Shown here: piece after piece, positions 1 through 64,000 of the stretch
How the letters are laid out: every line of letters begins with the position of its first letter
Numbering within the stretch: position 1 is the stretch's first letter
Source: a virus
DNA length: 64,000 nucleotides
IMG/VR virus record: IMGVR_UViG_3300042090_002485
Span: 123,863 to 187,862 of that record
Strand: one strand, 5' to 3'
Made by a program: the position numbers and the translations under genes
Notes under the pieces: model-generated
The model's database searches: none
Told to the model about the DNA's origin: nothing
Seen by the model: only the letters and a program-made list of their open reading frames with translations

Positions 1-246
1 TGTCGTGGATGCGTACACTCGGTGCGATGCATCGCCGAGTTGTTGTCGACGGCCGAGAAGTGCTTCGCGCAAGGGCCGCCGCACGTGATCGAGGAACACC
101 CCGTCGTAGGGCTACGACTCGTACGCCCCGGGAAGGCGAGCGTCGCTGCGGCCCCTGTGAAGATCCGCGGTGACACGGTCACGGTTACCTGCCTCCACCC
201 CGTGGGCACCTACACCATCGACGTCGGAGACATCCACTCGTCATGA
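1..246 (+). CDS. Partial hypothetical protein, start outside window
   Basis: The frame is open from base 1 and ends in a TGA that overlaps the next ATG (ATGA). The visible start reads CRGCVHSVRCIAELL, a Cys cluster whose end resembles the VRCIAEL ending of VTC-module proteins. A long beta-rich tail follows, so it may be a degenerate relative or another Cys protein. Function not recognised. Confidence 0.5.
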   Translation, partial: CRGCVHSVRCIAELLSTAEKCFAQGPPHVIEEHPVVGLRLVRPGKASVAAAPVKIRGDTVTVTCLHPVGTYTIDVGDIHSS

Positions 247-695
247 ACAAGCTCGGTTGGCTCATCCAAGAAGCCCTCGCTGCCCGCGTCCAGGACGTCG
301 AGGCGTCGGCCGTCAACTGCGGCACCTGTCCGGTCAGCGTTCACTGCATGGCCAAGGCCACGGTGACGCAGGCGTGGGAGTACGCCTGCTGCAAGTCGCT
401 CGTGCTCGAGCACGAGACCCTCGACGGCATGGGCATCTTCCTCATCCTCGACTGCGCGCGGCGCGACTTCGTGGTGCAGGCTACCCGCAAGCACCACAAG
501 TGCACACTATGCTCGAGCGGCGCGCTCAATAGCGAACTGCGCGGCTGGACCGCCCAGCACCGCTGGCTGCCGACGGTCTACGCCGACCCATTACCACGAA
601 TACGTCTCGCGGCGTGGCGCACTGCTCTGCCGTCCATTCGCGAACGCATCAAGCGTGACGCGGAGATCAAAGCTCGTGGTAGCGTGAAACCGTGA
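243..695 (+). CDS. Cysteine-rich hypothetical protein
   Basis: 150 aa with paired cysteines: NCGTCPVSVHC near residues 27-37, ACCKS near 50 and HKCTLC near 86-91. This suggests one or two metal sites. The C-terminus is basic (SIRERIKRDAEIKARG). It overlaps both neighbours by 4 bases, as expected for a co-translated operon. Family not recognised. Confidence 0.7.
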   Translation: MNKLGWLIQEALAARVQDVEASAVNCGTCPVSVHCMAKATVTQAWEYACCKSLVLEHETLDGMGIFLILDCARRDFVVQATRKHHKCTLCSSGALNSELRGWTAQHRWLPTVYADPLPRIRLAAWRTALPSIRERIKRDAEIKARGSVKP

Positions 696-946
696 CCTAC
701 CTCGAGTGGTACGTGGAACAGCTGAACGCGCAGCTCGAGGTCGGCGGTACTGAAGCTGAAGTCGAGCACGCGGTCACCGAGTTCAACAAACCCACGCGCG
801 GTGGCTTCGAGAAGTACGCCGCCGACAAGGCCTTCAACTGTGCGACCTGTGGCGACCTCCTCATCGCCGCTAGTCCCCTTCCCCCTCTAGACCAGGAGAT
901 CGCGTGCCCGAAGTGCGCACCACTGACGACGGCCAAGTCGTCGTGA
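692..946 (+). CDS. Small zinc-ribbon-like protein
   Basis: 84 aa from a GTG overlapping the upstream stop. The N-terminal half looks helical. The C-terminal half has CATCG near residue 50 and CPKC near residue 76, a C-x2-C...C-x2-C set typical of a zinc ribbon. Its end overlaps the next gene. Confidence 0.65.
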   Translation: MTYLEWYVEQLNAQLEVGGTEAEVEHAVTEFNKPTRGGFEKYAADKAFNCATCGDLLIAASPLPPLDQEIACPKCAPLTTAKSS

Positions 947-1098
947 AGACCAAGTCCAACGTTCTGCCGTTCCCGTCTCTGCAGCGCGCGCCCGCCGACG
1001 CGCCGCCCCCGCTGCCATTCGTCTTCGCCCTCATCGGCGTCGCGAGCGTCGTCGCCGGCGCATTGCTGGCGTGGTTGATGGTTCGAGCCTGGCTGTAG
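904..1098 (+). CDS. Small single-pass membrane protein
   Basis: 64 aa from a GTG. After a polar proline-rich N-terminus, one hydrophobic segment (residues about 38-60, FVFALIGVASVVAGALLAWL) should span the membrane, ending in RAWL. No signal-cleavage site is obvious. Role unknown. Confidence 0.6.
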   Translation: MPEVRTTDDGQVVVKTKSNVLPFPSLQRAPADAPPPLPFVFALIGVASVVAGALLAWLMVRAWL

Positions 1099-1103
1099 CT
1101 GCC

Positions 1104-1859
1104 ATGGGCGGACTCCAGGTCAACGTCCACGTCGACGCGCGCGCCGCAATCACCGCGGGCAAGACACGCGTGGGTTCGCAGGGCTTCACCGTGTCCGAGG
1201 AGGAACTCGCGGTGCTGCCTCTTGCGGAGCGCCTCGAGCTGGCCCTGGCTTACGAGGCTAACGAGGTGATCGGGACGACACCCGGAGAACCCGTCATCGT
1301 CGAGCCGACGCTCGAAGCTGTCAAGCCCGTCTTGGCTCGCCGTGCAGCGAAGCGCGCCGAGGTCGAGGCCGAGCGCGCCCGCGTGGAGGTCCGCCAGAAG
1401 GAAGAAGCGGCCGTGACCGCCCGGACAGCGACCGACCGCAACAACGCTCGCTCTCGCGCGCTGCGTGCGTGGGTCGACAAGCATGGTGACGACAACCAGA
1501 AGGCTCGGATGGCCGAGGGCTTCCTTCCCGAGGCGGAGATCCTCGAAGACGTCTGCGACGAGCTGCTCGAGCTGACGGGTTTCTCCGCCTACGACCCGCT
1601 CAATCGTGGCCACGCATGCGAGTGCGCGTGCGCCGGCGACGTTGTGATGTCCGTGCGAGCGCCGCAGTACCTCGACGACCGCCAGTTCTCTCGACTCCAG
1701 GCCGCGCGCGAGGATGCCCCCGAGGGCGCCGTCGTGACGGTGCATGAACACAAGGCTGCCTGCCCGAGCTGCCCCTGCGTACCCATCGCGCGCCTCGAAG
1801 TGCGCCTGACGATGGAATGGCACGGCTTCGAGCTGGTGCGGCAATACAAGCTGGACTAG
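1104..1859 (+). CDS. Hypothetical protein, central coiled coil and Cys-rich C-terminus
   Basis: About 251 aa from ATG 1104; an in-frame GTG at 1071 would add 11 residues inside the upstream gene. Residues about 85-130 are Ala/Arg/Glu-rich and probably coiled coil. The C-terminal part has CECACAG and CPSCPC clusters that could bind metal. Function not recognised. Confidence 0.7.
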   Translation: MGGLQVNVHVDARAAITAGKTRVGSQGFTVSEEELAVLPLAERLELALAYEANEVIGTTPGEPVIVEPTLEAVKPVLARRAAKRAEVEAERARVEVRQKEEAAVTARTATDRNNARSRALRAWVDKHGDDNQKARMAEGFLPEAEILEDVCDELLELTGFSAYDPLNRGHACECACAGDVVMSVRAPQYLDDRQFSRLQAAREDAPEGAVVTVHEHKAACPSCPCVPIARLEVRLTMEWHGFELVRQYKLD

Positions 1860-1884
1860 CGCCAGCACAAAGAAAGGCTCGGCA

Positions 1885-2385
1885 TTGCCGAAGCAACCAT
1901 GGACCGTCATCGCCACGTACGACGAGGACGGTACGCAGTTCTATGCCGTGGTCGAGGCCAGAGGCGCTGCTGAAGCGCTTCGCCAGGCCAAGCTCAAAGC
2001 GGACGGTATCGTCCTCTGGAGCGCGGCGGCGATCTTTGAGGGCAAAGTCAAGCCTGTCGACCTGAGCAACATCGCTGATGTCGTGCCGCTACGCGGGCAC
2101 GGCCACGAAATCGAGGTGACGCTCATCCGTGTTGCCCGTCGCAGAGTGGTGATCCCGGCGCGTTGTCCCAAGTGCAGGCGCGACTTGTCGCGAGCGCGCT
2201 CGATGATCGAGACCTACTTCACCGAGAACAGCTGGGCGGTGCACCTTGCGCACGACGGTAAGTCCGTCGAACACGACCGCGATGGCGGCACGCGCGGCGC
2301 AGCAAGCCCGGCGCACGAGCTGGTTCAGTTGGCGTGCAGCAGCTGCAGCAAGCTCATCTGGGAGGGCAAGCATGTCGAAGCGTAA
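1885..2385 (+). CDS. Hypothetical protein with two CxxC pairs
   Basis: 166 aa. TTG 1885 is preferred because AGAAAGG lies 9 bases upstream. Residues 7-55 look like a small alpha/beta domain (WTVIATYDEDGTQFYAVVEA, then AAEALRQAK). The second half has CPKC near residue 94 and CSSC near 152, a possible split zinc site. It overlaps the next ATG. Confidence 0.7.
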   Translation: MPKQPWTVIATYDEDGTQFYAVVEARGAAEALRQAKLKADGIVLWSAAAIFEGKVKPVDLSNIADVVPLRGHGHEIEVTLIRVARRRVVIPARCPKCRRDLSRARSMIETYFTENSWAVHLAHDGKSVEHDRDGGTRGAASPAHELVQLACSSCSKLIWEGKHVEA

Positions 2386-3151
2386 GCTCCAGGTCATCCG
2401 CGACGCGACGCCCGAGGTCGCTGACGATGACATCCCGGACATGTTGTTCCTGTCGAACAACGACAAGACCGGCATCTCCATCAACGCGTCCATCGCCCGG
2501 TCGTGCCGACCAACGCCGGCGTGTGGCGTCTACTGCTACGGCCTGGACGGCCGCATCGCGATGCCGGCGGCCCTCAAGCGCCAGGCCGAGAACTCGGCGA
2601 TGTTCGGGATGGACCCCGAGAGCTGGGGCACGCTCGCGGACGAGGCGACCGACGTGTGCCACGTCGTGTCGCGCCAGCAGGACTTTCTGCGCATGTTCGG
2701 TGTGGGTGACCTGCAGTCGGGCTCCGTCTACTTCATCAACCAGCTGTCGCTCTACGCCAAGCACGCCAAGCCCAAGTTCCGCATCTGGGTGTCGACACGC
2801 AAGTTCGACTTGGCGGCGAACCTCGTCGACCACGACAACCTGCACGTCATGCTCAGCTTCGACTCGAGTACGCCCGCCCGGTGGCGGACCGAAGGGCTGA
2901 AGCTACTGGCACAGCGCCGCCCGCAGTTCTTCGCGGCGTGGGTGCGGCAGGAGAAGGGCGAGCGCGTGCCCCCGTGGGTCGACGTCGTGTTCGAGATGCA
3001 CCGGCACGGGCACGGCCGCGCGAACCGTCCAGCGCACGCCAAGGCCTGCCCGGCGACCATCCACAAGAACCAACCGGGCTCGGTGGAGTTGACCGGCGCG
3101 TGCGCGAAGTGCAGGTTCTGCTTCGACACGAAGAAGCGAGGTCGCACATGA
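2372..3151 (+). CDS. GP88-like cysteine-rich phage protein
   Basis: 259 aa from ATG 2372. The pattern SISINASIARSCRPTPAC..CYG near residues 35-55 and the closing ACAKCRFCF recall the phage GP88 family, which has Cys clusters at both ends. The middle is alpha/beta (FRIWVSTRKFDL, LHVMLSFDSSTP). Biochemical role unknown. The family assignment is from memory of the Cys spacing. Confidence 0.6.
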   Translation: MSKRKLQVIRDATPEVADDDIPDMLFLSNNDKTGISINASIARSCRPTPACGVYCYGLDGRIAMPAALKRQAENSAMFGMDPESWGTLADEATDVCHVVSRQQDFLRMFGVGDLQSGSVYFINQLSLYAKHAKPKFRIWVSTRKFDLAANLVDHDNLHVMLSFDSSTPARWRTEGLKLLAQRRPQFFAAWVRQEKGERVPPWVDVVFEMHRHGHGRANRPAHAKACPATIHKNQPGSVELTGACAKCRFCFDTKKRGRT

Positions 3152-3459
3152 AGATCAAGGTCTACAACCCCGTCGACGAGGTCGACAAGAAGCGGCCGCT
3201 GCTCGAGCACGACGACTTGAACGAGCTGCTCCGCGTGCGGCTCACGGTCAACGACGAGGTGTTCGAGTTGACCGGGGGCGGGGGCCTGCTGGCGCTGCGC
3301 TCGATCAGCGGCAAGCAGCTGGTCGTGCGCCCGCGCGCGTCGAACATGATCGAGTTCGATGTCGTGCCGTGGCAGACCGAGTCGTCGCTGCCGGAGTACG
3401 GCAGCCGGAAGCGCACGCCGAGCCGCGCGCCGCGCGCGAAACGACGCAGCCGTGACTAG
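3148..3459 (+). CDS. Small hypothetical protein, basic tail
   Basis: 103 aa beginning in an ATGA overlap. It is mostly beta-strand-like (VRLTVNDEVFELTG, QLVVRPRASNMIEFDVV) and ends in an Arg/Lys-rich tail (RKRTPSRAPRAKRRSRD) suited to nucleic-acid contact. Family not recognised. Confidence 0.7.
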   Translation: MKIKVYNPVDEVDKKRPLLEHDDLNELLRVRLTVNDEVFELTGGGGLLALRSISGKQLVVRPRASNMIEFDVVPWQTESSLPEYGSRKRTPSRAPRAKRRSRD

Positions 3460-3904
3460 GTTCCGGCGGCAAACGCGCGACAGCATCATCCCCGGCAACT
3501 TCCTGCCGCCCTACACCATCGACCGCATCATCATGCGCGTTACCGGCGTTGGCCACGGCGCGGCGCGCATCGAGGGCGCCTGTGCCATCACGACGTGCTG
3601 CGGCGGGTGCTTCAACCTGCCCAACCCGGCCAACGTCCTGGCAGGCATCGCGACGTGCGTGCTGTGCGTGAACTGCCGGGGCTGCCCGGCGTGTCGCGAG
3701 GGCTGGGTGCGTGAGGAGACGATGCGGCTCGGCAAGTGGGTGACCAAGGACGGGCGCATGCTCTACCCATTCGAGATGGACAGCGTCCACCTGACCAACT
3801 CGATCAGGAAGCTCAAGCGCGACAAGACGCACTTCAAGCAGGCCTGGGAGACGTGGGTCGAGATCCTCGAAGCCGAGGCCAAACAACGTGCCCTGGATTG
3901 GTAA
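3452..3904 (+). CDS. Cys-cluster protein with a TCVLC motif
   Basis: 150 aa from GTG 3452. Residues 40-80 hold about ten cysteines (TTCCGGC, ATCVLCVNCRGCPAC), enough for two zinc ions or a metal cluster. The ATCVLC piece resembles the VTC signature, but no GVVH motif precedes it and more Cys follow, so I do not class it in that family. The C-terminus is helical. Confidence 0.65.
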   Translation: MTRFRRQTRDSIIPGNFLPPYTIDRIIMRVTGVGHGAARIEGACAITTCCGGCFNLPNPANVLAGIATCVLCVNCRGCPACREGWVREETMRLGKWVTKDGRMLYPFEMDSVHLTNSIRKLKRDKTHFKQAWETWVEILEAEAKQRALDW

Positions 3905-3912
3905 AAGAACAG

Positions 3913-4326
3913 GTGAAGACATCATCCAAACTCAAGCCGCTCGAGCCTGTTGACCACGCGCGCTGCCAAGCCGACATCAAGTCAGCGTACAACCCCTTCA
4001 TCTTCGGCGGAGACGTCGGTGGGAAGTGGGGCCGCTGCAAGAACAAGCCGATCTGGTACGCCCGTGAGGTCGAGGTCGACGCTAATGGGCGCCGAGGCGC
4101 GATGTCACTCTGCGACGAGTGCAAGGTCGAGTGCGAGAAACGCGTGAAGCGGGCCATATCGTTCGAGCCGCTCGTCGACTGGAACGACAAGTTCCACCAG
4201 CTCTACGAGAACCCGAATTGCGTGCCGCGCGAGGAGGTCGCGCGAGTGCTGCAGGACGCTGGCGCCAACGCGGAGACGGCCGCGGCGTTCGAGCAGCTCA
4301 TCTTGGGCCACTGGCCGCGCCGGTGA
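3913..4326 (+). CDS. Hypothetical protein with zinc-ribbon-like core
   Basis: 137 aa from GTG 3913, with AAGAACAGG just upstream. It has C-x(n)-GKWGRCKNK followed by LCDECKVEC near residue 63, a possible four-Cys zinc site, then a helical C-terminal half. Overlaps the next GTG. Confidence 0.65.
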   Translation: MKTSSKLKPLEPVDHARCQADIKSAYNPFIFGGDVGGKWGRCKNKPIWYAREVEVDANGRRGAMSLCDECKVECEKRVKRAISFEPLVDWNDKFHQLYENPNCVPREEVARVLQDAGANAETAAAFEQLILGHWPRR

Positions 4327-4514
4327 CGCTGTCGTACTACGCGAAGGGGCCTCTCGTCCATGTCATGTATCGCGGCAACCAGGACCTGGTCTACCACTGG
4401 CCGCCCCATCACGAATACCGGTCCCTATGGATGGCGTCCCGTATCGAGGACCAGCCGATCACCTGCGTCGAATGCCTGGCATTTGTTTGCGCACCGCCCA
4501 CGTTGGTGCGATAA
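4323..4514 (+). CDS. VTC-module protein, 63 aa
   Basis: First clear family member in the window. LVHV gives His13 and ITCVECLA gives Cys48 and Cys51. The usual central Cys is absent and replaced by a WPPHHEYRSLW segment, so histidines may substitute. GTG start overlaps the upstream TGA. It stands alone, away from the arrays. Confidence 0.75.
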   Translation: MTLSYYAKGPLVHVMYRGNQDLVYHWPPHHEYRSLWMASRIEDQPITCVECLAFVCAPPTLVR

Positions 4515-4523
4515 ACATGGCCC

Positions 4524-4910
4524 ATGCACATCAACGAGTACCAGGTCCTCGCCGCCGTCACCGAGTTCACCCCCGACTTCGTCCGCCTAGGGCAGGGCCC
4601 CGAGCACGACATGATGGTCGCGCGCCTCCTGCACTCGACCTTGGGCATGATGACTGAGGTCGGCGAGTTCGCCGACATGCTGAAGCGGCACATCTTCTAC
4701 GGCAAGGCCCTCGACGAGGTCAACCTGCTGGAGGAAAACGGCGATCTGGCTTGGTACCAAGCACTGGCCCTGAACGCGACGAAAAAGAACCTCGAGGAGT
4801 GCCTCGAGAAGAACATCGCCAAGCTCAAGGCCCGGTTCGGCGACAAGTTCACGCAGCACGCGGCGCTCAACCGCGACCTGGCCAAGGAGCGGGCTGAACT
4901 GGAGAAGTGA
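4524..4910 (+). CDS. MazG-like nucleotide pyrophosphohydrolase
   Basis: 128 aa, an all-helical MazG-type protein. STLGMMTEVGEFADMLKRH (residues about 37-55) carries the Glu residues of the first metal helix, and EENGDLAWYQAL (about 71-82) gives the second E-x-x-D-like set. The end (KLKARFGDKFTQHAALNRD) matches the family tail. Such enzymes hydrolyse NTPs or dNTPs to monophosphates and are common in phages, where they may adjust nucleotide pools or alarmone signalling. Confidence 0.8.
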   Translation: MHINEYQVLAAVTEFTPDFVRLGQGPEHDMMVARLLHSTLGMMTEVGEFADMLKRHIFYGKALDEVNLLEENGDLAWYQALALNATKKNLEECLEKNIAKLKARFGDKFTQHAALNRDLAKERAELEK

Positions 4911-4911
4911 C

Positions 4912-5190
4912 ATGAAGATCGAGGTGGACGGCGTCGAGCTGACAATTACGCGGACCGCGTCCATGCTTCGCGTAGCGCGCGTCGTTGGAAGAGACCGCAA
5001 GGCGAAGAAGGACATCATAAACCACGTGGACGTCGTTGACGACGGCTTCTTGCTGCTCCGTGCCATGCGCCGTGTCGCCAAGTGGACGCCCGAGGGCTGT
5101 ACGTGTACGTATGGCTACGGCTGGAGCGACCACGACGCCCACTGCAAGAGCATCTACAAGGCCCAGGAGTACGTCGACTTCGACGACTAA
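4912..5190 (+). CDS. Small hypothetical protein
   Basis: 92 aa starting one base after the MazG-like gene stop. A beta-rich N-terminal half (MKIEVDGVELTITR) is followed by GCTCTYGYGWSDHDAHCK, a Cys/His cluster at residues 62-79 that may bind metal. No family recognised. Confidence 0.65.
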   Translation: MKIEVDGVELTITRTASMLRVARVVGRDRKAKKDIINHVDVVDDGFLLLRAMRRVAKWTPEGCTCTYGYGWSDHDAHCKSIYKAQEYVDFDD

Positions 5191-5199
5191 CATTGGAGG

Positions 5200-5370
5200 A
5201 TGAAGTTGCTGCGCGAGCACTGGGGAGCCATCGTCATCATCGCGGCAATCGTTCTGGGAGCAGTCGGACAATGCGGGCAAGAGCTAAAACCGTACCGAGC
5301 GACGGACGCGTGCGGCGGACCGGGCAGCCGCCCCGTGACGATTGGTGGGATGCCCGTGGCCTGCCAGTAG
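5200..5370 (+). CDS. Small membrane protein overlapping next gene
   Basis: 56 aa. MKLLREHWGA precedes one hydrophobic helix (IVIIAAIVLGAVG, residues 11-23), then a polar Cys-containing tail. GGAGG touches the ATG with almost no spacer, so the start is uncertain. The last 100 bases overlap the next gene in another frame; an overlapping lysis-type pair is conceivable but there is no lipobox. Confidence 0.4.
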   Translation: MKLLREHWGAIVIIAAIVLGAVGQCGQELKPYRATDACGGPGSRPVTIGGMPVACQ

Positions 5371-5612
5371 TCGGCGACATCGTCCACTTCCACTACGAAA
5401 ACGAGCGGCGACGCGGCAACTTCGTACGCGTTGTCGAGGTCTTGACGCCCGCCAAGATCTACAAGCCACCGTGGTTCATGGTTGTCCTGATCGAGAAGCT
5501 TTGGTGGATGGCGAGTGCCTCGCGAGCGCCGCTGGGCCAGCTTCGTCCCGTCGTGTGGACACCAGAGGGCCCGCGTTGCGTCGCATGTGAGCTGATCTAC
5601 AACAAGAGGTGA
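5271..5612 (+). CDS. Hypothetical protein, 113 aa
   Basis: ATG 5271 has GGGAG about 10 bases upstream. The protein has a basic N-terminus, then a strand-rich SH3-like stretch (VVGDIVHFHYENERRRGNFVRVVEVL) and a C-terminal CVACELIYNKR. The CVAC ending recalls the VTC module, but the typical GVVH motif is missing. Classification uncertain. Confidence 0.6.
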   Translation: MRARAKTVPSDGRVRRTGQPPRDDWWDARGLPVVGDIVHFHYENERRRGNFVRVVEVLTPAKIYKPPWFMVVLIEKLWWMASASRAPLGQLRPVVWTPEGPRCVACELIYNKR

Positions 5613-5614
5613 CC

Positions 5615-6475
5615 ATGTTCGGATTGTTCGGCTTCGGGATGTCCCCGGAGATGGAGAAGCGCCAGCGCGAGCGTGAACGCGCCGAACGCGCTGAGCGTAT
5701 GAAGGAGGCTGTGGCCTGGGACCCCAAGGTGAACTGGACGCCCCGGCTGACGATCAAGGCCGAGACGTGGCCGTCGTGGGACCTGTTCTCGCCGCCCCCG
5801 TCAACTTGCCACGACGTCAACGACGAGACCGACGAATCCAAGCTCGTGTTCTCCCCATGCGGTCGGTTCGTGTTCTACCGCAAGACCCTCAAGAAGGGAG
5901 GCAAGCTGCTTACGCTGTCCGGGTCGCGTGAAGGCAACGTGATGTTCGACGGCGACGTGTACATCCCGGCGCTGCACGAGAAGACCCGCAACGGTGAGCG
6001 CTGGCACGAGCACCCATGGATGAGCGTCACGCCGATGGAGCTGATGACACAGCGTCCAGGTGTACGCTTCGCTAAGGGCCACACCATCGTCGGCGGTCTC
6101 GGCATGGGGTGGGCACTCGTCCAGATCTTGCTCAAGAAGACGGTGACGCGGGTGACGCTCGTGGAGCGGTCGCAAGCGCTCGTCGACTGGTTGCTACCGC
6201 GCGTGAAGCAGCTGCACCTTTCGGCGTTCGACAAGCAGCTCGACATCGTCGTCGGCGATGCCTACGAAGTCATCCCGGCAATGACCGCCGATGTCGCGGT
6301 GATCGACATCTTCGACGGCTACGGCGGCAATGACTTCCTCGAGGGCGTCATGAACCGGATGCGCAACGCGCTGCCGTCAGGGCAGCGCTGGAAGACGGAG
6401 CTTGGACCGCCGTGTCCGAACATCGGACGCGTATGGTCGTGGGGGAAAGCAGAGGTCAGCGACGGCGGCTGGTGA
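5615..6475 (+). CDS. SAM-methyltransferase-like (spermidine synthase-like fold) protein
   Basis: 286 aa from ATG 5615 with AAGAGG 5 bases upstream. An Arg/Glu-rich helix (residues 11-32) precedes a Rossmann-type core: glycine loop IVGGLGMG (158-165), acidic strand end TLVERS (181-186), GDAYEVIP (214-221) and AVIDIFDGYG (228-237). This order matches class I methyltransferases of the spermidine-synthase type. Substrate unknown. Confidence 0.7.
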   Translation: MFGLFGFGMSPEMEKRQRERERAERAERMKEAVAWDPKVNWTPRLTIKAETWPSWDLFSPPPSTCHDVNDETDESKLVFSPCGRFVFYRKTLKKGGKLLTLSGSREGNVMFDGDVYIPALHEKTRNGERWHEHPWMSVTPMELMTQRPGVRFAKGHTIVGGLGMGWALVQILLKKTVTRVTLVERSQALVDWLLPRVKQLHLSAFDKQLDIVVGDAYEVIPAMTADVAVIDIFDGYGGNDFLEGVMNRMRNALPSGQRWKTELGPPCPNIGRVWSWGKAEVSDGGW

Positions 6476-6699
6476 TGCTGTTCGCTGTCGTCCGCTGGAA
6501 CAACGTCGTCCACGCTGCCATCGGCCTCAACGGTACGTGGGTTGAGGGCCGCGCGGTCGCTCACTGCGGTCAGAAGATGAAGCTGTACCGCGGCAGCAAG
6601 AACAAGGTAACGAAGCAACCCGTGACGTGCGTGCTGTGCGTCGCGAAGGAGATCGCCTGTGAACAAACGGAACCGAACCAGCAACAAGGCCCTGCGTGA
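6475..6699 (+). CDS. VTC-module protein, 74 aa
   Basis: NNVVHAAI gives His13, AHCG gives Cys31 and PVTCVLCVA gives Cys52 and Cys55. This is a textbook member with a Gln-rich tail (CEQTEPNQQQGPA) that overlaps the next gene. A GTG at 6472 is an equally possible start. Confidence 0.8.
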   Translation: MLFAVVRWNNVVHAAIGLNGTWVEGRAVAHCGQKMKLYRGSKNKVTKQPVTCVLCVAKEIACEQTEPNQQQGPA

Positions 6700-6997
6700 C
6701 GCCATCGCCAAGACCGTCGGTGCGCGCGTCGCCCACGTCCTGGGCATCATGCGCGTCCAGGGCTGGAAGTTCCCGAACAGCTGTGACGTCGGCGTCAGCA
6801 TTCTCGAAGATGGCCGACGAACCGCGCGCGTCGCCATGCGCATCGACGACGTGAGCACGCACGCGACGCTGGCTACCAGCACGCTGGGCGGCGGCGACGT
6901 CGACGAGGCGGTCGACAACGTGGTCGCGTTGTGGCTCAAGAAGCACGCGACGGTGCGGCCGGGTACGCGGCAGCGGCAGGTCCTGGTGCCGGCGTGA
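6659..6997 (+). CDS. Hypothetical basic protein, 112 aa
   Basis: GTG start inside the end of the preceding member. The N-terminus is basic and helical (NKRNRTSNKALRDAIAKTV). A mixed alpha/beta domain follows (VGVSILEDGRRTARVAMRIDDV). Function unknown. Confidence 0.65.
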   Translation: MNKRNRTSNKALRDAIAKTVGARVAHVLGIMRVQGWKFPNSCDVGVSILEDGRRTARVAMRIDDVSTHATLATSTLGGGDVDEAVDNVVALWLKKHATVRPGTRQRQVLVPA

Positions 6998-7293
6998 CCA
7001 ACGCCGCCGACACATCGATGTACGGGCGTAGTGGTCGCCGAATGTCGACCGACCCACTCATCAGCTTGTTCTACTCGCTGCTACGCGATCACATCCAGCC
7101 CAGCGACCTCGAGGCGCTCGTGCGCGAGGCTTGCGACGCCCGCGGCGCACTCACGCACTTCACGAACGGCTGGCTCGCGGACTACGCCGAGGACCTAGCG
7201 TTGCGCCTTCGCCAAGCGCACCGCGGTAGCGTCGAAAAGGCCTCCAAGGAGGACGTTGTTGCCGAAGCGACTTCCCCATTGCCGTCTCGGTGA
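6994..7293 (+). CDS. Hypothetical helical protein, 99 aa
   Basis: GTG overlaps the upstream TGA. The sequence is almost wholly helical (ISLFYSLLRDHI, DLEALVREACDARGAL, YAEDLALRLRQAHRG). Its end overlaps the strong ribosome site of the next gene. Family not recognised. Confidence 0.65.
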   Translation: MTNAADTSMYGRSGRRMSTDPLISLFYSLLRDHIQPSDLEALVREACDARGALTHFTNGWLADYAEDLALRLRQAHRGSVEKASKEDVVAEATSPLPSR

Positions 7294-7495
7294 ACACGAC
7301 TACCACCCGCTGCGCGGCGGCAAGTTCGAACGCTGCACCAAGTGCAGCGACGTCTTCCCGTGCCGGCACGAGTGCTGGCACGCTGACTGCGCCTACGTGA
7401 AGGGCGTGCCCGTGCACCCAAAGACTGCGCCGTTCATCGGCAAGTTCGTCGACTTCTCGCGCGAGGGGCTCGTGCCCTGGAAGGACCGAAAGTGA
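7256..7495 (+). CDS. Cys/His zinc-binding small protein
   Basis: 79 aa from a TTG, supported by AAGGAGG at 7246-7252. Residues 27-47 read CTKCSDVFPCRHECWHADC, six Cys and two His, enough for a compact zinc site. The N-terminus is basic. Function unknown. Confidence 0.65.
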   Translation: MLPKRLPHCRLGEHDYHPLRGGKFERCTKCSDVFPCRHECWHADCAYVKGVPVHPKTAPFIGKFVDFSREGLVPWKDRK

Positions 7496-7725
7496 ACAAC
7501 AAGAAGAAATCCCCGACGCCCGGCGCCCCGCTGTCGCCGCGCGAGCGACAGGTTCTCGATCTCGTCGTCGAGGGGTTGTCGAACAAGCTGATCGCAGATC
7601 GTCTGGGAATCAGCGAACACACGGCGAAGTTCTTCCTGCTTCGCGGGATGGCCAAGCTAAACGCGATCGGCAGCCGCACGCTCGCGGCCGTACGGTGGGA
7701 CCGCCAGTGCCGCGCCCTGGTGTGA
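7492..7725 (+). CDS. LuxR/GerE-type helix-turn-helix DNA-binding protein
   Basis: 77 aa consisting almost only of a LuxR C-terminal HTH. LSPRERQVLDLVVEGLSNK and IADRLGISEHTAKFFL (residues 14-48) match the family, including the conserved L-S-x-R-E start. No sensor domain is attached, so it is probably a constitutive phage regulator. It overlaps the next GTG. Confidence 0.8.
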   Translation: MNNKKKSPTPGAPLSPRERQVLDLVVEGLSNKLIADRLGISEHTAKFFLLRGMAKLNAIGSRTLAAVRWDRQCRALV

Positions 7726-8195
7726 CGCTCGCTGACCTGCACGAACTTGCGATCGCATGGTGCCCGTTGGAAGCTCGTCGTGAAGACCTGCTTCGTATCG
7801 AGCGCGATTGGGCGCCCGCCCATGAACTAGCCCATGCGCTGATCGAACCACGGTGGCGCTGGGAGCGTGGCTACTACGCGCGCTGCTCGCTCGGGTTCTG
7901 TGAGTGCGGCGGGCATCGCGACGAATGCACCGTGTACGAAGCAGCCGCGATGATGATCTCGCATCGGCTCGTCCAAGCGGCAGGCGCGCCCGATCTCGCG
8001 GACAAGGAGGTCCAAAACACCAACGACTACGACATGATCGATGACCACCACTGGGAGCAAGCCAAGGCACTGCTCAAGAGGAGGACGTTGTGGCCCGTGC
8101 CAAGGACGAGAAGAAGCCTCGAGCGCGCACTGAAGCGGCGCCTCAGAATACCGCGAGGCGGGCCACTACCGCCGCCCCTGAACATGAGACTCTGA
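7722..8195 (+). CDS. Putative HExxH metallopeptidase-like protein
   Basis: 157 aa from GTG 7722. HELAH at residues 34-38 is an HExxH zinc motif, and ECTVYEAAAMMIS supplies Glu73 as a possible third ligand, giving a gluzincin-like arrangement in a very small protein. CSLGFCECGGHRDEC between them may bind a second metal. The last 106 bases overlap the next gene, so its Arg-rich tail may be only a frame extension. Confidence 0.55.
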   Translation: MTLADLHELAIAWCPLEARREDLLRIERDWAPAHELAHALIEPRWRWERGYYARCSLGFCECGGHRDECTVYEAAAMMISHRLVQAAGAPDLADKEVQNTNDYDMIDDHHWEQAKALLKRRTLWPVPRTRRSLERALKRRLRIPRGGPLPPPLNMRL

Positions 8196-8851
8196 CGATT
8201 CCGTCGATCCGTCGGTGTGTCGCCATCGCTGGACCTACAGATGGCTGGCGAGGCAACTGCTATGCGGTGGCTTCGCAGCTGGTCGGAGCGAAGTTGATCC
8301 CCGGTTCAGCGGTGTACGGCCACTGGACCGGGCCGATCGCGAAGGACTCGTACTTCCACCGTCTCGGTGCCGGCGCCGGACCGTTCGTGCGGCACGGCTG
8401 GATCCTCCTGCCCGACGAACGCGTGTGCGACCCGACGCGCTGGGTGTTCGAGGACGTCGCGCCGTACCTGTACGTCGGCGAGGCCGACCACTACGATGAG
8501 GGCGGCGACAAGTTCCGCGTGGCGATGTACGGCGACCGTCCACCGCCCGCGCCGCAGGGCGAGTTGAAGCCATTCGAGCCCGAAGGCATCGCGCACGTGT
8601 GGGTCCGCAACCAGTTCCGCCCGTGGATGAAGACGCGCGAGACGCTGCTTGCCGACAACCAGGTGTTCCACCTGGCCAACATGCCGTACTCGTCGCTGAA
8701 GGAGGCGGTCGGGACCCGCGGCGTCAAGCACCTGTACGATACGATCGCGCAGCGCACGCACACGGCGATCGCGTGGATCCCGGTGGACAACACGGAGCGC
8801 GCGCGGCGTGAGTGCGGGTTCAACCCGGACCCGTACTACGAGGACAAGTAG
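8090..8851 (+). CDS. Putative cysteine-peptidase-like (papain/transglutaminase-type) protein
   Basis: 253 aa from GTG 8090 with AGAGGAGG 6 bases upstream. After a disordered basic N-terminus, GNCYAVAS (Cys57), RHGW (His102) and CDPTRW (Asp114) follow in the C-H-D order of papain- and transglutaminase-like folds. Whether it is a peptidase, an amidase or an inactive relative cannot be judged here. Confidence 0.55.
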   Translation: MARAKDEKKPRARTEAAPQNTARRATTAAPEHETLTIPSIRRCVAIAGPTDGWRGNCYAVASQLVGAKLIPGSAVYGHWTGPIAKDSYFHRLGAGAGPFVRHGWILLPDERVCDPTRWVFEDVAPYLYVGEADHYDEGGDKFRVAMYGDRPPPAPQGELKPFEPEGIAHVWVRNQFRPWMKTRETLLADNQVFHLANMPYSSLKEAVGTRGVKHLYDTIAQRTHTAIAWIPVDNTERARRECGFNPDPYYEDK

Positions 8852-9043
8852 ATGGGGTACAGCTACAAGGGGCCTCCGATCAAGAAGCGTCCTAAAGTCG
8901 TAACGGTCTCGAGGCCCGGTTCGCGCAACGGCTGGTGGATGGGCAACTGCGCCAAGCACGGTCTGACCTCACATCAGACGCCGTTCGGCTGCGAGCAGTG
9001 CCAGCGTGAGCGCCTGGTGGCACAGGGGCTGGTGAAGCCGTGA
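8852..9043 (+). CDS. Small zinc-finger-like protein
   Basis: 63 aa starting immediately after the upstream stop. It is basic at the N-terminus, then NCAKHGLTSHQTPFGCEQC (residues 31-49) gives a C-x2-H...C-x2-C pattern. Probably a single zinc finger of unknown partner. Confidence 0.65.
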   Translation: MGYSYKGPPIKKRPKVVTVSRPGSRNGWWMGNCAKHGLTSHQTPFGCEQCQRERLVAQGLVKP

Positions 9044-9213
9044 TCGCGGCCATCGCCATTTACATCGCCTCAGCGGGCGCCGTCGCGTGGCTGGTCCACG
9101 ACCAGGCAGGCACGCCGGGACTTCGTGCTGTGGTCGCCGGGTTTACCTGGCCGACATGGCCGCTGTTGATCTTGGGCTCGTGGCTCCGCTACAAGTGGAA
9201 GCGGAGGCCCTGA
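9040..9213 (+). CDS. Small two-helix membrane protein (holin-like size)
   Basis: 57 aa from a GTG overlapping the previous TGA. Two hydrophobic stretches (IAAIAIYIASAGAVAWLV and VVAGFTWPTWPLLILGSWL) are joined by a short polar loop, ending in YKWKRRP. Size, helices and basic tail would suit a holin, but no endolysin is adjacent, so this is only a possibility. Confidence 0.55.
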   Translation: MIAAIAIYIASAGAVAWLVHDQAGTPGLRAVVAGFTWPTWPLLILGSWLRYKWKRRP

Positions 9214-9728
9214 TGCTCGAGTGGCTGCTGAAGAAGATCACCGCGAGGCTGCCCCACCGCACCATCTGCTCGCCGGATGGTCGGCCGTACCTGACCCGGT
9301 GGTACGTGTGGCCGCCGGGACCGCGCACCCAAGGTGAAGCTGACGAGGCGCATGTCGATGCGCCCTTCGCGGTGTTCCTGCACTTCTTCCACCGCAGCGA
9401 CGAAGATCGTGCATGCCATTCGCATCCGTGGGACAAGAGCGCCGCGATCATCCTGTCGGGCGGCTACGTCGAGGAACGCGTGACCGAGGTCCACCTGGCC
9501 GGCACGCAGCACACGACCGTCGAGACCCGCACCAAGACGTTTCGGCCTGGCGACGTCAACATCATCACCAAGGACGACTACCACCGCGTCGACCTGCTCT
9601 ACCCCGACCGGGGCAGCTGGAGCCTCTTCGTCGCCGGCAAGAACGTCGGCAGCTGGGGCTTTCTCGACGCAACGTCGGGCAAGCATGTCGCGTGGCGGGA
9701 TTACAACAAGACCGGGGACATGAAGTAG
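9213..9728 (+). CDS. Cupin-fold protein
   Basis: 171 aa from ATG 9213, overlapping the upstream TGA. FLHFFHRSDEDRACHSHPWD (residues 55-74) and ILSGGYVEER supply the first cupin motif's His and Glu ligands. FRPGDVNIITKDDYHRV (residues about 110-126) matches the second motif, with His124. Similar single-domain cupins occur in many phages; substrate unknown. Confidence 0.75.
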   Translation: MLEWLLKKITARLPHRTICSPDGRPYLTRWYVWPPGPRTQGEADEAHVDAPFAVFLHFFHRSDEDRACHSHPWDKSAAIILSGGYVEERVTEVHLAGTQHTTVETRTKTFRPGDVNIITKDDYHRVDLLYPDRGSWSLFVAGKNVGSWGFLDATSGKHVAWRDYNKTGDMK

Positions 9729-9761
9729 CTCGCGCCCCATATGGGCGCCTAGGAGGTGCCC

Positions 9762-10175
9762 ATGAAAAAGAACACGTTCGACGAGATGGTCGAGCGCATC
9801 GCTGCAGCGACCGCAAAGCTTCGCCAAGCGCAGAAACTCTGGGACGAGGCCCGGCGCGAACTGGTGCTCGCTGTAGTCGGGGAAGACGTCAACGACGCCC
9901 CCAAGCCTGCGAAGAAGCCTGCGAAGAAGCCGACGAAGAAGCCCCCAACGCCGGTCGATTTCGCAGTCGATTCGCCGCCGCGCCTCGCCGCGCTCGACCA
10001 GCGCATCCTCACGTCCATCAAGGACAAGGGCCCGCTGAGTACAGCCGTCGTGATGGCGCTACACAAGATCGAGAGCCCGGTCGCGCACAAGGCGCTTCAG
10101 CGTCTGCTCGCGCGCGAACTCATCACCGCGACGGGCAACACCGTCAACCGCAAGTGGAAGGTCCAAAGTAAATGA
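9762..10175 (+). CDS. Histone-like Lys/Pro repeat protein with winged-helix-like C-terminus
   Basis: 137 aa from ATG 9762 with AGGAGG 6 bases upstream. A helical N-terminal part is followed by AKKPAKKPTKKPP, a histone-H1-type tail (residues about 52-64). The C-terminal 70 residues (ALDQRILTSIKDKG, VAHKALQRLLARELI) look like a winged helix. Probably binds DNA. Confidence 0.7.
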   Translation: MKKNTFDEMVERIAAATAKLRQAQKLWDEARRELVLAVVGEDVNDAPKPAKKPAKKPTKKPPTPVDFAVDSPPRLAALDQRILTSIKDKGPLSTAVVMALHKIESPVAHKALQRLLARELITATGNTVNRKWKVQSK

Positions 10176-10519
10176 AACTCAGGCTCGTCAAGACCTGCTC
10201 GTTCCAGAAGAGCGAGCTGAACAACTTCCTCGACGTCGTCCGGGAGCGCCCTGAGCTGGGATCGAAGGACAGCAAGTACCGCCTGCAGCGCGAAGACGTC
10301 GTGCTGCTGGTGTCGAAGATGGAGAACCAGCTCGTCTTCCTGCACGGCTTCGACTTCACTGGCGGCACGCAGGTGCTGCGCAGCACGCGCTTTCGCATTT
10401 CAAACAGCAAGGCGCGCTGGAACCCGCTTTTACTCGCGAACTACGCGCGGACCGTCGGCATCCAGCTGAGCGGCCTGCAGGCGTACGAAGACCACATCAA
10501 GAGGGAACAGAAGCGATGA
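10172..10519 (+). CDS. Hypothetical protein, 115 aa
   Basis: ATGA overlaps on both sides place it between the H1-like gene and a larger gene. It reads as mixed alpha/beta (ELNNFLDVVRERP, DVVLLVSKMENQLVFLHGF). No cysteine motif and no recognised family. Confidence 0.7.
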   Translation: MKLRLVKTCSFQKSELNNFLDVVRERPELGSKDSKYRLQREDVVLLVSKMENQLVFLHGFDFTGGTQVLRSTRFRISNSKARWNPLLLANYARTVGIQLSGLQAYEDHIKREQKR

Positions 10520-11298
10520 CGCTCAAGCTCAAGGACGTCCTGCCGCATGACTGCTGGCGGTTCCTGCCAAACCACATGGCACCGGACCTCAAGTCAACGG
10601 TCAACTACAACGATGACCTACAGGAAGAAGAGCCCAAGGATAAGCCCAAGGTCTGGAATGACTTCGCCTGGAAAGAAAACGACAAGTCGCAGTTCTGGGA
10701 AGACAACTGCGAGCGCCCGATCGAGCTGCTCGAACACTACTCGACGCACCCAGAGCCAACACTGCTGAACCTGCTGCGCCGTGACCTCAAGGTCGGCGAC
10801 TGCTTCAAGTACCTCGAGGACTACGATACCTATGCCGACGTCATGCCCTACGTCGTCGTTGGTCCTGGCGAAAAGGAGCTGCCCGAGGGCTGGTTCAAGA
10901 GCGGCGACAAAAACAACCTGTACCGCGGCCACGAACATGTGCGACTGGTCCGGCGTCTGGACGGGACGTACCCGAAGCGCAGAGCCGCACCGAAGATCGA
11001 GCCGATCATCCTGCCGTGTATCAGCCCGCTCGATGAGATCCTGCGCAAGACGCTCGGCAAGGGCAAGGACGTCGTGACGGGCGCCGAGTGCCTGCGGCGC
11101 CTCGAAGGCGCGATGCGCACCGAATCGTTCGGCGGTCTCGACGACGCGCAGTACCGGCTTGGTCTGCAGGTCTGGGAGGCGAAGCTCCGCGAACTGCAGG
11201 CCCAGGCGCGTGCCGCCGAGGCCATCGACCGGGTCAGCCTCGTCTGCGACGACCAGGACGAGCTACCGAACATGGTCTACATTGGCGTCGATGACTAG
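10516..11298 (+). CDS. Hypothetical protein, 260 aa
   Basis: It is acidic in the first 70 residues. A central LKVGDCFKYLEDYDTYADVMPYVVVG region resembles a small beta-barrel. A helical end (LRELQAQARAAEAIDRV) follows. Function not recognised. ATGA overlaps with both neighbours. Confidence 0.7.
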   Translation: MTLKLKDVLPHDCWRFLPNHMAPDLKSTVNYNDDLQEEEPKDKPKVWNDFAWKENDKSQFWEDNCERPIELLEHYSTHPEPTLLNLLRRDLKVGDCFKYLEDYDTYADVMPYVVVGPGEKELPEGWFKSGDKNNLYRGHEHVRLVRRLDGTYPKRRAAPKIEPIILPCISPLDEILRKTLGKGKDVVTGAECLRRLEGAMRTESFGGLDDAQYRLGLQVWEAKLRELQAQARAAEAIDRVSLVCDDQDELPNMVYIGVDD

Positions 11299-11581
11299 AC
11301 GCAAGAAGCGCGTCTGGCGTGTGCGTGTCGATGTCACCCGTGAGGTCGAGGTGTTCGCATCTGACGCCGAAACCGCACAGAAATACGCAGCGGCGCTTGG
11401 CATCTACAAACTCAGACGCAAGACCCGCGAAACACGCATCACTGACTCAGTGATGTGGGTCGACAGGATGAGCGTCGGACACGTTGAGGGCTGCCGCGGC
11501 AAGCACTGCAAGCACTTCAACTGCGACACGGAGACCGACGCGCCGTACTACTGCACCACGTGCGATCCGGGGGCTCAGTGA
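11291..11581 (+). CDS. Small protein with Cys/His-rich tail
   Basis: 96 aa. The N-terminal half is a short beta-alpha unit (VWRVRVDVTREVEVFASDAETAQKYA in two parts). The tail CRGKHCKHFNCDTETDAPYYCTTC (residues 68-91) has five Cys plus His, consistent with one or two zinc ions. Confidence 0.65.
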   Translation: MTRRKKRVWRVRVDVTREVEVFASDAETAQKYAAALGIYKLRRKTRETRITDSVMWVDRMSVGHVEGCRGKHCKHFNCDTETDAPYYCTTCDPGAQ

Positions 11582-11844
11582 CGCTCGCGGAGGTCCTCCA
11601 GCGCATCAAGACGCTGCCTCGAGTCGGTGACAGCGCGATCGTTCTGGACAAGCACGGCGTCGCGCACGTTCTCGTCGTCACCGAGGTGAAGAACCGGGGT
11701 GCTCGCGCCAACGCGCTCAGTGCAGTGCTCGCCGGCGAGGTAACGTTCATGTGCGGATGCGAGGCGATGACCTACGAGTCGAAGCAGATCGAGCATCTCG
11801 AGATCGCGCCCATCATCACGTGCGTGGTGTGCAGGGCGCTGTGA
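11578..11844 (+). CDS. VTC-module protein, 88 aa
   Basis: First gene of array 1. KHGVAH gives His30, FMCGC gives Cys59 and Cys61, and IITCVVCRAL gives Cys82 and Cys85 at the extreme C-terminus. The longer N-terminus (LAEVLQRIKTL) looks helical. GTG overlaps the upstream stop. Confidence 0.8.
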   Translation: MTLAEVLQRIKTLPRVGDSAIVLDKHGVAHVLVVTEVKNRGARANALSAVLAGEVTFMCGCEAMTYESKQIEHLEIAPIITCVVCRAL

Positions 11845-12029
11845 ACAAGCCGAACATCGCCGATGGACATGGTGTCGTGCACCACAACGATGGCACGGAC
11901 CACTTCGGGTGCGGCGCGTGCTGTACACGCATACCGACGACGCGAGCGACCGCCGTTCGCACCACTCGCGAACCTGTCACATGCGTCAAGTGCCTCGCGT
12001 GGGCATTCGACCGAAAGTTGGAATCATGA
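11841..12029 (+). CDS. VTC-module protein, 62 aa
   Basis: GHGVVHH gives His14, FGCGACC gives Cys24 with extra Cys27 and Cys28, and PVTCVKCLA gives Cys48 and Cys51. The additional central cysteines are unusual. GTG start in a 4-base overlap. Confidence 0.8.
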   Translation: MNKPNIADGHGVVHHNDGTDHFGCGACCTRIPTTRATAVRTTREPVTCVKCLAWAFDRKLES

Positions 12030-12466
12030 CCGAGTTGAAACGAGACCCTGTCAAGCTGGCCCAGATCTCCAAGGAACTGGACCGGCTCTCAGCGATGGTC
12101 GACCGCGTGACCAAGAACGACATCACCAACGCGGCCATGGTCATCCTCGACTGCGCCAACGACATTCAAGACATGTTGCGCGGCAAGCTGCGCGGCTGCA
12201 AGTGCCAGCAGATCGACCGCGACGATGGTGGCAGCTACCTCATCTACAACAACGACTGCGTTCACCATGGCTTCCTCGCACGCGAACGTGAGCGCGTCGA
12301 GAACTGGTTCAAGGACGAGCAGGCCAGGCTCGAGGACTCCCGGCTGTGGAAACTCGTCGAAGCGGCGATGGCTAGGCCAGATCTGGACGCACAGCAGGTG
12401 TGGAATTTTGCAAAGGCGGTTCTCGCCAATGCGCCCGCGGCGCCTGAAAAACGATCCAAGCCATGA
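12026..12466 (+). CDS. Helical hypothetical protein inside array 1
   Basis: 146 aa without a VTC module. It is helical throughout (LAQISKELDRLSAMVDRVTK; ENWFKDEQARLEDSRLWKLV) with a middle GCKCQQIDRDDGG loop carrying two Cys. Overlaps upstream by ATGA. Unknown role. Confidence 0.7.
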   Translation: MTELKRDPVKLAQISKELDRLSAMVDRVTKNDITNAAMVILDCANDIQDMLRGKLRGCKCQQIDRDDGGSYLIYNNDCVHHGFLARERERVENWFKDEQARLEDSRLWKLVEAAMARPDLDAQQVWNFAKAVLANAPAAPEKRSKP

Positions 12467-12622
12467 GTTCTGTGAGCTGGAGTTCGGCGTGCATCCGCAA
12501 GCCAGCGGCGCGGTAAAGCGCCGCCATGCAGCAGGCGGTTCTTGGCGTCAAGTCCAGGTACGCTGCATCCATGACGGTGCGCGCAGTGCGAACGCCGAGC
12601 CAGCAGTCGAAAGTGAGGTTTG
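12467..12622. other. Intergenic gap in array 1
   Basis: Gap of 156 bases in an otherwise gapless array. A plus-strand frame starting at GTG 12489 (44 codons) and minus-strand frames cross it, but none has a convincing start or composition. It contains the hairpin at 12505-12524. It may hold remains of a lost gene or a regulatory site. Confidence 0.3.
12505..12524. other. Perfect 7-bp hairpin
   Basis: GCGGCGC, loop GGTAAA, GCGCCGC. No T-run follows, so it is not a standard intrinsic terminator. It could be an RNA-processing or attenuating structure, or chance in GC-rich DNA. Confidence 0.3.
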
Positions 12623-12874
12623 ATGGGTTTACACGATAAACACAGAGCGCAGGTGCCACGTCGCGCAGGCGCGCTCGTCGACCCATCGGGCGTTGTCCAT
12701 GACCGAATCCACGTCGATTCCGCCAGCACGCCAGAATTTCACGTCACGCGATGCGAAGACAGCGGACGAGGATTCATCGAAGCCGAGTGGTCAAACGAGG
12801 ACCTTCGCCCCGCACCACGCTGGACCGCGACGACGTGTGTAGCGTGCTTGGCCGCGAGGAGGCGCGATGCCTAG
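12623..12874 (+). CDS. VTC-module protein, 83 aa
   Basis: DPSGVVHDRI gives His26, TRCED gives Cys44 and TTCVACLA gives Cys72 and Cys75. ATG 12623 is preferred over TTG 12620, with a GAGG upstream. Basic N-terminus and RRRDA tail. Confidence 0.75.
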   Translation: MGLHDKHRAQVPRRAGALVDPSGVVHDRIHVDSASTPEFHVTRCEDSGRGFIEAEWSNEDLRPAPRWTATTCVACLAARRRDA

Positions 12875-13058
12875 AGAAAAGGCGTGCAATTTTACAGGGC
12901 CTGACGTCTTGATTCACGCAGCGTGGCCTTACAACGGCACGAACACAACGCTCTGCGAGTACATGAACTCCGACTACCGGTTCTCTTCAGAGAGCCTGCG
13001 TGCAACCAGCACCCCGGTCAACTGCGTGCGGTGCATCGCGGCGGAAGTTGATGTCTAG
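12867..13058 (+). CDS. VTC-module protein, 63 aa
   Basis: DVLIHAAW gives His17, TLCEY gives Cys30 and PVNCVRCIA gives Cys53 and Cys56, with Asn replacing the usual Thr. It overlaps the previous gene by 8 bases. Confidence 0.8.
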   Translation: MPREKACNFTGPDVLIHAAWPYNGTNTTLCEYMNSDYRFSSESLRATSTPVNCVRCIAAEVDV

Positions 13059-13260
13059 GCGTTACCGTCATCGCGACGGCATCGTTCACCTCGCAGCCGA
13101 CCTCGGCACCAAAACACACATCACGGTGTGCGAACGCGTCTACGACAAGGATGTCTTCATCAGCGAGGACCTGGCCGAAGTCGACGCGATTGTGACGTGC
13201 GCGCGGTGCCTCGGTGCGCCGCAACACATGCACGTCTTGCACGGGCACGGGCCAGCATGA
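13051..13260 (+). CDS. VTC-module protein, 69 aa
   Basis: RDGIVHLA gives His13, TVCER gives Cys27 and IVTCARCLG gives Cys50 and Cys53. The tail is His-rich (QHMHVLHGHGPA), which may add metal affinity. Confidence 0.8.
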   Translation: MSRRYRHRDGIVHLAADLGTKTHITVCERVYDKDVFISEDLAEVDAIVTCARCLGAPQHMHVLHGHGPA

Positions 13261-13469
13261 AGTGGCGCTTCTGGCGCGGGTCCAATGGCGTCACGCACGA
13301 AACCTTCGGCATAGCCGGCCGCCGATCTATGACGCTGTGTGAGAACGTCGAGATGCGGATGTTGTACGACGCCGACACGCTCAAGCGTGGCAAGAAGCCC
13401 GTGACGTGCGTGATCTGCGTCGCTGAGGGCATCCGACGAAAGGCAAGGCGCGCCCATGAGCTGGCGTGA
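13257..13469 (+). CDS. VTC-module protein, 70 aa
   Basis: SNGVTHETF gives His14, TLCEN gives Cys28 and PVTCVICVA gives Cys51 and Cys54, followed by a basic helix (EGIRRKARRAHELA). ATGA overlap. Confidence 0.8.
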   Translation: MKWRFWRGSNGVTHETFGIAGRRSMTLCENVEMRMLYDADTLKRGKKPVTCVICVAEGIRRKARRAHELA

Positions 13470-13662
13470 CCCGACGGGCGTCGCCCACGAGACGGGCGGA
13501 AGCCACGGGGCCGCTTCGCTGATGCTATGCGAAGCGTCGAACGTCGCAACGATGTGGCCTTCAAACGCCCTGAAGGAACACGAGGGACCTACGACGTGCG
13601 TACGGTGTCTCGCGGAGCTGGCGCGGCTGCAGTCGCAGCATCCACGCTACGGTCGCCCCTGA
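13456..13662 (+). CDS. VTC-module protein, 68 aa
   Basis: DPTGVAHET gives His11, LMLCEA gives Cys25 and TTCVRCLA gives Cys48 and Cys51. Its spacing is close to the member at 13257, so these two are probably a recent duplicate pair. Confidence 0.8.
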   Translation: MSWRDPTGVAHETGGSHGAASLMLCEASNVATMWPSNALKEHEGPTTCVRCLAELARLQSQHPRYGRP

Positions 13663-13801
13663 GCACCAACGCGCCGATCAGCTCCACAAACCACTGCCCT
13701 GCGTCGCTGTTGCGCTTTGCCGCGAGCGACAGCCCGACCATCAGCGCCAGCGCCCGAGGGCACTGGTCGCGGGAGAACATGGAGTACTCGCGGCGGCACA
13801 T
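13589..13801 (-). CDS. Possible minus-strand small protein
   Basis: 70 aa filling the gap after 13662 on the opposite strand: MCRREYSMFSRD, then ALALMVGLSLAAKR and WFVELIGALVLRG, which read like helices of a real protein. AGG lies about 10 bases before the ATG. It overlaps the end of the plus-strand member at 13456. A plus-strand frame also crosses the gap but has no standard start codon. Confidence 0.35.
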   Translation of the reverse strand: MCRREYSMFSRDQCPRALALMVGLSLAAKRNSDAGQWFVELIGALVLRGDRSVDAATAAAPAPRDTVRTS

Positions 13802-13839
13802 GGTTTACCTGATAAACGGCGCACGGAGGTTACGCGATT

Positions 13840-14064
13840 ATGCTGCATGAGATGGGGCACCGCGTCAACGACAAAGAGGTGGTCGCGCACTGTTCGCTCG
13901 ACGACCTGGCGCACCGGTTCACCCAAATTGTCGAGGTCTCAATATGGCGTTCCTGGTGCGGGGCTCACACCGTGTTGGCCTGGGGATACCTGCCGTTTAC
14001 CCGCCTCGACGAGCCGGCGACAGCGACGTGTGTGCGGTGTCAGGCACGCGGCGGACCGCCGTGA
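13840..14064 (+). CDS. VTC-module protein, 74 aa
   Basis: Divergent member. DLAHRF gives His25 in place of GVVH, SWCGAH gives Cys40 and ATCVRCQA gives Cys64 and Cys67. A histidine-rich N-terminus (MLHEMGHRV, VVAHCSL) precedes it. Confidence 0.7.
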   Translation: MLHEMGHRVNDKEVVAHCSLDDLAHRFTQIVEVSIWRSWCGAHTVLAWGYLPFTRLDEPATATCVRCQARGGPP

Positions 14065-14270
14065 ACGTCGTCTTCAACTACCTCATCCACGAGGTGTCCC
14101 GGACCGAAACGCATTCTCGGTTCGGTCTGACGTTCTGCGGTTACGCATTCACGCTCGAGTTCTCAACCGGACGCACGTTCCTGCATGTGTTCAGCGCTGA
14201 CGTGACACGCGCCCCGGTCAACTGCGCTGCCTGCATCGGTCTTGCTGACGAAAGGGACCCCACCACATGA
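14061..14270 (+). CDS. VTC-module protein, 69 aa
   Basis: NYLIHEV gives His10, TFCGY gives Cys26 and PVNCAACIG gives Cys55 and Cys58. GTG start in a 4-base overlap. Confidence 0.8.
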   Translation: MNVVFNYLIHEVSRTETHSRFGLTFCGYAFTLEFSTGRTFLHVFSADVTRAPVNCAACIGLADERDPTT

Positions 14271-14815
14271 TCTTCAAGGCGACCCGTGGCCAGCTCTGGC
14301 ACGTAGTCCACGAGACTCGCACCGCCAACTTCAAAGACGTGACGTACGTGCTGTGCCGCTCAGAGTACCTCGGCGCGGGCATGCGCAAGCGAGGGTCGGT
14401 CACATCAACGTCCGCTGCGTGCTCCGTCTGTCTCAAGATCGATAACCCGATGACGTTGTCGACGGCAGCTCGCGCGGCCCTCGAAGAGTCCGCGACCGTC
14501 AGGCCAGATGGCCTAGGCCTGCGCAACAGCCGCGGCTACCGCGAGCTGCAGACCGCTGACCTCGTGGACGGGGACGAGGAACTGACCGCTCGTGGCCGTG
14601 TACTCGCACAGGACTTCACGGAGGGCCCGTCGCCCATGCCGGATGAACACGGTGTGGTGCACAAGCGAGACCCGTTCCAGTACAAGGCTCGGTGCGACGG
14701 CACGCCTCTCCAACCGTTCCGCGGTGTAGTGACGCTGGACACCTATGTCAAGCTCCGGCAGGTCTACGCTGGGACTGTCGTGACGTGCGTGGCGTGCCTG
14801 TCCCTCAACCCATAG
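14267..14815 (+). CDS. Double VTC-module protein, 182 aa
   Basis: Module 1 (residues 10-58) has WHVVHETR with His15, VLCRS with Cys30 and AACSVCLK with Cys52 and Cys55. A helical linker (about 60-120, LSTAARAALEESA) follows. Module 2 has EHGVVHKR with His132, ARCDG with Cys143 and VVTCVACLS with Cys174 and Cys177. It looks like a fusion of two members; the first has drifted further from consensus. Confidence 0.8.
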   Translation: MIFKATRGQLWHVVHETRTANFKDVTYVLCRSEYLGAGMRKRGSVTSTSAACSVCLKIDNPMTLSTAARAALEESATVRPDGLGLRNSRGYRELQTADLVDGDEELTARGRVLAQDFTEGPSPMPDEHGVVHKRDPFQYKARCDGTPLQPFRGVVTLDTYVKLRQVYAGTVVTCVACLSLNP

Positions 14816-14859
14816 GAGAACTTCCATGGCCAACAAATCGCTTTCAGGAGAGGCCCGAC

Positions 14860-15270
14860 ATGTCGAAGTTCATCGTCCAGCACGTGGACACGCAGGATCG
14901 CTACGCCTACTTCGAGGTCGACGACTCTGTCGCGTTCCTTGTGCAGCGTGTGCTCGACGGCGTTATCAAGCCCAAGCACGTGCTTGAAGCGCGTGTCTGG
15001 GAGGTGCTCCTGTGCGTGACACCGAGCCAGCAAGCCGTCGAGCAGCTCGTCGCACAGGAGCGTCGCATCGCGCTGGCCCCGCGGTCTCCCACAACGATCG
15101 CACGAGACTACAAGAAGAAGCGAATTTCTGACACAGAACTCGAGCAACTTCGCGGAGCGTTAATCGCACGAGCGACGACCGACGACGAACGCGAGAAATA
15201 CGCGGCACCGTGGCCGCACAACACGGCCGACCCCGAGCCCAAGGACGAAGATCCAGGAGTGTCGATATGA
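14860..15270 (+). CDS. Hypothetical protein, 136 aa
   Basis: ATG 14860 has CAGGAG upstream. The N-terminal half is alpha/beta (FIVQHVDTQDRYAYFEVDD). A helical region follows (PSQQAVEQLVAQERRIALA), then an acidic end. No VTC motif, no family recognised. Confidence 0.65.
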   Translation: MSKFIVQHVDTQDRYAYFEVDDSVAFLVQRVLDGVIKPKHVLEARVWEVLLCVTPSQQAVEQLVAQERRIALAPRSPTTIARDYKKKRISDTELEQLRGALIARATTDDEREKYAAPWPHNTADPEPKDEDPGVSI

Positions 15271-15380
15271 TAAACATCATGCGCTGGACGCTGAAGATTC
15301 TCGGGTTCCTGGTCAAGGTCCGCGCTCATGTGCGTGCCGGCGGAACCGTGCCCGTGATGGCGTACTGGAGAAGCACGTGA
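15267..15380 (+). CDS. Very small basic protein, 37 aa
   Basis: ATGA overlap upstream and a GTGA overlap downstream support translation. The sequence is one amphipathic helix (MRWTLKILGFLVKVRAHVRA) and a short tail, so it may associate with membrane. Confidence 0.45.
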   Translation: MINIMRWTLKILGFLVKVRAHVRAGGTVPVMAYWRST

Positions 15381-15610
15381 AAGGCAGCGCACCGTGCGAA
15401 GGCTCGCCGGTTCGTGACCACGCTCGCGATGATGGCGTCGTACATCGCTCGATGCGGGACCAGAGCCAGTACCGCCCGCACGAAGCCTACGTGCCGTGCA
15501 TGGGCTGGCGCAAAGCACGCGAGCTGCTGTGGGTCGACAAAGAAGCGCCTATCACGTGCGCAGCGTGCATCGGGACCGTTGTCACGAACATGCCGATGAG
15601 GCCGCGATGA
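15377..15610 (+). CDS. VTC-module protein, 77 aa
   Basis: DDGVVHRS gives His23, VPCMGWR gives Cys41 and PITCAACIG gives Cys61 and Cys64. The central PCxGWR motif is shared with the next gene, marking the two as close paralogs. Confidence 0.8.
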   Translation: MKGSAPCEGSPVRDHARDDGVVHRSMRDQSQYRPHEAYVPCMGWRKARELLWVDKEAPITCAACIGTVVTNMPMRPR

Positions 15611-15825
15611 CGATGCTCGAGGTGCTGCCGATCATCTTCGGCGACAAAATCGCGCACCGAGCACTTCGCAACAACACGACGCCCCACGACACACGAGTTT
15701 GGATTCCGTGTGCAGGCTGGCGTATCCCGCACGGGTACCAACGGCTTGCCGCTGGTACGCCGGTCACGTGCGTGCTGTGCCTGGCAGCTGACGAGCGCGG
15801 AGCATTACGACGAGAGGGACCATGA
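15607..15825 (+). CDS. VTC-module protein, 72 aa
   Basis: DKIAHRAL gives His17, IPCAGWR gives Cys35 and PVTCVLCLA gives Cys55 and Cys58. Last member of array 1; it overlaps the M20 amidohydrolase start by 4 bases. Confidence 0.8.
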   Translation: MTMLEVLPIIFGDKIAHRALRNNTTPHDTRVWIPCAGWRIPHGYQRLAAGTPVTCVLCLAADERGALRREGP

Positions 15826-17078
15826 TCTTCAACGACAGCGACAGAGTGAACGCCCAGCGCATCTTCGAAAACATCGCGGCGCGCACCGCCGATCCCCAAG
15901 GCGGCATTGACCGCGCGTCCTATGGGCGCGGCGAGACGCGTGCGCTCGCGGAACTGTTGATGGAAGCGAACAAGCTCGGCGTCTACGCCGGCACCGACCA
16001 CGCTGACAACCTGGTGATGTCGCTCGAGCAGTCGCTCGCAGTGACGCGCGACAAGGTCACCGTGATCGGGTCGCACCTCGACTCGGTGCCGCGCGGCGGG
16101 AACTACGACGGCCTCGCTGGCGTCGTCGCGGCGTTGCTCATCCTCGGCAAGGCGCGCGAGCGCGGCGTGACGAAGCCGCTCCGCGGCGTCGGCCTGCGCG
16201 GCGAGGAGTCAGCATGGTTCGGCGTGCCGCACCTAGGCGCCAAGGCGATGCTTGGCAAGCTCAGCCTGGCGGACCTCGCGCTGATCCGCCGTGGAGACCC
16301 CGAAGCAACGCTGGCGCGCTGCATGGGTTCGTGTGGCGCCGAGATCGGCAAGGTCGAGAGCGGCTATCGCTCGTTCGAGCCGGCGTCGATCGAGGAGTAC
16401 TGGGAGCTGCACATCGAACAGGGCCCGGTACTGGCGGAGCGTCAGATTCCGGTTGGCATCGTCACCAACATCCGCGGCCACGCCCGCACGACGACGGCGC
16501 GGGTCATCGGCGAAGCCGCGCACTCTGGTACGACGCCGATGGGGAACCGCAAGGACGCGGTGCGCCGGTTCTGTGCGCTCGTAACGATGCTTGCGCAAAC
16601 ACGCAAGCGCATGGCCGTTCGTGATGTCGACATCGTCTTCACTATCGGTACGGTCAACACCGACCCAGCCCGGCATTCGGTGACGACCGTCGCTGATGAA
16701 GTGAAGTTCTCGCTGGACGTACGCAGCGTTGACCCGACGGTTCCTCAGCTCTTCCTCGAACAAGCGAAAGAGCATGGGATGGACACGGACGGCGAAGCGT
16801 GGCTCGATCTAGGATCGGTGCGCTACACCGCGCCGATCTCGCTGAGTCGGCGCCTGATGACGCGCGCGTCGATGGCAGCGCACAGCCTAGGCATTGTTCC
16901 GATGGAACTACCCAGTGGCGCCGGTCACGATGCAGGCGTGTTTGCCGACGCCGGCGTGCCGACTGGCATGATCTTCGTGCGCAACTACCACGGATCGCAC
17001 AACCCGCAGGAAGAAATGCACATGGATGACTTCATGCGCGGCCTGGAAGTGCTGTGGGCTACGGTAATAGGTTCGTAG
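15822..17078 (+). CDS. M20-family amidohydrolase (N-carbamoyl amino acid hydrolase / allantoate amidohydrolase type)
   Basis: 418 aa, full length. SHLDSVPRGGNYDG (His85, Asp87, Asp96), GEES (Glu128, Glu129), ELHIEQGPVL (His197), AAHSGTTPMGNRKDA (His234), PSGAGHDAG (His379) and GSHNPQEEM (His393) are the signatures of the hydantoinase/carbamoylase branch, which uses two metal ions to cleave C-N bonds in carbamoyl amino acids, allantoate or ureido compounds. All key residues are present. It is translationally coupled to VTC-module genes on both sides. Such an enzyme is rare in phages and may be acquired from a host. Confidence 0.9.
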   Translation: MIFNDSDRVNAQRIFENIAARTADPQGGIDRASYGRGETRALAELLMEANKLGVYAGTDHADNLVMSLEQSLAVTRDKVTVIGSHLDSVPRGGNYDGLAGVVAALLILGKARERGVTKPLRGVGLRGEESAWFGVPHLGAKAMLGKLSLADLALIRRGDPEATLARCMGSCGAEIGKVESGYRSFEPASIEEYWELHIEQGPVLAERQIPVGIVTNIRGHARTTTARVIGEAAHSGTTPMGNRKDAVRRFCALVTMLAQTRKRMAVRDVDIVFTIGTVNTDPARHSVTTVADEVKFSLDVRSVDPTVPQLFLEQAKEHGMDTDGEAWLDLGSVRYTAPISLSRRLMTRASMAAHSLGIVPMELPSGAGHDAGVFADAGVPTGMIFVRNYHGSHNPQEEMHMDDFMRGLEVLWATVIGS

Positions 17079-17293
17079 CGCGCAGCGGCACGCGCACGCG
17101 CAAGTACCGCCAAGACCCACTCGTGCACCACGTCATAGAGCACCTGACGCGCGGCGAGAAGAACTTGTTCATCGTCTGCACTGGACATTGGGTCGGTCGC
17201 ACACAAATCAACCTGACGGACGAACCCATCATGTGCGTGCGGTGCTTGGCGTCGATTCAAACGTACCAACGACAGTACCCAAAGGGCCTATGA
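17054..17293 (+). CDS. VTC-module protein, 79 aa
   Basis: DPLVHHVIEH gives His25, IVCTGHW gives Cys42 and IMCVRCLA gives Cys61 and Cys64, with Met in the Thr position. It starts at GTG 17054 inside the end of the M20 gene. Tyr/Gln-rich tail. Confidence 0.7.
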   Translation: MGYGNRFVARSGTRTRKYRQDPLVHHVIEHLTRGEKNLFIVCTGHWVGRTQINLTDEPIMCVRCLASIQTYQRQYPKGL

Positions 17294-17406
17294 CCATCGA
17301 CGACATCATCGAGTTCGTGCACAGCGACAAGCCATTCACCCCAGAGATCGTCGCGGCCGCCGCGGCCATGCTCAACGAACCGGAGAACTCGCGCGCGCGA
17401 TCGTGA
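17290..17406 (+). CDS. Small acidic protein, 38 aa
   Basis: ATGA overlap with the upstream member. MTIDDIIEFVHSD and PEIVAAAAAMLNEPENS form two predicted short helices. Last gene before the promoter at 17423. Confidence 0.5.
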   Translation: MTIDDIIEFVHSDKPFTPEIVAAAAAMLNEPENSRARS

Positions 17407-17422
17407 TGCGGCGTAGGCCGCG

Positions 17423-17451
17423 TTGACGAGCCCTCAACCTTAGCCTATGTT
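17423..17451 (+). promoter_or_regulatory. Sigma-70-like promoter
   Basis: TTGACG (17423-17428), 17-base spacer, TATGTT (17446-17451). It lies in a true intergenic gap, and a TGAGGA ribosome site follows before ATG 17485. This is the best conventional promoter I see in the window and probably starts a new transcription unit. Confidence 0.65.
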
Positions 17452-17484
17452 GGCCCCATAAACCTCTGCCTGAGGAACCACCAC

Positions 17485-19566
17485 ATGACCACCGACAAGT
17501 TCCCGCCGTTCGCGCGGATCGTAGCTGCGTCCTTCCAGGACATCGTCAAGGCCCCGCAGGCCTACATCACCAACATCGACGGCGACGAGCTGTACCGGCG
17601 TTACCTGGCCTCGTTCCCCGAGGGCACCAACCCCATCTTCAAGAAGGTGACCGAGCACGAGTGCTCGTGCTGCAGGCAGTTCATCCGCCGCGCCGGCAAC
17701 GTTGTCTCCATCGGCGACCGCGGCGTCGTTCGCACCATCTGGGACGAAGCCGAAGAGAAGGCGCCTCATCCGTACAACATCGTGGCTTCGTCACTTCGTG
17801 ACGCCGTGCTCAACGCCGAGATCTCGGACCTCTTCCGGGTCGGCGCGAAGGAAGCCGGCTTTGGCGCCGCCACCACGCGATCGATGAACGCCGATGGCCA
17901 AGCGCTGACCTGGAACCACCTCTACACGAACGAGATCCCGCCCGTGCTGCGCATCGCGTCGCCCGACCAGGCCCGCGGCGACTACCGGACAACCGTGCAG
18001 GTGTTCACGCGCGGTCTCGCCGAGCTGGTGCCGGCGGCGCTGGACACGGTCCTGTCGCTCATCGAGGCCAACAACCTGTACCGCGGCGCCGAGCACAAGA
18101 ACGCCGTCGTCGAGTTCATGAAGGCGCAGCGGGCGTTCTTGGCCTTGGCCGATAGCCCGCGCGCGCAGAACATCTTCGCGTGGACCCACGCAACCGGCCC
18201 GGCGTCGCGGTTCCGCAACACCGTGATCGGCACGCTCGTGCAGGACCTCAGCGAGGGGCGCGACGTCGAGAGCGCCGTCGCCAGCTTCGAGCAGAAGGTG
18301 GCGCCGACCAACTACAAGCGCACCACGGCGGTCATCACGCCCGCCATGGTGAAGAAGGCGATGGAGACCATCGAGACGTTGGGCCTCGAGCCCGCGCTCG
18401 AGCGTCGCTTCGCCACCATCGGCGACATCTCGGTCCGCGACGTGAAGTGGGTCGACGGCACGGTCAAGCCCGCCATGAAGGGCGGGATCGGCGACGTGCT
18501 CATGAAGGCTGCTGTTGTGAACAACAGCAAGCATGACGCGGAGCGCGCCGAGGACATCGGACTCGAGGCCTTTGTCGAGCGCGTGTTGCCGGAGGCGACC
18601 GGCGTCGAGGTCTTCCTCAAGGGCGAGCACCTCGGCAACCTGATGTCGCTGACGGCGCCCGTACACCCGGAGCCCAAGCAGCTGTTCCGCTGGAACAACG
18701 ACTTCGCATGGAGCTACGGCGGCAACGTCACCGACTCGATCGCCGAGCGCGTCAAGAAGGCCGGCGGCAAGGTCGAGGACGCGACCCTGCGTGTGTCCCT
18801 GTCGTGGTTCAACTACGATGACTTGGACTTGCACATCCACGAGCCAGCTGGGCGCGGCGTCGGCGGTCTGCGCGACCATATCTTCTATGGCAACAAGCGC
18901 GGCGCGAGCGGCGGCGCCCTCGACGTCGACATGAACGCCGGCGGCAACAGGCAGTCGCGCGAGCCCGTCGAGAACGTCGTCTGGATGGACAAGATGCCGA
19001 GCGGCGCCTACAAGGTTGTCGTCAACAACTACGTCAAGATCGAGTCCAGTGACGTCGGCTTCGTGATCGAGGTGGAGTGCGGCGGCAAGCTCTCGCACTA
19101 CTCCTACAACAAGGCGGTGCGCGACAAGCAGGACATCCACGTCGTCACCCTGCACATGACGGAAGGGCGCATCGAGAAGGTCGAAATGGGTGACCCGGCC
19201 ATCACGGCGTCGAACATCACCCAGACGAAGTGGGGGCTCACGACCGAGCAGTACGTGAAGGTCGACGCCGTCACGCTGTCGCCCAACTACTGGGGCGACA
19301 ACGCGATGGGCAACAAGCACACGTTCTTCGTCTTGCACGGCTGCAAGAACGACGAGCCCACGCGTGGCATCTACAACGAGTTCCTGCACCCGCGTCTCGA
19401 GGCCCACCGCAAGGTGTTCGAGATCATCGGCGACAAGACCAAGTGCCAGCCGACGGAGAACCAGCTCTCGGGGCTGGGCTTCTCGTCGACGAAGCGCGCG
19501 AGCGTCCTTGCGCGGGTCCAGCAGGGCAGCAAGCAGCGGCTGTTCAACATCCACGTCGGGACGTAG
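17485..19566 (+). CDS. Large conserved phage-type protein with YfaP/DUF2135-like C-terminal domain
   Basis: 693 aa. The N-terminal 70 residues contain HECSCCRQFIRR, a possible metal site. A long alpha-rich middle follows. Residues about 430-560 (LRVSLSWFNYDDLDLHIHEP, IFYGNKRG, LDVDMNAGG, SGAYKVVVNNY) form a beta-sandwich like the YfaP/DUF2135 domain, with DLDL and DVDMN loops that could bind calcium. Own promoter. The complete gene suggests a defined role, but it is unknown. Confidence 0.8.
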   Translation: MTTDKFPPFARIVAASFQDIVKAPQAYITNIDGDELYRRYLASFPEGTNPIFKKVTEHECSCCRQFIRRAGNVVSIGDRGVVRTIWDEAEEKAPHPYNIVASSLRDAVLNAEISDLFRVGAKEAGFGAATTRSMNADGQALTWNHLYTNEIPPVLRIASPDQARGDYRTTVQVFTRGLAELVPAALDTVLSLIEANNLYRGAEHKNAVVEFMKAQRAFLALADSPRAQNIFAWTHATGPASRFRNTVIGTLVQDLSEGRDVESAVASFEQKVAPTNYKRTTAVITPAMVKKAMETIETLGLEPALERRFATIGDISVRDVKWVDGTVKPAMKGGIGDVLMKAAVVNNSKHDAERAEDIGLEAFVERVLPEATGVEVFLKGEHLGNLMSLTAPVHPEPKQLFRWNNDFAWSYGGNVTDSIAERVKKAGGKVEDATLRVSLSWFNYDDLDLHIHEPAGRGVGGLRDHIFYGNKRGASGGALDVDMNAGGNRQSREPVENVVWMDKMPSGAYKVVVNNYVKIESSDVGFVIEVECGGKLSHYSYNKAVRDKQDIHVVTLHMTEGRIEKVEMGDPAITASNITQTKWGLTTEQYVKVDAVTLSPNYWGDNAMGNKHTFFVLHGCKNDEPTRGIYNEFLHPRLEAHRKVFEIIGDKTKCQPTENQLSGLGFSSTKRASVLARVQQGSKQRLFNIHVGT

Positions 19567-19589
19567 TCGTGCGGGATTACCTTATTCTC

Positions 19590-20525
19590 ATGACGACGAC
19601 GACGACGACGCTCTCCATCCTCCGCCACGCTCGCTCGACCGGCGAGATCATCGCCGCAGTCGATCACCTCCTGCAGCTCGGCTACTCGCCGGACCGCGCC
19701 GCCAAGGCCGTGGCGCCGTACGTCCTGCTCGATCTCGCGCTGGTCGCGGTCCGCCGTCAGGTCGACGCGGCACTCGCCTCGCTGTCGCTTGCCGACCAGG
19801 AGGCCGCGGAGTCGGCGGCGGCCAGCCTGCGCGGCTACGGGCGCGGCGACCCGCGCCCCTACGAGTGGCAGTTGCTGCGCGCTGTGTGTATCCATGACGT
19901 CACCAGCGCCAACCTGGAGGCCGCGTGGGACGACCACGAGCACGAGGCCGGCGACGAGTCGCAGTGCGACTGCGCCAACGTCGATGATGCCATCGAGCAG
20001 GCGACCGCGACCGCCGCGGTGTGCGAGGCGACTGTCGACGCCGCTCGCGCGGCGCTCCGCGACAGCGACGAGATCCGACGCTACGAGATCCGTGACGACA
20101 ACGGTGCGTGGCACGTCGACTCGACGCCTGCCGATCTCGATGACGACGTGGCCGCGTCCGTCCGTGACGGCGACTGGGATGCAGAGGGCCGCTCGTGGAC
20201 GTGGCATGGCCGGTCGAGCTGCGCCGCGACCGGCGAAGAGCACACGCACTCGGTCGAGATCGCCGCGGAGGTCCCGGACTGCGTCGACGACGAGCACGAC
20301 TGGCAGAGCCCGCACTCGGTGCTCGGCGGTCTCCGGGAGAATCCCGGGGTGTGGGGCAAGGGCGGCGGCGTGATGATCCGCGAGGTCTGCGCGCACTGCG
20401 GGCGCTACCGGCTGATCGACACGTGGGCCGACGACGGCCGTGGCGGTCACGAGCGTCACGAGTCGTACGAGGACGCCGACGAGGATTCGCTCGCGTGGGT
20501 GCGCGAGCGCGCGGAGGCTGCCTAG
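19590..20525 (+). CDS. Conserved hypothetical protein with zinc-ribbon C-terminus
   Basis: 311 aa from ATG 19590; GTG 19569 would add 7 residues. Ala-rich helices (residues 10-85) lead to an acidic middle. The C-terminus has VCAHCGRYRLIDTWA, a C-x2-C half ribbon, within a region (NPGVWGKGGGVMI) that looks strongly conserved. Function unknown; it may act with the 17485 protein. Confidence 0.75.
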   Translation: MTTTTTTLSILRHARSTGEIIAAVDHLLQLGYSPDRAAKAVAPYVLLDLALVAVRRQVDAALASLSLADQEAAESAAASLRGYGRGDPRPYEWQLLRAVCIHDVTSANLEAAWDDHEHEAGDESQCDCANVDDAIEQATATAAVCEATVDAARAALRDSDEIRRYEIRDDNGAWHVDSTPADLDDDVAASVRDGDWDAEGRSWTWHGRSSCAATGEEHTHSVEIAAEVPDCVDDEHDWQSPHSVLGGLRENPGVWGKGGGVMIREVCAHCGRYRLIDTWADDGRGGHERHESYEDADEDSLAWVRERAEAA

Positions 20526-20615
20526 ATGCCGCGCGCGACCGCGAACTTGAAATCGAAGTAGCCCGCGAACGTTGCGCGGCTGCGTTCAACAACCTGCACT
20601 GAAAGAGAAACGACC

Positions 20616-21023
20616 ATGAACAACAACATCTTCGAGTACGCCACCCGTTCCAAGCTCCGCTTCGCCTCGCCGCGCGGGGAGCTGTCCGTCGAGCAGCTGT
20701 GGGACATCCCGCTCCGCTCCAAGGACGACTTCAACCTCAACACCCTCGCCAAGACCGCCAACAAGGCGCTCAAGGACATCACGGAGGAGAGCTTCGTCGA
20801 GTCGAAGAAGACCGCCGAGCACACGCGGCGCGAGATGGCCCTCGAGGTCGTCAAGTACATCATCGACATCAAGCTGACCGAGGAAAAGGCCGCTGAGACC
20901 CATGCGGCCCGGAAGCAAGAGAAGGAGAAGCTCCTCGAGATCCTCGCCGAGAAGCAGGCCGGCAAGCTCAGCGAGCTGTCGGAGAAGGAGCTGCAGCGCA
21001 AGATCGCGGCGCTGGAGGACTAG
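20616..21023 (+). CDS. Conserved phage-type helical protein
   Basis: 135 aa, ATG with AAAGAGAAACG upstream. KLRFASPRGELSVEQLWDIP followed by long charged helices (KTAEHTRREMALEVVKYIID, KQEKEKLLEILAEKQAG) resembles a small helical protein often seen in phage genomes. Coiled-coil character suggests oligomerisation. Confidence 0.75.
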   Translation: MNNNIFEYATRSKLRFASPRGELSVEQLWDIPLRSKDDFNLNTLAKTANKALKDITEESFVESKKTAEHTRREMALEVVKYIIDIKLTEEKAAETHAARKQEKEKLLEILAEKQAGKLSELSEKELQRKIAALED

Positions 21024-21064
21024 CGCAAGAAGTTCTACGCGACCAAGGAACACAGGAGGAGAGC

Positions 21065-21328
21065 ATGACAAGTCCCGAAGACTTGAAGAAGACCGAGGCA
21101 CTGTTCTGGCAGGAACCGTTCGACGCAGAGGCTGTCACCAGCGCAATGGAAGTGCTGGACCCGCCTGCCTTGTTGTCATTGTTCAACGTGTTGGTCGACG
21201 CGGCCAAGGACAACACCGAGCAGCGCACACGACTCACCAAGGCAAACCAGGCGTTGGCGGCCTTGCCTCGATACAACGAGCTGATGCTGCGGCTGCACGA
21301 GTGGCGTAAAACGAGAGGCCGCCAGTAA
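21065..21328 (+). CDS. Helical hypothetical protein, 87 aa
   Basis: ATG with AGGAGGAG upstream. Entirely helical and acidic, with a LDPPALLSLFNVLVDAAKD core. Unknown function. Confidence 0.7.
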   Translation: MTSPEDLKKTEALFWQEPFDAEAVTSAMEVLDPPALLSLFNVLVDAAKDNTEQRTRLTKANQALAALPRYNELMLRLHEWRKTRGRQ

Positions 21329-21329
21329 G

Positions 21330-21527
21330 ATGCTCAAGCGCATCAAGCAGGACTTCGACATCGTCCCGCGTAACGAGTACATGAGCGGGGGTCTCGCACG
21401 CGACTGGACGCCTCGATCAAACACGAGCGTCATCGTGCGTGTGTTGCCGGGCTACCGTGCGCATTTCGAGGCGGAGTTCGATGGACAGGGGAAGCTCCTG
21501 TCCATCGGACAGTGGGAAGAGCTGTGA
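21330..21527 (+). CDS. Small beta-rich protein, 65 aa
   Basis: Begins two bases after the upstream stop and ends in a GTGA overlap. Strands SVIVRVLPGY and AHFEAEFDGQGKLLSIGQW suggest a small beta sheet. No family recognised. Confidence 0.65.
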   Translation: MLKRIKQDFDIVPRNEYMSGGLARDWTPRSNTSVIVRVLPGYRAHFEAEFDGQGKLLSIGQWEEL

Positions 21528-22060
21528 CGCGCGAGACGGTTAAGCAGTGCAAGAGCTGCCCGTGGCGTGTCGATTGCGTGCCCGATCGTGACATCCCTAA
21601 CTACGTCAGGAGTCTCCACAAGGGTCTCGACGGCACCATCGCAGAGCCGGGAGACCTGCGCGGGTTGCGCGCGACCACGCTGCGCGTGATGGCCTGCCAC
21701 TACTCCAAGCCCAGCGAAGAATTCCCGTGCGCGGGCTGGTTGTACAACCAGCTCGGTCCCGGCAACAACATCGCGGTGCGGCTCCGTGTGATGACCGGCA
21801 AGATGCCGGCACCGGAAGTTGATGGGCCGCAACACGAAACTTTCGAGGAAACGTTATGCGCACCTTCGGATGGGCAGACGACCATGGAGTCGTGCACGAC
21901 GTCGTCCCTCGCTCGAGCGACCTTTGGGGCACCATCGTCTACCAGTTGCGCTGCCGCCCCACCCAAAACATCCGCTACCTGGCCTACACCGAAAACACGA
22001 CGACGTGCGTCCAGTGCATCGCCGACGCGGTCCGCGACGAGAAGGGGACGTAAGCCGTGA
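21524..22060 (+). CDS. DUF6283-like Cys protein with anomalous read-through tail
   Basis: From GTG 21524 the first about 110 residues (KQCKSCPWRVDC, ACHYSKPSEEFPCAGWLY, then NIAVRLR) match the DUF6283 pattern of paired Cys. The frame then continues for about 67 low-complexity residues directly through the next gene in another frame. A stop near 21855 would be expected, so a stop or one base may have been lost. Confidence 0.65.
   Translation: MTRETVKQCKSCPWRVDCVPDRDIPNYVRSLHKGLDGTIAEPGDLRGLRATTLRVMACHYSKPSEEFPCAGWLYNQLGPGNNIAVRLRVMTGKMPAPEVDGPQHETFEETLCAPSDGQTTMESCTTSSLARATFGAPSSTSCAAAPPKTSATWPTPKTRRRASSASPTRSATRRGRKP
21856..22053 (+). CDS. VTC-module protein, 65 aa
   Basis: First gene of array 2. 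DDHGVVHDV gives His14, LRCRP gives Cys33 and TTCVQCIA gives Cys51 and Cys54. GAGGAA lies before the ATG. The whole gene is overlapped in another frame by the upstream reading frame. Confidence 0.8.
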   Translation: MRTFGWADDHGVVHDVVPRSSDLWGTIVYQLRCRPTQNIRYLAYTENTTTCVQCIADAVRDEKGT

Positions 22061-22482
22061 AGACCGAGGGCTTCAAGGTCGGCGACGTCGTCTTCTACGA
22101 CGGGCGGCGCGCAAGGGTGACGACGGTACTCGCTGGTGAGTACGGTCAGCGCGTCGAGTTCCGTATTGACCAGGGCGGGGCCATCATCACGACAACGCCT
22201 GGCCTCGACCCAAGGTTCAGCGCAGAAGACACGTCGACGCCTGACTTCATTGTAGCCGACGGTCACCCGGCCATCGACAGCTATGGTGTCGTTCACGCGT
22301 GCCACGACAACCTGCGCGGGCATCCGCAGGCAGTGTCAATCTGCTCGTCGGTCAACGCCTTCCATCGGGTGATCCCATGCGAGAGTACAGTACTTACGTG
22401 CGTACGCTGCATCAACACCACCAAGGCCTGGACGGTGCCCATTTATGAACGAGCCTATGATCGGGACGTGGATCTGCTCTAA
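22057..22482 (+). CDS. SH3-like domain fused to VTC module
   Basis: 141 aa. Residues 5-37 (GFKVGDVVFYDGRRARVTTV, then VEFRID) resemble a KOW/SH3-like small barrel. The module follows: DSYGVVHAC with His80, SICSS with Cys96 and VLTCVRCIN with Cys115 and Cys118, then a tyrosine-containing tail. A fusion that may bring the module to a nucleic-acid or protein partner. Confidence 0.75.
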   Translation: MKTEGFKVGDVVFYDGRRARVTTVLAGEYGQRVEFRIDQGGAIITTTPGLDPRFSAEDTSTPDFIVADGHPAIDSYGVVHACHDNLRGHPQAVSICSSVNAFHRVIPCESTVLTCVRCINTTKAWTVPIYERAYDRDVDLL

Positions 22483-22657
22483 TGGACTTACACACAGTGT
22501 GGTGGTCGAGCAATCCTACGGGAACCGGCTCGAGACCTGTTGTGGCCTGAAGTTACCATGGCGAGCGGCTGACCACGTAGCGAAGCATATGGACAAACGT
22601 AGACTGGTGACGTGTGTGCTATGCGTCGGCTGTGATGACGACGACCATAACGACTAA
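22445..22657 (+). CDS. VTC-module protein, 70 aa
   Basis: SNGLTHSV gives His17, ETCCGL gives Cys32 and Cys33, and LVTCVLCVG gives Cys57 and Cys60, then an acidic tail (CDDDDHND). It overlaps the upstream gene by 38 bases; ATG 22457 is a shorter option. Confidence 0.75.
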   Translation: MNEPMIGTWICSNGLTHSVVVEQSYGNRLETCCGLKLPWRAADHVAKHMDKRRLVTCVLCVGCDDDDHND

Positions 22658-22844
22658 ATGGGCACTCCGTGGTCCGCTGCAGGCCGTTCTTTTGGACGGC
22701 GTAATGCACTACGCGCTGTCGTCCGGGGTGTTAACCTGCGACACGTTTCCTATCGGACCTGAGTATCTCCACGAAGACAACGTACCGGACCAGGTTGCGA
22801 CCTGCGTGTGGTGCTGCGTTCACAAGACCAAGAGGACCCCATGA
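22635..22844 (+). CDS. VTC-module protein, 69 aa
   Basis: LDGVMHYAL gives His25, LTCDT gives Cys35 and ATCVWCCV gives Cys57 and Cys60. ATG 22635 lies inside the previous gene; no good ribosome site, so translation is probably coupled. Confidence 0.7.
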   Translation: MTTTITTKWALRGPLQAVLLDGVMHYALSSGVLTCDTFPIGPEYLHEDNVPDQVATCVWCCVHKTKRTP

Positions 22845-23272
22845 AGCTTGCGCAAGCCCTGTATCACCTCTACTGCGACGACGCCGGTTGGAAGAACTTC
22901 CAAGGCAACAAGTGCCCGCAGTGGGACGAGCTGCCGGAGCCCATCCGCACCCACTGGACAGTGGTCGCGCAGATGTTCGAGAGCCTGACGTTCAACCGAC
23001 TCGTCGCGATGCGTGACCGTCCCGAGATGTTCGCGTGCACCTACGACGGGTTCCTCGGCCAGCTCGGCACGATCTTCGACTACGCGACGGTGTACCTCTC
23101 CCCTGGCACGCGCGACAAAGCGTCGCGCGAGCACATGATGAAGCTCGTGCACGACGGCCCGAGCGGCGTGATTCAGGCCAATGCGCGCTTTGGTGACGAC
23201 GAGGCCTCGCTCGAGTGGGCACGAGCCGCCGTCGACCAGACGAAGAAGCGCATCGAGGAGCTGACGGCATGA
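22841..23272 (+). CDS. Helical hypothetical protein, 143 aa
   Basis: ATG with AGAGGA upstream. It has the regions LYHLYCDDAGWKNFQGNKCP and WDELPEPIRTHWTVVAQMFE, and a C-terminal charged helix. It interrupts the array without a VTC module. Function not recognised. Confidence 0.7.
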   Translation: MKLAQALYHLYCDDAGWKNFQGNKCPQWDELPEPIRTHWTVVAQMFESLTFNRLVAMRDRPEMFACTYDGFLGQLGTIFDYATVYLSPGTRDKASREHMMKLVHDGPSGVIQANARFGDDEASLEWARAAVDQTKKRIEELTA

Positions 23273-23577
23273 TCGTGGGCATGATCGAGGGCGTCGTCCA
23301 GGACGACATCGCCGAGCTGGAGGTGCCGGTCTTCCTGGCGTGGGACGCGCCTACCCTCGTCACCCACGCGGCAACGCTCTACCGCACGGGAAAGCCCTAC
23401 ATCTGGTGCTACGGCGAGGTCCAGGATATGAACGTCACCCTTGCACACCGTAACCCAGTGACGTGCGTGCTATGCCGCGCGCGCGGTCCGCGCGGAGTGT
23501 GGATTGCCACCGGGAGCAGGCACGGACGTGTCGAAATGCGTCGCGGTGCGCCCAGTATCACGCTGGATACGGAATGA
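23269..23577 (+). CDS. VTC-module protein with extra C-terminal tail, 102 aa
   Basis: PTLVTHAAT gives His33, IWCYGE gives Cys47 and PVTCVLCRA gives Cys66 and Cys69. A 30-residue basic tail follows the module (GVWIATGSRHGRVEMRRG), unlike most members. Confidence 0.75.
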   Translation: MIVGMIEGVVQDDIAELEVPVFLAWDAPTLVTHAATLYRTGKPYIWCYGEVQDMNVTLAHRNPVTCVLCRARGPRGVWIATGSRHGRVEMRRGAPSITLDTE

Positions 23578-23810
23578 CCGAGCGGGCGTACGTGAAGGCG
23601 CTCTCGCCGTACGACACGCTCACGCACCTAGCGGAGGAAACCTTGGGAACATGGCGAGGTGACATTGCGTCGGTCCTCCAGCTGCCGTGCCGCCCGGGGA
23701 CTACCGAAATTCTGCCCGCGTCGGTGTTCTTGGGTGAGGACGACGCGGTCGTGACGTGCGCGCTGTGCCTGGCCGCCATGGTTAACAACCCATCCAAGGA
23801 GCCGCCGTGA
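23574..23810 (+). CDS. VTC-module protein, 78 aa
   Basis: YDTLTHLAE gives His18, LPCRPG gives Cys39 and VVTCALCLA gives Cys62 and Cys65. ATGA overlap. Confidence 0.8.
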   Translation: MTERAYVKALSPYDTLTHLAEETLGTWRGDIASVLQLPCRPGTTEILPASVFLGEDDAVVTCALCLAAMVNNPSKEPP

Positions 23811-24163
23811 GGGGCGCGCAGTTCGACGGCGACATTGCTACAGCGTCCGCCGAGAAGCTGCTCGAGGAGTTCGAGCGCCTCGAGGCCGAAGAGCGCGCGT
23901 TCATCACGGACAACCAGCACCACCTGCTGGCAGACATGGAGAACCCCTACGACGGCCTGCTCGAGCTGATCGGCAAAGCAAGCCAGGCGCGGTTTAAGTG
24001 CACAGTGCGCTTCCTGCGCGAAAACGGGGTCGTGCGCGCGTCGTGGACGCACGCGGGCGTCACTCACAACTACCTGGGCCGCGGTTGGTGCGCAGGCAAG
24101 GTGCGGCTCGACCGCCCGACGCAGCCAGTGACCTGCGTCGAGTGCTTGGCGAGGCATCCATGA
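23807..24163 (+). CDS. Helix-extended VTC-module protein, 118 aa
   Basis: An acidic helical extension (residues 12-60, SAEKLLEEFERLEAEERAF) precedes the module: HAGVTHNY with His87, GWCAGK with Cys95 and PVTCVECLA with Cys110 and Cys113. A composite protein. Confidence 0.8.
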   Translation: MRGAQFDGDIATASAEKLLEEFERLEAEERAFITDNQHHLLADMENPYDGLLELIGKASQARFKCTVRFLRENGVVRASWTHAGVTHNYLGRGWCAGKVRLDRPTQPVTCVECLARHP

Positions 24164-24735
24164 GCAAGCGCATGACCCGCCCGCCGCGCGTGGTCTACGC
24201 GACCAAGCGCGAGCGCAACATCCTCGACGAAGTCCGCGTGCGTCCGTCGTTTGGCGCCATCGTCAAGCGGGCACGCGAAATCGGTGACTGGAACTTCGTT
24301 GCGTTCAAGGGTCGCCCGGCCCTGCGGTGCAAAGAAACCGAGTTCGTGCTCGTTGGCGGGCATCCCGAGAACATCTGCGTGGTGTGGTGGGCTTGCCTCG
24401 ACTACCTCAACAACTTCGAGAGCATGGTGCGAGCGCTGTTCGGCAGCCGCTCACAGGCCGACGGCGCGCACGTGCTGTGGGGCGGCAGCCATGGCGAGGG
24501 GACGGAGACCCGCCGCATGGTCGCCCGCGCGGCGCTCGCGCTCGCTGCCGACAAGGTTCTGGGCCGCGCAGCGCCCGATGAGCGCATCGTCCTGGTCGAC
24601 ACCACAGGCATCACGCACGACATGATTTGGATGGAGGCGATCGGCTGCGACGAGGAGGTATACGTCAAGTGCCCCGAACGTGGCGCCGCGCCAACGTGCG
24701 CGCGATGCATCGCGGCTCGCGTAGTGTCGCCATGA
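24160..24735 (+). CDS. VTC module fused to a 140-residue N-terminal domain
   Basis: 191 aa. The N-terminal domain is alpha/beta with a WNFVAFKGRPALRCKETE start and CVVWWACLDYLNNF core, unrecognised. The module is TTGITHDMI with His153, VKCPE with Cys171 and PTCARCIA with Cys180 and Cys183. The Cys171-Cys180 spacing is shorter than usual. Confidence 0.75.
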   Translation: MSKRMTRPPRVVYATKRERNILDEVRVRPSFGAIVKRAREIGDWNFVAFKGRPALRCKETEFVLVGGHPENICVVWWACLDYLNNFESMVRALFGSRSQADGAHVLWGGSHGEGTETRRMVARAALALAADKVLGRAAPDERIVLVDTTGITHDMIWMEAIGCDEEVYVKCPERGAAPTCARCIAARVVSP

Positions 24736-24902
24736 CGACGTGGACCGATGCGCATGGCGTCGTGCACATTTGCACGCAGTGGGTCGTCTCCAAGCGATGG
24801 ACCCTAACGTGCGACGTCGACATGTACGTGACCCCTGACAAAATCGCGAGGCCTCCGGTGTGTGTCCTGTGCCTCGCAACGTGGTTGGAAGGGCAATCAT
24901 GA
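24732..24902 (+). CDS. VTC-module protein, 56 aa (near-minimal)
   Basis: TDAHGVVHIC gives His12, LTCDV gives Cys27 and PVCVLCLA gives Cys44 and Cys47. One of the shortest members and a useful definition of the minimal unit. The T of the motif is replaced by V. Confidence 0.8.
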   Translation: MTTWTDAHGVVHICTQWVVSKRWTLTCDVDMYVTPDKIARPPVCVLCLATWLEGQS

Positions 24903-25078
24903 CGTGGACCGACTTCAAAACGGGCATCACGCACGAGATGACCGAGAACGACGAACATGGCGTCTGGTTCACGTCGTTGTGCTGCGGCTGCGATGTACGA
25001 TGGCACTGGGCTGAAGCCCGCGGCACGCTCGTGACGTGCGTGGTGTGCATCGCGATCCTGATGAGGCGCACGTCATGA
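24899..25078 (+). CDS. VTC-module protein, 59 aa
   Basis: MTWTDFKTGITHEM gives His12, LCCGC gives Cys28 and Cys29, and LVTCVVCIA gives Cys47 and Cys50. The MTWTD start is shared with the next gene, showing recent duplication. Confidence 0.8.
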   Translation: MTWTDFKTGITHEMTENDEHGVWFTSLCCGCDVRWHWAEARGTLVTCVVCIAILMRRTS

Positions 25079-25266
25079 CGTGGACCGATCCCACCGGCAT
25101 CACCCACGAGATGGTACGCACAGCGAACTTCAAGACGACGTTCGGTTACGGCCTCAACTGCGAACCCGCGCTGTTGTTCGGCATGGGCGCGTCGAATTGG
25201 CCGACGCGTGTGGTGACGTGCGTGAAGTGCCGAGCGGCCGAGCCATGGCCGGGGCCGGGCCTATGA
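25075..25266 (+). CDS. VTC-module protein, 63 aa
   Basis: MTWTDPTGITHEM gives His11, LNCEP gives Cys29 and VVTCVKCRA gives Cys49 and Cys52. Paralog of the gene at 24899; their central regions already differ fully. Confidence 0.8.
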   Translation: MTWTDPTGITHEMVRTANFKTTFGYGLNCEPALLFGMGASNWPTRVVTCVKCRAAEPWPGPGL

Positions 25267-25472
25267 CGTTGACCTGGCGCGACGCCGCGGGCGTTGTTCA
25301 CCGCGTCTATGACGTGACGGGCTGGATGTTTATGTGTCCCTATGACCTCCGAATATGTAGGTTCTTTGGGTGCGACGTCCTAACGACGATCAGCGACGAG
25401 GCAATTCGAGTCGACGGCGTGGTGACGTGCGTGGAGTGCTTGGCCGTGCTGGCCATCACAGGAAAGGAGTAA
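25263..25472 (+). CDS. VTC-module protein, 69 aa
   Basis: MTLTWRDAAGVVHRV gives His13, MFMCPY gives Cys25 (also Cys32 and Cys37) and VVTCVECLA gives Cys56 and Cys59. It belongs with the MTWTD-type members upstream. Confidence 0.8.
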   Translation: MTLTWRDAAGVVHRVYDVTGWMFMCPYDLRICRFFGCDVLTTISDEAIRVDGVVTCVECLAVLAITGKE

Positions 25473-25474
25473 CC

Positions 25475-25522
25475 ATGCTTATCCGGTTGTCACCCAAGGA
25501 ATGCGTAACTCATGAAACGTAA
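25475..25522 (+). CDS. Possible 15-codon leader peptide
   Basis: ATG 25475 has an excellent ribosome site (GGAAAGGAG). The frame MLIRLSPKECVTHET stops just inside the next gene's start region (25512). It may couple translation of the next gene, or be the remnant of a lost gene. Confidence 0.35.
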   Translation: MLIRLSPKECVTHET

Positions 25523-25907
25523 GAAGGTCACAGAGGCGTTCCAGTATTTGGACGTCGACTGGAATCGCACGTTCAAGCCGAAGTGGAGTGACTCGGCCGT
25601 CGAGTTGACCTTCTACAAAGGCAAGGTGCTCGTCAGCGTGCCGTACGGCACCGCGCGCGCGAAGGCACTCCAGGAGCAAACAGGGTTCGTCGTGGCGGGG
25701 TCCGCGTGGCTTCACGCCAAGGATATCGACGGCCTCATCAAGCTCCTGCGTGAAGGACGCCGCGTCTATATGCAGCACCAGCGAGATGCTCTCAAGGTCG
25801 CCAACTGCGATGACTGTCGCAAGATTTTCGGCGGTGTCTGCGATCGTCACCGACCGCTGTTCAAGAAGTACGGCAAGAAGAAATCTCCGCCACGGGGACT
25901 CCGATGA
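25512..25907 (+). CDS. Hypothetical protein with C-terminal Cys pairs, 131 aa
   Basis: A basic N-terminus and an alpha/beta body (VELTFYKGKVLVSVPYG, ALQEQTGFVVAGSAWL) lead to CDDCRKIFGGVCDRH, a possible zinc site, and a Lys-rich tail. No VTC signature. No strong ribosome site of its own. Confidence 0.65.
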   Translation: MKRKKVTEAFQYLDVDWNRTFKPKWSDSAVELTFYKGKVLVSVPYGTARAKALQEQTGFVVAGSAWLHAKDIDGLIKLLREGRRVYMQHQRDALKVANCDDCRKIFGGVCDRHRPLFKKYGKKKSPPRGLR

Positions 25908-25940
25908 CTGGGTGTCAACCGGATAAGCATGGGAGTAACC

Positions 25941-26117
25941 ATGTTCCTGCCTGCTATGGAGGGCCGCTACGTCGACAACGACTACATCACGCACGTGTGC
26001 GTGCTGCAGACGATAGGTGTGCACCGATGGCGTACCCGCTGCAGTCTGACCCCAACGAACGCGCAGGTTGACCATATCCGAGTCACGGTCACCTGTGTGT
26101 TGTGCATCGCGCCGTGA
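25941..26117 (+). CDS. VTC-module protein, 58 aa
   Basis: DYITHVC gives His18, TRCSL gives Cys34 and TVTCVLCIAP gives Cys52 and Cys55. ATG 25941 is chosen over 25929 because GGGAG-TAACC precedes it, the same spacing seen at 25475. Confidence 0.75.
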   Translation: MFLPAMEGRYVDNDYITHVCVLQTIGVHRWRTRCSLTPTNAQVDHIRVTVTCVLCIAP

Positions 26118-26302
26118 GCCGTCGCGATCGAGACCCGGTGTGGTCTGACGACAGCGGCATTGTGCATCGCCTCTACCCTGGGTCTTCATTACGCTTGCGC
26201 GTTGCTTGTAGCAGCTTCGACTACCAGAAACCCGACCGACGCGGGCGCTACGTGCGGCGGATCGTCACATGTGTCCGCTGCCTCGCGACGTTCGCGCGAT
26301 AA
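26114..26302 (+). CDS. VTC-module protein, 62 aa
   Basis: DDSGIVHRL gives His18, VACSS gives Cys32 and IVTCVRCLA gives Cys53 and Cys56. GTG start, 4-base overlap. Confidence 0.8.
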   Translation: MSRRDRDPVWSDDSGIVHRLYPGSSLRLRVACSSFDYQKPDRRGRYVRRIVTCVRCLATFAR

Positions 26303-26333
26303 ACATCATCACAACAGGAAGGAGGCAACGAAC

Positions 26334-26549
26334 ATGTCCAAGCAGCTCAAGAGCACCGCCCCGTCCCGCTCCGTCATCGACGTCGGCCCCGGCGACTACA
26401 TCAAGATCGGCTCGCACTGGGAGAAGATCACCTCGAACAGTGCCCAGGGCGCGGAGCACACGCCGCGGAGCTGGAGCGTGCGCACCGAGCGCGGGGAGTA
26501 CGGGATGTTCGGCATCAACCGGTACGCCAAAGCGGAGGACCTCGAATGA
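26334..26549 (+). CDS. Small beta-rich protein, 71 aa
   Basis: ATG with AGGAAGGAGG upstream, one of the strongest ribosome sites here. VGPGDYIKIGSHWEKITSN and WSVRTERGEYGMFG suggest an SH3-like barrel. No cysteines. Probably an abundant small protein of unknown role. Confidence 0.7.
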   Translation: MSKQLKSTAPSRSVIDVGPGDYIKIGSHWEKITSNSAQGAEHTPRSWSVRTERGEYGMFGINRYAKAEDLE

Positions 26550-26710
26550 ACGGTTGCTGCATGGCCTCGTGCGACGGACGTAGCCACGACCTCGAGTGCC
26601 GCTGGTATTGGCCTTGCGGCTGTCCTAAAGAACGACCTGCAGGGGCAAAGCGCGCAAAGCCACACGTGCATCGCTACGAAGAACCCGATGACAACGAGGA
26701 CCTCGAGTGA
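26546..26710 (+). CDS. Small Cys-rich protein, 54 aa
   Basis: Missed by length cut-offs but tied in by ATGA and GTGA overlaps. NGCCMASCDGRSHDLECRW and CGCPKE give seven Cys in 32 residues, likely metal binding or disulfides, followed by a charged tail. Confidence 0.55.
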   Translation: MNGCCMASCDGRSHDLECRWYWPCGCPKERPAGAKRAKPHVHRYEEPDDNEDLE

Positions 26711-26940
26711 CGTTCGACGAAGACGACACCCGCATCCGTGTTCGCGCGGGCAATCACGCAGTGGTGCGTCGAGTCCGCGACGACTTCGTTCACCTCATCA
26801 TTCCACGCCGGCGCGGCCCTGACGATGTCGCACTAACCGCGGCGTGCCATGCACCATGGGCGATGTGGACGTACGCCCGTGTGGACGCGCCGCTGACCTG
26901 TGTGTTGTGCATCGCATACGATATTCAATGCCCGTCATGA
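26707..26940 (+). CDS. VTC-module protein, 77 aa
   Basis: DDFVHLI gives His29, AACHAPW gives Cys47 and PLTCVLCIA gives Cys65 and Cys68. Acidic N-terminus (MTFDEDD). GTG start overlapping the previous TGA. Confidence 0.8.
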   Translation: MTFDEDDTRIRVRAGNHAVVRRVRDDFVHLIIPRRRGPDDVALTAACHAPWAMWTYARVDAPLTCVLCIAYDIQCPS

Positions 26941-27125
26941 ACGTGTCGCTGCCGTCTCTCGAGGGCGATCGCGCGGTCGCCCCTGACGGCGTCGTTCATG
27001 TCTGGGACAAGCTAGTCGACGGCACGATCTGCGGCTCGCAGGTCGAATGGTGGCGATTCCGGCTCGTCAACAGGGACACGCTCGTGACGTGCGTGGGATG
27101 TGTCGCTCGTGCGCCCGCGGACTAA
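26937..27125 (+). CDS. VTC-module protein, 62 aa
   Basis: APDGVVHVW gives His21, TICGS gives Cys32 and LVTCVGCVA gives Cys52 and Cys55. ATGA overlap. Confidence 0.8.
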   Translation: MNVSLPSLEGDRAVAPDGVVHVWDKLVDGTICGSQVEWWRFRLVNRDTLVTCVGCVARAPAD

Positions 27126-27315
27126 CAAATACACGCGCCCTGGCGACACCGTCGTGGATAGCACAGGCATCACGCACGTCGTCATAGACACCGACGCGTA
27201 CTGGATATGGTCGCACTGCCTCGTTCGCGGGATGCCCCCCGACTGGCGCGTGCGCGACGTCGCACCAACGTGCGTGCTCTGCATCGCAAAGAGGATTCAA
27301 CTTGGCACCTATTAA
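27109..27315 (+). CDS. VTC-module protein, 68 aa
   Basis: STGITHVV gives His23, SHCLV gives Cys37 and PTCVLCIA gives Cys55 and Cys58. GTG 27109 is used; GTG 27100 is also possible. It overlaps the previous gene by about 17 bases. Confidence 0.7.
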   Translation: MRPRTNKYTRPGDTVVDSTGITHVVIDTDAYWIWSHCLVRGMPPDWRVRDVAPTCVLCIAKRIQLGTY

Positions 27316-27520
27316 CTGCTTCTATGCGATCGGGGACGTCGTCCACATCGCGCGTTGCACGATGAGCACGTGGCGGTTGTTGTGCTGGGACGACGGAGAC
27401 ATCCCGCTCGGCGAGTACGGCCCCGAACCCATACACCCTGGCCCGCCCACGTGCGCGGCGTGCGTCGGGCGTGCACCTCGGGACCTCTACGACATGCTGC
27501 TCGAGCCGTCCCGTGCCTAA
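27302..27520 (+). CDS. VTC-module protein, 72 aa
   Basis: GDVVHIA gives His15, LLCWD gives Cys28 and PTCAACVG gives Cys51 and Cys54. TTG start supported by AGAGGA about 7 bases upstream. Confidence 0.75.
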   Translation: MAPINCFYAIGDVVHIARCTMSTWRLLCWDDGDIPLGEYGPEPIHPGPPTCAACVGRAPRDLYDMLLEPSRA

Positions 27521-27725
27521 GCTCCCCGCCGATCACGTCGCGCCGCACACCGACGCCAAGGGCATCACGCACGTCGCGATCGTCTTCGACGGCAGCTGGG
27601 TCGTGCGCTGCAACTGGGTATACCTGGCGAGCTGGCAGGTCCAGGCGTCCATCGGAGCCGTGGTCACATGCGCGACCTGCGTGGCGCTCGCGCCAGACGT
27701 GTTCTACGAGAAGGAGAGGTACTGA
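27513..27725 (+). CDS. VTC-module protein, 70 aa
   Basis: AKGITHVA gives His20, VRCNW gives Cys33 and VVTCATCVA gives Cys53 and Cys56. GTG start within the previous gene. Confidence 0.75.
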   Translation: MPKLPADHVAPHTDAKGITHVAIVFDGSWVVRCNWVYLASWQVQASIGAVVTCATCVALAPDVFYEKERY

Positions 27726-27949
27726 TGGCACGCGCGGGTAACTACGACGAAACCCAGGGTGCCGCGGCATGGCGCACCACCGACGGCCTCATTCACGTTG
27801 TGACCGCGATGCGACGAGACAAGGGGTGGCAGCAGTTGTGCCGTGTCCACGGGCTCGACGTCGGCAAGACGCTGCCTGGAGACCGTTCGGACCATCTAGT
27901 CACGTGCGTCCGCTGCATCGCACAGCTAATCTACCTGGCGGCGTTGTGA
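27725..27949 (+). CDS. VTC-module protein, 74 aa
   Basis: TDGLIHVV gives His24, QLCRV gives Cys39 and LVTCVRCIA gives Cys61 and Cys64, with a hydrophobic tail (QLIYLAAL). GAGAGG precedes the ATG. Confidence 0.8.
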   Translation: MARAGNYDETQGAAAWRTTDGLIHVVTAMRRDKGWQQLCRVHGLDVGKTLPGDRSDHLVTCVRCIAQLIYLAAL

Positions 27950-28152
27950 GGCGTGTCCTGCCCGGGCACCGCGTCGCATGTCCCGATGGCTTGGTTCACC
28001 TTGTGTACGAGGTCGATATCAGCCCTCCACGGATCTACGTGCACTGCCCAAACGACTTTCCGCGGAACCGCGTGCAGATCGTGCTGACGCAACCGCTGAC
28101 GTGCGTGGTGTGCTTGACCTGCGAGCTGCGCGGAGATGCCGATGACCCGTGA
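27946..28152 (+). CDS. VTC-module protein, 68 aa
   Basis: PDGLVHLV gives His18, VHCPN gives Cys34 and PLTCVVCLT gives Cys53 and Cys56. GTG start in a 4-base overlap; acidic tail. Confidence 0.8.
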   Translation: MRRVLPGHRVACPDGLVHLVYEVDISPPRIYVHCPNDFPRNRVQIVLTQPLTCVVCLTCELRGDADDP

Positions 28153-28324
28153 TGGTGCAGGACGGCGTGTTGCCTCGTACGGTCTCATCCACATCGTGGA
28201 TTTCTTTCTCTTCGGAGACGCTGTTACGTTGTGCAACGTCACCCCTCTCAACATCGACGAATGGGAGTACTCTCGTCGCCGTACCACATGCGTGCTGTGC
28301 ATCGCACTGGAGAACAAACAATGA
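28136..28324 (+). CDS. VTC-module protein, 62 aa
   Basis: SYGLIHIV gives His19, TLCNV gives Cys33 and TTCVLCIA gives Cys52 and Cys55. ATG 28136 or 28142. Similar in layout to the upstream gene. Confidence 0.75.
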   Translation: MPMTRDGAGRRVASYGLIHIVDFFLFGDAVTLCNVTPLNIDEWEYSRRRTTCVLCIALENKQ

Positions 28325-28800
28325 ACGAACACATGGACGAACAAGAACATCAACGACTCCACCAAGAAGCCAACCAGATGATCTGCGACCTGCTCAACAG
28401 GTTCGCCGACGAAGCACAGCTGGCCATGCACGCGCGCTTCAACTGCCCGGAGTCGGATGAATCGCCCGAGGCGCGCCGGCGGCGCGACTGCATCTCGCAA
28501 GAGGTCCACGGCGCGCTTGCGCAGGCCACGGGCGCGATGGAGGGGTTCCTCGTCGCACGCGGCGCCGAAGCGCTAGAGGCGTACCGGGATCGTGTCCGGT
28601 CGTTCATGAACGGCTACGTCACCGGGCTGCGCGCCGGCGGCGTACCCGCGGAGCAGATCCCGGCGGTGATCAACCAGATCGGTGCGACGATGGTCGAAGC
28701 GGGAACGCCAATGGCGCCCGCATCGCAGGAGCCGATACGTCGGTCAGGGAGGCCACTGCGTGAGGTGATGGCGGGGCGGCGGCACCGGAGACGGCGATGA
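28321..28800 (+). CDS. Helical hypothetical protein, 159 aa
   Basis: It is helical throughout (EHQRLHQEANQMICDLLNRF; GALAQATGAMEGFLVARGAE) with an Arg-rich end (GRPLREVMAGRRHRRRR) suited to nucleic acid. No VTC module though embedded in the array. Confidence 0.7.
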   Translation: MNEHMDEQEHQRLHQEANQMICDLLNRFADEAQLAMHARFNCPESDESPEARRRRDCISQEVHGALAQATGAMEGFLVARGAEALEAYRDRVRSFMNGYVTGLRAGGVPAEQIPAVINQIGATMVEAGTPMAPASQEPIRRSGRPLREVMAGRRHRRRR

Positions 28801-28982
28801 TGCGACCGTATCGCATACGCGACGGCTTCGGTGTCGTGCACATCGAAAGTCTTCTCGCCGGGTATCCGCTGTGCAACCGGGAGCGTCGCCTGTTCGACGC
28901 CGACATCATTGGTCGCGAGGCCCTTGTCACCTGCGCCAGCTGCATCGGCGCGGCCCTCAACACCACTAGGAACGCCACATGA
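28797..28982 (+). CDS. VTC-module protein, 61 aa
   Basis: GFGVVHIE gives His15, PLCNR gives Cys26 and LVTCASCIG gives Cys46 and Cys49. Last member of array 2. Confidence 0.8.
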   Translation: MMRPYRIRDGFGVVHIESLLAGYPLCNRERRLFDADIIGREALVTCASCIGAALNTTRNAT

Positions 28983-29176
28983 AGATCCACATCGACCTAG
29001 CACTCGCCCTGCTCAACCTCATCCACAAACTCGTGTTCGCGCTGCTCAAGCTGTCCAACATGATCCTCGCTTGGACGCAAGCTGCGAATCAGCGTAAGCG
29101 CGAAGCGACGCGACCGGCGCCCGCCCCGCCTGCGTGGTTCGAGCCGCAGCGTGGCGCCCCGTTGCTCACCAATTAA
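28979..29176 (+). CDS. Small membrane-associated protein, 65 aa
   Basis: A long leucine-rich segment (IDLALALLNLIHKLVFALLK, residues 4-23) continues to MILAW, then a basic Pro-rich tail. Probably membrane inserted or amphipathic. ATGA overlap upstream. Confidence 0.6.
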   Translation: MKIHIDLALALLNLIHKLVFALLKLSNMILAWTQAANQRKREATRPAPAPPAWFEPQRGAPLLTN

Positions 29177-29194
29177 CCCCACAACTGGATTCCC

Positions 29195-29317
29195 ATGACC
29201 CAAGCGCTCATCATCGCGGCCACCTTCATCGCGACCTTCCTCGAAGCCATCCTCGCATTGCTACTGGGCGACGACCAACCAGTGGTCGTGCATAAACCGG
29301 CGGCCTTCTACGATTGA
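29195..29317 (+). CDS. Small membrane protein, 40 aa
   Basis: LIIAATFIATFLEAILALLL is one membrane helix, followed by a short polar tail. Its TGA (29315-29317) abuts the stop of the convergent fibre gene (29318-29320), with no terminator space between. Confidence 0.5.
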   Translation: MTQALIIAATFIATFLEAILALLLGDDQPVVVHKPAAFYD

Positions 29318-31843
29318 TCACGTACGAGGTTTCGCCGTACCTGTAACCATACCGCCAGGACGGACAGCGCCCGTGACCGTATCGGCTTCCAGGGCACGTG
29401 CTGTTCCAGCCACGCTAGTTTTTTGCGTTGACCCCGTAACTGTCTCGGGTTGTGCCAGAACTGCAGTTCCCGCAACCGCAGCGGAACGCACCGCGGCGGC
29501 AATCACCGTCGCAGGTACATCAGGCGCAACGACGTAGCCCATCTGCGCCGTGACCGTGCCTTGGTGCGTGTGCACCTCGTTGACCTGGTCGCTCGGTGCC
29601 CGCAGCGCCTCGGCGACCGCACGGGCGCCGACGAATACCCGCGCCACGGCGTCGGTGATGGTCGGCAGCGTCTCCGTTGGCGCGCGGAAGAACGCAGCCA
29701 CGCCCGCAACGGCGTCGGACAAGGTCGGCAGCGTCTCGACAATGGCGCGACGCGCTGCGGTCACTCGAGCGATGGCGTCGGTCGGCCTGGGCAGCGCCTC
29801 GGCAAGCGCGCGGGCGCCGATGAACGTGCGCGCGATGGCGTCGGACGGCGCGGGCAGTGTCTCAGCGACCGCGCGCGAAAATGCAGCAACAGCCGCAACC
29901 GCGTCGGTCAGCGTCGGCAGCGTTTCTGTCAGCGCTCGAACCACGCTCCCCGTGCTCGAAACGGCGTCGGACAGCGACGGCAGTGCCTCGGCGATCGCTC
30001 GAGCACCAACGAACGCTCGCGCGATGGCGTCGGTCGGCTTGGGCAACGCCTCGGCGATTGCCCGCGGGAACGTCGCAACAGCTGTGACGGCGTCGGTGAC
30101 GGTTGGCAGAGTCTCGGCGATTGCCCGCGGGAACCTCGCGACCATCGCAACCGCGTCGCTCGGTGTTGGCAGGGTCTCCGTGATCGTGCGCGCGCCGACG
30201 AACACCCGCGCGACGGAGTCGGTGAGCGTCGGCAGCGTCTCGGCAACCGCGCGGGTGTAAGCTACGGCGCGCGCGAGCGCGTCGGTCACTGTTGGCAGTG
30301 TTTCTGCGAGGTTGCGCGTCCCGACGAAGACCCGTGCGACGGCGTCGGTGACAGTCGGCAAGGTCTCCGCGACCGCGCGCGAACCGACGAACACCCGCGC
30401 GACGGCGTCGGTGAGCGTCGGCAACGTCTCGCCGATGCTGCGCGTGAAGCTCCCCGAAGACGATTCGCTCACGCTGTCGAATATGGTCGGCAGGGTTTCG
30501 GCGATCGCGCGCGCGCCAACGAACATGCGGGCCACCGCATCAGTGGGCGTCGGCAGCGTCTCTGCAATGGCGCGTGCGAGGACTTGCTGGATGGCAACGG
30601 CGTCCGTCGGGGTCGGCAACGTCTCGGCCACGGCACGATCAAACGCGGCGATCCGCGCAACCGCATCGGCGAGCGTCGGCAGCGTTTCGCTGATCGCTCG
30701 AGTCAGGGCTTGCTGCGCGGCGATCGCGTCGGTGAGCGTCGACAACGTCTCCGCGATCGCCCGTGTGAACACCACAACAGCAACGACAGCGTCGGTGAGC
30801 GTCGGCAGCGTCTCCGAGATCGCACGCGACAATCCTTGCGACGCTGTGACGGCGTCGGTGAGCGTCGGCAGCGTCTCAGCGATCGCTCGAGCACCGGCGA
30901 ACACCCGCGCGACAGCGTCGGTCGGCGTCGGCAGCGTCTCGGCGATCGCTCGAGCGCCCACAAACATGCGGGCGACGGCGTCGGTGACGGTCGGCAGGGT
31001 CTCGCCGATGGTCGCAATGTTCTGCACCGCGCGCGACACGGAGTCGCTGACGGTCGTCAAGGTCTCGCTGATGCCTCGAGTGCCGACGAAAACGCGCGCG
31101 ATGGCGTCGGTCAAGGTCGGCAGGGTCTCAGCAATCGCTCGAGCACCGATGAATTGCCGCGCAACGGCATCGGTCGGCGTTGACAGGGTCTCAGCGAGGG
31201 CTCGTGCGAGGACTTGTTGGGTCGAAACGGCGTCTGTGACCGTCGGCAGGGTCTCCGCGATGGCTCGCGCACCGATAAACTGCCGCGCAACGGCATCGGT
31301 CGGCGTTGACAGGGTCTCAGCGATGGCTCGTGCGAGGACTTGTTGGATCGAAACGGCGTCTGTGACCGTCGGCAGGGTCTCAGCGATGGCTCGGCTGAAG
31401 GACGCCTGCCGAGCGACGGCGTCAGTCGGCGTCGGCAGGGTCTCCGCGATGGCTCGCGCACCGATGAACTGCCGCGCAACGGCGTCGGTCAGCGTCGGCA
31501 GCGTTTCAGCAATCGCTCGGACGCCGATGAACTGCCGCGCAACGGCGTCGGTTGGCGTCGGCAGGGTCTCCGCGAGCGCACGCGCGTAGACCACCTGCCG
31601 CGAAACCGTGTCGGTCAGGGTTGGCAGCGTCTCGGCGATCGCTCGAGCACCGATGAACTGCCGCGCGATGGCGTCGGTTGGCGTCGGTACGGTCTCGGCG
31701 ATCGCGCGCGCCAGGACCTGCTGGATCGCGACCGAATCGGTGAGCGTCGGTAGCGTCTCGGCGATCGACTCGACGTAGTTGTGCGCGCCGCCCGGGATCG
31801 CCGAGATGGGTGCTGAGGAGATTGGTCCAAAGCCAAGGGCCAT
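29318..31843 (-). CDS. Repetitive phage fibre-like protein, 21-residue repeats
   Basis: 841 aa. From about residue 27 to 745 it is built of more than thirty 21-residue units of the form AIAETLPTxTDAVARxFxGAR. A non-repetitive C-terminal about 95 residues (VTAQMGYVVAPDVPATVIAA) follows. Regular Thr/Pro and Ala periodicity suggests a fibrous shaft; neighbours are virion genes. DNA-level repeats of 63 bases could let the shaft change length by recombination. Confidence 0.75.
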   Translation of the reverse strand: MALGFGPISSAPISAIPGGAHNYVESIAETLPTLTDSVAIQQVLARAIAETVPTPTDAIARQFIGARAIAETLPTLTDTVSRQVVYARALAETLPTPTDAVARQFIGVRAIAETLPTLTDAVARQFIGARAIAETLPTPTDAVARQASFSRAIAETLPTVTDAVSIQQVLARAIAETLSTPTDAVARQFIGARAIAETLPTVTDAVSTQQVLARALAETLSTPTDAVARQFIGARAIAETLPTLTDAIARVFVGTRGISETLTTVSDSVSRAVQNIATIGETLPTVTDAVARMFVGARAIAETLPTPTDAVARVFAGARAIAETLPTLTDAVTASQGLSRAISETLPTLTDAVVAVVVFTRAIAETLSTLTDAIAAQQALTRAISETLPTLADAVARIAAFDRAVAETLPTPTDAVAIQQVLARAIAETLPTPTDAVARMFVGARAIAETLPTIFDSVSESSSGSFTRSIGETLPTLTDAVARVFVGSRAVAETLPTVTDAVARVFVGTRNLAETLPTVTDALARAVAYTRAVAETLPTLTDSVARVFVGARTITETLPTPSDAVAMVARFPRAIAETLPTVTDAVTAVATFPRAIAEALPKPTDAIARAFVGARAIAEALPSLSDAVSSTGSVVRALTETLPTLTDAVAAVAAFSRAVAETLPAPSDAIARTFIGARALAEALPRPTDAIARVTAARRAIVETLPTLSDAVAGVAAFFRAPTETLPTITDAVARVFVGARAVAEALRAPSDQVNEVHTHQGTVTAQMGYVVAPDVPATVIAAAVRSAAVAGTAVLAQPETVTGSTQKTSVAGTARALEADTVTGAVRPGGMVTGTAKPRT
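29600..31770 (-). repeat. 63-bp tandem repeat tract
   Basis: Over thirty imperfect 63-base units encode the fibre shaft. On the plus strand the recurring core reads close to GGCGTCGGTGAGCGTCGGCA. Neighbouring units near 31140-31400 are nearly identical, indicating recent amplification there. Confidence 0.85.
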
Positions 31844-31846
31844 CGT

Positions 31847-32815
31847 TCACCACCACATCAAGTAGATGAACCCTGGCCCGCCCGGCCCGCCCGCGCCACC
31901 CGTCCCGCCCGACGTGCCGCCGCCGCCGCCACCGCCGCCGCCGCCGCAACCCCACGCGCCTTGCCCGCCTGCGCCAGCAGCACCACTGACCTGCCCGCCG
32001 CCGCCGGTGCCGCCCATGCCCCCGAAGAGCTGTCCGGGAAAGTCAGCGTAGGTCCCCGCGAGCTGCGCGAGCGTGTTGACGTTGAACCCGGGATTACCGT
32101 TGTGCCCGACAGCGCCGCCAGCGATTTGCTGGACCAAGCCAAGCCCTGCCTGGTTGCCGCCGGCACCCGCAGTAGTCGACGAGCTGGCTCCGCCACCGCC
32201 CGTGCCTCCTGTGAAGGGCTGCCCGCCGCCACCCCAGCCGCCGTTGGCCCCTGCGGTACCTGTACTAGCACCACCCGACTTTCCGGTGTCACCGCTGATC
32301 GTGTTGTAGTAGAGCGCCCAGCCCAGATAGACCGGCAGCGGCGCGGTCATGACCCCGTTGGAGCCGCCCGTGCCCGCGGTCGTCGACGATCCACCGCCGC
32401 CGCCCGTGGCCGCTATTCCTGTCCAGAGGATAAGGTCTGCCGATGTTGTTGTGGGACCGTCGGAGAGATAGGACGCGATGCCGCTACTACCGGTCACGCC
32501 CGTGCTGCCCGCTGCGCCGCCGGCGCCGCCCGCGCCTGCGAGATAGTGGATCCGGCGCGGCAGAAAGCGCGTCGGTATACACATCGTCGCGAGACCGCCC
32601 GAGCCCCCACCGCCGCCGCCGCACGCCGCCGTCGCCGCGCCACTTGTAGCACCGCCGCCGCCACCGCCACCACCCGATGCGAGTGCTGCGAACAGCCATG
32701 ACGCGTTGCGCGGAATCACCAACGTCCGCCAGCCCGATGACGTCGCGGTCGCATAGCCTGGAACGAACAGGCTGTTCATTCGGCGCGGGCTGAACTTGTC
32801 GACGATGTCAAACAC
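31847..32815 (-). CDS. Glycine-rich tail-tip protein, copy 3
   Basis: 322 aa from GTG 32815. An N-terminal about 50-residue beta domain (WRTLVIPRNASWLFAALAS) is followed by glycine tracts and ends PGGPGFIYLMWW. Glycine-rich tips of this type in T-even-like adhesins form packed polyglycine helices that bind receptors. Paralogous to the two genes upstream. Confidence 0.75.
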   Translation of the reverse strand: MFDIVDKFSPRRMNSLFVPGYATATSSGWRTLVIPRNASWLFAALASGGGGGGGGATSGAATAACGGGGGGSGGLATMCIPTRFLPRRIHYLAGAGGAGGAAGSTGVTGSSGIASYLSDGPTTTSADLILWTGIAATGGGGGSSTTAGTGGSNGVMTAPLPVYLGWALYYNTISGDTGKSGGASTGTAGANGGWGGGGQPFTGGTGGGGASSSTTAGAGGNQAGLGLVQQIAGGAVGHNGNPGFNVNTLAQLAGTYADFPGQLFGGMGGTGGGGQVSGAAGAGGQGAWGCGGGGGGGGGGTSGGTGGAGGPGGPGFIYLMWW

Positions 32816-32818
32816 CGA

Positions 32819-33790
32819 TCACCACCAACACACGTAGATGAAGCCGGGGCCACCCGCGCCACTCTTGCCACCGGTGCCACCTGAGGTGCCGCCTGCGCCG
32901 CCGCCGCCTGCGCCGCCACAACCAAGCCCGCCTTGACCGCCAGCGCCACCGGTACCCGTCGCAACAGCGGCTCCGCCCGCGCCACCCGTGAAGGCGAACA
33001 GCTCCCATGGCCAATCGCCGATCTGGAGCCCCGCGCTGGCGGGGATGAACACGCCAGAATTGAACCCTTGGCTGCCTGCCTTGTTCACGTTCGAGATCAA
33101 GCCCGCCGCGACAGACGGGACTAGGCCCGCCCCTGTAATCGCCCCGCCACTTCCTTGCGTTGTCGACGTGTTGGTGCCGCCGCCGCCCGCCCCGCCCGAC
33201 ACGATGAGGCCAGCGCCACCCCAGGTCACGCCGGTACCGTTGGTTCCTGACGTCGTGCCGCCGCTCCCGCCTGCCTGGCCCGCGATCGCAGTGAACACAC
33301 CAAGCGTAGAGAACGCCGCGTTATTGCCTGTCGAGACGGTCTCAGCAACACCGGAGGAGCCTGCAGCGGTTCCGCCTCCAGCAGCTGCCGAACCGGAGAC
33401 AAGCACGATGTCGCTCGCGTTCGGACTCGAGGCGGGCTCCGCCGAGATGAACGAGCGAACGCCTGCGCTACCATTCGCACCAGCCGTTGCGGCAACACCA
33501 CCTGCGCCGGGCGAGAAGTACAACTCGCGCGGCAGGAACCGCGCTGGGATGAGAAGCGATGCAGACGCGCCTGACCCGCCCCCGCCGCCGCCGGTAGCTG
33601 CGACACCCGCCCCTTTCGTTTGCCCGCCACCACCGCTGGCACCGCCACCCTGAGTGACCAAGAACACCATGCTGGCGTTGCGGGGGACCAACCACGGTTC
33701 CCAACCCGTGGCGTTGGTGACCATGCCGCCAACGATCCACACCTGCTCGGTGACGCGCGGGTTGAAAGAAGGCTTGGCAGGAAATCCCAT
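32819..33790 (-). CDS. Glycine-rich tail-tip protein, copy 2
   Basis: 323 aa. Shares WxPWLVPRNASM, RFLPRELYFSPGAGG and the terminal GPGFIYVCWW with its two neighbours, with different loops between. Loops between glycine tracts would be the receptor-contacting parts. Confidence 0.75.
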   Translation of the reverse strand: MGFPAKPSFNPRVTEQVWIVGGMVTNATGWEPWLVPRNASMVFLVTQGGGASGGGGQTKGAGVAATGGGGGGSGASASLLIPARFLPRELYFSPGAGGVAATAGANGSAGVRSFISAEPASSPNASDIVLVSGSAAAGGGTAAGSSGVAETVSTGNNAAFSTLGVFTAIAGQAGGSGGTTSGTNGTGVTWGGAGLIVSGGAGGGGTNTSTTQGSGGAITGAGLVPSVAAGLISNVNKAGSQGFNSGVFIPASAGLQIGDWPWELFAFTGGAGGAAVATGTGGAGGQGGLGCGGAGGGGAGGTSGGTGGKSGAGGPGFIYVCWW

Positions 33791-33793
33791 GGG

Positions 33794-34768
33794 TCACCAG
33801 AACCACACGATGACGAATCCAGGGCCACCAGCGCCACCCGCGCCACCCGTCCCGCCCGACGTTCCCCCGCCTCCGCCTCCGCCGCCTCCGCCGCAACCCC
33901 ACGCGCCTTGCCCGCCACGCCCCGCGGTGCCGCTGGCTTTGCCTCCGCCGCCCGAACCGCCACTGAACGCAAAGATCTGATGCGGGAAGTCGCCGTGGAA
34001 GCTGGCCATGTCCATCTGGCAGTTCACGTTGAAGCCGGGGTTACCAGGGCTACCGCCCGCGGCGCCGCCCGCGATGGTGTTGACCAGACCTGCACCGGTG
34101 ATCGCGCCGCCCGCGCCGTTGGTCGTCGACGCGTTGCTACTGCCGCCCCCGGCGCCGCCGGAGAGCGGAGGCAGCGTCGTGCCTGAGCCGCCCCACACCT
34201 CTGCTGTTCCCGTACCACCCGACGTCGAACCTCCCGTGGTTCCTGATTGTCCAACGAGCGCCACCCAGAGGCCGAACTGGGAGAATGCGGTGAGTGCGCG
34301 CGTTGCCGCAGTCTCCGCGGCGCCACCGCTCGCCGAAGACGTGCTGCCCTGCGTGCCGCCCACGGCTGCCGCGGTGCCCGACACCAAAATGAGGTCGCCT
34401 GCGACCGTCGAGCCATTCTCCGCCGATACGAACGAACGCACACCGGCGTTGCCCACCGTTGCAGCGGCCGGCGCCGCGCCACCCGCACCCGCACCGACGT
34501 AGACCGTGCGTGGCAAGAAGCGCGTCGGGATGAGCAGATTTGCCACTGAGCCCGACCCACCGCCTCCAGCGCCCGTTCCGATCGTCGCAGCCGCGCTCGA
34601 TGCTCCGCCGCCGCCGCTTGCGCCGCCGCCGACGCAGAGCCATTGGCTCATCGAGACGTTGCGAGGAATCTCCCACGGGATCCAACCGCCGGCACCGGTA
34701 GCGAACATGCCGGGCCAAACCATCACCCCGCAGTTGCGAGGGTTCGCCGCGGCGAGGGCGCTGAACAC
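33794..34768 (-). CDS. Glycine-rich tail-tip protein, copy 1
   Basis: 324 aa from GTG 34768. WIPWEIPRNVSMSQWLCVGG, RFLPRTVYVGAGAGG and terminal GPGFVIVWFW align with copies 2 and 3. Three such genes in a row, spaced 3 bases apart, suggest alternative or co-assembled receptor-binding tips. Confidence 0.75.
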   Translation of the reverse strand: MFSALAAANPRNCGVMVWPGMFATGAGGWIPWEIPRNVSMSQWLCVGGGASGGGGASSAAATIGTGAGGGGSGSVANLLIPTRFLPRTVYVGAGAGGAAPAAATVGNAGVRSFVSAENGSTVAGDLILVSGTAAAVGGTQGSTSSASGGAAETAATRALTAFSQFGLWVALVGQSGTTGGSTSGGTGTAEVWGGSGTTLPPLSGGAGGGSSNASTTNGAGGAITGAGLVNTIAGGAAGGSPGNPGFNVNCQMDMASFHGDFPHQIFAFSGGSGGGGKASGTAGRGGQGAWGCGGGGGGGGGGTSGGTGGAGGAGGPGFVIVWFW

Positions 34769-34769
34769 C

Positions 34770-35222
34770 TTAGTAGTTCGCGCCGAACGTGGTTGCGCGC
34801 AGGTTCGTGTTGGCGTTGTTGACGACGTGCGAGGAAGCCGCGAGGTATTGCCCTGTGCCCAAGCGGAATCCGAGCGGGATGTCGTACCAGTTCGTCGCCG
34901 TCGTGGTCTGGTCCGCAGTGATCGCGGGCAACGCGATCTCGGCGATGAGCCAGCAGTTCGACGTCGACGACGACCCGGTGTTCGTCGTGGCGATGTAGAG
35001 CCGGAACACGGTCGCCGCCGTCGCCGTCGCCGCCGCGCTCGCCACCGCCATGATGCGCACCGCTTCGACGTAGGAGTCGTTGGCGCCTGCCGTGAACAGC
35101 ACGACCATCGACGTGCCGAACGTGCCGCCCGAGCCGTCGCTCGTGGTCAGCGCGGTGCCGCCGACCAACGCCGAGTTGATGTTCGACGCGACGCAGAACT
35201 GAGGCTGAACGTTCGCGGTCAT
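34770..35222 (-). CDS. Virion structural protein (beta-rich), 150 aa
   Basis: ATG with GGAG upstream. TANVQPQFCVASNINSALVG, VVLFTAGANDSYVEAVRIM and ATVFRLYIATTNTG give a jelly-roll-like pattern common in small phage decoration or tail proteins. First gene after the 35230 protein in the same operon. Confidence 0.65.
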   Translation of the reverse strand: MTANVQPQFCVASNINSALVGGTALTTSDGSGGTFGTSMVVLFTAGANDSYVEAVRIMAVASAAATATAATVFRLYIATTNTGSSSTSNCWLIAEIALPAITADQTTTATNWYDIPLGFRLGTGQYLAASSHVVNNANTNLRATTFGANY

Positions 35223-35229
35223 GAGGCTC

Positions 35230-35583
35230 CTACTGTGGCACCATCTTCATCGCGAACGCGATCGTCACGCCCTTGTCCGCGATGCTCGCGGCAGGAAAGT
35301 CGAGCGACACGGTGATCGTCGTCGAGAAGCTGACCGCCGAACCCGAGTTGCTCGACGACAGGATGACGTCACGCGACAGGGTCGTGCCGCTGTTGGTGAA
35401 GGTGCCGATGCCGACTTCCCAATCGCCGGCGGCATCGGTCAGCGTGTAGTAGACCGTCGCGTTCTGGGCCAGCGCGGATGTGAACGAGCGGAAGCCTGTC
35501 GTGGCGCCGGCGAGCGTCAGCGTCCCTGTACCCGCGGTGGATGAGGTCTCCTGAACACGGTCTGCATACATGAGCCCCGGCAC
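35230..35583 (-). CDS. Virion structural protein, 117 aa
   Basis: MYADRVQETSSTAGTGTLTL and NWEVGIGTF-like (DWEVGIGTFTNSGTTLSRDV) match a small beta protein found widely among tail-fibre genes. GTG 35583 or ATG 35571 could start it. The promoter motif lies directly upstream. Confidence 0.75.
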   Translation of the reverse strand: MPGLMYADRVQETSSTAGTGTLTLAGATTGFRSFTSALAQNATVYYTLTDAAGDWEVGIGTFTNSGTTLSRDVILSSSNSGSAVSFSTTITVSLDFPAASIADKGVTIAFAMKMVPQ

Positions 35584-35587
35584 GCTC

Positions 35588-35601
35588 AGGAATTATAGGG
35601 A
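35588..35601 (-). promoter_or_regulatory. Late-promoter-like motif A
   Basis: On the minus strand TCCCTATAATTCCT, with TATAAT at 35597-35592, 8 bases before GTG 35583. No -35 box is visible. It overlaps the stop codon of the endonuclease gene upstream. Confidence 0.55.
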
Positions 35602-36852
35602 CGGCTGCTGGACGCACCGCGTACAGAGGCCGCCACCCTTGTGCGGCCGCGCGGTCTCACCGCATCGCGTGCAGGCGTCGTACTTCCGCGACCAGCGCCC
35701 CTGGGACGCGAGCGTCGGGTTGCCGCGCAGCTTCGCGGCGGCGGACTTGCGGGCGCGCGTCTCGTCGGAATCTTTCGAGCCAAGGCGCGAGGGCTTCGGT
35801 GCAGCGAGGTTGGCGAGGCTGTTCGGGTGCCGAGCGCGACGACCGTCGACGTAGTCGGGCCCGCGCGCAGCGACTTCGGCGGCGCGCAGCTCCCGCGCGC
35901 GCTCGCGCGAGTAGCAACGCTCGCACTGCCCGTGGCCCTTGTGCGGCGAGTCGGTCTGCCCGCACTCGACGCAGTGCGCATGCTCGAGCGACCAGACGCC
36001 CATGGCTTCGCACGAGGTGGACTGGATCGGCGCGCGGCGGCCTTCGGCGTAGGCGCGCTTGAGGCCCTCGGAGATGGCAGTACGTTGTTCGTCGGGGAGG
36101 GGAGCGCCGCGGCGGGCGTCGGCGGAGGCGGCGATGGCACGGGCGTGGACTTCGGGCCCCCAGCCCTTCTTGAGGTTCTCGATGTTGCCTTCGCTGCCCT
36201 GCTTCGCTTCGCTGATCTTGCGCGCGTGCTCAACGTGCTGTTCGTCGGTCCAAGCGTCGTAGGTCGCTTGGATGGCGGCGGTGCGCCGAGCAAGCTCGTC
36301 GGGCGGGACAACACGGCCGAGGGCGTACTGATTACCGCGCATGCGCAGCGACTGGGCGGCGATCCACTCTGGCGGGCGTCGATACCCGAGTGCGTGCTTG
36401 TTCCCGCGCATGCGCTCGGCCGCGGCGACCTTCCACTCGTCGGAGTGGACCGTCCCCGCAGCGTGCTTGTTCCCGCGCATGCGCTCGGCGGCCGCAGCCT
36501 TCCACTCGTCAGTGTGCTTGTGGCCTCGTGCGGCCTGATTCCCGAACGAGAATCCGTCGCCTCCCGCGGTGAGGTTCGTGAGGGGCCAGTCTTCGCGATG
36601 ACCAAGTGCGATCCAGCGGATCTCGGCATCGTTCAACAAATCAGGATCGTCGACGACCTCGAGGATACGAATCTGAGGCGTACAACCCTCAGCGCGAAGT
36701 TGCTTGAGCCAGCGTGCCCGGTACGTATCATCGAGTGCGAGTCGTGATGGCTGCGCGTGTTGCGCGGGACGAATGAGTCCGCGACTCGACTTACCGATGT
36801 ACCGAACCTCCTCGGTACGTGGGTCAACCAGTGCGTAGATCAGATGCTTCAT
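35593..36852 (-). CDS. GIY-YIG homing-type endonuclease with NUMOD-like repeats
   Basis: 419 aa. LIYALVDPRTEEVRYIGKSS (residues 4-23) is the GIY-YIG core, followed by NLTAGGDG. Repeats of AAAERMRGNKHA type (about 100-180) resemble NUMOD3 DNA-binding motifs. Two zinc-knuckle-like elements, CVECGQTDSPHKGHGQCERC and CTRCGETARPHKGGGLCTRC, close the protein. It sits between two virion genes and leaves the downstream promoter intact, as expected for a mobile endonuclease. Confidence 0.85.
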   Translation of the reverse strand: MKHLIYALVDPRTEEVRYIGKSSRGLIRPAQHAQPSRLALDDTYRARWLKQLRAEGCTPQIRILEVVDDPDLLNDAEIRWIALGHREDWPLTNLTAGGDGFSFGNQAARGHKHTDEWKAAAAERMRGNKHAAGTVHSDEWKVAAAERMRGNKHALGYRRPPEWIAAQSLRMRGNQYALGRVVPPDELARRTAAIQATYDAWTDEQHVEHARKISEAKQGSEGNIENLKKGWGPEVHARAIAASADARRGAPLPDEQRTAISEGLKRAYAEGRRAPIQSTSCEAMGVWSLEHAHCVECGQTDSPHKGHGQCERCYSRERARELRAAEVAARGPDYVDGRRARHPNSLANLAAPKPSRLGSKDSDETRARKSAAAKLRGNPTLASQGRWSRKYDACTRCGETARPHKGGGLCTRCVQQPSL

Positions 36853-36923
36853 GCACCAAATCTACTATCAGTGGACTGTCTATTGGAATCAGTTTCGATT
36901 GATTCCAAGAAAGTTCAATGATT

Positions 36924-37799
36924 TCACCCAATTGTGATGGTGGCAGTGTTTTGGAGAGTGTCACCCGAAACCAACGTGGGTGAATTGGGTTCAGCGCTCT
37001 CGAACGGCATCACACCACCTGCAGTCGTGTTCACCGCGCCAAACTGCGCCTCGTTGGTGATCGTCTCAGTACCCGTTGCCGTCCACGTGTGGCTCAGCGT
37101 GTAGGTCGACGCGGCCGCGGTGTGCGCGTAGGTCCCGAGCGCGCGAGTAAAGCCATTGGAGGTCAGCTCACCGTTGAGCGTGGTGTCGGTGTTCGCCGGC
37201 GAGAACACGGTGGCGGAGACCGCCATGTACGGCGCCGGGAACTGGCCACATGTCAGCACGCAATAGCTGCACGTCGCGTTCGGCGTGGTCGCCGCGGCTC
37301 CGGTACCGGGGTTGTACCACTGGTCGATCGTGAGCACGGTGCCGCTGTTCGACACGATGACGCCGAACGCGATCGAGCCGGCACCCGAGCTGTTCGGGCC
37401 CGCGAACACCACCGAGCCCGCGAGTGCCTGGCCAGCGGTCGGGAACGACGCGCCCGAGTTGGTCAGCGTCGTGCCCGTGGTCGCCGTCGCGTTGCCCGAC
37501 GCGCTCGCGCCATAGAACATGTTCGGCCCGCCGCCAAGCGCCTTGCTCTCCCAGTCGCGACGATTGGTGTAGCCCGACGCCGCATCGGTGGTCAGGTTCG
37601 TGCGCCAGCCGACGTCACGATACTTGAGCCGGCCGCGCCGATCGCGGATCTCGAGGTGCCAGTGCGAGTGCGTCGCCGGCGCCTCCTTGCGCCGCGCGCG
37701 TGCGCGCGAGGCCTGCAAGACGGTGTGGCGTTTGGTACGCCCGCCGCCGACGGCGGGCGCAGTGTAGAGGATCTTGGCGGCAGAACCGGTGCGCGACAT
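36924..37799 (-). CDS. Virion structural protein, 291 aa
   Basis: A basic N-terminus (residues 1-45) precedes a beta- and Thr/Ser-rich body (TTDAASGYTNRRDW, GSIAFGVIVSNSGTVLTIDQW, NATCSYCVLTCGQF). The style is that of tail or baseplate proteins. It starts 3 bases after the 37803 gene, hence one operon. Confidence 0.65.
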   Translation of the reverse strand: MSRTGSAAKILYTAPAVGGGRTKRHTVLQASRARARRKEAPATHSHWHLEIRDRRGRLKYRDVGWRTNLTTDAASGYTNRRDWESKALGGGPNMFYGASASGNATATTGTTLTNSGASFPTAGQALAGSVVFAGPNSSGAGSIAFGVIVSNSGTVLTIDQWYNPGTGAAATTPNATCSYCVLTCGQFPAPYMAVSATVFSPANTDTTLNGELTSNGFTRALGTYAHTAAASTYTLSHTWTATGTETITNEAQFGAVNTTAGGVMPFESAEPNSPTLVSGDTLQNTATITIG

Positions 37800-37802
37800 C
37801 GC

Positions 37803-38309
37803 TCAGGCTCCCTTCTTGACGGCGGCAGCGTGCTGCATCGTGATGGCCGCGACGAGATCGCAGGGCTCGAGGTAACGCGCCAGCGCGGCTTCGGCCTCGG
37901 GCCCGGTAACGCTGCGCGCCTCGAGGCAGCTCTTGAGCAGCTCGGGCACGGGACCCGAGTCGGAGACCTCGACAGCCTTGTGGGTCTTGCCACCGACGGT
38001 GACTTCGCAGACGTGGCGGCGCGCGACGTGGTGCTGGGCCGACTGCCCGAGCAGATACATCACCGCGTCCTGGCGCGACAGCTCTGCGCCGACCGCGGTG
38101 CGCCCCGCGATGTAGTCGCAGAGCTGCACCTCAGTGATGCAGGTGTCGTGATGCGAAGGTTGCGTCTTCTCGACGCGGATCGCCCATCGACCATCGGCGA
38201 GCTTCTTGGCGCGCTTCTGGTCGACGTCCTTCTGCGTGATCTGCACGCCCGGGTGCAGTTCCGCGGGCTCCCAATCGAAGAAGCCCTTGACGCCGAACGT
38301 GATGACCAT
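37803..38309 (-). CDS. Phage protein of structural operon, 168 aa
   Basis: ATG 38309 fits the adjacent motif B; a longer frame upstream is ignored. MVITFGVKGFFDWEPAELHP is followed by mixed alpha/beta sequence and a helical C-terminus (VPELLKSCLEARS, AEAALARYLEP). Function unknown. Confidence 0.7.
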   Translation of the reverse strand: MVITFGVKGFFDWEPAELHPGVQITQKDVDQKRAKKLADGRWAIRVEKTQPSHHDTCITEVQLCDYIAGRTAVGAELSRQDAVMYLLGQSAQHHVARRHVCEVTVGGKTHKAVEVSDSGPVPELLKSCLEARSVTGPEAEAALARYLEPCDLVAAITMQHAAAVKKGA

Positions 38310-38313
38310 GCCG

Positions 38314-38323
38314 GAATTATAGG
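38314..38323 (-). promoter_or_regulatory. Late-promoter-like motif B
   Basis: Minus strand CCTATAATTC, with TATAAT (38321-38316) exactly 6 bases before ATG 38309. A start site 7 bases past the hexamer would be the A of ATG, that is, a leaderless mRNA. Confidence 0.55.
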
Positions 38324-38354
38324 AAGCGGGTCGCAGAACCCCTTGGAGGCCCAG

Positions 38355-38597
38355 ATGAAGCTCAACGACGCCCGCGCAGCCTTCGACGCCCGCCCATGTC
38401 GTGTGACAGCTGCGCAGTTCCGCCGCGCAGCGCGGCAGGCCTACGCAAATGACGGCCTGACCGATGACCAGGTGCTGATGGTCTTCGAAGAGACTGAAGA
38501 CTACGTTCGCCCGAGCGCGTGGTGGTTGCGCCTGGTCGACTACGGTGCTGACACGGTCACGTCTCCGTCCATCCGAGCACAACACCACCCGCGCTGA
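38355..38597 (+). CDS. Small plus-strand protein in minus-strand block, 80 aa
   Basis: ATG 38355 has TTGGAGG 5 bases upstream. LNDARAAFDARPCRVTAAQF and EETEDYVRPSAWWLRLVD look like a real helical protein. It is divergent from 37803 and overlaps the end of the minus-strand gene at 38557. Confidence 0.55.
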   Translation: MKLNDARAAFDARPCRVTAAQFRRAARQAYANDGLTDDQVLMVFEETEDYVRPSAWWLRLVDYGADTVTSPSIRAQHHPR

Positions 38598-39078
38598 TAG
38601 CGATCCCCATCGACGGCGGCGCGCCGGCCGCGATGGTCGCGTGAAGCACCAAGAAGTCGCCCGCGTCGAAGTCGTAGCCCCGGTAGGGCGCTCCTGACGT
38701 GCTTGAGTCGAGCGACTTGGGTCGTGCTGCCCAGAACTGGCCAAACGGCACGCAGCCCGTCTCGTCAGCAGGGACCGCCGGCGCGGCGTACTCCCACGAC
38801 GCGGGGTTCACCGAGCGCACCCAGATGTTCGATAGGACGCCTTGGCGGTACGCGACGAGATTGAACAACGTGTTGTCGGGACCCGGCCTGCCGACGTGGA
38901 TACGCAACCACTTCTCAAACGACCTGCGTATCGTCTTGCGAGAGGACAAGAGCGGGTACGACGCGTCGACGATAGGATCGTCGTGGAACTTGAAACGTAG
39001 TTCAGAGCTGGTCTTGTCCGTCTGGGTCGGAGAACCCACCGGACCATTCCACTCCATCAGCTTGATGACTGCGCTCAC
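38557..39078 (-). CDS. Virion-operon protein, 173 aa
   Basis: GTG 39078 overlaps the upstream stop (GTGA). SSELRFKFHDDPIVDASYP, LFNLVAYRQGVLSNIWVRSV and a Gly-rich beta C-terminus suggest a structural protein. No family recognised. Confidence 0.65.
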   Translation of the reverse strand: MSAVIKLMEWNGPVGSPTQTDKTSSELRFKFHDDPIVDASYPLLSSRKTIRRSFEKWLRIHVGRPGPDNTLFNLVAYRQGVLSNIWVRSVNPASWEYAAPAVPADETGCVPFGQFWAARPKSLDSSTSGAPYRGYDFDAGDFLVLHATIAAGAPPSMGIAISAGGVVLGWTET

Positions 39079-39752
39079 GCAAAAAACGGCGTTGAGACGT
39101 CCGGTCCGTATTCGTAGGGCTTGCAGTAGTACGCCACGTATGTGAACCCGGTCGGCACCAGCACGGGTGCGGTCCAAGCTCCACCTCGTGTGGTAGTCGT
39201 CGTCCCAACTGGGGACGATAGGTTGCCTGCTTGATAGTCGCTGAGCAGATAGACGCGGACCTGCGCATTGTCGATGCCACACCCGCCCGGGGTCTGGTAG
39301 AGCAATGAGCCGTGCAGCGGATAGTCCTGGTTGACCGCGACGGTCGACGGGAACACCGGTGGTGCCGGTGCTGCACTGCCCCCAGCGTTGACGTCGACCG
39401 GCGTCCAGTTCACCGGCAGCAGCACTTCGCCATCGGCGAGCGTCAACTGCAACTGCCAGAAGTAGAGCGTGCCGATGGTCAGCGTGTTGGTGTCAGCGAC
39501 GAGGAAGTTGACGGTGACGGTCGACCGGAACACGTCGATGGTGACGTGCGTCGGGTCGGCGCTGGTGAACACCAGCGTGTCGCTGTCGACGTTGGGGTCG
39601 AGGCGGACAAGCACCTGCGCGATGGCGCCCTGCAGCTTGTAGCGGGACAGCGGATAGCCGTAGCGGTCGGTGAGGTCGACGGTGAAGCTCGACGACGTCC
39701 CCGGGACGAGGGAGAGGGTGTTCGACGGCGGGGGTGGGGCAGGGGCGACCAC
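39075..39752 (-). CDS. Baseplate/tail-like protein, 225 aa
   Basis: GTG start. FTVDLTDRYGYPLSRYKLQG, LVFTSADPTHVTIDVF and TLYFWQLQLTLADGEVLLPV match the N-terminal beta domain seen in baseplate upper-type proteins. A second beta domain (VYLLSDYQAGN, FTYVAYYCKPYEYG) follows. Confidence 0.65.
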   Translation of the reverse strand: MVAPAPPPPSNTLSLVPGTSSSFTVDLTDRYGYPLSRYKLQGAIAQVLVRLDPNVDSDTLVFTSADPTHVTIDVFRSTVTVNFLVADTNTLTIGTLYFWQLQLTLADGEVLLPVNWTPVDVNAGGSAAPAPPVFPSTVAVNQDYPLHGSLLYQTPGGCGIDNAQVRVYLLSDYQAGNLSSPVGTTTTTRGGAWTAPVLVPTGFTYVAYYCKPYEYGPDVSTPFFA

Positions 39753-39756
39753 GGGT

Positions 39757-39766
39757 GAAGTATAGG
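39757..39766 (-). promoter_or_regulatory. Late-promoter-like motif C
   Basis: Minus strand CCTATACTTC, with TATACT (39764-39759) exactly 6 bases before GTG 39752. Same geometry as motif B. Confidence 0.5.
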
Positions 39767-39828
39767 AGCCGTGTGCTAGCGCAGCCTCGTTCGCGGCGAT
39801 CGGCGCCCGCGTGGGTGCTTAGTGTTGC

Positions 39829-40044
39829 TCACGTGTCGTACCTGAAGCAGTCCTCGCCCGCGCGCGGCAGTCGCAGCGTCGAGTCGGCGTCCATCTGGAT
39901 CTTCTTGTCCGCCCACAAGTTGTAGATCGCGTCCTCGGCGCTGCGCAGCGGCATGCCCGTCTTGAAGGCGTAGGCGCGCCAGCGCAGGCCGGGCTCGGAG
40001 GCGATGGCGGCGAGCAGGCGTTCTTCGTCGGATGCGGGGATCAC
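39829..40044 (-). CDS. Winged-helix-like small protein, 71 aa
   Basis: GTG overlapping the upstream TGA. EERLLAAIASEPGLRWRAYA and RSAEDAIYNLWADKKIQMD read as a winged helix. Follows the Myb-like gene in one operon and may be a co-regulator. Confidence 0.6.
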   Translation of the reverse strand: MIPASDEERLLAAIASEPGLRWRAYAFKTGMPLRSAEDAIYNLWADKKIQMDADSTLRLPRAGEDCFRYDT

Positions 40045-41126
40045 GGTGCGTGTACCTCAACAGCGGGCGATGTCAGCGGCGGCGCAGCGAACCCACGCTC
40101 GCGGATGTGCTGCGCGCGGCGGTAGATGCTGGTCTTGGTGCGGCCGGGGAGCTTAGCGAGCAGCACCGGCCAATCGGCGGTGCCACGCGGCACCGGCACC
40201 CGCCCGGGCCCGACGCCGAGCATGTCCGCGATGGTCTGGTCCTCGAGCGGAGACCAGGGAATGGCGGAGCTACGCAGGCGCTCGAGCAGCGCGGCGGCTT
40301 CTTCGTAGGTGGCGGGCGGGGGCCGCGGTGCGGCGCGACGACGCCCGCCCACGGGCGGGAGGCGCGGCTTCTCCCCGAGGGCGCGCTTCATGTACGCCTT
40401 AAGCTGCGTCTGCGGCACGAAGCCGGCGACGAGGAACTCGCGGAGCGTGATCTTGTTGAGGGCGCAGAGGCGCTGCTGCACGGCGGCGCGGGTGCGCTGC
40501 CCGCCCAGCGCGGCGAAGACTAGCTCCCACTGCTCGGGGGACAACGGGACGTGCTTGCCCTTGTGCTCGCCGAACGTGTGCATGCCGAACCAGCGGCGCA
40601 GGACGTTGTCCTCGGCGGCAGTCCATGCCGGGCCGCGCTGGCCATCGTGGTTCGCCGGGTCGTAGGGCGGACGCGGGCGCGGCGGGACGATGAGGGCGCG
40701 GTCGGCCTCGGCGCGGAGCAAGAAGTTGTACATCGCGTTCAGGAACGCGGGGTGCTTGAGGGTGGCGCACTCCCTGAACACGCGGACAGCCTCGACGTGG
40801 TGGAATAGGTGGGGCGGGGTGTCCGTCGGGGCGTGGTGGCGGGGAAGAAGGCGGCGTGGCTTGCCGCGGGTGCCGACGCGGGTCCTGGAGGCGTTGAGCA
40901 GGGCTTCGTAGGAGGGACGGATGTCGGGGACGATGCCCGCCCGGAACTCGTTCAGGAAGACGCCTGGGGGCAGCGTGGTGATCCAGGAGCCGTGTCGACG
41001 GCGGGCGACGAGAGGGAACGACGGTTCGACGCCCTGTTCCTTGAAGACCTGCTCGAGGTCGACACGGTCGTAGTTGTCTGCATAGACGAGAGGTAGGAAG
41101 TTGTAGGGAAACCACGTATGCTTCAC
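40041..41126 (-). CDS. Myb/SANT-like DNA-binding protein, 361 aa
   Basis: GTG 41126. Two SANT/Myb-like helical repeats are visible: WTAAEDNVLRRWFG (about residue 182), continuing into LSPEQWELVFAALGGQRTRA, and WSPLEDQTIADMLG (about 292), continuing into LPGRTKTSIYRRAQHI. The N-terminal half is unrecognised and has a Pro-rich basic linker. Likely a regulator of the adjacent palindromic region or an endonuclease-associated DNA-binding protein. Confidence 0.7.
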   Translation of the reverse strand: MKHTWFPYNFLPLVYADNYDRVDLEQVFKEQGVEPSFPLVARRRHGSWITTLPPGVFLNEFRAGIVPDIRPSYEALLNASRTRVGTRGKPRRLLPRHHAPTDTPPHLFHHVEAVRVFRECATLKHPAFLNAMYNFLLRAEADRALIVPPRPRPPYDPANHDGQRGPAWTAAEDNVLRRWFGMHTFGEHKGKHVPLSPEQWELVFAALGGQRTRAAVQQRLCALNKITLREFLVAGFVPQTQLKAYMKRALGEKPRLPPVGGRRRAAPRPPPATYEEAAALLERLRSSAIPWSPLEDQTIADMLGVGPGRVPVPRGTADWPVLLAKLPGRTKTSIYRRAQHIRERGFAAPPLTSPAVEVHAP

Positions 41127-41135
41127 GGAGGATCA

Positions 41136-41164
41136 TCTTAAAACACCGTAGTGGCACCTGACAA
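41136..41164 (-). promoter_or_regulatory. Promoter of the Myb-like gene
   Basis: Minus strand TTGTCA (41164-41159), 17-base spacer, TTAAGA (41141-41136). The start codon is 9 bases further on and no ribosome site is visible, so the mRNA leader would be very short. Confidence 0.45.
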
Positions 41165-41246
41165 GTGACAGCTTGACTCTAAAACGTAGCCTTAGATACG
41201 TTAGTGTAACTGTTCAAAAACAAAAACAAAATGACATGAAGATCTC

Positions 41247-41281
41247 GGGAATCACAAGGGATGAGCTTACCTTAGAAATTC
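41247..41281 (+). repeat. 35-bp inverted repeat, left arm
   Basis: GGGAATCACAAGGGATGAGC followed by TTACCTTAGAAATTC. It matches the complement of 41396-41430 at 30 of 35 positions; all five differences are transitions. Confidence 0.75.
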
Positions 41282-41344
41282 ACCTTTGCATTTTTCGCGA
41301 TCGTAAAAACCTGCAGAATCTGCAGCCCGTTTTGCCCCATTCAG

Positions 41345-41370
41345 ACATTCAACTACATGTGGTTGAATGT
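41345..41370. promoter_or_regulatory. 26-bp near-perfect palindrome (operator-like)
   Basis: Half sites ACATTCAACTACA and TGTGGTTGAATGT; the second reads ACATTCAACCACA on the other strand, one mismatch in 13. Size and symmetry suit a dimeric repressor or initiator. It lies between the 35-base arms. Confidence 0.65.
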
Positions 41371-41395
41371 ACGTCCTCACTCTCCCCCTACACGC

Positions 41396-41430
41396 GAATT
41401 TCTAAGGTGAGTCCATCCCTCGCGATTCCC
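41396..41430 (-). repeat. 35-bp inverted repeat, right arm
   Basis: Complement reads GGGAATCGCGAGGGATGGAC then TCACCTTAGAAATTC. Pairs with 41247-41281 across about 115 bases. Confidence 0.75.
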
Positions 41431-41580
41431 GCAAAGAAAAGCGTCCCTCCCCCGACCCCCTCCTAGAAGAAGAACCATAGATCTCTGGATATAGTATAGG
41501 TAGGAGGAGGAGGGGAGCGGGGGCCGCGGCGGGTTCTCTGATGCAAAGATCGGCCGTCACGCAGCAGGAGCGAATTTCGT

Positions 41581-42144
41581 ATGGAGACAAGACCTCGACT
41601 TGGGCGTCATCCGAACTACGTGTCGGGTCTCGCACCGACACCCGATGCGCTGAAGCCCTACATCGACTGTGAGCTGGTGCATGGGCACTGGTTCTTCTTG
41701 GATCGGAAGCCGACGCGCCGTCATGACGCGACCGGTCAAGCCATGATCCGCGTGCGGCAGTTCCCCCTCGACGCGGGCGTGTTCAACGTCGCCCGCGTGC
41801 TCCTCGAGCACCGCCACGGCGAGCTGCCGCCCCGCACGGCCGTCTACTCCACGTGCGGGCTACCGCAGTGCATCAACCCCGACCACTGGGCGTTCGCGTG
41901 GCCCGCGCCGCGCTATCGCCTCGATGCCGTCCCCGTCGCCGACGGCAGTGTATGGCGGCTAGTCGTGCAGAAGACTGGCGCGGTCCTCGATCGCGCCGCC
42001 GCCGTGCTGCTCGAGATCGACGGCGTCGTCCACCGCGTCGACGCGCTGCCCGAGCGCCCGCTCGCCGCCGCCTGTGGCACCGTGGTCGACCCGCTTCATG
42101 CTTCCGTGGTCACGCGCGCAGTCTCTTGCCAGGGGTGTCGCTGA
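41581..42144 (+). CDS. HNH-like zinc-loop protein with degenerate VTC module
   Basis: 187 aa. The N-terminal about 105 residues end in STCGLPQCINPDHWAF, the C-x4-C-[IV]-N-P-x-H-[WL] loop typical of HNH-type phage endonucleases (Cys92, Cys97, His102). The C-terminal part has IDGVVHRV with His151, AACGT with Cys165 and AVSCQGCR with Cys183 and Cys186, a VTC-like module without the TCV letters. Confidence 0.65.
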   Translation: METRPRLGRHPNYVSGLAPTPDALKPYIDCELVHGHWFFLDRKPTRRHDATGQAMIRVRQFPLDAGVFNVARVLLEHRHGELPPRTAVYSTCGLPQCINPDHWAFAWPAPRYRLDAVPVADGSVWRLVVQKTGAVLDRAAAVLLEIDGVVHRVDALPERPLAAACGTVVDPLHASVVTRAVSCQGCR

Positions 42145-42725
42145 TGGGGGTCCTGGCGCGCCACCACGGCCATGGTGGGAAGTTGTTGCCGCCGCGCAAC
42201 CTCGTCGAGCCTCTCATCGATCGCGGCCCTCACGTCGGCGAGCACTGGTACTGGCTCGGCGAGTTCGATGGCGGGCCGTTCGAGTCGCAGGCCGAGATTC
42301 GCTGGCAGCCGCCGCGTGAGAAGTTTGCGCGGAGCTTTTGCGTCACACGTTTGTTGTGGGGATGGGACCGTGCCTCGGGCATGGGCATGATCGACGTCAA
42401 GCGGCTGACGCTCCGCAACACGTGCGGCGTGCCTGCGTGCGTCAACCCCACGCACTGGGAGGCTCGTCAACGCAAGGACGTCGCGCCTGCCGGACCGCTC
42501 CGTTCGCAGTTGCCTTTGGACAGCGGCGCGTACGTCTCGTGCTTCTCGGGGTCGCGTTACAGCCGCGACGCGACGCTCACGCACATCGCGCGCGAGGAGT
42601 CCACGCACTCGGTGTGCGGCCGCGCCAAGCAGGTGACGGCGCCACGTGCGACGGTCATCGTGACGTGCGTCGAGTGCCAGAAGACGTGGCTCGCGCTCGG
42701 CAAGACGCTGGAGCCGGCGCTGTGA
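42144..42725 (+). CDS. HNH-like zinc-loop protein fused to VTC module
   Basis: 193 aa, TGATG-coupled to the previous gene and its paralog. NTCGVPACVNPTHWEA gives Cys94, Cys99 and His104 of an HNH-type loop. The C-terminus has LTHIA with His147, SVCGR with Cys158 and VIVTCVECQ with Cys175 and Cys178. The first HNH histidine is not obvious, so nuclease activity is uncertain. Confidence 0.7.
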   Translation: MGVLARHHGHGGKLLPPRNLVEPLIDRGPHVGEHWYWLGEFDGGPFESQAEIRWQPPREKFARSFCVTRLLWGWDRASGMGMIDVKRLTLRNTCGVPACVNPTHWEARQRKDVAPAGPLRSQLPLDSGAYVSCFSGSRYSRDATLTHIAREESTHSVCGRAKQVTAPRATVIVTCVECQKTWLALGKTLEPAL

Positions 42726-43003
42726 GAGGAGGATTACGGCCTGGTCGTGTGCGTTACAACGACGGGCAGCGCAGCGTCGTCGTGCACCTGGTGACGTTCG
42801 TCTGCGTCCAACGTCTCGACACCCCAGGTATCGTGCACGCAGCGGTCTGTGTTACCGGTGCACGCTGGAGCAACGGGACCGACCGTCACATATGGCATCT
42901 AAGATGTGTGCTTCATACGGTGTATGACCGCTGGAGCATCATCGACGTACCAGGCCCCGTCACGTGCGTGCGATGCATCAGCACCAGCTCGCCGTGGCCA
43001 TGA
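42722..43003 (+). CDS. VTC-module protein, 93 aa
   Basis: First simple member of array 3. TPGIVHAA gives His39, LRCVL gives Cys62 and PVTCVRCIS gives Cys82 and Cys85. An earlier SVVVHLV may be a remnant of a second His motif. GTG start. Confidence 0.75.
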   Translation: MRGGLRPGRVRYNDGQRSVVVHLVTFVCVQRLDTPGIVHAAVCVTGARWSNGTDRHIWHLRCVLHTVYDRWSIIDVPGPVTCVRCISTSSPWP

Positions 43004-43239
43004 TCCAAGGGGATTCGATGCGAGCCGTACAAACGATCCGTCGCTGCGAGCTGATTGATGCTCCAGGAGTTGTCCACGTCTCGTACTATCTCGAACAACA
43101 ACGAGGTATCGAACCCGTACGACGTACGTACTGGCTGGCATGTGCTCCGACCGTGCCGCATCGTCCGCACAACGTCCGACGCAACTATCGAACCGTGACC
43201 TGCGTGCTGTGCATCGTCAGCGGACAGGCGACGCGCTGA
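43000..43239 (+). CDS. VTC-module protein, 79 aa
   Basis: APGVVHVS gives His26, LACAP gives Cys48 and TVTCVLCIV gives Cys68 and Cys71. ATG in a 4-base overlap; ATG 43018 is a shorter alternative. Confidence 0.8.
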   Translation: MIQGDSMRAVQTIRRCELIDAPGVVHVSYYLEQQRGIEPVRRTYWLACAPTVPHRPHNVRRNYRTVTCVLCIVSGQATR

Positions 43240-43487
43240 TGGGGTCTACACCGTCAACGCCTGGCCTCTCTTACGTCCGGTTGTGGGGTTGCACGATCAC
43301 GCACCTGCTGTGGACCGTGTGGACGTCGCGGTCAGACAAACCAGGGTACGAGCTGACGCATCGCATTTACTGCAACGACTACGACGGCCGCATCTCGTCG
43401 GGTGCCTTCGAGCCTATCCTGGGGCCGTCGACGTGCGTGTTGTGCTTGGCGAAGCAGGGCAAGGTCGGCCAGATCGGTCCGCTGTGA
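43239..43487 (+). CDS. VTC-module protein, 82 aa
   Basis: CTITHLL gives His22, IYCND gives Cys45 and STCVLCLA gives Cys66 and Cys69. TGATG overlap upstream. Confidence 0.8.
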   Translation: MGSTPSTPGLSYVRLWGCTITHLLWTVWTSRSDKPGYELTHRIYCNDYDGRISSGAFEPILGPSTCVLCLAKQGKVGQIGPL

Positions 43488-43711
43488 GCACACGCGTGCG
43501 TGTCCGCGACATGGATCGCCAACTCGGCCTTGTTGTCCATGTTGTCTATGATCATCACCCTGCTGAAGGGCATGATGGGCCTACTACAACGTTGACCTGT
43601 GCGCCTATTATGCATTGGGATGACATCGATACGGTCGCGACCAACGACGCCATCACGTGCGTGCGTTGCCTTGCCAAGGAGATCCACGATGGCCGCCTTC
43701 CCAAAGCCTAG
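43484..43711 (+). CDS. VTC-module protein, 75 aa
   Basis: LGLVVHVV gives His19, LTCAP gives Cys39 and AITCVRCLA gives Cys59 and Cys62. Several extra His (DHHPAEGH) in the loop. GTG start. Confidence 0.8.
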   Translation: MSTRVRVRDMDRQLGLVVHVVYDHHPAEGHDGPTTTLTCAPIMHWDDIDTVATNDAITCVRCLAKEIHDGRLPKA

Positions 43712-43928
43712 TCGTTGGTGCGCCGTCTACACGCCACGTGACCAGCTCGTGCATGCAGTGATAGCCGTTTCCTCAGAGGGTGCGCTTGTTTGGTTTTGTC
43801 CTGCTCACTGGCACGGCAAGGACAGCCGGAAGTTCGTGCTTCTCTCGAAGGTCAACTGCGTCGTGTGCTTGTCCGTGTACACGCTGCATCCACAAGGAGA
43901 AACGTCGCTATGCCACTACGTGGAGTGA
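43689..43928 (+). CDS. VTC-module protein, 79 aa
   Basis: DQLVHAV gives His22, WFCPAHWH gives Cys37 and KVNCVVCLS gives Cys57 and Cys60. An unusual 20-residue tail contains another Cys and His (SLCHYVE). Confidence 0.75.
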   Translation: MAAFPKPSRWCAVYTPRDQLVHAVIAVSSEGALVWFCPAHWHGKDSRKFVLLSKVNCVVCLSVYTLHPQGETSLCHYVE

Positions 43929-44137
43929 CTCTCACGCGACAACGGTTTCGCAGCTTCCCAGATACGCACGACAACCTTGTGCATGTGTTTCGCGCCGTCG
44001 AACACACGCCGTCTTTTCGTTCGTACGCGCTGCTGTGTCATCCGCTCGCGCCGTGGTACCAGGAACATGAACTGGCGTTGACTGAGGAGCCCATCGATTG
44101 CGTGAGGTGCTTGGCCCATGGGGCGCTGCCGCCGTGA
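43910..44137 (+). CDS. VTC-module protein, 75 aa
   Basis: DNLVHVF gives His25, LLCHP gives Cys43 and PIDCVRCLA gives Cys64 and Cys67, with Asp in the Thr position. AAGGAG lies upstream of ATG 43910. Confidence 0.8.
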   Translation: MPLRGVTLTRQRFRSFPDTHDNLVHVFRAVEHTPSFRSYALLCHPLAPWYQEHELALTEEPIDCVRCLAHGALPP

Positions 44138-44358
44138 CACGCGTTAACGTTAGCAATCGTCGCTTGCTGACGAAGAAAGGCAACCGCGAGCTGGTGCACC
44201 GTGCGATGGACACCGTCAACGAGAACCACGACCTGACCTACACCTTCGTGTGCATGCCGAACCTCGACTACAGCTGGTCCGAGGTTTCGAGCATGACCTT
44301 CGCGCCGGTCAACTGTGTGTGCTGCTTAGCGTCGCCGGCGTACAAGGTGTCGTCGTGA
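44134..44358 (+). CDS. VTC-module protein, 74 aa
   Basis: RELVHRA gives His22, FVCMP gives Cys40 and PVNCVCCLA gives Cys61 and Cys64, with an extra Cys63. GTG start in overlap. Confidence 0.8.
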   Translation: MTRVNVSNRRLLTKKGNRELVHRAMDTVNENHDLTYTFVCMPNLDYSWSEVSSMTFAPVNCVCCLASPAYKVSS

Positions 44359-44576
44359 TCACGTACCGACGCATCATCGCGAAGGTTCGCCATGGCGCTG
44401 CTGAGACGCAGCTCGTCCATGGCTTCACGGTTTACATACACGGAAACGGGCGGCAGTTCCTCAGCAAGTGGTGCGGCCCCGAGGTCTTCAACTACAGCGA
44501 GGACGAAGTGTCGCCGTCGCAACCGCAGCTGACGTGCGTGGCCTGCATCGCGTACGAGATCGAGCACGCGCCATGA
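44355..44576 (+). CDS. VTC-module protein, 73 aa
   Basis: TQLVHGF gives His22, KWCGP gives Cys40 and QLTCVACIA gives Cys61 and Cys64. The YRRIIAK start is shared with the next gene, a visible recent paralog. Confidence 0.8.
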   Translation: MITYRRIIAKVRHGAAETQLVHGFTVYIHGNGRQFLSKWCGPEVFNYSEDEVSPSQPQLTCVACIAYEIEHAP

Positions 44577-44827
44577 TGCGCAGCTATCGGCGCATCATCG
44601 CGTTCAAGATCGGCGACTTCGAACGCGGTGACGACGGCACGCTCGTGCATGTGTTCACGAACCATCGTGTGGCTGGCGAGTGGGTTCACCGCCTTAAGTG
44701 TCGTAGCTCGTTCTGGACATATCGTGGTGGCGAGGTCAGCGAAGTTAGACCGATGCCGACGTGCGTGGCGTGCATCGCTGCGCTGATCGAGGAGGAACAT
44801 GACCGATCCCAGGTTGGCGCGTGGTGA
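44573..44827 (+). CDS. VTC-module protein, 84 aa
   Basis: GTLVHVF gives His26, LKCRS gives Cys43 and MPTCVACIA gives Cys64 and Cys67. SYRRIIAFK start and TCVACIA end pair it with the gene at 44355. Acidic C-terminal helix. Confidence 0.8.
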   Translation: MMRSYRRIIAFKIGDFERGDDGTLVHVFTNHRVAGEWVHRLKCRSSFWTYRGGEVSEVRPMPTCVACIAALIEEEHDRSQVGAW

Positions 44828-44836
44828 GGAGTACCG

Positions 44837-45079
44837 ATGAGCTTGGAATACGCGCCGCGCCAGAACATCCGTTACATCACTCCAGCCCTGGGAGGTATTG
44901 TGCACGCGACCTACGCGTCCAAGTACATCAGCGCCTACAAAACAACGTCCGGGTACATGTGGGTGCGTCGTGTACGTTGCGCCGACGGTGTCGGTGCCGT
45001 GTTGATGGCTGGCACGTTCGAGTCCACCGACGACATGGTGACATGCGCGGTGTGCGTCGGGTTGCCGTCGCTATGTTGA
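44837..45079 (+). CDS. VTC-module protein, 80 aa
   Basis: LGGIVHAT gives His23, VRCAD gives Cys48 and MVTCAVCVG gives Cys70 and Cys73. A 9-base gap upstream includes GAGGAG, which overlaps the previous stop region. Confidence 0.8.
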   Translation: MSLEYAPRQNIRYITPALGGIVHATYASKYISAYKTTSGYMWVRRVRCADGVGAVLMAGTFESTDDMVTCAVCVGLPSLC

Positions 45080-45333
45080 GCCAGCGCGCACACCTGGTCG
45101 GCCGAACACGTGTTTCTGGTCCAGATGACGCGCTTGTCGTGGGAGTCTTCGTTACTAAGCTTGTTCACTACGTATTCTCCTACAACAACCCGCCCCGGAA
45201 CTATCCAAGTTCGTTCTACGTGTTGTGCACGCACGCGATGCTCAGCACCATGTACAAAGAGTACGTCGCAAGCCGCGCCGCAGTGACATGCGTGCAATGT
45301 CTTGCAGCTGTGCAGCGGGAGGGCTTCACGTGA
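45073..45333 (+). CDS. VTC-module protein, 86 aa
   Basis: TKLVHYV gives His32, VLCTH gives Cys52 and AVTCVQCLA gives Cys73 and Cys76. Longer N-terminal segment than neighbours. Confidence 0.8.
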   Translation: MLSQRAHLVGRTRVSGPDDALVVGVFVTKLVHYVFSYNNPPRNYPSSFYVLCTHAMLSTMYKEYVASRAAVTCVQCLAAVQREGFT

Positions 45334-45593
45334 AAATCGCTCTTGGCCTTCAACAACCACGCCCCCTCTACTTGTCGTGCGGCCCGAATATACGTCTGTA
45401 CACGCGCGACGATGACATCGTTCATCACAGCGTGCACGTTCGGGTCGGCGGCCTGCATGGCTTCATTGAGTCATACGACGTCATTGCGTGCACACAACAT
45501 AACCTGCGCGACGTTATCTGTACCCAAGCCTTGGGTGTTGTGACCTGCGTGGCTTGCATCGCTTACGTTCTGCACGGAAAGATTTCGCTGTGA
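45330..45593 (+). CDS. VTC-module protein, 87 aa
   Basis: DDIVHHSVHV gives His32, IACTQ gives Cys54 (or VICTQ, Cys64) and VVTCVACIA gives Cys73 and Cys76. Two alternative central cysteines. Confidence 0.8.
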   Translation: MKIALGLQQPRPLYLSCGPNIRLYTRDDDIVHHSVHVRVGGLHGFIESYDVIACTQHNLRDVICTQALGVVTCVACIAYVLHGKISL

Positions 45594-45823
45594 AGACTGT
45601 GAAGGCGATGCAACGCGACGACAACGTCTACCTGCTTGGCGACGATGAGACACGTGGCCTCGTGCACGTCAGTTACACCATCGACTGGGTCTCGAACCTA
45701 CCGGACAGTGCTCGGTTCTTGGCGTGCGACGGACGTAGCTTGCATGCCGGTACGCACCTGGCCACCGATTACATTGTCACGTGCGTCGTGTGTTGGGCAA
45801 CGTTGGCAAGATGGCCGTCATGA
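45590..45823 (+). CDS. VTC-module protein, 77 aa
   Basis: TRGLVHVS gives His26, LACDG gives Cys46 and IVTCVVCWA gives Cys65 and Cys68. GTG start. Confidence 0.8.
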   Translation: MKTVKAMQRDDNVYLLGDDETRGLVHVSYTIDWVSNLPDSARFLACDGRSLHAGTHLATDYIVTCVVCWATLARWPS

Positions 45824-46053
45824 AGCGCACCTACGACGGCTACCAGCACCACTGCCGAGGCAGCAACGCAGTCATCGGGCTCGTTGACGACCTCGTCGTG
45901 CACGGCACGTTGTGCCTCACGTCCATCGCCGCGCCGTGGATAGGCCGACGAGCCATCGCCTGCCTGGGCGTGGACGTCGAGCTGATCAACGCGCGCTACG
46001 TTGTCCGCGCGCCAACGTGCGTGCGCTGCATCGCCGAACTTGTTGGTTTATGA
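45820..46053 (+). CDS. VTC-module protein, 77 aa
   Basis: DLVVHGT gives His28, IACLG gives Cys48 and PTCVRCIA gives Cys67 and Cys70. ATG 45820 (4-base overlap) or 45811. Confidence 0.8.
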   Translation: MKRTYDGYQHHCRGSNAVIGLVDDLVVHGTLCLTSIAAPWIGRRAIACLGVDVELINARYVVRAPTCVRCIAELVGL

Positions 46054-46066
46054 TACCAACCAGACC

Positions 46067-46312
46067 ATGAAGCTGACCGTGGAGATCGACAGCATCATGC
46101 ACAACACCCGGATGCCTAAGCCGAGCCCAGAAAACGGACAGCTCGCAACTGGCCCGTTCCACGCGCTCGAAACAGCCTGCGGCCAAAGTTTCATGGGAGG
46201 CAATCCCATCCCACGCCAGGGCATAGCTGACCTGCCGCCAGCGCCACGTGTTGCTGTTGGCGGCGTGGTTACGTGCATGTTGTGCATAGCGACGTGGACC
46301 AAGGAGAACTAG
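46067..46312 (+). CDS. VTC-module protein, 81 aa
   Basis: DSIMHNT gives His12, TACGQ gives Cys38 and VVTCMLCIA gives Cys70 and Cys73. A long Pro-rich loop separates Cys38 from the terminal pair. Confidence 0.75.
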   Translation: MKLTVEIDSIMHNTRMPKPSPENGQLATGPFHALETACGQSFMGGNPIPRQGIADLPPAPRVAVGGVVTCMLCIATWTKEN

Positions 46313-46333
46313 ATAAAATACCCCAAGCTTACT

Positions 46334-46492
46334 GTGCTCGAGTTGATCATCGTGCTCGTCGTCATCGCCGGGTTCGTGACGGTGGTTTGGTTCATGGTGC
46401 TCGAACGTGATGAGAAGGCCGACTGCCGAGACCGGGGCGCAGTGCATCGCTGCTCTCGACAGCATCCAGGACAAGTTCGCGCAGATGGCTGA
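46334..46492 (+). CDS. Small membrane protein, possible frameshift partner of next frame
   Basis: 52 aa from GTG 46334. LELIIVLVVIAGFVTVVWFM is a membrane helix followed by ERDEKADCRDRG and a short tail that loses protein character. The following frame (46410) then takes over with a plausible helix, so one base may be missing or a -1/+1 shift used. Confidence 0.4.
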   Translation: MLELIIVLVVIAGFVTVVWFMVLERDEKADCRDRGAVHRCSRQHPGQVRADG

Positions 46493-46571
46493 TATGCTTG
46501 ACAACGTCACTGGCGTCGCCAAGGTCCTCGGTGTCGCCCTGGACAACCTCAAGGAGGACATGAAGCTATGA
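46410..46571 (+). CDS. Small helical protein overlapping membrane protein frame
   Basis: 53 aa. From residue 11 on (QCIAALDSIQDKFAQMADML) it is an amphipathic helix typical of a real protein, ending in an ATGA overlap with the next gene. Either an independent gene or the C-terminus of the 46334 protein. Confidence 0.45.
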   Translation: MRRPTAETGAQCIAALDSIQDKFAQMADMLDNVTGVAKVLGVALDNLKEDMKL

Positions 46572-47182
46572 GCAACGCGATCGTAAACAACAACCAAATC
46601 ATATTATACAGCGACGAAGGCAACCCGCTGGACGCGCTGACGCCGAAAGCTGCGCGCGCGCTGTCGCAGCAGCTGCTCGATGCGGCGTTCGTGCTCGAAA
46701 CGGGGCGTATCACCGAACGCACGCGAGCGTGGTACTTCGGCGTGTGGAACGACGTGGGCCACGACTTGCACCACATCGGCGGTTCGCGTGTTCGCTACGA
46801 AGACCCGTATTGCCCTGCACAGAAGCTCCACACCCTCGACGGTGGCTGGGCACCGCGCCACGAAGGCCAGACGGTTTTTTACACCGCCGCGTACTATCTC
46901 GACCCCCACAAGATGACGCGCATGGGTCACGTCGGCGGCGAGTGTCCGCAGGGCCAGTTCCTCTTCCACCGCTATATGAAGGACGGTTCGTGGATGACAC
47001 TGCTGGCGTGGTGGGACCGTACGCATGGCGACAAGCGCGGCTCCTGCAATTCGGTCTACATCGTCGAGGGCGAGTTCGCGGTCAGCGAGATGTTGGCGTG
47101 GTGGCCCAAGCACTTCCCGCTCCAGGCCAAGCACCTCAAAGACGCAGGCGTCGAGCTGGTGCAGGTACATGCATCGGTTTGA
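46568..47182 (+). CDS. Hypothetical protein, 204 aa
   Basis: It contains a helical N-terminal part (TPKAARALSQQLLDAAFVLE) and then an aromatic- and His-rich alpha/beta body (WYFGVWNDVGHDLHHIGG, YTAAYYLDPHKMTRMGHVGG). A His-rich pocket might bind metal. Its end overlaps the next ATG. Confidence 0.7.
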   Translation: MSNAIVNNNQIILYSDEGNPLDALTPKAARALSQQLLDAAFVLETGRITERTRAWYFGVWNDVGHDLHHIGGSRVRYEDPYCPAQKLHTLDGGWAPRHEGQTVFYTAAYYLDPHKMTRMGHVGGECPQGQFLFHRYMKDGSWMTLLAWWDRTHGDKRGSCNSVYIVEGEFAVSEMLAWWPKHFPLQAKHLKDAGVELVQVHASV

Positions 47183-47381
47183 GCCGTTCGTCGCGACGTG
47201 GAACGGTGGGGTCCTCGCGCACCTGCTGGTGCCGTACGACCGCGTCGCGCAGAACATCGGTGATGTGTTTCGGGCGCTGTGCGGCACCACCAATCGATGG
47301 TCAGAGGGCTTCACCGATAACCAGTTCGTCAAGGTCGAGGGGCCGCCGACGTGCGTGCTGTGCTGGGCGGCGGCGCCATGA
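47169..47381 (+). CDS. VTC-module protein, 70 aa
   Basis: GGVLAHLL gives His18, ALCGT gives Cys38 and PTCVLCWA gives Cys62 and Cys65. ATG lies 14 bases inside the previous gene, with GCAGG upstream. Confidence 0.75.
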   Translation: MHRFEPFVATWNGGVLAHLLVPYDRVAQNIGDVFRALCGTTNRWSEGFTDNQFVKVEGPPTCVLCWAAAP

Positions 47382-47632
47382 CGGTCTACAACAACGTGCG
47401 CGGTCCCGACGGTATCGTGCACAACATCCTATTCGGCGAGCGCTGGGGCACGCGCTGCGGTAACACGTTCGGCAACGAGCACGTGGATCCAGAATGGCGG
47501 CCGTCGGCGGACGTGGTCACCTGCGTGCGGTGTGTTGCTGGGGTACGCGAGACCAGCCTCCTCGAGGACAGGGCGCTCGACGCGTTGTTGTGCGCGTTGG
47601 TCGAGGCCTACAAGAGGTCGCCCAATGGCTAA
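47378..47632 (+). CDS. VTC module with helical C-terminal extension, 84 aa
   Basis: PDGIVHNI gives His15, TRCGN gives Cys27 and VVTCVRCVA gives Cys49 and Cys52. The 30-residue tail (RALDALLCALVEAYKRSPNG) is homologous to the end of the coiled-coil protein at 49626, linking two otherwise different genes. Confidence 0.8.
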   Translation: MTVYNNVRGPDGIVHNILFGERWGTRCGNTFGNEHVDPEWRPSADVVTCVRCVAGVRETSLLEDRALDALLCALVEAYKRSPNG

Positions 47633-47662
47633 GCTCACCGCGAAGAGTCTCAGGCTCGCTGA
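47621..47662 (+). repeat. 42-bp direct repeat, copy 1
   Basis: Identical to 49941-49982. It spans the last codons of one gene and the first 12 codons of the next (MAKLTAKSLRLA). Confidence 0.9.
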
Positions 47663-47852
47663 TGACGAGACCTTGTGCGACGCGATCGAGGTGCTCTACG
47701 CGAACAAGGACCTGCCGCCGAGCGACCCCGCGGCGTGGCACGTCACCGACGCGACCGTCACGTGCGTCAAGTGCCTGGCCGCGGACTTGGAGAACGACGC
47801 CGTCAACGCGGCATACGAGCGCATCCGGCGAGGCCGCAATGGCGCGTATTGA
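47625..47852 (+). CDS. Chimeric VTC-module protein, 75 aa
   Basis: The N-terminus MAKLTAKSLRLADD is the same as that of the unrelated protein at 49945. The rest has no GVVH motif but has LCDA (Cys18), an AWHVTD (His39) and TVTCVKCLA (Cys47, Cys50), then a helical tail. It looks like a recombinant of two genes. Confidence 0.75.
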   Translation: MAKLTAKSLRLADDETLCDAIEVLYANKDLPPSDPAAWHVTDATVTCVKCLAADLENDAVNAAYERIRRGRNGAY

Positions 47853-48138
47853 CAAGCCGCACACGCTCGGCTTGGTCATGGATCCGGACGGCGTCGTGCA
47901 CGGCTACGTCTACGTCCCGTTCGACCCGACCAAGCACTTCCAGTTCACCAACTGGCAGATTCAGGGCATCGTGCAGGAGGGGGACGTCATCAAGATCGAG
48001 GCGTCCGCGGACAAGCTCGAGCTGTTGCCGGTCTACGTCACGTTTTGCGGCGCTCCGTTCGACGACCTCGGCTGGGTGGACGTCGCCGACAAGCTAGTCA
48101 CGTGCGTGGGCTGCTGGGCGATGGTGTGCACGCCGTGA
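47839..48138 (+). CDS. VTC-module protein with long insert, 99 aa
   Basis: PDGVVHGY gives His21, TFCGA gives Cys70 and LVTCVGCWA gives Cys89 and Cys92. About 48 residues separate His21 from Cys70, the longest loop in the family here. Confidence 0.8.
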   Translation: MARIDKPHTLGLVMDPDGVVHGYVYVPFDPTKHFQFTNWQIQGIVQEGDVIKIEASADKLELLPVYVTFCGAPFDDLGWVDVADKLVTCVGCWAMVCTP

Positions 48139-48451
48139 GCGGCGGGCCTCCGGCGTGGTTGTGCGCGTGCGATCCTTATGACCCGGAAGACTCGCACGTC
48201 GTGCACCTGTTCGGTTTGTCTGCGCTTTCCGACAGCATAGGCAAGCGCTTCTACGTATCGTGCTGTTCGCTCGGTTTCATCCAGCAGGCAGTTCATGCCA
48301 AGTACTGGACGTTGTTCATCCAGCAGGTAGTTCATGCCAAGTACTGGATGTTGGACGAAGCAACCAACTGGCGATCAACCAAGACGCTCCGACGTGCGCC
48401 CTGTGCGTCGCCTACTCGCCGTCCGATTTGGTATACGGACATGGACGATAG
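48135..48451 (+). pseudogene. Frameshifted VTC-module gene
   Basis: From GTG 48135 the first frame encodes DSHVVHLF (His24), SCCSL (Cys43, Cys44) and a duplicated FIQQAVHAKYWTL segment. The terminal module (APTCALCVA) lies in the next frame, near 48385-48420, reaching TGA 48451. Loss of one base near 48360-48370 explains this. Without a shift the first frame runs on to 48473 as a non-family tail. Confidence 0.7.
48276..48353 (+). repeat. 39-bp tandem duplication
   Basis: Copies 48276-48314 and 48315-48353 differ at only two bases in the visible alignment. Each encodes a 13-residue unit (FIQQAVHAKYWTL and FIQQVVHAKYWML). Confidence 0.85.
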
Positions 48452-48459
48452 AGGTGCCT

Positions 48460-48714
48460 ATGATCACTGTTAGACCGACCATCATCAGCGACCACGCCAT
48501 CGAGCGCGCGATGACCCGTCACATGGGCGTCCCGTCGCTGCACGTCGGGCCGATCGTCGAACGCTACGCCGCGAAGGTGCGCCGCAAGCTCGAGGCCCTG
48601 CTCCTCAGCGCCGAGCACGTTGGGCCTGACGGCCACTGGCAGATCTGGCGCACGCAGACGGGGCATCTGCTGACCGTTGACGTTGATGGCGTGGTGCGGA
48701 CGATCTTGCCGTGA
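48460..48714 (+). CDS. Hypothetical protein, 84 aa (DUF4258-like?)
   Basis: ATG with GAGG upstream. ISDHAIERAMTRHMG at the N-terminus and HLLTVDVDGVVRTILP at the end resemble small single-domain proteins of the DUF4258/toxin-like type, but the match is weak. No VTC module. Confidence 0.55.
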   Translation: MITVRPTIISDHAIERAMTRHMGVPSLHVGPIVERYAAKVRRKLEALLLSAEHVGPDGHWQIWRTQTGHLLTVDVDGVVRTILP

Positions 48715-48968
48715 GCGAGCACGAGCTGCCGCCGTATCTGGTCGACAATGTGCTTGGTCCTGATGGCATCGTGCACAGCACCTACGCGCACGGCGCGTTC
48801 GGTGACAAGCTCGGCATCGACATCTATGTCGTGTGCACGGCGCGCAAGCCGCATGGATTGCCTGTGGTCGAGGGGCCGGCGACGTGTGTCATGTGCTTCG
48901 CTGACTGGCCGAAGACGCAGCGCTGGGTGCGTTATGCGATCATCAACTCTCGTGGCACAGACCCGTGA
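48711..48968 (+). CDS. VTC-module protein, 85 aa
   Basis: PDGIVHST gives His22, VVCTA gives Cys42 and PATCVMCFA gives Cys59 and Cys62, with Phe in the Leu position. A 22-residue tail follows. Confidence 0.8.
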   Translation: MSEHELPPYLVDNVLGPDGIVHSTYAHGAFGDKLGIDIYVVCTARKPHGLPVVEGPATCVMCFADWPKTQRWVRYAIINSRGTDP

Positions 48969-49211
48969 GAGGCATTCGCCTCATCGTCATGGTCCACGAG
49001 GTCGTGCTGTCGTACTCTGCCCCCCCATTACACCAAGGTTTCGGCTCAGCCGCGCTACGTCGTCAGGACGCGGTGCGGGCGTAGCTACAGCTTTTCGATG
49101 GCCATGTATCACGAGAAGCACATCAATAACGATGCTGTCATCACGTGCGTGCGTTGTCTCGCTGGTGTCGACGCCGAGGGTCGTGCGCTGCCGATGGCGT
49201 TTGAGGGCTAG
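48965..49211 (+). pseudogene. VTC-module gene split by a C7 homopolymer
   Basis: GTG 48965 reads LIVMVHEVV (His10) and SYSAPP, then stops at 49084. Removing one C from the seven-C run at 49020-49026 restores one frame through TRCGRS (Cys) and AVITCVRCLAG to TAG 49211, about 81 residues. It may be a phase-variable gene, a true mutation or a sequencing error. Confidence 0.75.
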
Positions 49212-49215
49212 GGCG

Positions 49216-49410
49216 ATGACCGCCGAGGAGCTGCAGCACGTTCTGGACGAGGTCTACAAGCTCGCCATGGCGTGGCACGACCGCGACCCAGCGTGGGACG
49301 CCAACGCCATCGCGCGCGTGCTGCTTTACGCGGGGACGATCTACGCGAAGTCCACAGGCGCCTCGCTCGAAGAGGTCCTGGAGATGGTAACCCAGACGTT
49401 TATGAAGTAA
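49216..49410 (+). CDS. Small helical protein, 64 aa
   Basis: ATG 49216. EELQHVLDEVYKLAMAWHDR and a second helix (ANAIARVLLYAGTIYAKSTG) make a compact helical bundle. Unknown function. Confidence 0.7.
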   Translation: MTAEELQHVLDEVYKLAMAWHDRDPAWDANAIARVLLYAGTIYAKSTGASLEEVLEMVTQTFMK

Positions 49411-49425
49411 ACACGGAGGTCGAAC

Positions 49426-49629
49426 ATGAACCGAGCCAACCGCAAGGCCAAGCTCTCCAAGTACGAGGTCGTTGTCACGCGCCAGATCGAGCAGGTGATC
49501 ACGTTGATGGTCGAGGCGCGGTCTAAAGAAGAAGCCCAAGACGTCGCGACGAACATCGCTAACGACGATGGGCGAAGCTGGATGTCGACGGTGGTAAATC
49601 AAAACGCGAAGGTCAGGAAGCTACGATGA
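49426..49629 (+). CDS. Small alpha/beta protein, 67 aa
   Basis: GGAGG lies 7 bases before the ATG. YEVVVTRQIEQVITLMVEAR and SKEEAQDVATNIAND form a strand-helix pattern similar to the segment at 11291 (VEVFASDAETAQKYA). Confidence 0.7.
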   Translation: MNRANRKAKLSKYEVVVTRQIEQVITLMVEARSKEEAQDVATNIANDDGRSWMSTVVNQNAKVRKLR

Positions 49630-49952
49630 AGACTACGATGAAGACTGCGACGAAGGCAAACATTGGGCGCATCCTGGCTGCCGAGGCTCGCGTCAAGGAC
49701 CTCGAGGCGTCGCTCAAGAACGAGATCGCGGAGCGCTTCGCCGATAACCAACGGCACAAGGACGAGTGCGACCGTCTGCGTGACGAGATCCGCGACGCAC
49801 AGCAGCCCGACGACGACGAGGCTAAGCGCGCGTCAAAGCAGGGCCTCGATTTTATCGTCACCGTCGAGCAGAACGTCAACCTGCGCGCCGAACGTGATGC
49901 GCTGCTGCTCGCGCTGGTCGCGGCCTACAAGACGAGGAAGCCCAATGGCTAA
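49626..49952 (+). CDS. Coiled-coil protein, 108 aa
   Basis: A long charged helix (ILAAEARVKDLEASLKNEIA; DECDRLRDEIRDAQQ). The end (ERDALLLALVAAYKTRKPNG) matches the tail of the VTC protein at 47378. ATGA overlap upstream. Confidence 0.7.
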   Translation: MKTTMKTATKANIGRILAAEARVKDLEASLKNEIAERFADNQRHKDECDRLRDEIRDAQQPDDDEAKRASKQGLDFIVTVEQNVNLRAERDALLLALVAAYKTRKPNG

Positions 49953-49982
49953 GCTCACCGCGAAGAGTCTCAGGCTCGCTGA
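49941..49982 (+). repeat. 42-bp direct repeat, copy 2
   Basis: Identical to 47621-47662, about 2.3 kb upstream, again spanning the end of one gene and the start of the next. Confidence 0.9.
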
Positions 49983-50334
49983 CGACGTCCGGCTGTCCGA
50001 TTCGTTCGCCAACACGCGAGACCACTACAAGGTCGTCACCGACCGCGTCCTGTTCTACCGCATCAGTGGCTCCGACCATATCGGGTGGCAGGTGACGCCG
50101 ATGCTAAACGCACTGATCTACATCAAGATGAAGGGGACCACGCATGTCGTATCGTCGTACGAGCATGGCGAGCCGCTGGTCGTACGCAAGGCAAATGGTT
50201 TCATCGACCGGTCCGCGCACACCTTTGCCGAGACGATCGTGAAGTCGATTAGCGCACTCGAGCAGCGCGCTGGTGAGGTTCGCGAGGAAGAGAAGCGGGT
50301 CATGCACGCGGCCAAGAAAGGCCGTAAGCGATGA
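49945..50334 (+). CDS. Hypothetical protein, 129 aa
   Basis: Shares only its first 14 residues with the chimeric VTC protein at 47625. The body is alpha/beta (YKVVTDRVLFYRISGSDHIG, NALIYIKMKGTTHVVSSYE) with a basic helical end. GTTHVV resembles a His motif, but no CxxC follows. Confidence 0.7.
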   Translation: MAKLTAKSLRLADDVRLSDSFANTRDHYKVVTDRVLFYRISGSDHIGWQVTPMLNALIYIKMKGTTHVVSSYEHGEPLVVRKANGFIDRSAHTFAETIVKSISALEQRAGEVREEEKRVMHAAKKGRKR

Positions 50335-50606
50335 AAGCGGCCATCGTCGCATTCCCTGTCGGCGCTCATGTGCTCATTCGCGACGACTCCGACGACGTCT
50401 GGGTCAAGGCGTTCGAGATAGCCGCCGCGCTGGCACGCGCTGGGCACCGCCCAGAGGTCGGCCGGATTGTTGATCCACGCGAAGACAAGTACGTCGGCGT
50501 CCGTGTCGTGTTGATCGTGGACAGAACGGTGCGCGACTACGTCAAGCTGACGGACACGCTGCGAGCGGTTGCAGAGCAATGTGGCGTGGAAATCGTCGAT
50601 GCGTGA
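50331..50606 (+). CDS. Small alpha/beta protein, 91 aa
   Basis: AAIVAFPVGAHVLIRDDSDD and VGVRVVLIVDRTVRDYVKLT alternate strands and helices. No motif recognised. ATGA overlap. Confidence 0.65.
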   Translation: MKAAIVAFPVGAHVLIRDDSDDVWVKAFEIAAALARAGHRPEVGRIVDPREDKYVGVRVVLIVDRTVRDYVKLTDTLRAVAEQCGVEIVDA

Positions 50607-50826
50607 CGTTCGCAAGATCCATGCTGCCCCGCTGCTACGCGACGTTGTGCTCGCCGCGGTGCCGCCCAAGCAGGAGTGCGTGTTTCGCGACGTGCTGCAG
50701 CGCGTGCGCGACGACTACGGCACGGTGTCCGAGCGGCAGGTGCAGCGCGCCATCGCGCTGCTGCTCGCGCGGCGGAAGCTGCGCCGGGTCGGAACCATCT
50801 ACGAGGGGACCTATGCCAGACCTTAG
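50599..50826 (+). CDS. Winged-helix-like protein, 75 aa
   Basis: ATG overlaps the previous gene by 8 bases. VFRDVLQRVRDDYGTVSERQ and VQRAIALLLARRKLRRVGTI fit helix-turn-helix-wing order. Probably a small DNA-binding protein. Confidence 0.65.
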   Translation: MRDVRKIHAAPLLRDVVLAAVPPKQECVFRDVLQRVRDDYGTVSERQVQRAIALLLARRKLRRVGTIYEGTYARP

Positions 50827-51019
50827 CTGCGTCGTGCTCGGCAAGGTCGTCGCGCTCAACAACCTGACAGGCTGGGGCGAAGCCGTCTACGACCTCACGG
50901 TCGTGCCGTTCCACGTTACGTCGATGCGCCGCTGGCATCGCGAAGCGAACGTTATCGGCCAGCCGTGCAACCTCATCTTCAACCAGGGCGGGGACCTCCT
51001 GTCCGTGGAGCTGCTCTGA
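50813..51019 (+). CDS. Small protein, 68 aa
   Basis: GAGGGG precedes ATG 50813. LSCVVLGKVVALNNLTG and EAVYDLTVVPFHVTSM suggest a beta barrel. Two cysteines, not paired. Paralogy to the next gene is possible but weak. Confidence 0.6.
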   Translation: MPDLSCVVLGKVVALNNLTGWGEAVYDLTVVPFHVTSMRRWHREANVIGQPCNLIFNQGGDLLSVELL

Positions 51020-51306
51020 TGGCAGACGCATTCGAGACCGTGATTTGGAAGTTCCCCGTGCCCGCGCAGAGCGTGTTCGATCTGGACTTGCCCGACGCTC
51101 CGTTCGCACCGCTCTGTGTGCAGATGCAGGCTGGAGTGGCGCAGGTGTGGATCCAGGTCAACGCGGATCCGAACCTGGCCAAGCGCAAGCGGCGGTTCGT
51201 GGTTGTCGCGACAGGCGCGCCCTTCGACTCGTTCAACCTGCACTACGTGGGCACGTTCCAGCCGCAGTCGGGGCTGGTGTTCCACTTGTTCTATCAGGTG
51301 CCGTGA
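51019..51306 (+). CDS. Beta-rich protein, 95 aa
   Basis: TVIWKFPVPAQSVFDLDLPD and RRFVVVATGAPFDSFNLHYV resemble a small beta sandwich. TGATG coupling to its upstream neighbour. No family recognised. Confidence 0.65.
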   Translation: MADAFETVIWKFPVPAQSVFDLDLPDAPFAPLCVQMQAGVAQVWIQVNADPNLAKRKRRFVVVATGAPFDSFNLHYVGTFQPQSGLVFHLFYQVP

Positions 51307-51488
51307 TGCCTCGGGCGAAGTCCAAGTTCGAGGTCAACTACTACGAGGCCTACAGCGACGGTCGGCTCGGCATCCACGTCGAGGACCAGTACGGCACGTG
51401 CATCGAGATCATAGTCAAACAACACGACGTGTCCCGCATGACCGCTGCGGGCGTGGATGCGCTGCAGTGCAAACCGAGCAGGCGATGA
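51306..51488 (+). CDS. Small protein, 60 aa
   Basis: TGATG start. FEVNYYEAYSDGRLGIHVED and CIEIIVKQHDVSRM suggest a beta-beta-alpha unit. Unknown. Confidence 0.6.
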   Translation: MPRAKSKFEVNYYEAYSDGRLGIHVEDQYGTCIEIIVKQHDVSRMTAAGVDALQCKPSRR

Positions 51489-51721
51489 TGATGGAGAACC
51501 GAATGCATCGTTGCACACGCTGCGGCGAGAGCTACTGGGGCCACGAGATCTGCGAGCCCGAGAGCGGCGCGATGCAGTTGCCGCGTGTCCACCTTCACAA
51601 CGTTCCGTGGTGGCAACGTGCCCAGCTACATACGATCCTCGTTGCGGGCTTCGGGTTCGGGGTCGGCGTGGGCATGGGCCTTGGTGGCATCCTCATCATC
51701 AGCATCGTTGGTTGGCCGTGA
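51485..51721 (+). CDS. Zinc-ribbon plus membrane-anchor protein, 78 aa
   Basis: HRCTRCGESYWGHEICEPE (residues 8-26) is a small zinc ribbon. The C-terminal helix (HTILVAGFGFGVGVGMGLGG, continuing ILIISIVG) is glycine-rich and membrane-spanning. Confidence 0.65.
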   Translation: MMMENRMHRCTRCGESYWGHEICEPESGAMQLPRVHLHNVPWWQRAQLHTILVAGFGFGVGVGMGLGGILIISIVGWP

Positions 51722-51960
51722 TGAACGACAACGAGCCTAAGGAAGCCATCGGCACGCGTCGCTCGCGCTGTGCCAACGGCATCGACAACCATCACGAGTT
51801 CATCGTCCTCGCGGACGACTCGCGCGTGCTCGAAGCTGACGCAATCGCGTTGCTCGACGCTGGCTGCATCCTGTACATGAAGAATCCAGGCAGTACCGCG
51901 CGCCTGCTGTTGCAACACCGGCGGTGCGAGCCCTGCCAGAGGGAGGTCCTGTTCGCATGA
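51721..51960 (+). CDS. Small protein with dispersed Cys, 79 aa
   Basis: RRSRCANGIDNHHEF near residue 15 and RRCEPCQREV near residue 68 could form a C...H...C-x2-C zinc site. Function unknown. Confidence 0.6.
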   Translation: MNDNEPKEAIGTRRSRCANGIDNHHEFIVLADDSRVLEADAIALLDAGCILYMKNPGSTARLLLQHRRCEPCQREVLFA

Positions 51961-52535
51961 TGGTCATGTTCCACGACGACGATTGCGGCGAGCTGCTCGA
52001 CGGCGACGGCGAGTGCCCCAAGTGCAAGTTTCACCCCGACGGGCAGAGCGTCGCGTTTCAAGAGGTCGACGACGTGCTGCTGCGCGACGGCATCGAGCGC
52101 GTGGGCCGCACCTACCTCGGCAAGTACCGTGAGCGTATCAATCGCGCCGTGCAGGTCACGCCGCCCCCGCCGGAGCCCACATTCGAAGAGCCCAAGCTTG
52201 CCGAGGTCATCCCGCTGCCGACACCGCAAGCCCCGCCGCCGCCAGCGCCGCCCGACGACGAAGAGGCGGAGCTGCTGAAGGTCCAGGAGGACGTCTACAA
52301 GGAGTTCAAGCGACGGCTCACGGAGGTCACGGGTGACATCATGACCCGCTACACCGAGGGCAGCTTCGCGCGCGCGGCCACGATGATGGCGGTGCTGCAC
52401 GCCACGCTCGCTGAAGAGGTCGGTCGCGCCGAGAAGATCCTCGAGGGCGCACTGCACCGCGCCGGCGCGCCGGTGCCTAACCTGCTCGCAACACGCACCC
52501 TACGCATCGAGCGCGGTCGCAAGATGGCCCGCTAG
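51957..52535 (+). CDS. Zinc-ribbon protein with Pro-rich linker and helical domain
   Basis: 192 aa. HDDDCGELLDGDGECPKCKF is an N-terminal ribbon. Residues 68-98 are Pro-rich. The C-terminal helical domain (VYKEFKRRLTEVTGDIMTRY, ATMMAVLHATLAEEVGRAEK) is paralogous to the protein at 52841. Confidence 0.7.
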   Translation: MMVMFHDDDCGELLDGDGECPKCKFHPDGQSVAFQEVDDVLLRDGIERVGRTYLGKYRERINRAVQVTPPPPEPTFEEPKLAEVIPLPTPQAPPPPAPPDDEEAELLKVQEDVYKEFKRRLTEVTGDIMTRYTEGSFARAATMMAVLHATLAEEVGRAEKILEGALHRAGAPVPNLLATRTLRIERGRKMAR

Positions 52536-52544
52536 AATTCGACC

Positions 52545-52832
52545 ATGAGCGCAACCGTTGAGATCTTGGCTGCTGGCATCCACCAGTGCACCACCGAGAC
52601 GTCGGGCAAAGACGAAGTCGCCAACGCAGTGGCGTTCGCGTTGCAGGAGTCCGCAGCGCCGGATGTGGTCGCTACGCAGCTACGCCACCTCGTTGGTGAC
52701 CATGGCGCGATGTACTACTCGTTGTTGCCCGAGCACGTGTTCAACGTGCAAGACGCGCAAGGCCAGACGTGGACGCTCAAGCTCCGCATGACCAACGACC
52801 TCACCGACGGCGTCACGACGTCGTCGGGATAG
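52545..52832 (+). CDS. Hypothetical protein, 95 aa
   Basis: It is helical at first (DEVANAVAFALQESAAPDVV), then strands (HVFNVQDAQGQTWTLKLRM). Located between the two paralogous helical proteins. Unknown. Confidence 0.65.
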   Translation: MSATVEILAAGIHQCTTETSGKDEVANAVAFALQESAAPDVVATQLRHLVGDHGAMYYSLLPEHVFNVQDAQGQTWTLKLRMTNDLTDGVTTSSG

Positions 52833-52840
52833 GAGAGCCC

Positions 52841-53218
52841 GTGACCGAAGAAGCCCGAGAAGCCCAAGACACCAAGCCCGAAGCGCCGGCACCACCACCG
52901 TCGGCTGTCTGGAACGACCAGGACATCGCCACGTTCCAAGAAGAGATGTACCAGGAGTTCGTCGTGCGCATGAAGGTCGTCATCGACGAGATGATGGCGC
53001 GCTGCGACGGTGACGGCGGCAAGGCGTTCTTGCTGCTCGGCGTGCTGCACGCTGTTCACGCCACCGAGGTCGGGCGCATCGAGAAGACGCTCGAGGACGC
53101 GTCGTCCAGCAACGGCATCCCGCTGCCCGACCTCGTCAAGGAGCGCCGCACGCGCATGGCGAAGGGACGTGGCTACGTCGCGGCTGCGGCCGCTTCGGTT
53201 GCTGCGAGGCGCCCGTGA
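52841..53218 (+). CDS. Helical protein, paralog of 51957 C-terminus
   Basis: 125 aa from GTG. MYQEFVVRMKVVIDEMMARC and FLLLGVLHAVHATEVGRIEK align with the 51957 protein, followed by an alanine-rich basic tail. It lacks the ribbon. Likely a duplicated oligomerisation or binding domain. Confidence 0.7.
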   Translation: MTEEAREAQDTKPEAPAPPPSAVWNDQDIATFQEEMYQEFVVRMKVVIDEMMARCDGDGGKAFLLLGVLHAVHATEVGRIEKTLEDASSSNGIPLPDLVKERRTRMAKGRGYVAAAAASVAARRP

Positions 53219-53242
53219 CCCCAGCGAAGAAGGGAGCGAAGC

Positions 53243-53812
53243 ATGCGTAAGAAGGACGAGCTGGCTCGTGAGCACACGTGCATGTCGCACGCGCATCCCA
53301 GCGAGATGGTGTTCGTGCTGCTCGGGCGCGACGCCGCCGCGCCGCACGCCATCAACGCGTGGGCCGCCGAGCGGCTACGCTTGGGCAAGAACGCGCTGCA
53401 AGACCCGCAGATCCAAGAAGCGCTCGCGTGCGCACGCACGATGACGGAAGAGGGGCGGAAGTGGGTCGACGCGCCGATCGTCGAAGAGGTCATCGAGAAT
53501 CCGCTGACCGTCATCATGCGCCAGCGCGAGATGATCGATGGCCTCGTGCGCCGTGCCAACGCCGCCGAGACCCGCGCCGACGCCCTCGCCGCATCGAACA
53601 AGACCTTGTCCCAGCGTGTCGACTGGGCCGATCGACTGCGTGACGACCGTGCACTGCTCGAACGTCACCTGAAGAACCTGCTCGCGCGCGTGCATCGCGA
53701 TGGCGGGCACTACACCGAGCGGTATGGCTTGCAGAAGGCCGTCGACGACGCTGATGAGGTTGTGGCGCAGTTGTTGTTGTTGCGGGACACGGCCTCGGCG
53801 CGCGGCGAATGA
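53243..53812 (+). CDS. Coiled-coil protein, 189 aa
   Basis: An N-terminal Cys/His segment (EHTCMSHAHPSEM) precedes a long coiled coil (RQREMIDGLVRRANAAETRA; RVDWADRLRDDRALLERHLK). Function unknown. Confidence 0.7.
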   Translation: MRKKDELAREHTCMSHAHPSEMVFVLLGRDAAAPHAINAWAAERLRLGKNALQDPQIQEALACARTMTEEGRKWVDAPIVEEVIENPLTVIMRQREMIDGLVRRANAAETRADALAASNKTLSQRVDWADRLRDDRALLERHLKNLLARVHRDGGHYTERYGLQKAVDDADEVVAQLLLLRDTASARGE

Positions 53813-53871
53813 GCGAGCGTCGCTACGTCGACAGCCTCAACGCGCGGCTCGTGCGCTACAGCCCGGCTTGA
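53809..53871 (+). CDS. Possible 20-codon peptide
   Basis: MSERRYVDSLNARLVRYSPA, ATGA-coupled to the upstream gene. Composition is plausible, but size alone leaves this doubtful; it may be the truncated start of a lost gene. Confidence 0.3.
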   Translation: MSERRYVDSLNARLVRYSPA

Positions 53872-53874
53872 ACC

Positions 53875-54129
53875 ATGCGCACATACAAGGACGACCGCGA
53901 CATCATTCACTGGGTTTGGCAGGTCGACATGACCGACGTTTGGCAGGTCGACATGATCGACGCGGTGTTATCCAAGCCGGTGCGCCGGTGGGCGCTGGCC
54001 TGCACCCGAGACGGTTCGCGTGTCCTGACGCTCGCGACCGACACTCACAACATCGACAAGCGCCACCACCGCACGGTCACGTGCGTGCTGTGCTTGGCGC
54101 TTCCACGGTCTCAACACCCGCTCGGATGA
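53875..54129 (+). CDS. VTC-module protein with internal 8-residue duplication, 84 aa
   Basis: First member of array 4. DDRDIIHWV gives His12, LACTR gives Cys43 and TVTCVLCLA gives Cys70 and Cys73. Just after the His motif the unit VWQVDMTD is repeated (VWQVDMID). Confidence 0.8.
   Translation: MRTYKDDRDIIHWVWQVDMTDVWQVDMIDAVLSKPVRRWALACTRDGSRVLTLATDTHNIDKRHHRTVTCVLCLALPRSQHPLG
53914..53961 (+). repeat. 24-bp tandem duplication
   Basis: Copies 53914-53937 and 53938-53961 differ at one base (GACCGAC versus GATCGAC). In frame, inside a VTC-module gene. Confidence 0.85.
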
Positions 54130-54317
54130 CTATGGCCTACCTCGTGCGCTGCCCTAGCTGTCGCTGTCCCAAGCGCGTCGACGCTGGCGAGGTCGATCCG
54201 CGCGTCGGCTGCCCGCGAACGGCGTGTCCGAGGTGCGGCGCGCCGTACGTGACCTTGCCGCCGTTGCCGGGCGCGCTGCCGCGCCTGGGCGAGGCCCACG
54301 AAGATTGGGGGTACTGA
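54126..54317 (+). CDS. Zinc-ribbon protein, 63 aa
   Basis: VRCPSCRCPKRVDAGEVDPR then CPRTACPRCGAP give a two-knuckle zinc ribbon, with CPSC near residue 9 and CPRC near 38. ATG 54126 or 54132. Unlike VTC modules it has no His motif. Confidence 0.7.
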   Translation: MTMAYLVRCPSCRCPKRVDAGEVDPRVGCPRTACPRCGAPYVTLPPLPGALPRLGEAHEDWGY

Positions 54318-54577
54318 TGAGAGACCCGCTTGCTGCCGAGGCCTGGCGCGAAGAAACCCTCGACGACGTCTGCTTCGTGTTCGAGGACCTGCGCGCGCAC
54401 CGCGTGACGCGGTTCACGCGTTACAGCGGCCCATGGATGTTCTTGCAGACGCCGTGTGGTTACGCATCGCAGACGTACGACAACATCACGGGCCTTGCCA
54501 AATCATTCGCGCTGCGCCCAGGCATCGTCACGTGTGTCGAGTGTCTCGCGATGGAGGTGCATGATGTTCAAGACTGA
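54317..54577 (+). CDS. VTC-module protein, 86 aa
   Basis: DLRAHRV gives His28, TPCGY gives Cys47 and IVTCVECLA gives Cys73 and Cys76. TGATG start. Confidence 0.8.
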   Translation: MRDPLAAEAWREETLDDVCFVFEDLRAHRVTRFTRYSGPWMFLQTPCGYASQTYDNITGLAKSFALRPGIVTCVECLAMEVHDVQD

Positions 54578-54857
54578 CCCACGCGACTTCGGTCCCGGCT
54601 ACACGCACTACACGTTCAACAGCCCTAAGGTCGAACGCATACAAGACAGCGCTGGCGTTGTGCACCACGTTCACGCATACACAGCTAACACGTATCCGTG
54701 GGCATCCGAGACCTACTGCATCCAGCTCTGGGGCGACCTCGAGCCCGTGTTCATCCGCGACCCGGACGCGCGGGTGACGTGCGTCGAGTGCATCGCCGCG
54801 GCCGTGGCCTTGGATGCGATGTGGACGCTGAATGTCAAATGGAAGGTGTCGTTTTGA
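54564..54857 (+). CDS. VTC-module protein, 97 aa
   Basis: SAGVVHHVH gives His34, TYCIQ gives Cys52 and RVTCVECIA gives Cys73 and Cys76, then a 22-residue tail. ATGGAGG upstream favours ATG 54564 over 54561. Confidence 0.8.
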   Translation: MFKTDPRDFGPGYTHYTFNSPKVERIQDSAGVVHHVHAYTANTYPWASETYCIQLWGDLEPVFIRDPDARVTCVECIAAAVALDAMWTLNVKWKVSF

Positions 54858-55087
54858 CGGCGGTCACCGTGAGCGGTTGGGTTTCGCGGGGCGAGGTGCA
54901 GTTCAAGAACGTGCCGGGCATAACGCACGCCAGTTACGTTGATGGGTTCGCGGGTGACGCGATTCGTGATCGCGAGCGCTTCGTCCCGTGCGCGAACGGC
55001 TGGTATGCGGCACGTTGGTGGAAGGACGCGTCCGCGCCGGTGACATGCGTGTGGTGCCTGGCGTGGCAGGTCGCTATTGGGTGTTGA
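54854..55087 (+). CDS. VTC-module protein, 77 aa
   Basis: VPGITHAS gives His25, VPCANGW gives Cys46 and PVTCVWCLA gives Cys65 and Cys68. TTG start in a TTGA overlap; GTG 54869 is possible. Confidence 0.75.
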   Translation: MTAVTVSGWVSRGEVQFKNVPGITHASYVDGFAGDAIRDRERFVPCANGWYAARWWKDASAPVTCVWCLAWQVAIGC

Positions 55088-55279
55088 TCGACGTCTACGC
55101 CGTGCAGCGCTGGGAATACAGCATGACGGCGAAGGCGCTCTCTTTGGTGGATGACCTCACCCATCGCGCGCTCGAGACCGTTTTTCGTGCGGACGCGAGG
55201 CGGACGACGATGCGTTTGTTGAAGACGACTATTGACCGCCCACTTGACTCCGGGAGGACGTGCATGGCACACCTTGCAC

Positions 55280-55576
55280 ATGGCGAAGAAGAGGAAGAAC
55301 GGGCACACCGCGAAGTCGACCAACGGGACGCGTCGCTCCCCCTACCCGTACGACGCGTTCGTGAAGAACTGGACCAAGGCCGAATCGGTCAAGGAGGTCG
55401 CGACGATGACGGGCCTCTCCAAGAGCAACATCGCTGCGACGGTGAACAAGCTCCGCAAGGCCGGCGTCAAGCTCAAGGAGATGCCGAAGAGCTACGCGCG
55501 TCTGATCGACGTCACGTCGTTGAACAAGCTGATCAAGGAGTCGACGACGAAGCCGGCGCCCAAGGCGCAGTCCTAG
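55280..55576 (+). CDS. Helix-turn-helix protein, 98 aa
   Basis: Lys/Arg-rich start, then AFVKNWTKAESVKEVATMTG and LSKSNIAATVNKLRKAGVKL, a clear HTH with a recognition helix. It may be expressed from ATG 55280 or coupled to the GGGAGG at 55252. The following VTC module is in the -1 frame. Confidence 0.7.
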   Translation: MAKKRKNGHTAKSTNGTRRSPYPYDAFVKNWTKAESVKEVATMTGLSKSNIAATVNKLRKAGVKLKEMPKSYARLIDVTSLNKLIKESTTKPAPKAQS

Positions 55577-55746
55577 ACCAAGACCTCGTTCGCGACGAGT
55601 ACGGCGTCGTTCACGTCGAGGACGGGTTCTGGCGCGTGTTGATGTGCGACATCAACTGCCCGACCGGTGAGATGGCGATCTTGCCGTCGTCGAAGATTCC
55701 GACGTGTGTTGCTTGCATCGGAGGCCGTTATGTCCGCTACCGGTGA
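55570..55746 (+). pseudogene. VTC module without its own start codon
   Basis: DEYGVVHVE, LMCDI and PTCVACIGG form a complete module, but no ATG, GTG or TTG lies nearby in frame. The frame is open far upstream, through the HTH gene, with unlikely composition. A -1 shift at the end of the HTH gene would create an HTH-VTC fusion. Start is approximate. Confidence 0.5.
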
Positions 55747-56248
55747 GCCCAAGCTGCGCGCGTTCATCGTCACCGCGGCCGACGAACCACCCGAAGAAGG
55801 CGCTGCGCTGGTCTACGCGCTGTCGCCACAGGAGGCACGCCGGCTCGGTTGTCATGAGGTCGGCATCGGCGGCGTCGCCTACATCGACTCGCGTGCGCGA
55901 CGCGCCAAGGAGCACGACGCGCGTGCGGCGCTGGCCAAGGAGGCGTGCGTCGAGCACGACGCCGAGTACCTGCGCAAGGCCGGCTGGGGCAACGAAGACG
56001 AGTTGCGCTGCGGCTCGTGTGGGCTGTGCGCGATGGGCCTCGAGAAGTACGCCGTGTGCCGGATGTCGGGGCAGTGCAAGGAGTGCGGCTGCGACTTCGA
56101 GCGCAAGTGCGGCGCTACGGGCGTCGATGCTGAGGGCCACTGCAAGCGCTGTGGGCTGACGCTCGAGCCCGACACCGAGTGCCCGCTTGGCTTCCTCACA
56201 GACGTCGACCCGAAGTGCGAGCACGACGACGGGTTCAGTTGTGAGTGA
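55730..56248 (+). CDS. Cys-rich multi-zinc protein, 172 aa
   Basis: GGAGG precedes ATG 55730. The N-terminal half is alpha/beta (LRAFIVTAADEPPEEG). The C-terminal half has many C-x2-C pairs (CGSCGLC, CKECGCDFERKC, CKRCG), enough for two or three zinc ions. Function unknown. Confidence 0.7.
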   Translation: MSATGEPKLRAFIVTAADEPPEEGAALVYALSPQEARRLGCHEVGIGGVAYIDSRARRAKEHDARAALAKEACVEHDAEYLRKAGWGNEDELRCGSCGLCAMGLEKYAVCRMSGQCKECGCDFERKCGATGVDAEGHCKRCGLTLEPDTECPLGFLTDVDPKCEHDDGFSCE

Positions 56249-56474
56249 CGGGCGCGGGTACCGGCGCGCGCTCAATGACCTCGCGATCTCGCGCGAGCTA
56301 CGCGCGTTCGTCGTCGACGATGCTTGTGTCGTGCACGGTGTCGTGATGGACGGACACTGGTCGCTCAAGGCGTGTACGCGCGAGGCGATCGCGCTCAACG
56401 AGCGCATGATGGGCCTGCCACGCAACCTGACCATCACCTGCGTGGCGTGTCGTGCTTGGTTGGACGGACCGTGA
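56241..56474 (+). CDS. VTC-module protein, 77 aa
   Basis: DACVVHGV gives His32, KACTR gives Cys45 and TITCVACRA gives Cys67 and Cys70. GTG start. Cys29 replaces Gly in the His motif. Confidence 0.8.
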   Translation: MSDGRGYRRALNDLAISRELRAFVVDDACVVHGVVMDGHWSLKACTREAIALNERMMGLPRNLTITCVACRAWLDGP

Positions 56475-56710
56475 CGAAGCCGCGGTTCTTCCCGGCACCG
56501 AGAGGCCGCATTCCACTGCTCACCGGGCGTGTCGTTGACCCTGTTGGGGTCGTTCACGCGAGTGTGGGAGCGGACGTCGCGTACACCTGGGTTAAGAGCA
56601 TCATCAGATGCACGGGCCAGCCTGCGGTGCTGGCGGGGTTCTACGTCGAGCGCATCCGTGCGGTGACGTGCGTGAGGTGCTTGGCGCTCGACGCCGGAGG
56701 TTCAACGTGA
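56471..56710 (+). CDS. VTC-module protein, 79 aa
   Basis: PVGVVHAS gives His29, IRCTG gives Cys47 and AVTCVRCLA gives Cys67 and Cys70. Basic N-terminus. Confidence 0.8.
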   Translation: MTKPRFFPAPRGRIPLLTGRVVDPVGVVHASVGADVAYTWVKSIIRCTGQPAVLAGFYVERIRAVTCVRCLALDAGGST

Positions 56711-57012
56711 AGCAACGTACGACGGTTCCATGGCAACAGAAGCGCGTCTCGTCGCAGCTCATGACCTTGCTCGACGCAACTGCCGAAGAACTGCGAAAGC
56801 TACTGCCTCCGACCAGTGGCACCGTACGTGACCGGCACGGCGTCGTTCACCAGGTCATCGGCGACATGACCTGCTGCGACCTCGAGTGGTGCCGGGTCAC
56901 ACGGAGTGGCCTGCCGCAAACTCGCACGGGCTGGTCTGCGACGGGCCCCGAGGCCATCCGGCCCGTGACCTGCGCGGCGTGTCTTGCCGACTTCGCGTCG
57001 CGAGGAGATTAG
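56707..57012 (+). CDS. VTC-module protein, 101 aa
   Basis: A helical N-terminal 35 residues precede RHGVVHQV (His48), MTCCDLEWC (Cys56, Cys57, Cys62) and PVTCAACLA (Cys89, Cys92). More central cysteines than usual. Confidence 0.8.
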   Translation: MKQRTTVPWQQKRVSSQLMTLLDATAEELRKLLPPTSGTVRDRHGVVHQVIGDMTCCDLEWCRVTRSGLPQTRTGWSATGPEAIRPVTCAACLADFASRGD

Positions 57013-57016
57013 GAGC

Positions 57017-57286
57017 GTGGGATGGACCGCCACACAATTCACCGACAGCTTTCGCCGGATCGCCGCCCAGACGCCGCGTGGCTTCGTCTGGCGCGACGAA
57101 CACGAGGTCACGCACGCGCTCGTGTCGTGGAACACCAAGTCCGAGCACAGTCGCTGGGTGTTGCTCTGCACGTTCGACTACTTAGCGGTTACGCGCCGCT
57201 ATTTGCCCGCGCACGCGAGCATGCGCGGCTCCGTAGTTACGTGTGCGGCGTGCCTTGGCTCTCCGTACTCCCCGATGGTCCTATGA
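57017..57286 (+). CDS. VTC-module protein, 89 aa
   Basis: EHEVTHAL gives His33, LLCTF gives Cys51 and VVTCAACLG gives Cys76 and Cys79. GTG 57017 with GAGGAG 8 bases upstream. Confidence 0.75.
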   Translation: MGWTATQFTDSFRRIAAQTPRGFVWRDEHEVTHALVSWNTKSEHSRWVLLCTFDYLAVTRRYLPAHASMRGSVVTCAACLGSPYSPMVL

Positions 57287-57684
57287 AGACCACAACCACC
57301 AACAACTTGCTGGCCGAGATGCGGCGGCTCGGCGTTCCGACCACGCAGCCGCCGCGTGACGCGCGCTGGGTGTTCTGGGCGCGGCGTGACCAGCTCGCGC
57401 ACCGCGTGCTCGCGGTGGCGGGTACCCAGTGGCTCACCCGACAAGGTCGCCAGGTCCCGCACTTCGCCGTGACCGAGTGCGGGCGCTACGCCGTGCTGGC
57501 GGAATCGGCGCTCGGCGGGGCCTACCTGGCCGACGACGCGTTGGTAACGTGCGCGCCGTGCGCGTCCGGGCTGTGCCGAAACGGCTTGCTTGTGCGTGTG
57601 GAAGACAAGCAACTGCTGTTCGGCACGTTGTACGGTAAGCCCCCTCTATACGGAACGCTGTTCCCTAGAAAGAAGGTCCCATGA
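57283..57684 (+). CDS. VTC-module protein with long C-terminal tail, 133 aa
   Basis: DQLAHRV gives His40, TECGR gives Cys66 and LVTCAPCAS gives Cys90 and Cys93. A 40-residue tail follows with a near-repeat (LFGTLYGKPPLYGTLF). Confidence 0.75.
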   Translation: MKTTTTNNLLAEMRRLGVPTTQPPRDARWVFWARRDQLAHRVLAVAGTQWLTRQGRQVPHFAVTECGRYAVLAESALGGAYLADDALVTCAPCASGLCRNGLLVRVEDKQLLFGTLYGKPPLYGTLFPRKKVP

Positions 57685-57977
57685 CGTTCCAGATCCTGAA
57701 CACTGAGCACAAGAAGAAGACCGACGTTCCGGACGGCGTGTTCTCGCGGGTCGACCGCAAGACCGCCACGATGGGTATCAAGCAGTACCACTGGTTCACC
57801 AAAACTGGTGATGGCGTCATCCATCGCATTTGCTGCTCGAGCCATGGAGGCGTGCAGGCGATGATCCTGTTGTGCGACGAGCTGGCGTTCATCGACGGCA
57901 AGCAGGTGTCGCAGTCGGAGGTCGGCAAGGGACCGGTCGTGACCTGCGCGACTTGCGTAGGCACTAACGCGCCGTGA
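57681..57977 (+). CDS. VTC-module protein, 98 aa
   Basis: GDGVIHRI gives His48, LLCDE gives Cys65 and VVTCATCVG gives Cys89 and Cys92. A basic 40-residue N-terminal extension is present. Confidence 0.8.
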   Translation: MTFQILNTEHKKKTDVPDGVFSRVDRKTATMGIKQYHWFTKTGDGVIHRICCSSHGGVQAMILLCDELAFIDGKQVSQSEVGKGPVVTCATCVGTNAP

Positions 57978-58537
57978 TCTGGTCGCTGTGGACGCTCGTT
58001 TTTGCTGCTGCGGTTGCTGTCGGTTGGGCCACGGCAGCGCTCATCAGTCACATCAACGAGGTTCGCGCGTCCCTGCGCAGGGATAATGCCGTCCGCGCGA
58101 CGCGTCAGTTCGAGTTGTGCGTTGAACGGTTGGACAGTCTTCGCCTGTACCATCAGCAGCGTTTGCCAGGCGGACCGAGTGCATGGCCTGCTCAACGTCC
58201 CGAAGAGAACGTATGGGACTACTACCGAACGCTGGCGCTTTTGTTTTTCCCAGATGTGGCCCTGCCCCTCTGGGCTCACTTCGAGTACACGCGAACGGTG
58301 GTCAAGAAGGAGAAGCGCATGGTGCAGCTCACGGTTCGGACGGTGCACTGGTACGCCCAGGTTGGCCATATCATGCACCGGGTCGGTAGGCTCAAACACG
58401 GCGACACCGAATCCCACGTCTTGTTGTGCGCGCCGGTGGTGTCCGTCTTGAGACAGCTTGTGGTCGAGGCTGAGGACTACATGCCAGGCCAACCGATCGT
58501 GACCTGCGTGTTGTGCCGAGTGAGCCCAGCGCCATGA
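57974..58537 (+). CDS. Membrane-anchored VTC-module protein, 187 aa
   Basis: LWTLVFAAAVAVGWATAALI (residues 5-24) is an N-terminal membrane helix, followed by about 100 residues of charged helices. The module is at the end: HIMHRV with His135, LLCAP with Cys152 and PIVTCVLCR with Cys178 and Cys181. Only member seen with a clear membrane anchor; the module would face the cytoplasm if the N-terminus is outside. Confidence 0.8.
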   Translation: MIWSLWTLVFAAAVAVGWATAALISHINEVRASLRRDNAVRATRQFELCVERLDSLRLYHQQRLPGGPSAWPAQRPEENVWDYYRTLALLFFPDVALPLWAHFEYTRTVVKKEKRMVQLTVRTVHWYAQVGHIMHRVGRLKHGDTESHVLLCAPVVSVLRQLVVEAEDYMPGQPIVTCVLCRVSPAP

Positions 58538-58779
58538 GGGAGCCATCCGGGATCCTGACCGTGCTGCCTTGCGAGACCCGGTGGCGAGACCCGTTCGGCG
58601 TGCGCCACGGTTTCTTCAAGTGCGTCGATCACCAAGTCGACGGCCCATCGGTGGCTTGGTACGAGACCTGGTGCGGCTACGATTTCAACGGCGGCGACCT
58701 GAATTCGCGCACCACATCACACGCCGCAGTTACTTGCGCGCGCTGCCTCGCTGTCGGCGAACCGCGAGACGTTTCGTGA
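58534..58779 (+). CDS. VTC-module protein, 81 aa
   Basis: PFGVRHGF gives His25, TWCGY gives Cys47 and AVTCARCLA gives Cys68 and Cys71. ATGA overlap. Confidence 0.8.
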   Translation: MREPSGILTVLPCETRWRDPFGVRHGFFKCVDHQVDGPSVAWYETWCGYDFNGGDLNSRTTSHAAVTCARCLAVGEPRDVS

Positions 58780-58791
58780 TAGGAAAGTGCT

Positions 58792-58962
58792 GTGAAGCCG
58801 TGGCCTACCGACCTGGTACAGATCAAGGTGCGACGCCTACCGCTGCTCAAGCGACGCCACCGCAAGCTCCAACGGCAGCAGGATGCGACGGTGTTCTTGG
58901 GCGACGACACGGCTGGCATTGCCGGCGAGGCGCTGGACGAGATCGGGTCACTGTTCGACTGA
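58792..58962 (+). CDS. Small charged protein, 56 aa
   Basis: GTG with AGGAAAG upstream. A strongly basic first half (VRRLPLLKRRHRKLQRQQ) and an acidic second half. Not tied by overlap to its neighbours. Could bind nucleic acid. Confidence 0.5.
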   Translation: MKPWPTDLVQIKVRRLPLLKRRHRKLQRQQDATVFLGDDTAGIAGEALDEIGSLFD

Positions 58963-58983
58963 CCGCTCGTCCGCTGTTGTGGG

Positions 58984-59214
58984 GTGAGGTTGGCGCCCCG
59001 TAACGAGGACCCGCAGTGGGTCGACGCGCACGGCGTCATCCACTATGTCGGTACGCACGTTCCGAACGGCGAAGGCCGAACTATCTATACGGAGTGCTAC
59101 GAAGTGATTTCCCACACCAAGGAGATGGTTGGCTTCTACGACGGCAACATCTGCGGCATCACGTCGTGCGTCCTGTGCATGGCCACGACGAAGTTCGGGA
59201 CGCATGCCCCCTGA
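58984..59214 (+). CDS. VTC-module protein, 76 aa
   Basis: AHGVIHYV gives His20, TECYE gives Cys38 and ITSCVLCMA gives Cys62 and Cys65, with an inserted Ser and Met. Cys57 precedes the pair. GTG start. Confidence 0.75.
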   Translation: MRLAPRNEDPQWVDAHGVIHYVGTHVPNGEGRTIYTECYEVISHTKEMVGFYDGNICGITSCVLCMATTKFGTHAP

Positions 59215-59545
59215 CGAGCCGGTCGAGGAGTGGACGCCACGTTGGCGCGACGCGCACGGCGTCGTGCATGTCATGGGCTCGCACATGTCCATGATGGCGT
59301 TTACTGAATGCGGTGTGCGAGTCGCGCAACGCTCGCGACTGGACTTGGCCTGGACAGACCTCTACGAGGCCATCCGCGACGCGCCGACCTGCGCGCAGTG
59401 CATCCATGAAGAGGCGATGCTCCACTCGCTTCGAGGGTTTGCGTTACACGTTGAGCCCGGTATTGCCATCGTCAACACGAAGGCGCTCGCGAAGCTCGAG
59501 TTTACCAATCCGTGCGGTGAGATCTGGCTCGACGACAAGCCTTAG
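59204..59545 (+). CDS. VTC module with C-terminal extension, 113 aa
   Basis: AHGVVHVM gives His22, TECGV gives Cys36 and PTCAQCIH gives Cys63 and Cys66. A 47-residue tail follows (LHSLRGFALHVEPGIAIVNT). Last member of array 4. Confidence 0.75.
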   Translation: MPPDEPVEEWTPRWRDAHGVVHVMGSHMSMMAFTECGVRVAQRSRLDLAWTDLYEAIRDAPTCAQCIHEEAMLHSLRGFALHVEPGIAIVNTKALAKLEFTNPCGEIWLDDKP

Positions 59546-59573
59546 CGCTGCGCCGCGCTGCATTCCTTTTTTT
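59544..59573 (+). terminator. Possible weak intrinsic terminator
   Basis: AGCGC, loop TGCGCC, GCGCT (59544-59559), then GCATTCC and seven T (59567-59573). The stem is short and the spacer long, but it sits at the end of the array. Confidence 0.35.
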
Positions 59574-59591
59574 GGCCACTACACTTACGGT

Positions 59592-59807
59592 GTGGCGATT
59601 CGCAGGGACGACGATCTCGACGAGGTTGTTGTCGACGCGCCCGAGGACTCAGCGGCCGTCGCACGCGCGCCCACCAAGCCGTTGCGCAAAGGCAGCATCG
59701 AGGTCGAGATTGCAGGGCCCGCCGATGCCGAGGCGCTCGCGCAGTTCTTCGAGCTGCTTGCCGCCGAGTTCCGCAAGGGTCGCAAGGTCAAGATCATCAT
59801 CGAGTAG
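59592..59807 (+). CDS. Small acidic/basic protein, 71 aa
   Basis: GTG 59592. An acidic N-terminus (DDDLDEVVVDAPEDS) is followed by KGSIEVEIAGPADAEALAQF and a C-terminal strand (RKVKIIIE). Convergent with the next minus-strand gene. Confidence 0.6.
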   Translation: MAIRRDDDLDEVVVDAPEDSAAVARAPTKPLRKGSIEVEIAGPADAEALAQFFELLAAEFRKGRKVKIIIE

Positions 59808-59808
59808 C

Positions 59809-60177
59809 TCAGCGACTGTCGCTGCAGAACGTGAACACGCCGTTGGTCAAGAACACGTGCATCGCGCAGTACATCCCCTCGGTGAGGTACTCAGGAAGAG
59901 CCCCCTTCGCGATCGCGTCGTCGCGGGACGTGTAGGTAGGGTGGTTGCGGATGCTCGGCGACAGCGATAGCGTCGCGAAGTCAGTGTTCGTGCGCTGCCA
60001 TACCGCGCCGTTCTTTTGCCAGCCGGCGTACGGCTTGCCGTCGAGTGCAGGCGTGAACGGGATGACGAAGAGACAGTCGGCGTGGCCCTCGGGGCAGTTG
60101 AAGCGCACGCCGGCGATGCGCCCTTCGACCGAGACCCACTTCGGTGCAAGGTCGACGAGGCGCGGGATGCGCTTCAC
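59809..60177 (-). CDS. DUF6527-like Cys/His protein, 122 aa
   Basis: GTG 60177 overlaps the upstream TGA. FNCPEGHADCLFVIPF, ATLSLSPSIRNH and CAMHVFLTNGVFTFC match the order of DUF6527-type proteins (Cys site, then L-x-P-S-I, then C-x2-H...G). Probably zinc-binding. Confidence 0.6.
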   Translation of the reverse strand: MKRIPRLVDLAPKWVSVEGRIAGVRFNCPEGHADCLFVIPFTPALDGKPYAGWQKNGAVWQRTNTDFATLSLSPSIRNHPTYTSRDDAIAKGALPEYLTEGMYCAMHVFLTNGVFTFCSDSR

Positions 60178-60782
60178 GGCAAGTCGACCTCGAGCACCCC
60201 GTTCCGCAGCCAGCCGTGCATCTTCTGGGGCTCGCCGTAACCGATCGAGGGGTTGACGGTAACCAGCGGCGGCCTGCCGGTGCGCGTCCACCCTGCGCGG
60301 TTGCCATTGCTCGACGGCCCGTCGATGGTCCAGTCGAAGAATGGCGTGCGTAGCACGAGGTAGAGGTTGTCGGGCTTGGGATGCGCGCCGTCGTGGCCCT
60401 TGAGCCATGGTGCGTCCCACATCGCGCCGGCGGGAACGTCATGCAGCGTCCACTGCCCTGCGCGCTGCGGTGAGCGGTACAGCGTGCGGACGTGGACGCG
60501 GCAGATCACGTCCGGCGGGAACACGTAGCCGCATGGGCACTTCGTCGGCCACCGCGCATCGGTGCGCTCGTCGTCATCCGCGTCGTGACCGGCGTCGTCG
60601 GGACGTTTGGCACGGACCTCGATCGGGACCTCAGCATCGTGGTAGCCCCATGTCGTTGGTTGCGCGCCCTCATAGGGCGTCACGATTCGGTTGCAAACTG
60701 GGCCTGTGGTGACGTAGCGCCGGAAAGTGACCTGCACCAGCTCGGTTGGCTCGACCCAGAAGCAGATGACCTTGGAGGGCAC
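60174..60782 (-). CDS. Conserved phage-type Cys protein, 202 aa
   Basis: GTG 60782. WPTKCPCGYVFPP is an incomplete zinc ribbon, followed by YRSPQRAGQWTLHDVPAGAM and a terminal WLRNGVL. This layout resembles a phage protein often paired with tail genes and DUF6527. Overlaps the next minus-strand gene. Confidence 0.6.
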   Translation of the reverse strand: MPSKVICFWVEPTELVQVTFRRYVTTGPVCNRIVTPYEGAQPTTWGYHDAEVPIEVRAKRPDDAGHDADDDERTDARWPTKCPCGYVFPPDVICRVHVRTLYRSPQRAGQWTLHDVPAGAMWDAPWLKGHDGAHPKPDNLYLVLRTPFFDWTIDGPSSNGNRAGWTRTGRPPLVTVNPSIGYGEPQKMHGWLRNGVLEVDLP

Positions 60783-60784
60783 GA

Positions 60785-60802
60785 CCCTATAATCTTAGGG
60801 TG
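60785..60802 (+). promoter_or_regulatory. Late-promoter-like motif D within a palindrome
   Basis: ACCCTA-TAATCT-TAGGGT is a perfect inverted repeat (60784-60801) and contains TATAAT (60788-60793), 6 bases before GTG 60800. It lies between divergent starts (60782 minus, 60800 plus). Confidence 0.5.
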
Positions 60803-61576
60803 ATGGCTGTATCTCTCGCGCAAGCGCTTGCGAACGTCCTCGCGGCGCGCGAGAAGGCCGCGGAGATACACGCGAATCCGCGAACGTTCTTCGTTCACGT
60901 GCGTGTGCCTGAGCACGTCGCAGAAGACCTCCGCGCGGTCCAGAAACGCGTCATTCCTGACCCTGCGAAGCACGTCGACGTGGACCACGTGACCCTCGTG
61001 TACACGCGCAAACCCTCCACGGATCACGAACCTGAGAAGGTCCACCACGCGCTGGAGGCCTTGCGTGAGATCGGTGCACGCACCGAGCCCGTCGACGCGA
61101 AGATTCAGGGCTGGGGCTACTTCGATGGCGCGCAGAACGATGGCAAGACGTCGACGGCGTTGGTCGCGTTGGTCGACGCGCCTGGCCTCGAGCACCTCCA
61201 CGTCGATATGTCACGGGCGTTGTCCGCGATCGGCATCGAGCCCTCCGACCTGCACGTCTTCACGCCGCACATTACGCTCGGCTACCTCGGTCACCACGGC
61301 CGCGTCGGCGAGCTGCCTCCGATCGGCGGCAAGTTCACCATCGACCGCGCGCACGTCGCCGCGCGCGACCACCACGAGATCCCGCTGACTGGGCAGGGCG
61401 CAGGCGAGATCGGGCGCAAGGCCGCACGCGACGCCGCGCCGTTTACGATGGACGCCGCCGCGCTGCGCCGTGAGTTGCCCAACCCGCCAGGGCGCGGCGA
61501 AATGTCGGCCGCGGGCGGCTCGGGGAGCGGCGCTGCACCGCCGCAGCAGGGCTCGCCACGAGAGAGTTTCACCTGA
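60800..61576 (+). CDS. 2H phosphoesterase-like protein, 258 aa
   Basis: HVDVDHVTLVYTRKP and HVFTPHITLGYLGHHG carry the two H-x-T motifs of the 2H (LigT-type) superfamily, about 100 residues apart. A Gly/Pro-rich tail of about 70 residues follows. Relatives hydrolyse cyclic or 2'-5' phosphodiesters; phage Acb1 uses this fold against CBASS signals, but other phages carry it within virion proteins. GTG 60800 fits the promoter; ATG 60803 is also possible. Confidence 0.75.
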   Translation: MMAVSLAQALANVLAAREKAAEIHANPRTFFVHVRVPEHVAEDLRAVQKRVIPDPAKHVDVDHVTLVYTRKPSTDHEPEKVHHALEALREIGARTEPVDAKIQGWGYFDGAQNDGKTSTALVALVDAPGLEHLHVDMSRALSAIGIEPSDLHVFTPHITLGYLGHHGRVGELPPIGGKFTIDRAHVAARDHHEIPLTGQGAGEIGRKAARDAAPFTMDAAALRRELPNPPGRGEMSAAGGSGSGAAPPQQGSPRESFT

Positions 61577-62043
61577 TGCGGCCGCTTTACGTTGGAACTG
61601 GTGAGTGCGACTGTGGTCGTGTTGACGCGCGGCTCTACCGTTTGCCGGGGACCGCGTTCACGTCACGGCCGTGTTGCGGATCCTGTCTCGAGCGACGTGG
61701 GTACAAGGTTCCTGAGGCGCGCACCGCGGACACCTTCGACAACCCCGCCGACCCGTCCGAAGCGATCACGCCTGTCGACAAGACGATCGACCTCGGGCAT
61801 GGCCACACGTTTCAGTCGGTGACTGGTGTCGACAGCAAGCTCGTTGGCTGGTTGCATAGCCACCCCGACGCGCGCAACCCGAGCGTGCTGTGCCAGTCGT
61901 TCTGCGCGGTGCGACCGCTTAACGGCTGCCCGGTGCACCAGGTTATGTCCGACGATCCGCTCACACTGACGCCGAGCTTGAAGTGCCGTGTGTGCGGTGC
62001 GCATGGCGATGTCATCAACGGCAAATGGGAGCCTAGACAATGA
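61576..62043 (+). CDS. Zinc-binding protein with DUF6527-like end, 155 aa
   Basis: CDCGRVDARLYRL and RPCCGSCLERRG near the N-terminus, then LTLTPSLKCRVCGAHGDVIN (residues about 131-150), the L-x-P-S-L-x-C-x2-C-G-x-H-G pattern of small zinc proteins near tail genes. ATGA overlap downstream. Confidence 0.65.
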   Translation: MRPLYVGTGECDCGRVDARLYRLPGTAFTSRPCCGSCLERRGYKVPEARTADTFDNPADPSEAITPVDKTIDLGHGHTFQSVTGVDSKLVGWLHSHPDARNPSVLCQSFCAVRPLNGCPVHQVMSDDPLTLTPSLKCRVCGAHGDVINGKWEPRQ

Positions 62044-63278
62044 CGGTACCTGCCTACGCACGCACGTGGAGGCAGCTCCTGACGAGCAGCAACCCGGGCA
62101 ACCGTATTACGTACGTGTCGTTGACCGACGCGGCGCAGAACACGTTCTACCAGACCAAGGCTGCGATGTGCGGCGGCCTCGGGCAGACCACGCCGATGAC
62201 GGTTGTCTGGTCAGCGTCCAACGGAACGGGACCGACGAATTCTTCGGACCATACGGATCGGATCACAAGCTCGTCGACCGTGACACCGCAAGCGTCTACT
62301 GCTGCTGCGTCCCAGGCGTGGGTCGTCATGCTCGACGGCAATGCACGCGCTGCGTGGGCCGGTACGACCAACTACACGCAGGGCCAGTACGTCACGAACA
62401 GCGGTAACGTTTACGTTTGTCGCACCACAGGCATCAGCGCGAGCAGCGGCGGCCCCACGGGGACGGGCTCGAACATCTCGGACAACACCGCAGCGTGGCA
62501 GTACCTTCAAGCGGGCACTGGCGCCGGCCAGATCTTGTTCACCTACCAAGGCGCGACGGCCGATGTGTTCCGCATTTCGTACTCGCCAGGCGCGCTCTTT
62601 ACCCTTGCGAGCACTACGAACAATCAGCCTACGGCCACTGACGAGGAAGTGATCTGCTCCGCAACCTCGATCGTCGGTAGCACGACGAGCGGTGATCGCA
62701 TCTTGCAAGTCTGGGTGAGCGACGATGCGAAGGCGTGGAAGATGATGGTCCTACGTGCCGGTGCCATGGCGGGCCCGCTCATCGGTACCGAGAACATCAA
62801 CGAGGGCGTGACGCAGTTCCCGGTTAGTGGCAGCGCGAGCGTCGCGACGCTGCCGAATCCGGTCTGGGGGTTCTGTTATACGACCGCCAATCTGGTGGCC
62901 AACCAACTTACGACAGGGTTCACCGCCAATGCGAAGGGCGGGCTCATGCGTATGTTGGTGTCCGGGGTCTTTTACGCTGGCCAAGCATACCCGGCTGTTG
63001 AATGCATTGCGCCTGGCGGTACGCTCAGCGAGCCTACCAATACGATCAACTACCAAGCAGAACTTCAAGGAGCTTCGGGGTATCCCTACTGGCCGCTCGC
63101 GCTCTACTCGACCAACACCGTGGGCGCTCGCGGACGCTTGGGTACCTTGATCGACTGGTACATCAGCTCGCCAAGCGGCGTCGCGCTCGGCGATGGCTAC
63201 GGCCCGAGCTACCAGTGGATTCAGAACACCGAGCTTCTTCTTCCAAACCCGTCGGCCAACCCGCCCACGTTGACGTGA
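62040..63278 (+). CDS. Virion structural protein, 412 aa
   Basis: Ser/Thr/Gly- and beta-rich throughout. WAGTTNYTQGQYVTNSGNVY looks like a carbohydrate-binding-type loop region seen in tail proteins. GDRILQVWVSDDAKAWKMMV and PAVECIAPGG follow. Probably tail or baseplate. Confidence 0.7.
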   Translation: MTVPAYARTWRQLLTSSNPGNRITYVSLTDAAQNTFYQTKAAMCGGLGQTTPMTVVWSASNGTGPTNSSDHTDRITSSSTVTPQASTAAASQAWVVMLDGNARAAWAGTTNYTQGQYVTNSGNVYVCRTTGISASSGGPTGTGSNISDNTAAWQYLQAGTGAGQILFTYQGATADVFRISYSPGALFTLASTTNNQPTATDEEVICSATSIVGSTTSGDRILQVWVSDDAKAWKMMVLRAGAMAGPLIGTENINEGVTQFPVSGSASVATLPNPVWGFCYTTANLVANQLTTGFTANAKGGLMRMLVSGVFYAGQAYPAVECIAPGGTLSEPTNTINYQAELQGASGYPYWPLALYSTNTVGARGRLGTLIDWYISSPSGVALGDGYGPSYQWIQNTELLLPNPSANPPTLT

Positions 63279-63281
63279 ATC

Positions 63282-64000
63282 GTGGCGCAACAAACTCGCG
63301 CCGCTGTTACAGCCTCGGTGGTTCCTATCGGAGCGCCAGGTACTGCTCCACGTGTGCGGCAGGCGGTTGTATATAGTCCGGCGTCGAGCGGAATTCCTGC
63401 GTCCTACTACACTTCCACGAAGCGAGGCATCGTGCTCGAAGTCCTGCTCAACACCGCGCGCCTCATCTACGTCTTCATGCGGTCATCGAGCACAGGCTCA
63501 GGCCTCGCAGGCGAGGCTGGCTCAATGGCCATCACGGCCTCGAAGAACGGCAGCGCTGGCGCGACGATCACGCCGACGATCACGGACCTTGGCTCCACCC
63601 TTGGCGCTGGATGGTACACGCTCGCGCTGACCTCTGGGCATTTGAACACGCTCGGCCAGATGGCGCTGCACATCATCTCGTCGAACACCATCCCGAACGA
63701 CGACGTCTTGCTCAACGTCATCGCGGTCGACAAGACCGACGCGGTGCACTTTGGACTGTCGTCGCTGCCGAACGCTGCCGCGGCCGCGTCGGGTGGCCTT
63801 CCGACCATTGGAACCGGCGCGAACCAATTCACGACCGACGGCGCAGGTAATGTGAATGCGGACGTCGTTGTACCCGCAAGCCTTGCGACGGCCGCGGACG
63901 TGACCGCGTCGACCGCGACGATCGCGTCCGACATCACCGCGTCGACCGCGACGATCGCGTCCGACATCACCGCGTCGACCGCGACGATCGCGTCCGACAT
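63282..64000 (+). CDS. Partial tail-fibre-like protein, runs off right edge
   Basis: GTG 63282, open to the window end (about 239 codons). A beta N-terminal region (RGIVLEVLLNTARLIYVFMR; ITPTITDLGSTLGAGWYTLA) is followed by a linker (DGAGNVNADVVVP) and 11-residue TASTATIASDI repeats. The design is that of a trimeric fibre. Confidence 0.7.
   Translation, partial: MAQQTRAAVTASVVPIGAPGTAPRVRQAVVYSPASSGIPASYYTSTKRGIVLEVLLNTARLIYVFMRSSSTGSGLAGEAGSMAITASKNGSAGATITPTITDLGSTLGAGWYTLALTSGHLNTLGQMALHIISSNTIPNDDVLLNVIAVDKTDAVHFGLSSLPNAAAAASGGLPTIGTGANQFTTDGAGNVNADVVVPASLATAADVTASTATIASDITASTATIASDITASTATIASD
63897..64000 (+). repeat. 33-bp tandem repeat
   Basis: Three full units (63897-63929, 63930-63962, 63963-63995) and the start of a fourth. 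The last two are identical and the first differs in one codon. Repeats continue beyond the window. Confidence 0.85.

Follow-up and report, generated by a model that had tools for sequence, protein, structure and literature searches.

An otherwise undescribed His-Cys-Cys-Cys protein family in about 80 copies in one phage genome, a possible host-manipulation toolkit

Why would a phage devote about 80 tiny genes to a single small domain? The question is raised by a 64-kb window (the whole stretch of DNA analysed here), which is the 3'-terminal part of the 187,862-bp IMG/VR record IMGVR_UViG_3300042090_002485, from an uncultured phage. To our knowledge, no phage is known in which one small domain has about 80 paralogs, and our literature searches returned neither a description of this family nor a phage with such a paralog number.

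One family in five co-directional arrays

A strict regular-expression seed retrieved 40 frames from the window, every one of them on the + strand (40/40), and an iterated profile HMM (E<0.01) raised the number to 77 family frames on that strand, which bears out the about 77 loci of one family, correctly placed from 4323 to 59545, of the initial annotation; a single HMM recovers the whole set, with no split into unrelated families. As the HMM was trained on these very sequences, the proof rests on controls and not on E-values: of 2,021 control sequences, reversed or shuffled, none matched the same HMM, and the - strand gave no frame with the first HMM and one with the iterated HMM, the antisense shadow that member 27513-27725 casts. 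Strand bias and controls together rule out a chance or antisense artefact. Five further copies lie outside the window in the same phage genome.

With starts assigned, the members have a median length of 76 aa, and 67 of the 77 fall between 55 and 100 aa, much as first described. The picture of fixed anchors with nearly unrelated sequence between them also holds, as a 54-member alignment has only four invariant columns (His, Cys, Cys, Cys) at a mean column identity of 17%. The order His...Cys...CxxC is nearly universal, usually with 10-22 residues from His to Cys and 17-31 from Cys to CxxC. A few members are degenerate or atypical (3533-3904, 4323-4514, 47625-47852).

We count five clusters where four arrays had been reported. 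All members are on the + strand and are given here with length and HMM E-value in brackets. Cluster 1 (3533-6699, 3 genes) consists of 3533-3904, with extra Cys (123 aa, 4e-11), 4323-4514, which is without the central Cys (63 aa, 1e-9), and 6475-6699 (74 aa, 4e-15; orthologs in G001, G002 and G011). Cluster 2 (11578-17293, 13 genes) opens with 11578-11844 (88 aa, 9e-10; orthologs in G001, G002, G005 and G011), overlapped by 4 nt by 11841-12029 (62 aa, 2e-14), and continues with 12623-12874 (83 aa, 2e-12; orthologs in G001 and G005), 12867-13058 (63 aa, 9e-13), 13051-13260 (69 aa, 1e-13) and, after a 4-nt overlap, 13257-13469 (70 aa, 1e-13), then 13456-13662 (68 aa, 2e-13; orthologs in G002, G005 and G011). 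Next come 13840-14064 (74 aa, 4e-9) with 14061-14270 in 4-nt overlap (69 aa, 1e-10), a two-module ORF at 14267-14815 (1e-11; 182 aa from the ATG at 14267, 59 aa if the start is 14636) whose architecture has an ortholog in G005, 15377-15610 (77 aa, 6e-14) with 15607-15825 in 4-nt overlap (72 aa, 2e-13), and 17054-17293 (79 aa, 1e-14).

Cluster 3 (21856-28982, 23 genes) begins with 21856-22053 (65 aa, 1e-13), 22057-22482 with an N-terminal extension (141 aa, 2e-12), 22457-22657 (66 aa, 1e-10) and 22635-22844 (69 aa, 6e-7). A run joined by 4-nt overlaps follows, made up of 23269-23577 (102 aa, 4e-12), 23574-23810 (78 aa, 6e-11), 23807-24163 with an N-terminal extension (118 aa, 1e-8), 24160-24735 with a long one (191 aa, 4e-6), the minimal member 24732-24902 (56 aa, 3e-14) and 24899-25078 (59 aa, 5e-13). 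Three pairs share such an overlap, 25075-25266 (63 aa, 6e-14) with 25263-25472 (69 aa, 1e-13), 25941-26117 (58 aa, 1e-9) with 26114-26302 (62 aa, 3e-13), and 26707-26940 (77 aa, 1e-11) with 26937-27125 (62 aa, 4e-10); thereafter come 27109-27315 (68 aa, 1e-12), 27302-27520 (72 aa, 6e-10), 27513-27725 (70 aa, 1e-13), 27725-27949 (74 aa, 2e-13) overlapped by 4 nt by 27946-28152 (68 aa, 4e-14), 28142-28324 (60 aa, 8e-10) and 28800-28982 (60 aa, 1e-8).

Cluster 4 (42004-49211, 23 genes) has at its head an HNH endonuclease with a module fused at the C-terminus (41581-42144; phrog_1872 E 1.5e-9, module HMM E 8e-5), followed by a second one (42141-42725; phrog_1872 E 3e-5) with a module-like C-terminal tail recognised by motif, which lies outside the 77. 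Behind them are 42722-43003 (93 aa, 4e-9) with 43000-43239 in 4-nt overlap (79 aa, 3e-14), 43239-43487 (82 aa, 6e-13) with 43484-43711 likewise (75 aa, 1e-14), 43689-43928 (79 aa, 2e-8), a 4-nt-overlapping run of 43910-44137 (75 aa, 2e-14), 44134-44358 (74 aa, 7e-12) and 44355-44576 (73 aa, 2e-14), then 44576-44827 (83 aa, 6e-17) and a second such run of 44837-45079 (80 aa, 9e-10), 45076-45333 (85 aa, 8e-12), 45330-45593 (87 aa, 5e-13), 45590-45823 (77 aa, 2e-12) and 45820-46053 (77 aa, 4e-8). The cluster ends with 46067-46312 (81 aa, 2e-9), 47169-47381 (70 aa, 8e-12) overlapped by 4 nt by 47378-47632 (84 aa, 5e-12), the degenerate 47625-47852 from which the G-x-x-H anchor is absent (75 aa, 1e-6), 47839-48138 with a long first loop (99 aa, 2e-14), 48260-48451 (63 aa, 1e-5), 48750-48968 (72 aa, 4e-11) and 48969-49211, a frame of about 80 aa without an assignable start (2e-10).

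Cluster 5 (53875-59545, 15 genes) comprises 53875-54129 (84 aa, 1e-11), 54317-54577 (86 aa, 2e-11), 54564-54857 (97 aa, 2e-13) with 54854-55087 in 4-nt overlap (77 aa, 1e-14), 55264-55746 (160 aa as called, true start uncertain, 9e-14; orthologs in G002, G005 and G011), a 4-nt-overlapping run of 56241-56474 (77 aa, 1e-9), 56471-56710 (79 aa, 5e-12) and 56707-57012 (101 aa, 2e-10), another of 57017-57286 (89 aa, 4e-14), 57283-57684 (133 aa, 2e-8; orthologs in G002, G005 and G011) and 57681-57977 (98 aa, 5e-10), the pair 58319-58537 (72 aa, 1e-9; orthologs in G002 and G011) and, again in 4-nt overlap, 58534-58779 (81 aa, 2e-12; orthologs in G002, G005 and G011), 58984-59214 (76 aa, 7e-11) and 59204-59545 with a C-terminal extension (113 aa, 2e-12; orthologs in G002 and G011).

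In 29 genes altogether, the first 4 nt are shared with the end of the member before (NTGA). Within the window paralogs are at most 45% identical and there are no recent duplicates among the members, and best paralogs lie nearer on the genome than chance (12/51 within two ranks vs 4.9% expected). Sigma-70 promoters in the arrays did not exceed shuffles, and the window holds no Rfam families or tRNA genes. Words repeated within the arrays turn out to be the coding motif. The idea that the 3' motif is conserved at the DNA level, as a repeat or regulatory element, is mostly rejected since synonymous sites there are as variable as elsewhere in the genes, with an ACG bias and a GTG bias as exceptions.

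Predicted metal site, relatives and selection

The invariant ligand order, the one HMM that covers the whole set and two AF2 models (13456-13662 and 25075-25266; mean pLDDT 81.7 and 80.6) suggest that this is one family with, probably, one small metal site per member. In both models a helix begins at the CxxC and sits behind the His-bearing strands. These observations fit a single metal knuckle, as the initial annotation had proposed in the form of one zinc site on a stable scaffold; its further proposal, that the loops diversify, stands between paralogs, but orthologs from related phages can be recognised and are under purifying selection, and hypervariation is absent between near-identical records.

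The modules are nearly neutral (net charge 0.2 per 100 aa), unlike most nucleic-acid binders. Trp is 2.5 times as frequent in the window loops as in the long proteins of this phage (p 2e-8) and Tyr 1.6 times, while Lys and Gln are lower, a makeup of the kind found on protein-binding surfaces. When all relatives are taken together, Trp is still in excess once the strand leading to the central Cys is set aside (2.6% vs 1.2%, p 3e-11); this enrichment may be partly structural.

The family is otherwise undescribed and appears specific to this phage lineage. Scans of Pfam, PHROGs, NCBIfam, PADLOC and PDB sequences with 54 members gave no family that covers them, each match being weak and to a single member (best E 2.4e-4, Zn_ribbon_9), and known-family identity is thereby ruled out. 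Such proteins had been said to occur singly in many phages and actinobacteria, a view that found no support when tblastn was run with three queries over 50,697 phage records and returned nothing significant; a structural search of BFVD likewise gave no significant match. The family profile found no homologs in six cultured phages, a set that is without a positive control. Exact signature-pattern scans hit this phage clade only, plus short chance matches, and degenerate alignment-wide scans were uninformative for want of enough conserved columns in the family.

Uncultured related phages also carry arrays of the family, at lower copy number. Copy number varies greatly among these relatives, which fits accessory rather than structural genes. 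Orthologs between phages have a median dN/dS of 0.27, a rough figure as dS is near saturation, and from this purifying selection the copies appear to be individually maintained. Thus, on sequence comparison, each gene seems to hold a stable role of its own, and paralogs so divergent with orthologs so constrained argue against a hypervariable bank.

What the arrays might do

Our preferred, though tentative, reading, held at somewhat less than even confidence, is that the family is a protein-binding repertoire for host takeover or counter-defence, each member with a different partner; the roughly 80 tiny genes may then be a large host-manipulation toolkit. A core of 50-70 aa would place the His on a beta-hairpin and end its third strand at the central Cys, the CxxC would open a short helix, and probably one zinc ion would lie at the centre of a knuckle with two variable loops (H-to-C and C-to-CxxC). 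The co-directional overlapping arrays would have grown by tandem duplication followed by long divergence, and overlapping genes may be translationally coupled. Through its loops each protein would engage its own partner, in most cases a host or defence protein, and the arrays, at a suitable stage of expression, would act as a toolkit for takeover and counter-defence. This reading draws on the arrays, the conserved ligands, the duplication pattern, purifying selection on orthologs, the neutral charge and the Trp/Tyr-rich loops. Counted against it are the HNH-module context and the searches for anti-defence, toxin and takeover families, none of which matched the members.

That context, two window HNH endonucleases with the module at the C-terminus, often the site of a DNA-binding domain in HNH enzymes, speaks for a link to nucleic acid in at least these two genes, which are conserved in three phages. 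It bears on a kinship with PylSn, the tRNA-binding domain of pyrrolysyl-tRNA synthetase, with tRNA or nucleic-acid binding as the function, which we consider unlikely. The top two PDB matches of the first AF2 model are 5v6x and 5ud5, from that domain (62 columns), and the W-x-D-x-x-G-x-x-H...C(G)...TCxxC of the phage family equals PylSn in order and register (near-invariant W16, G21, H24, C42, C69 and C72), the PylSn spacings of 18 and 27 lying within the family range. Profile-profile scores for alignments A3 and A4 exceeded 200/200 column shuffles and 197/200 ligand-preserving shuffles. However, the Foldseek match, at E 1.5 and probability 0.25, is weak and is not reproduced by the second AF2 model, the window-only alignment A1 has no significant profile match to PylSn, the PylSn model TIGR03912 matches nothing in this phage genome (it is absent among NCBIfam matches at E<0.1), and the family profile has no match in four archaeal genomes holding PylSn. 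Nor do the neutral modules have a basic surface like that of PylSn (+10 per 100 aa). The resemblance is thus weak and only partly reproduced.

The residue after the first Cys of the CxxC is lineage-specific across nearly all paralogs: V or A in G000 (79/83), L, F, M or I in G002, G005 and G011 (104/111), I in G001 (7/10) and M in G006 and G010 (55/58), where D usually precedes the Cys. It is kept in none of 13 reciprocal-best pairs between G000 and G002 (E<1e-5, comparable CxxC). Two-faced adaptors, whose variable loops would bind different clients while a constant CxxC face docks on one hypothetical common partner (a phage or host protease, polymerase or ribosome), could account for this pattern, with the array as the adaptor set, and the mostly unhomogenised synonymous codons argue against gene conversion as its source. 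Yet the same pattern could come from a packing constraint common to the members, or from lineage-specific expansions that passed it down by descent, and the V is coded GTG in 43/63 cases (p 4e-7), a bias that could stem from first-base changes from an ancestral ATG or from some DNA-level effect; we regard the adaptors as improbable. Equally improbable, in our estimate, is their fuller form, a modular repertoire with one metal-knuckle scaffold, about 80 loop versions, each under its own purifying selection, and a constant face co-evolving lineage-wide with a single common partner, so that one machine could be turned on dozens of different clients in the host, be they proteins or tRNAs.

Very doubtful is a mobile or selfish expansion in which HNH genes heading the arrays would make the module duplicate and recombine and many copies would have little function: tandem HNH-module genes do head the 42-49 kb array (41581-42725), in both G002 and G005 the same pair adjoins modules, a module cluster in G006 is preceded by an HNH gene, and G002 holds a 124-bp duplication carrying an 81-bp insert from another member, but orthologs are under purifying selection, ligands are intact in nearly all copies, damaged copies are few and the window is free of recent duplicates.

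If the toolkit reading holds, nature would have supplied a library of mini-binders built on one scaffold, and a comparison of the loops and their orthologs across phages could reveal which host targets merit a gene of their own. That one residue beside the predicted metal site changes lineage-wide hints, in a testable way, at a common partner. New here are this residue, the HNH-module genes and the weak PylSn resemblance.

Comparison with known systems

PylSn (5UD5, 5V6X) is, like the modules as predicted, a small compact one-zinc domain whose H, C, C and C follow one another as in the phage family, whose W and G precede the His at equal offsets and which has the CxxC at its end; it differs in binding tRNA and in being strongly basic, with a basic run ahead of the CxxC, and neither sequence HMMs nor the second AF2 model link the two. 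The phrog_1872 HNH family is matched by two window genes, which, unlike it, add a C-terminal module of this family. Targets of diversity-generating retroelements share a fixed scaffold with diversified loops; against such a target, the near-identical records here show no hypervariation (G000 vs G007, 0 differences in 32 kb; G002 vs G003, 1 difference in about 40 kb; each pair possibly one population sampled twice), and orthologs are under purifying selection. The small accessory gene arrays of large phages, for host takeover and anti-defence, are likewise short, overlapping, co-directional and variable between relatives, yet they are usually mixtures of unrelated families, whereas here about 80 genes belong to one.

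Family size, arrays and motif

A single profile HMM, seeded by a strict motif and then iterated (threshold E<0.01), recovered 77 + strand frames in the window, and this profile search upholds the initial annotation's claim of one family of about 77 small H...C...CxxC proteins (hereafter modules). On the - strand the first model gave 0 frames and the iterated one a single antisense shadow (E<0.01); none came from 2,021 control sequences, reversed or shuffled. The window covers positions 123863-187862 of a 187,862-bp IMG/VR record (G000), and five extra copies lie elsewhere in that record, at 86.3-86.8 kb and 117.4-118.2 kb (genome positions). Members have a median length of 76 aa (55-100 aa in 67 of 77), and 29 genes start with a 4-nt overlap with the preceding member. 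The consensus reads D-x-x-G-[VLI]-[VT]-H, then C, then V-T-C-x-x-C-[LI]-A, usually spaced by 10-22 (H to C) and 17-31 residues (C to CxxC); in a 54-member alignment H, C, C and C are the sole invariant positions. The loops are rich in Trp and Tyr and low in Lys, Gln and Ala.

Outside the window G000 encodes a DNA polymerase, primase, helicase, ribonucleotide reductase and further phage genes. Its polymerase is only ~23-27% identical to the closest cultured ones and 63-75% identical to those of its IMG/VR relatives; one further record (G007) is the same phage. Arrays of modules stand on both sides of a - strand block holding a homing endonuclease and a repetitive protein (29318-31843, -; 841 aa with short AETLPTxTDAVAR-like repeats), which matches a tail tape measure family. 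Module genes also flank an M20-family peptidase gene (15822-17078; Pfam E 1.8e-17), an atypical phage cargo. Other genes of the window include a pair at 17485-21023 (693 aa, phrog_1735, and 135 aa, phrog_2018), both of families of unknown function, the larger product having ~42-46% identity across hundreds of cultured phages; a gene at 60800-61576 with weak mixed matches to RNA ligase and head maturation protease families; and, at 5609-6475, a weak spermidine synthase domain match under the cut-off (E 6e-4).

Relatives and evolution of the copies

Related phages also carry the family as arrays, and clade-wide profiles found ~83 frames in G000, 45 in G010, 43 in G002, 39 in G005, 29 in G011, 19 in G006 and 10 in G001, the low counts being lower bounds because several of these records are fragments. 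In the polymerase tree G006 and G010 branch outside, G000 groups with G001, and G002, G005 and G011 join them in a crown group. With each of these last three, 16-19 G000 modules form reciprocal best matches (E<1e-3). The strongest of these come from the arrays at 11.5-15 kb and 54-59.5 kb, while most of what the arrays at 22-29 kb and 42-49 kb contain is G000-specific; the family therefore seems to comprise a shared core and lineage-specific banks. For 54 members, Pfam, PHROGs, NCBIfam and PADLOC yielded isolated weak matches only, the profile found no solved-structure relative and tblastn against 50,697 phage records no significant match; two signature patterns, blind to members that bear other signatures, retrieved from 2.9 million viral contigs nothing but this clade of phages and short spurious matches.

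The initial annotation had envisaged a bank with diversifying loops. This stands in so far as no pair of paralogs in the window exceeds 45% identity, but not as a hypervariable system: orthologs among G002, G005 and G011 (32-84% identity) have a median dN/dS of 0.27, approximate because dS is close to saturation, and near-identical records have practically no differences. Nearest paralogs lie near one another on the genome more often than expected (two ranks or fewer apart in 12 of 51, vs 4.9% by chance), which, with their low identity, fits old tandem duplication. At one G002 locus (L044 11200-11700; G002 70300-70800) a 124-bp exact duplication surrounds an 81-bp out-of-frame copy of the 3' part of another module gene, which may reflect recent exchange between members or an error of assembly.

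Possible roles of the modules

The most economical reading, which we favour tentatively, is a bank of small, putatively metal-stabilised binders, each maintained for a role of its own; their targets would most likely be host or defence proteins. A nucleic-acid-binding role for the set is unlikely, though the closest competitor. Modules or module-like tails do occur at the C-termini of two tandem HNH endonucleases on the + strand (41581-42144, phrog_1872, E 1.5e-9; 42141-42725, phrog_1872, E 3e-5) at the head of the 42-49 kb array; the pair is kept in G002 and G005, adjoining modules, and in G006 an HNH gene lies upstream of a module cluster.

Less probable again are adaptors sharing one common partner. 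Relevant here is the residue that follows the first CxxC cysteine. G000 modules have V or A there (79 of 83), those of G002, G005 and G011 have L/F/M/I (104 of 111), those of G001 mostly I (7 of 10), and those of G010 and G006 have M (55 of 58), usually with D preceding the Cys. This residue tracks the phage rather than the orthologous group (kept in 0 of 13 good G000-G002 pairs). Synonymous codons at signature positions mostly resemble the remainder of the gene, making recent gene conversion unlikely. GTG is in excess at the V site (43 of 63, p 4e-7), a pattern that parallel first-base substitutions in an ancestral ATG could produce. Such a lineage-wide residue may reflect either a shared partner or a shared packing constraint. 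A mainly selfish expansion is improbable, the least likely of these readings.

Weak likeness to a tRNA-binding domain

Two AF2 models of different members, built from different alignments (mean pLDDT 80.6 and 81.7), both predict short strands, the second of which bears the His, and a helix opened by the CxxC. The best PDB match of the first, a weak one (E 1.5, probability 0.25), is PylSn, the tRNA-binding domain of pyrrolysyl-tRNA synthetase (5v6x, 5ud5); PylSn was absent from the matches of the second model, and sequence HMMs fail to link it with the family. With two family alignments (A3 and A4), hhalign scored the pairing above all full column shuffles and above 197 of 200 ligand-preserving ones; with the window-only alignment (A1) it did not beat the shuffles. 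PylSn is strongly basic, whereas the modules are neutral. Across 51 archaeal copies of PylSn, W16, G21, H24, C42, G43, C69 and C72 are near-invariant; of these, we take H24, C42 and the CxxC cysteines to be its zinc ligands, in keeping with their invariance. The near-invariant positions align in register with the family motif, and we regard the resemblance as a lead rather than as membership.

Follow-up and report, generated by a model that had tools for sequence, protein, structure and literature searches.

A divergent intergenic region with origin-like anatomy, conserved in place and usually in symmetry among uncultured tailed phages

The intergenic region that separates a Myb/SANT-like gene from a pair of HNH-like genes in this phage is a landmark that related phages conserve, built in the manner of a viral origin set within a divergent promoter region. 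Between phages the sequences of its arms turn over, while its position and symmetry persist. Our reading is that the region combines a bidirectional origin of replication with a divergent promoter/operator, and we put its probability at about one half; the origin function is deduced from composition and anatomy, which lend it moderate, indirect support. To our knowledge, origins are poorly mapped in large tailed phages that carry their own RNA polymerase. A rapidly evolving dyad, the A/T minimum and a skew minimum come together at this locus with a linked gene for a DNA-binding-type protein, and the combination makes it a concrete origin candidate. The phage group is frequent in metagenomes, and the site is a case in which form outlasts sequence. 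A preliminary description had proposed a control region or origin between divergent transcription units; in outline this is supported, since the divergent landmark is conserved and sits where the genome is richest in A/T.

The window (the whole stretch of DNA analysed, 64 kb) is the last part of a linear record of 187,862 bases. Its own contig is called G000 below, and G001–G022 are related IMG/VR records. The contig carries tailed phage genes (DNA polymerase, primase, helicase, ribonucleotide reductase, RNA polymerase) and two sigma-like genes. The order of its capsid, portal and polymerase genes resembles that of Salmonella phage Arash at 25–44% protein identity, and the uncultured group, with its own RNA polymerase, is distantly related to Arash. 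When the major capsid protein was used as query against IMG/VR, at least 80 related loci were recovered. The RNA polymerase beta-like protein (1804 aa, C1:54348-59762, equal to L006:14348-19762, minus strand) is longer than that of Arash, and a segment of it (residues 776–887) matches phrog_85, a thymidylate synthase family, and may be an insert, for instance an intein. Elsewhere in the window, a protein encoded at 15822–17078 (+) looks, by eye only, like an M20-type amidohydrolase/carbamoylase, an unusual phage cargo, and one at 60800–61576 (+) has two H-x-T motifs (HVTLVYT, HITLGYL) that suggest a 2H phosphoesterase, again by eye only. The 841-aa product of 29318–31843 (-) is a repeat protein whose unit is about 20 residues long (AIAETLPTLTDAV...); the related contigs L014, L015, L016, L018 and L019 encode comparable ones. 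Three tandem glycine-rich, tail-fibre-like paralogues of about 320 aa are encoded at 31847–34768 (-), and a homing-endonuclease-like gene (phrog_314; 35593–36852, -) sits within the tail module.

A repeat search of the region, which is placed between divergently oriented genes, identified an inverted repeat with 36-nt arms, 86% complementary and separated by 114 nt (Table 1). This is the same repeat that had been given before as 35-base arms matching at 30 of 35 positions. All five differences between the arms are transitions. When the 454-nt region was shuffled 300 times with dinucleotides preserved, the arm match never exceeded 23/36, against 31 observed, and the palindrome score never exceeded 11/13 (one shuffle), against 12 observed. 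Among all 36-nt inverted pairs in the contig this dyad is the best, the runner-up reaching 28/36. The 26-base palindrome and the CTGCAG pair of the preliminary description were both located. The many further copies that, by its own account, would have refuted it did not turn up: no other copy of either arm was found in the contig with up to 12 mismatches allowed, and the next best match to the palindrome has 9 mismatches. The local A/T enrichment was likewise borne out: G+C is 0.439 for 41127–41440 with a contig median near 0.65, and the region overlaps the lowest 300-bp G+C window of the 188-kb contig, which starts at C1:164963 (window 41101) and has a G+C of 0.433. No strict DnaA box was found. 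The CCTACAC element of the spacer also occurs in the spacers of two relatives, its orientation unchanged.

Table 1. Features of the divergent region and its flanking genes (window coordinates)
Feature	Position	Strand	Remarks
Divergent intergenic control/origin-like region	41127–41580		contig's lowest G+C overlaps its left part
Dyad left arm	41246–41281		CGGGAATCACAAGGGATGAGCTTACCTTAGAAATTC; outward reading gives the right-arm motif; single copy in contig
Dyad right arm	41396–41431		GAATTTCTAAGGTGAGTCCATCCCTCGCGATTCCCG; 31/36 against left arm
Asymmetric spacer between arms	41282–41395		contains CCTACAC at 41387–41393
Small hairpin CTGCAG-AAT-CTGCAG	41311–41325		between the arms
26-bp palindrome	41345–41370		ACATTCAACTACATGTGGTTGAATGT; 24/26 (12/13 per arm); CAACYAC half sites face each other
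Conserved right block	41444–41535	+	CCTCCCCCGACCCCCTCC..AACCATAGATCTCTGGATATAGTATAGGTAGGAGG..GGCCGCGGCGG; counterpart in G002, G006; promoter/leader-like
Candidate sigma-70-type promoter TTGTCA-18-TAAGAT	41135–41164	-	consensus match only; ends just before GTG of Myb-like gene
Myb/SANT-like protein, 361 aa	40041–41126	-	first gene of leftward unit; same-place homologues in three further lineages
Small protein, 71 aa	39829–40044	-	overlaps end of Myb-like gene; no Pfam match
HNH-like zinc protein 1	41581–42144	+	first gene of rightward unit; same-place homologue in G001/G002, G004, G006
HNH-like zinc protein 2	42144–42725	+	tandem paralogue of HNH-like zinc protein 1

The gene context is as had been described, with a Myb/SANT-like gene on one side and HNH-like genes on the other. 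The Myb-like protein matches PF00249 at E 1.8e-4 and 22 bits, under the Pfam curated cut-off of 24.4 bits, and a PDB fold search with structure models of it returned nothing significant; hence we name it only 'Myb/SANT-like'. Its structure prediction is weak overall, with a C-terminal three-helix segment at a pLDDT of about 82, and a search for its homologues in bacterial genomes found none. The two HNH-like proteins match the profile phrog_1872 'endonuclease' at 1.5e-9 and 6.7e-5. The candidate leftward promoter has a leaderless-type spacing to the Myb-like gene and is the single sigma-70-like match on that side (0.3 expected; consensus match only), the rightward side having none. Two matches to the late motif occur in the region, both weak. 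That motif, CCTAYMATT, is likely the promoter motif upstream of the late genes of G000 and often stands 2–30 nt from the start codon (for example C1:16307(-), 16400(+), 32454(-), 40441(-) and 163614(-)), a leaderless-type spacing; this fits a phage that brings an RNA polymerase and sigma factors of its own.

Homologues of the Myb-like protein (31–36% identity) are encoded in G001, G002, G004 and G006, each time opposite an HNH-like homologue and across an A/T-rich gap. The gap is identical in G001 and G002, and three positions of the compared stretch distinguish G006 from L136, so that we count four independent lineages of this short-Myb type. In a set of 21 related records, such HNH-like homologues occurred only where a Myb-like gene was present too. 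A divergent A/T-rich gap is also found, at an equivalent spacing from the capsid gene, in G009, G010 and G011 (that of G012 being a near copy of the G010 gap), where it adjoins a gene for a 746–934-aa protein with a W-P-ED Myb-type segment; homology between the short and long proteins outside the Myb segment was not supported. With the contigs taken as circularly permuted, the locus lies on one side of the major capsid gene, 55–71 kb from it, in 7/7 lineages. It holds the whole-contig G+C minimum in G000, G004, G006, G009 and G010; in G011, of which 34 kb were examined, it has the lowest G+C of that stretch. The best inverted repeat of the contig coincides with that minimum in G000 and G006, and with the second-lowest G+C window in G001, while in G004 no long repeat accompanies the minimum at the locus. 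The more distant relatives G013, G014, G016 and G019 gave no Myb homologue and G015 a weak one only, and no clear equivalent region was seen in G013, G015, G016 or G019. In G014 the best inverted repeat (27/36; L157:502-707, equal to C1:100502-100707) lies near the corresponding capsid-gene distance, in a 650-nt gap between same-strand genes and without a Myb-like gene; we excluded it from the lineage counts. Repeats at 115.8 kb in G009 and 72.8 kb in G010 were discarded, their positions being away from the locus. Matches to the arms in IMG/VR comprised only an identical 12-kb contig and two chance matches. Record 3300014169_000345, the other contig whose Myb gene is closest to that of G000, was not counted as an independent copy, being 100% identical and adding nothing new, and the DNA-pattern matches L020/L021 were rejected as a 20-base chance match within unrelated coding sequence.

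A long dyad is present in the gap in 5/7 lineages (G000, G001, G006, G009, G011), and no significant one was found in G004 or G010. The 36-nt arms match at 31/36 positions in G000, 32/36 in G001 and 27/36 in G006, with the dyad centre 212.5, 202.0 and 227.5 nt from the Myb gene, respectively; the corresponding distances are 393.0 nt in G009 and 399.0 nt in G011. In G011 four mirror segments have a common centre at 398–399 and together span about 600 nt, and in G009 three share a centre at 393. Local scoring of these centres gave z-scores of 7.8 (G011), 6.1 (G001), 4.4 (G009) and 4.1 (G006), the next best being about 3. Ranked by centre at a radius of 120, G001 and G006 came first over their whole contigs; at a radius of 300, G011 came first in the 34 kb examined. 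G009 did not rank first. G000 is exceptional for its 36-nt arms only. The arm sequences themselves are hardly shared: left arms of different phages aligned no better than shuffles, and right arms aligned beyond shuffles only in G002 versus G006, at a shifted register. The right block is conserved in each of the three pairs of phages (p<1/300). Conservation of the spacer is weak (p up to 0.017), and its elements keep a single orientation across the three phages. The word ACCTACAC is present in 5/7 regions, and no 8-mer was that frequent in 60 shuffles; together with the right block it provides leads in finding the protein or polymerase by which the region is read.

The preliminary description had also called for a cumulative GC-skew analysis. 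Plain cumulative GC skew was unusable because it is confounded by gene direction, and we therefore measured skew at third positions, corrected for gene strand, in six genomes (G000, G001, G004, G006, G009, G010). The keto skew minimum fell 2.9 kb from the locus in G000, 3.1 kb in G004, 0.9 kb in G009 and 1.4 kb in G010, with maxima 64–89 kb away. Combined by distance over all six genomes (Fisher), this gave a p of about 4e-4, which is optimistic since several skew measures, six variants in all, were tried. GC3, the first strand-corrected measure tried, gave a Fisher value near 0.003, with minima at 0.9 kb (G009), 4.8 kb (G010), 4.0 kb (G004) and 10.6 kb (G000) and a significant skew range. Neither keto nor GC3 skew marks the locus in G001, whose range is not significant, or in G006; T-A skew minima lie 3.0 and 6.7 kb from it in these two. 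In four of the six, the corrected skews favour an origin, with a minimum near the site and a far maximum, but in G001 and G006 they do not, and a skew trace left by divergent gene direction may partly survive simple strand correction. Also counted against an origin are the failure to find a strict DnaA box, the missing long dyads of G004 and G010, the more distant relatives described above, and the 50–95 kb that separate the locus from the primase, polymerase and helicase genes.

If the region is an origin, the mirror-image sites, which we propose to be the dyad arms and the inner palindrome, would flank an A/T-rich, easily melted core and be bound by a protein that recognizes their sequence; the simplest candidate is the one encoded by the neighbouring Myb/SANT-like gene. 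Binding would open the core and allow forks to assemble in both directions, and the bound protein would also control both outward transcription units. Origin and operator functions are mutually compatible. The main rival is a plain divergent promoter/operator without origin function, in which both arms, pointing outward, would be copies of a single regulator site (or promoter module) through which the Myb-like unit and the early-type genes to the right are regulated together. Each arm is indeed directed outward at its flanking gene, the consensus promoter match stands at the start of the Myb gene, a promoter/leader-like block adjoins the rightward gene, and a DNA-binding-type protein comes first in its unit. 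By itself, however, such an operator leaves unexplained both the skew minima near the locus with their far maxima and the exact register of the several G011 mirror segments over about 600 nt, and no regulon is visible; we consider it quite possible though not probable. The 'master operator' of the preliminary description is possible; a genome-wide operator or promoter family is ruled out, as the arms are absent elsewhere in the contig.

The dyad could also matter through the folding of one strand's RNA, a leader transcript then forming a long hairpin or a structured RNA, and its symmetry is retained despite sequence change. Folding beats shuffles on both strands (z -4.1 and -5.5), as any inverted repeat would, but the region matched no Rfam 15 covariance model at gathering score and the mismatches within the five dyads, read on the plus strand, include 47 G-T and 58 A-C pairs. 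The absence of a G-U preference on either strand favours a role at the DNA level, and we think an RNA role unlikely. About equally improbable is a neutral scar of recurrent inverted duplications without function: template-switch-like events can produce exact register and the arms are unrelated between phages, yet five lineages repeat the dyad at a constant location, comparably spaced from the Myb gene and always at an A/T minimum. The recombination site suggested earlier, such as an invertible DNA switch, found least favour. Although inverted repeats bracket a 114-bp segment near tail genes, no protein of the tyrosine or serine recombinase families (PF00589, PF00239) was matched on the contig, which is possibly incomplete, the spacer elements are same-oriented in three phages, and a second, identical contig has the segment in unchanged orientation; we regard this as very improbable. 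To return to the replication origin, the bolder proposal of a new phage-origin type, in which symmetry and place are conserved rather than sequence and lineage-private arms co-evolve with a Myb/SANT-like initiator encoded alongside, seems to us doubtful for now.

Long palindromes are found in insect and nematode mitochondrial control regions, where PMC1762429 discusses them together with replication; as replicon and proteins differ, this is an analogy only. Salmonella phage Arash (OQ632216.1) has capsid, portal, RNA polymerase and sigma genes in common with G000, whereas no Myb-like or HNH-like counterpart was found in it, nor any inverted repeat reaching 28/36. The rightward proteins share with phrog_1872 endonuclease and HNH-like proteins a cysteine/histidine pattern and a weak profile match, but have no Pfam HNH match. 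Dyad-type viral origins between divergent genes are known in oriL and oriS of herpes simplex virus and in the SV40 ori. Although there is no sequence relation to these, the phage arms vary between phages, and both initiator and origin are putative here, the phage region is like them in its A/T-rich core, its inverted flanking sites and its location at divergent promoters.
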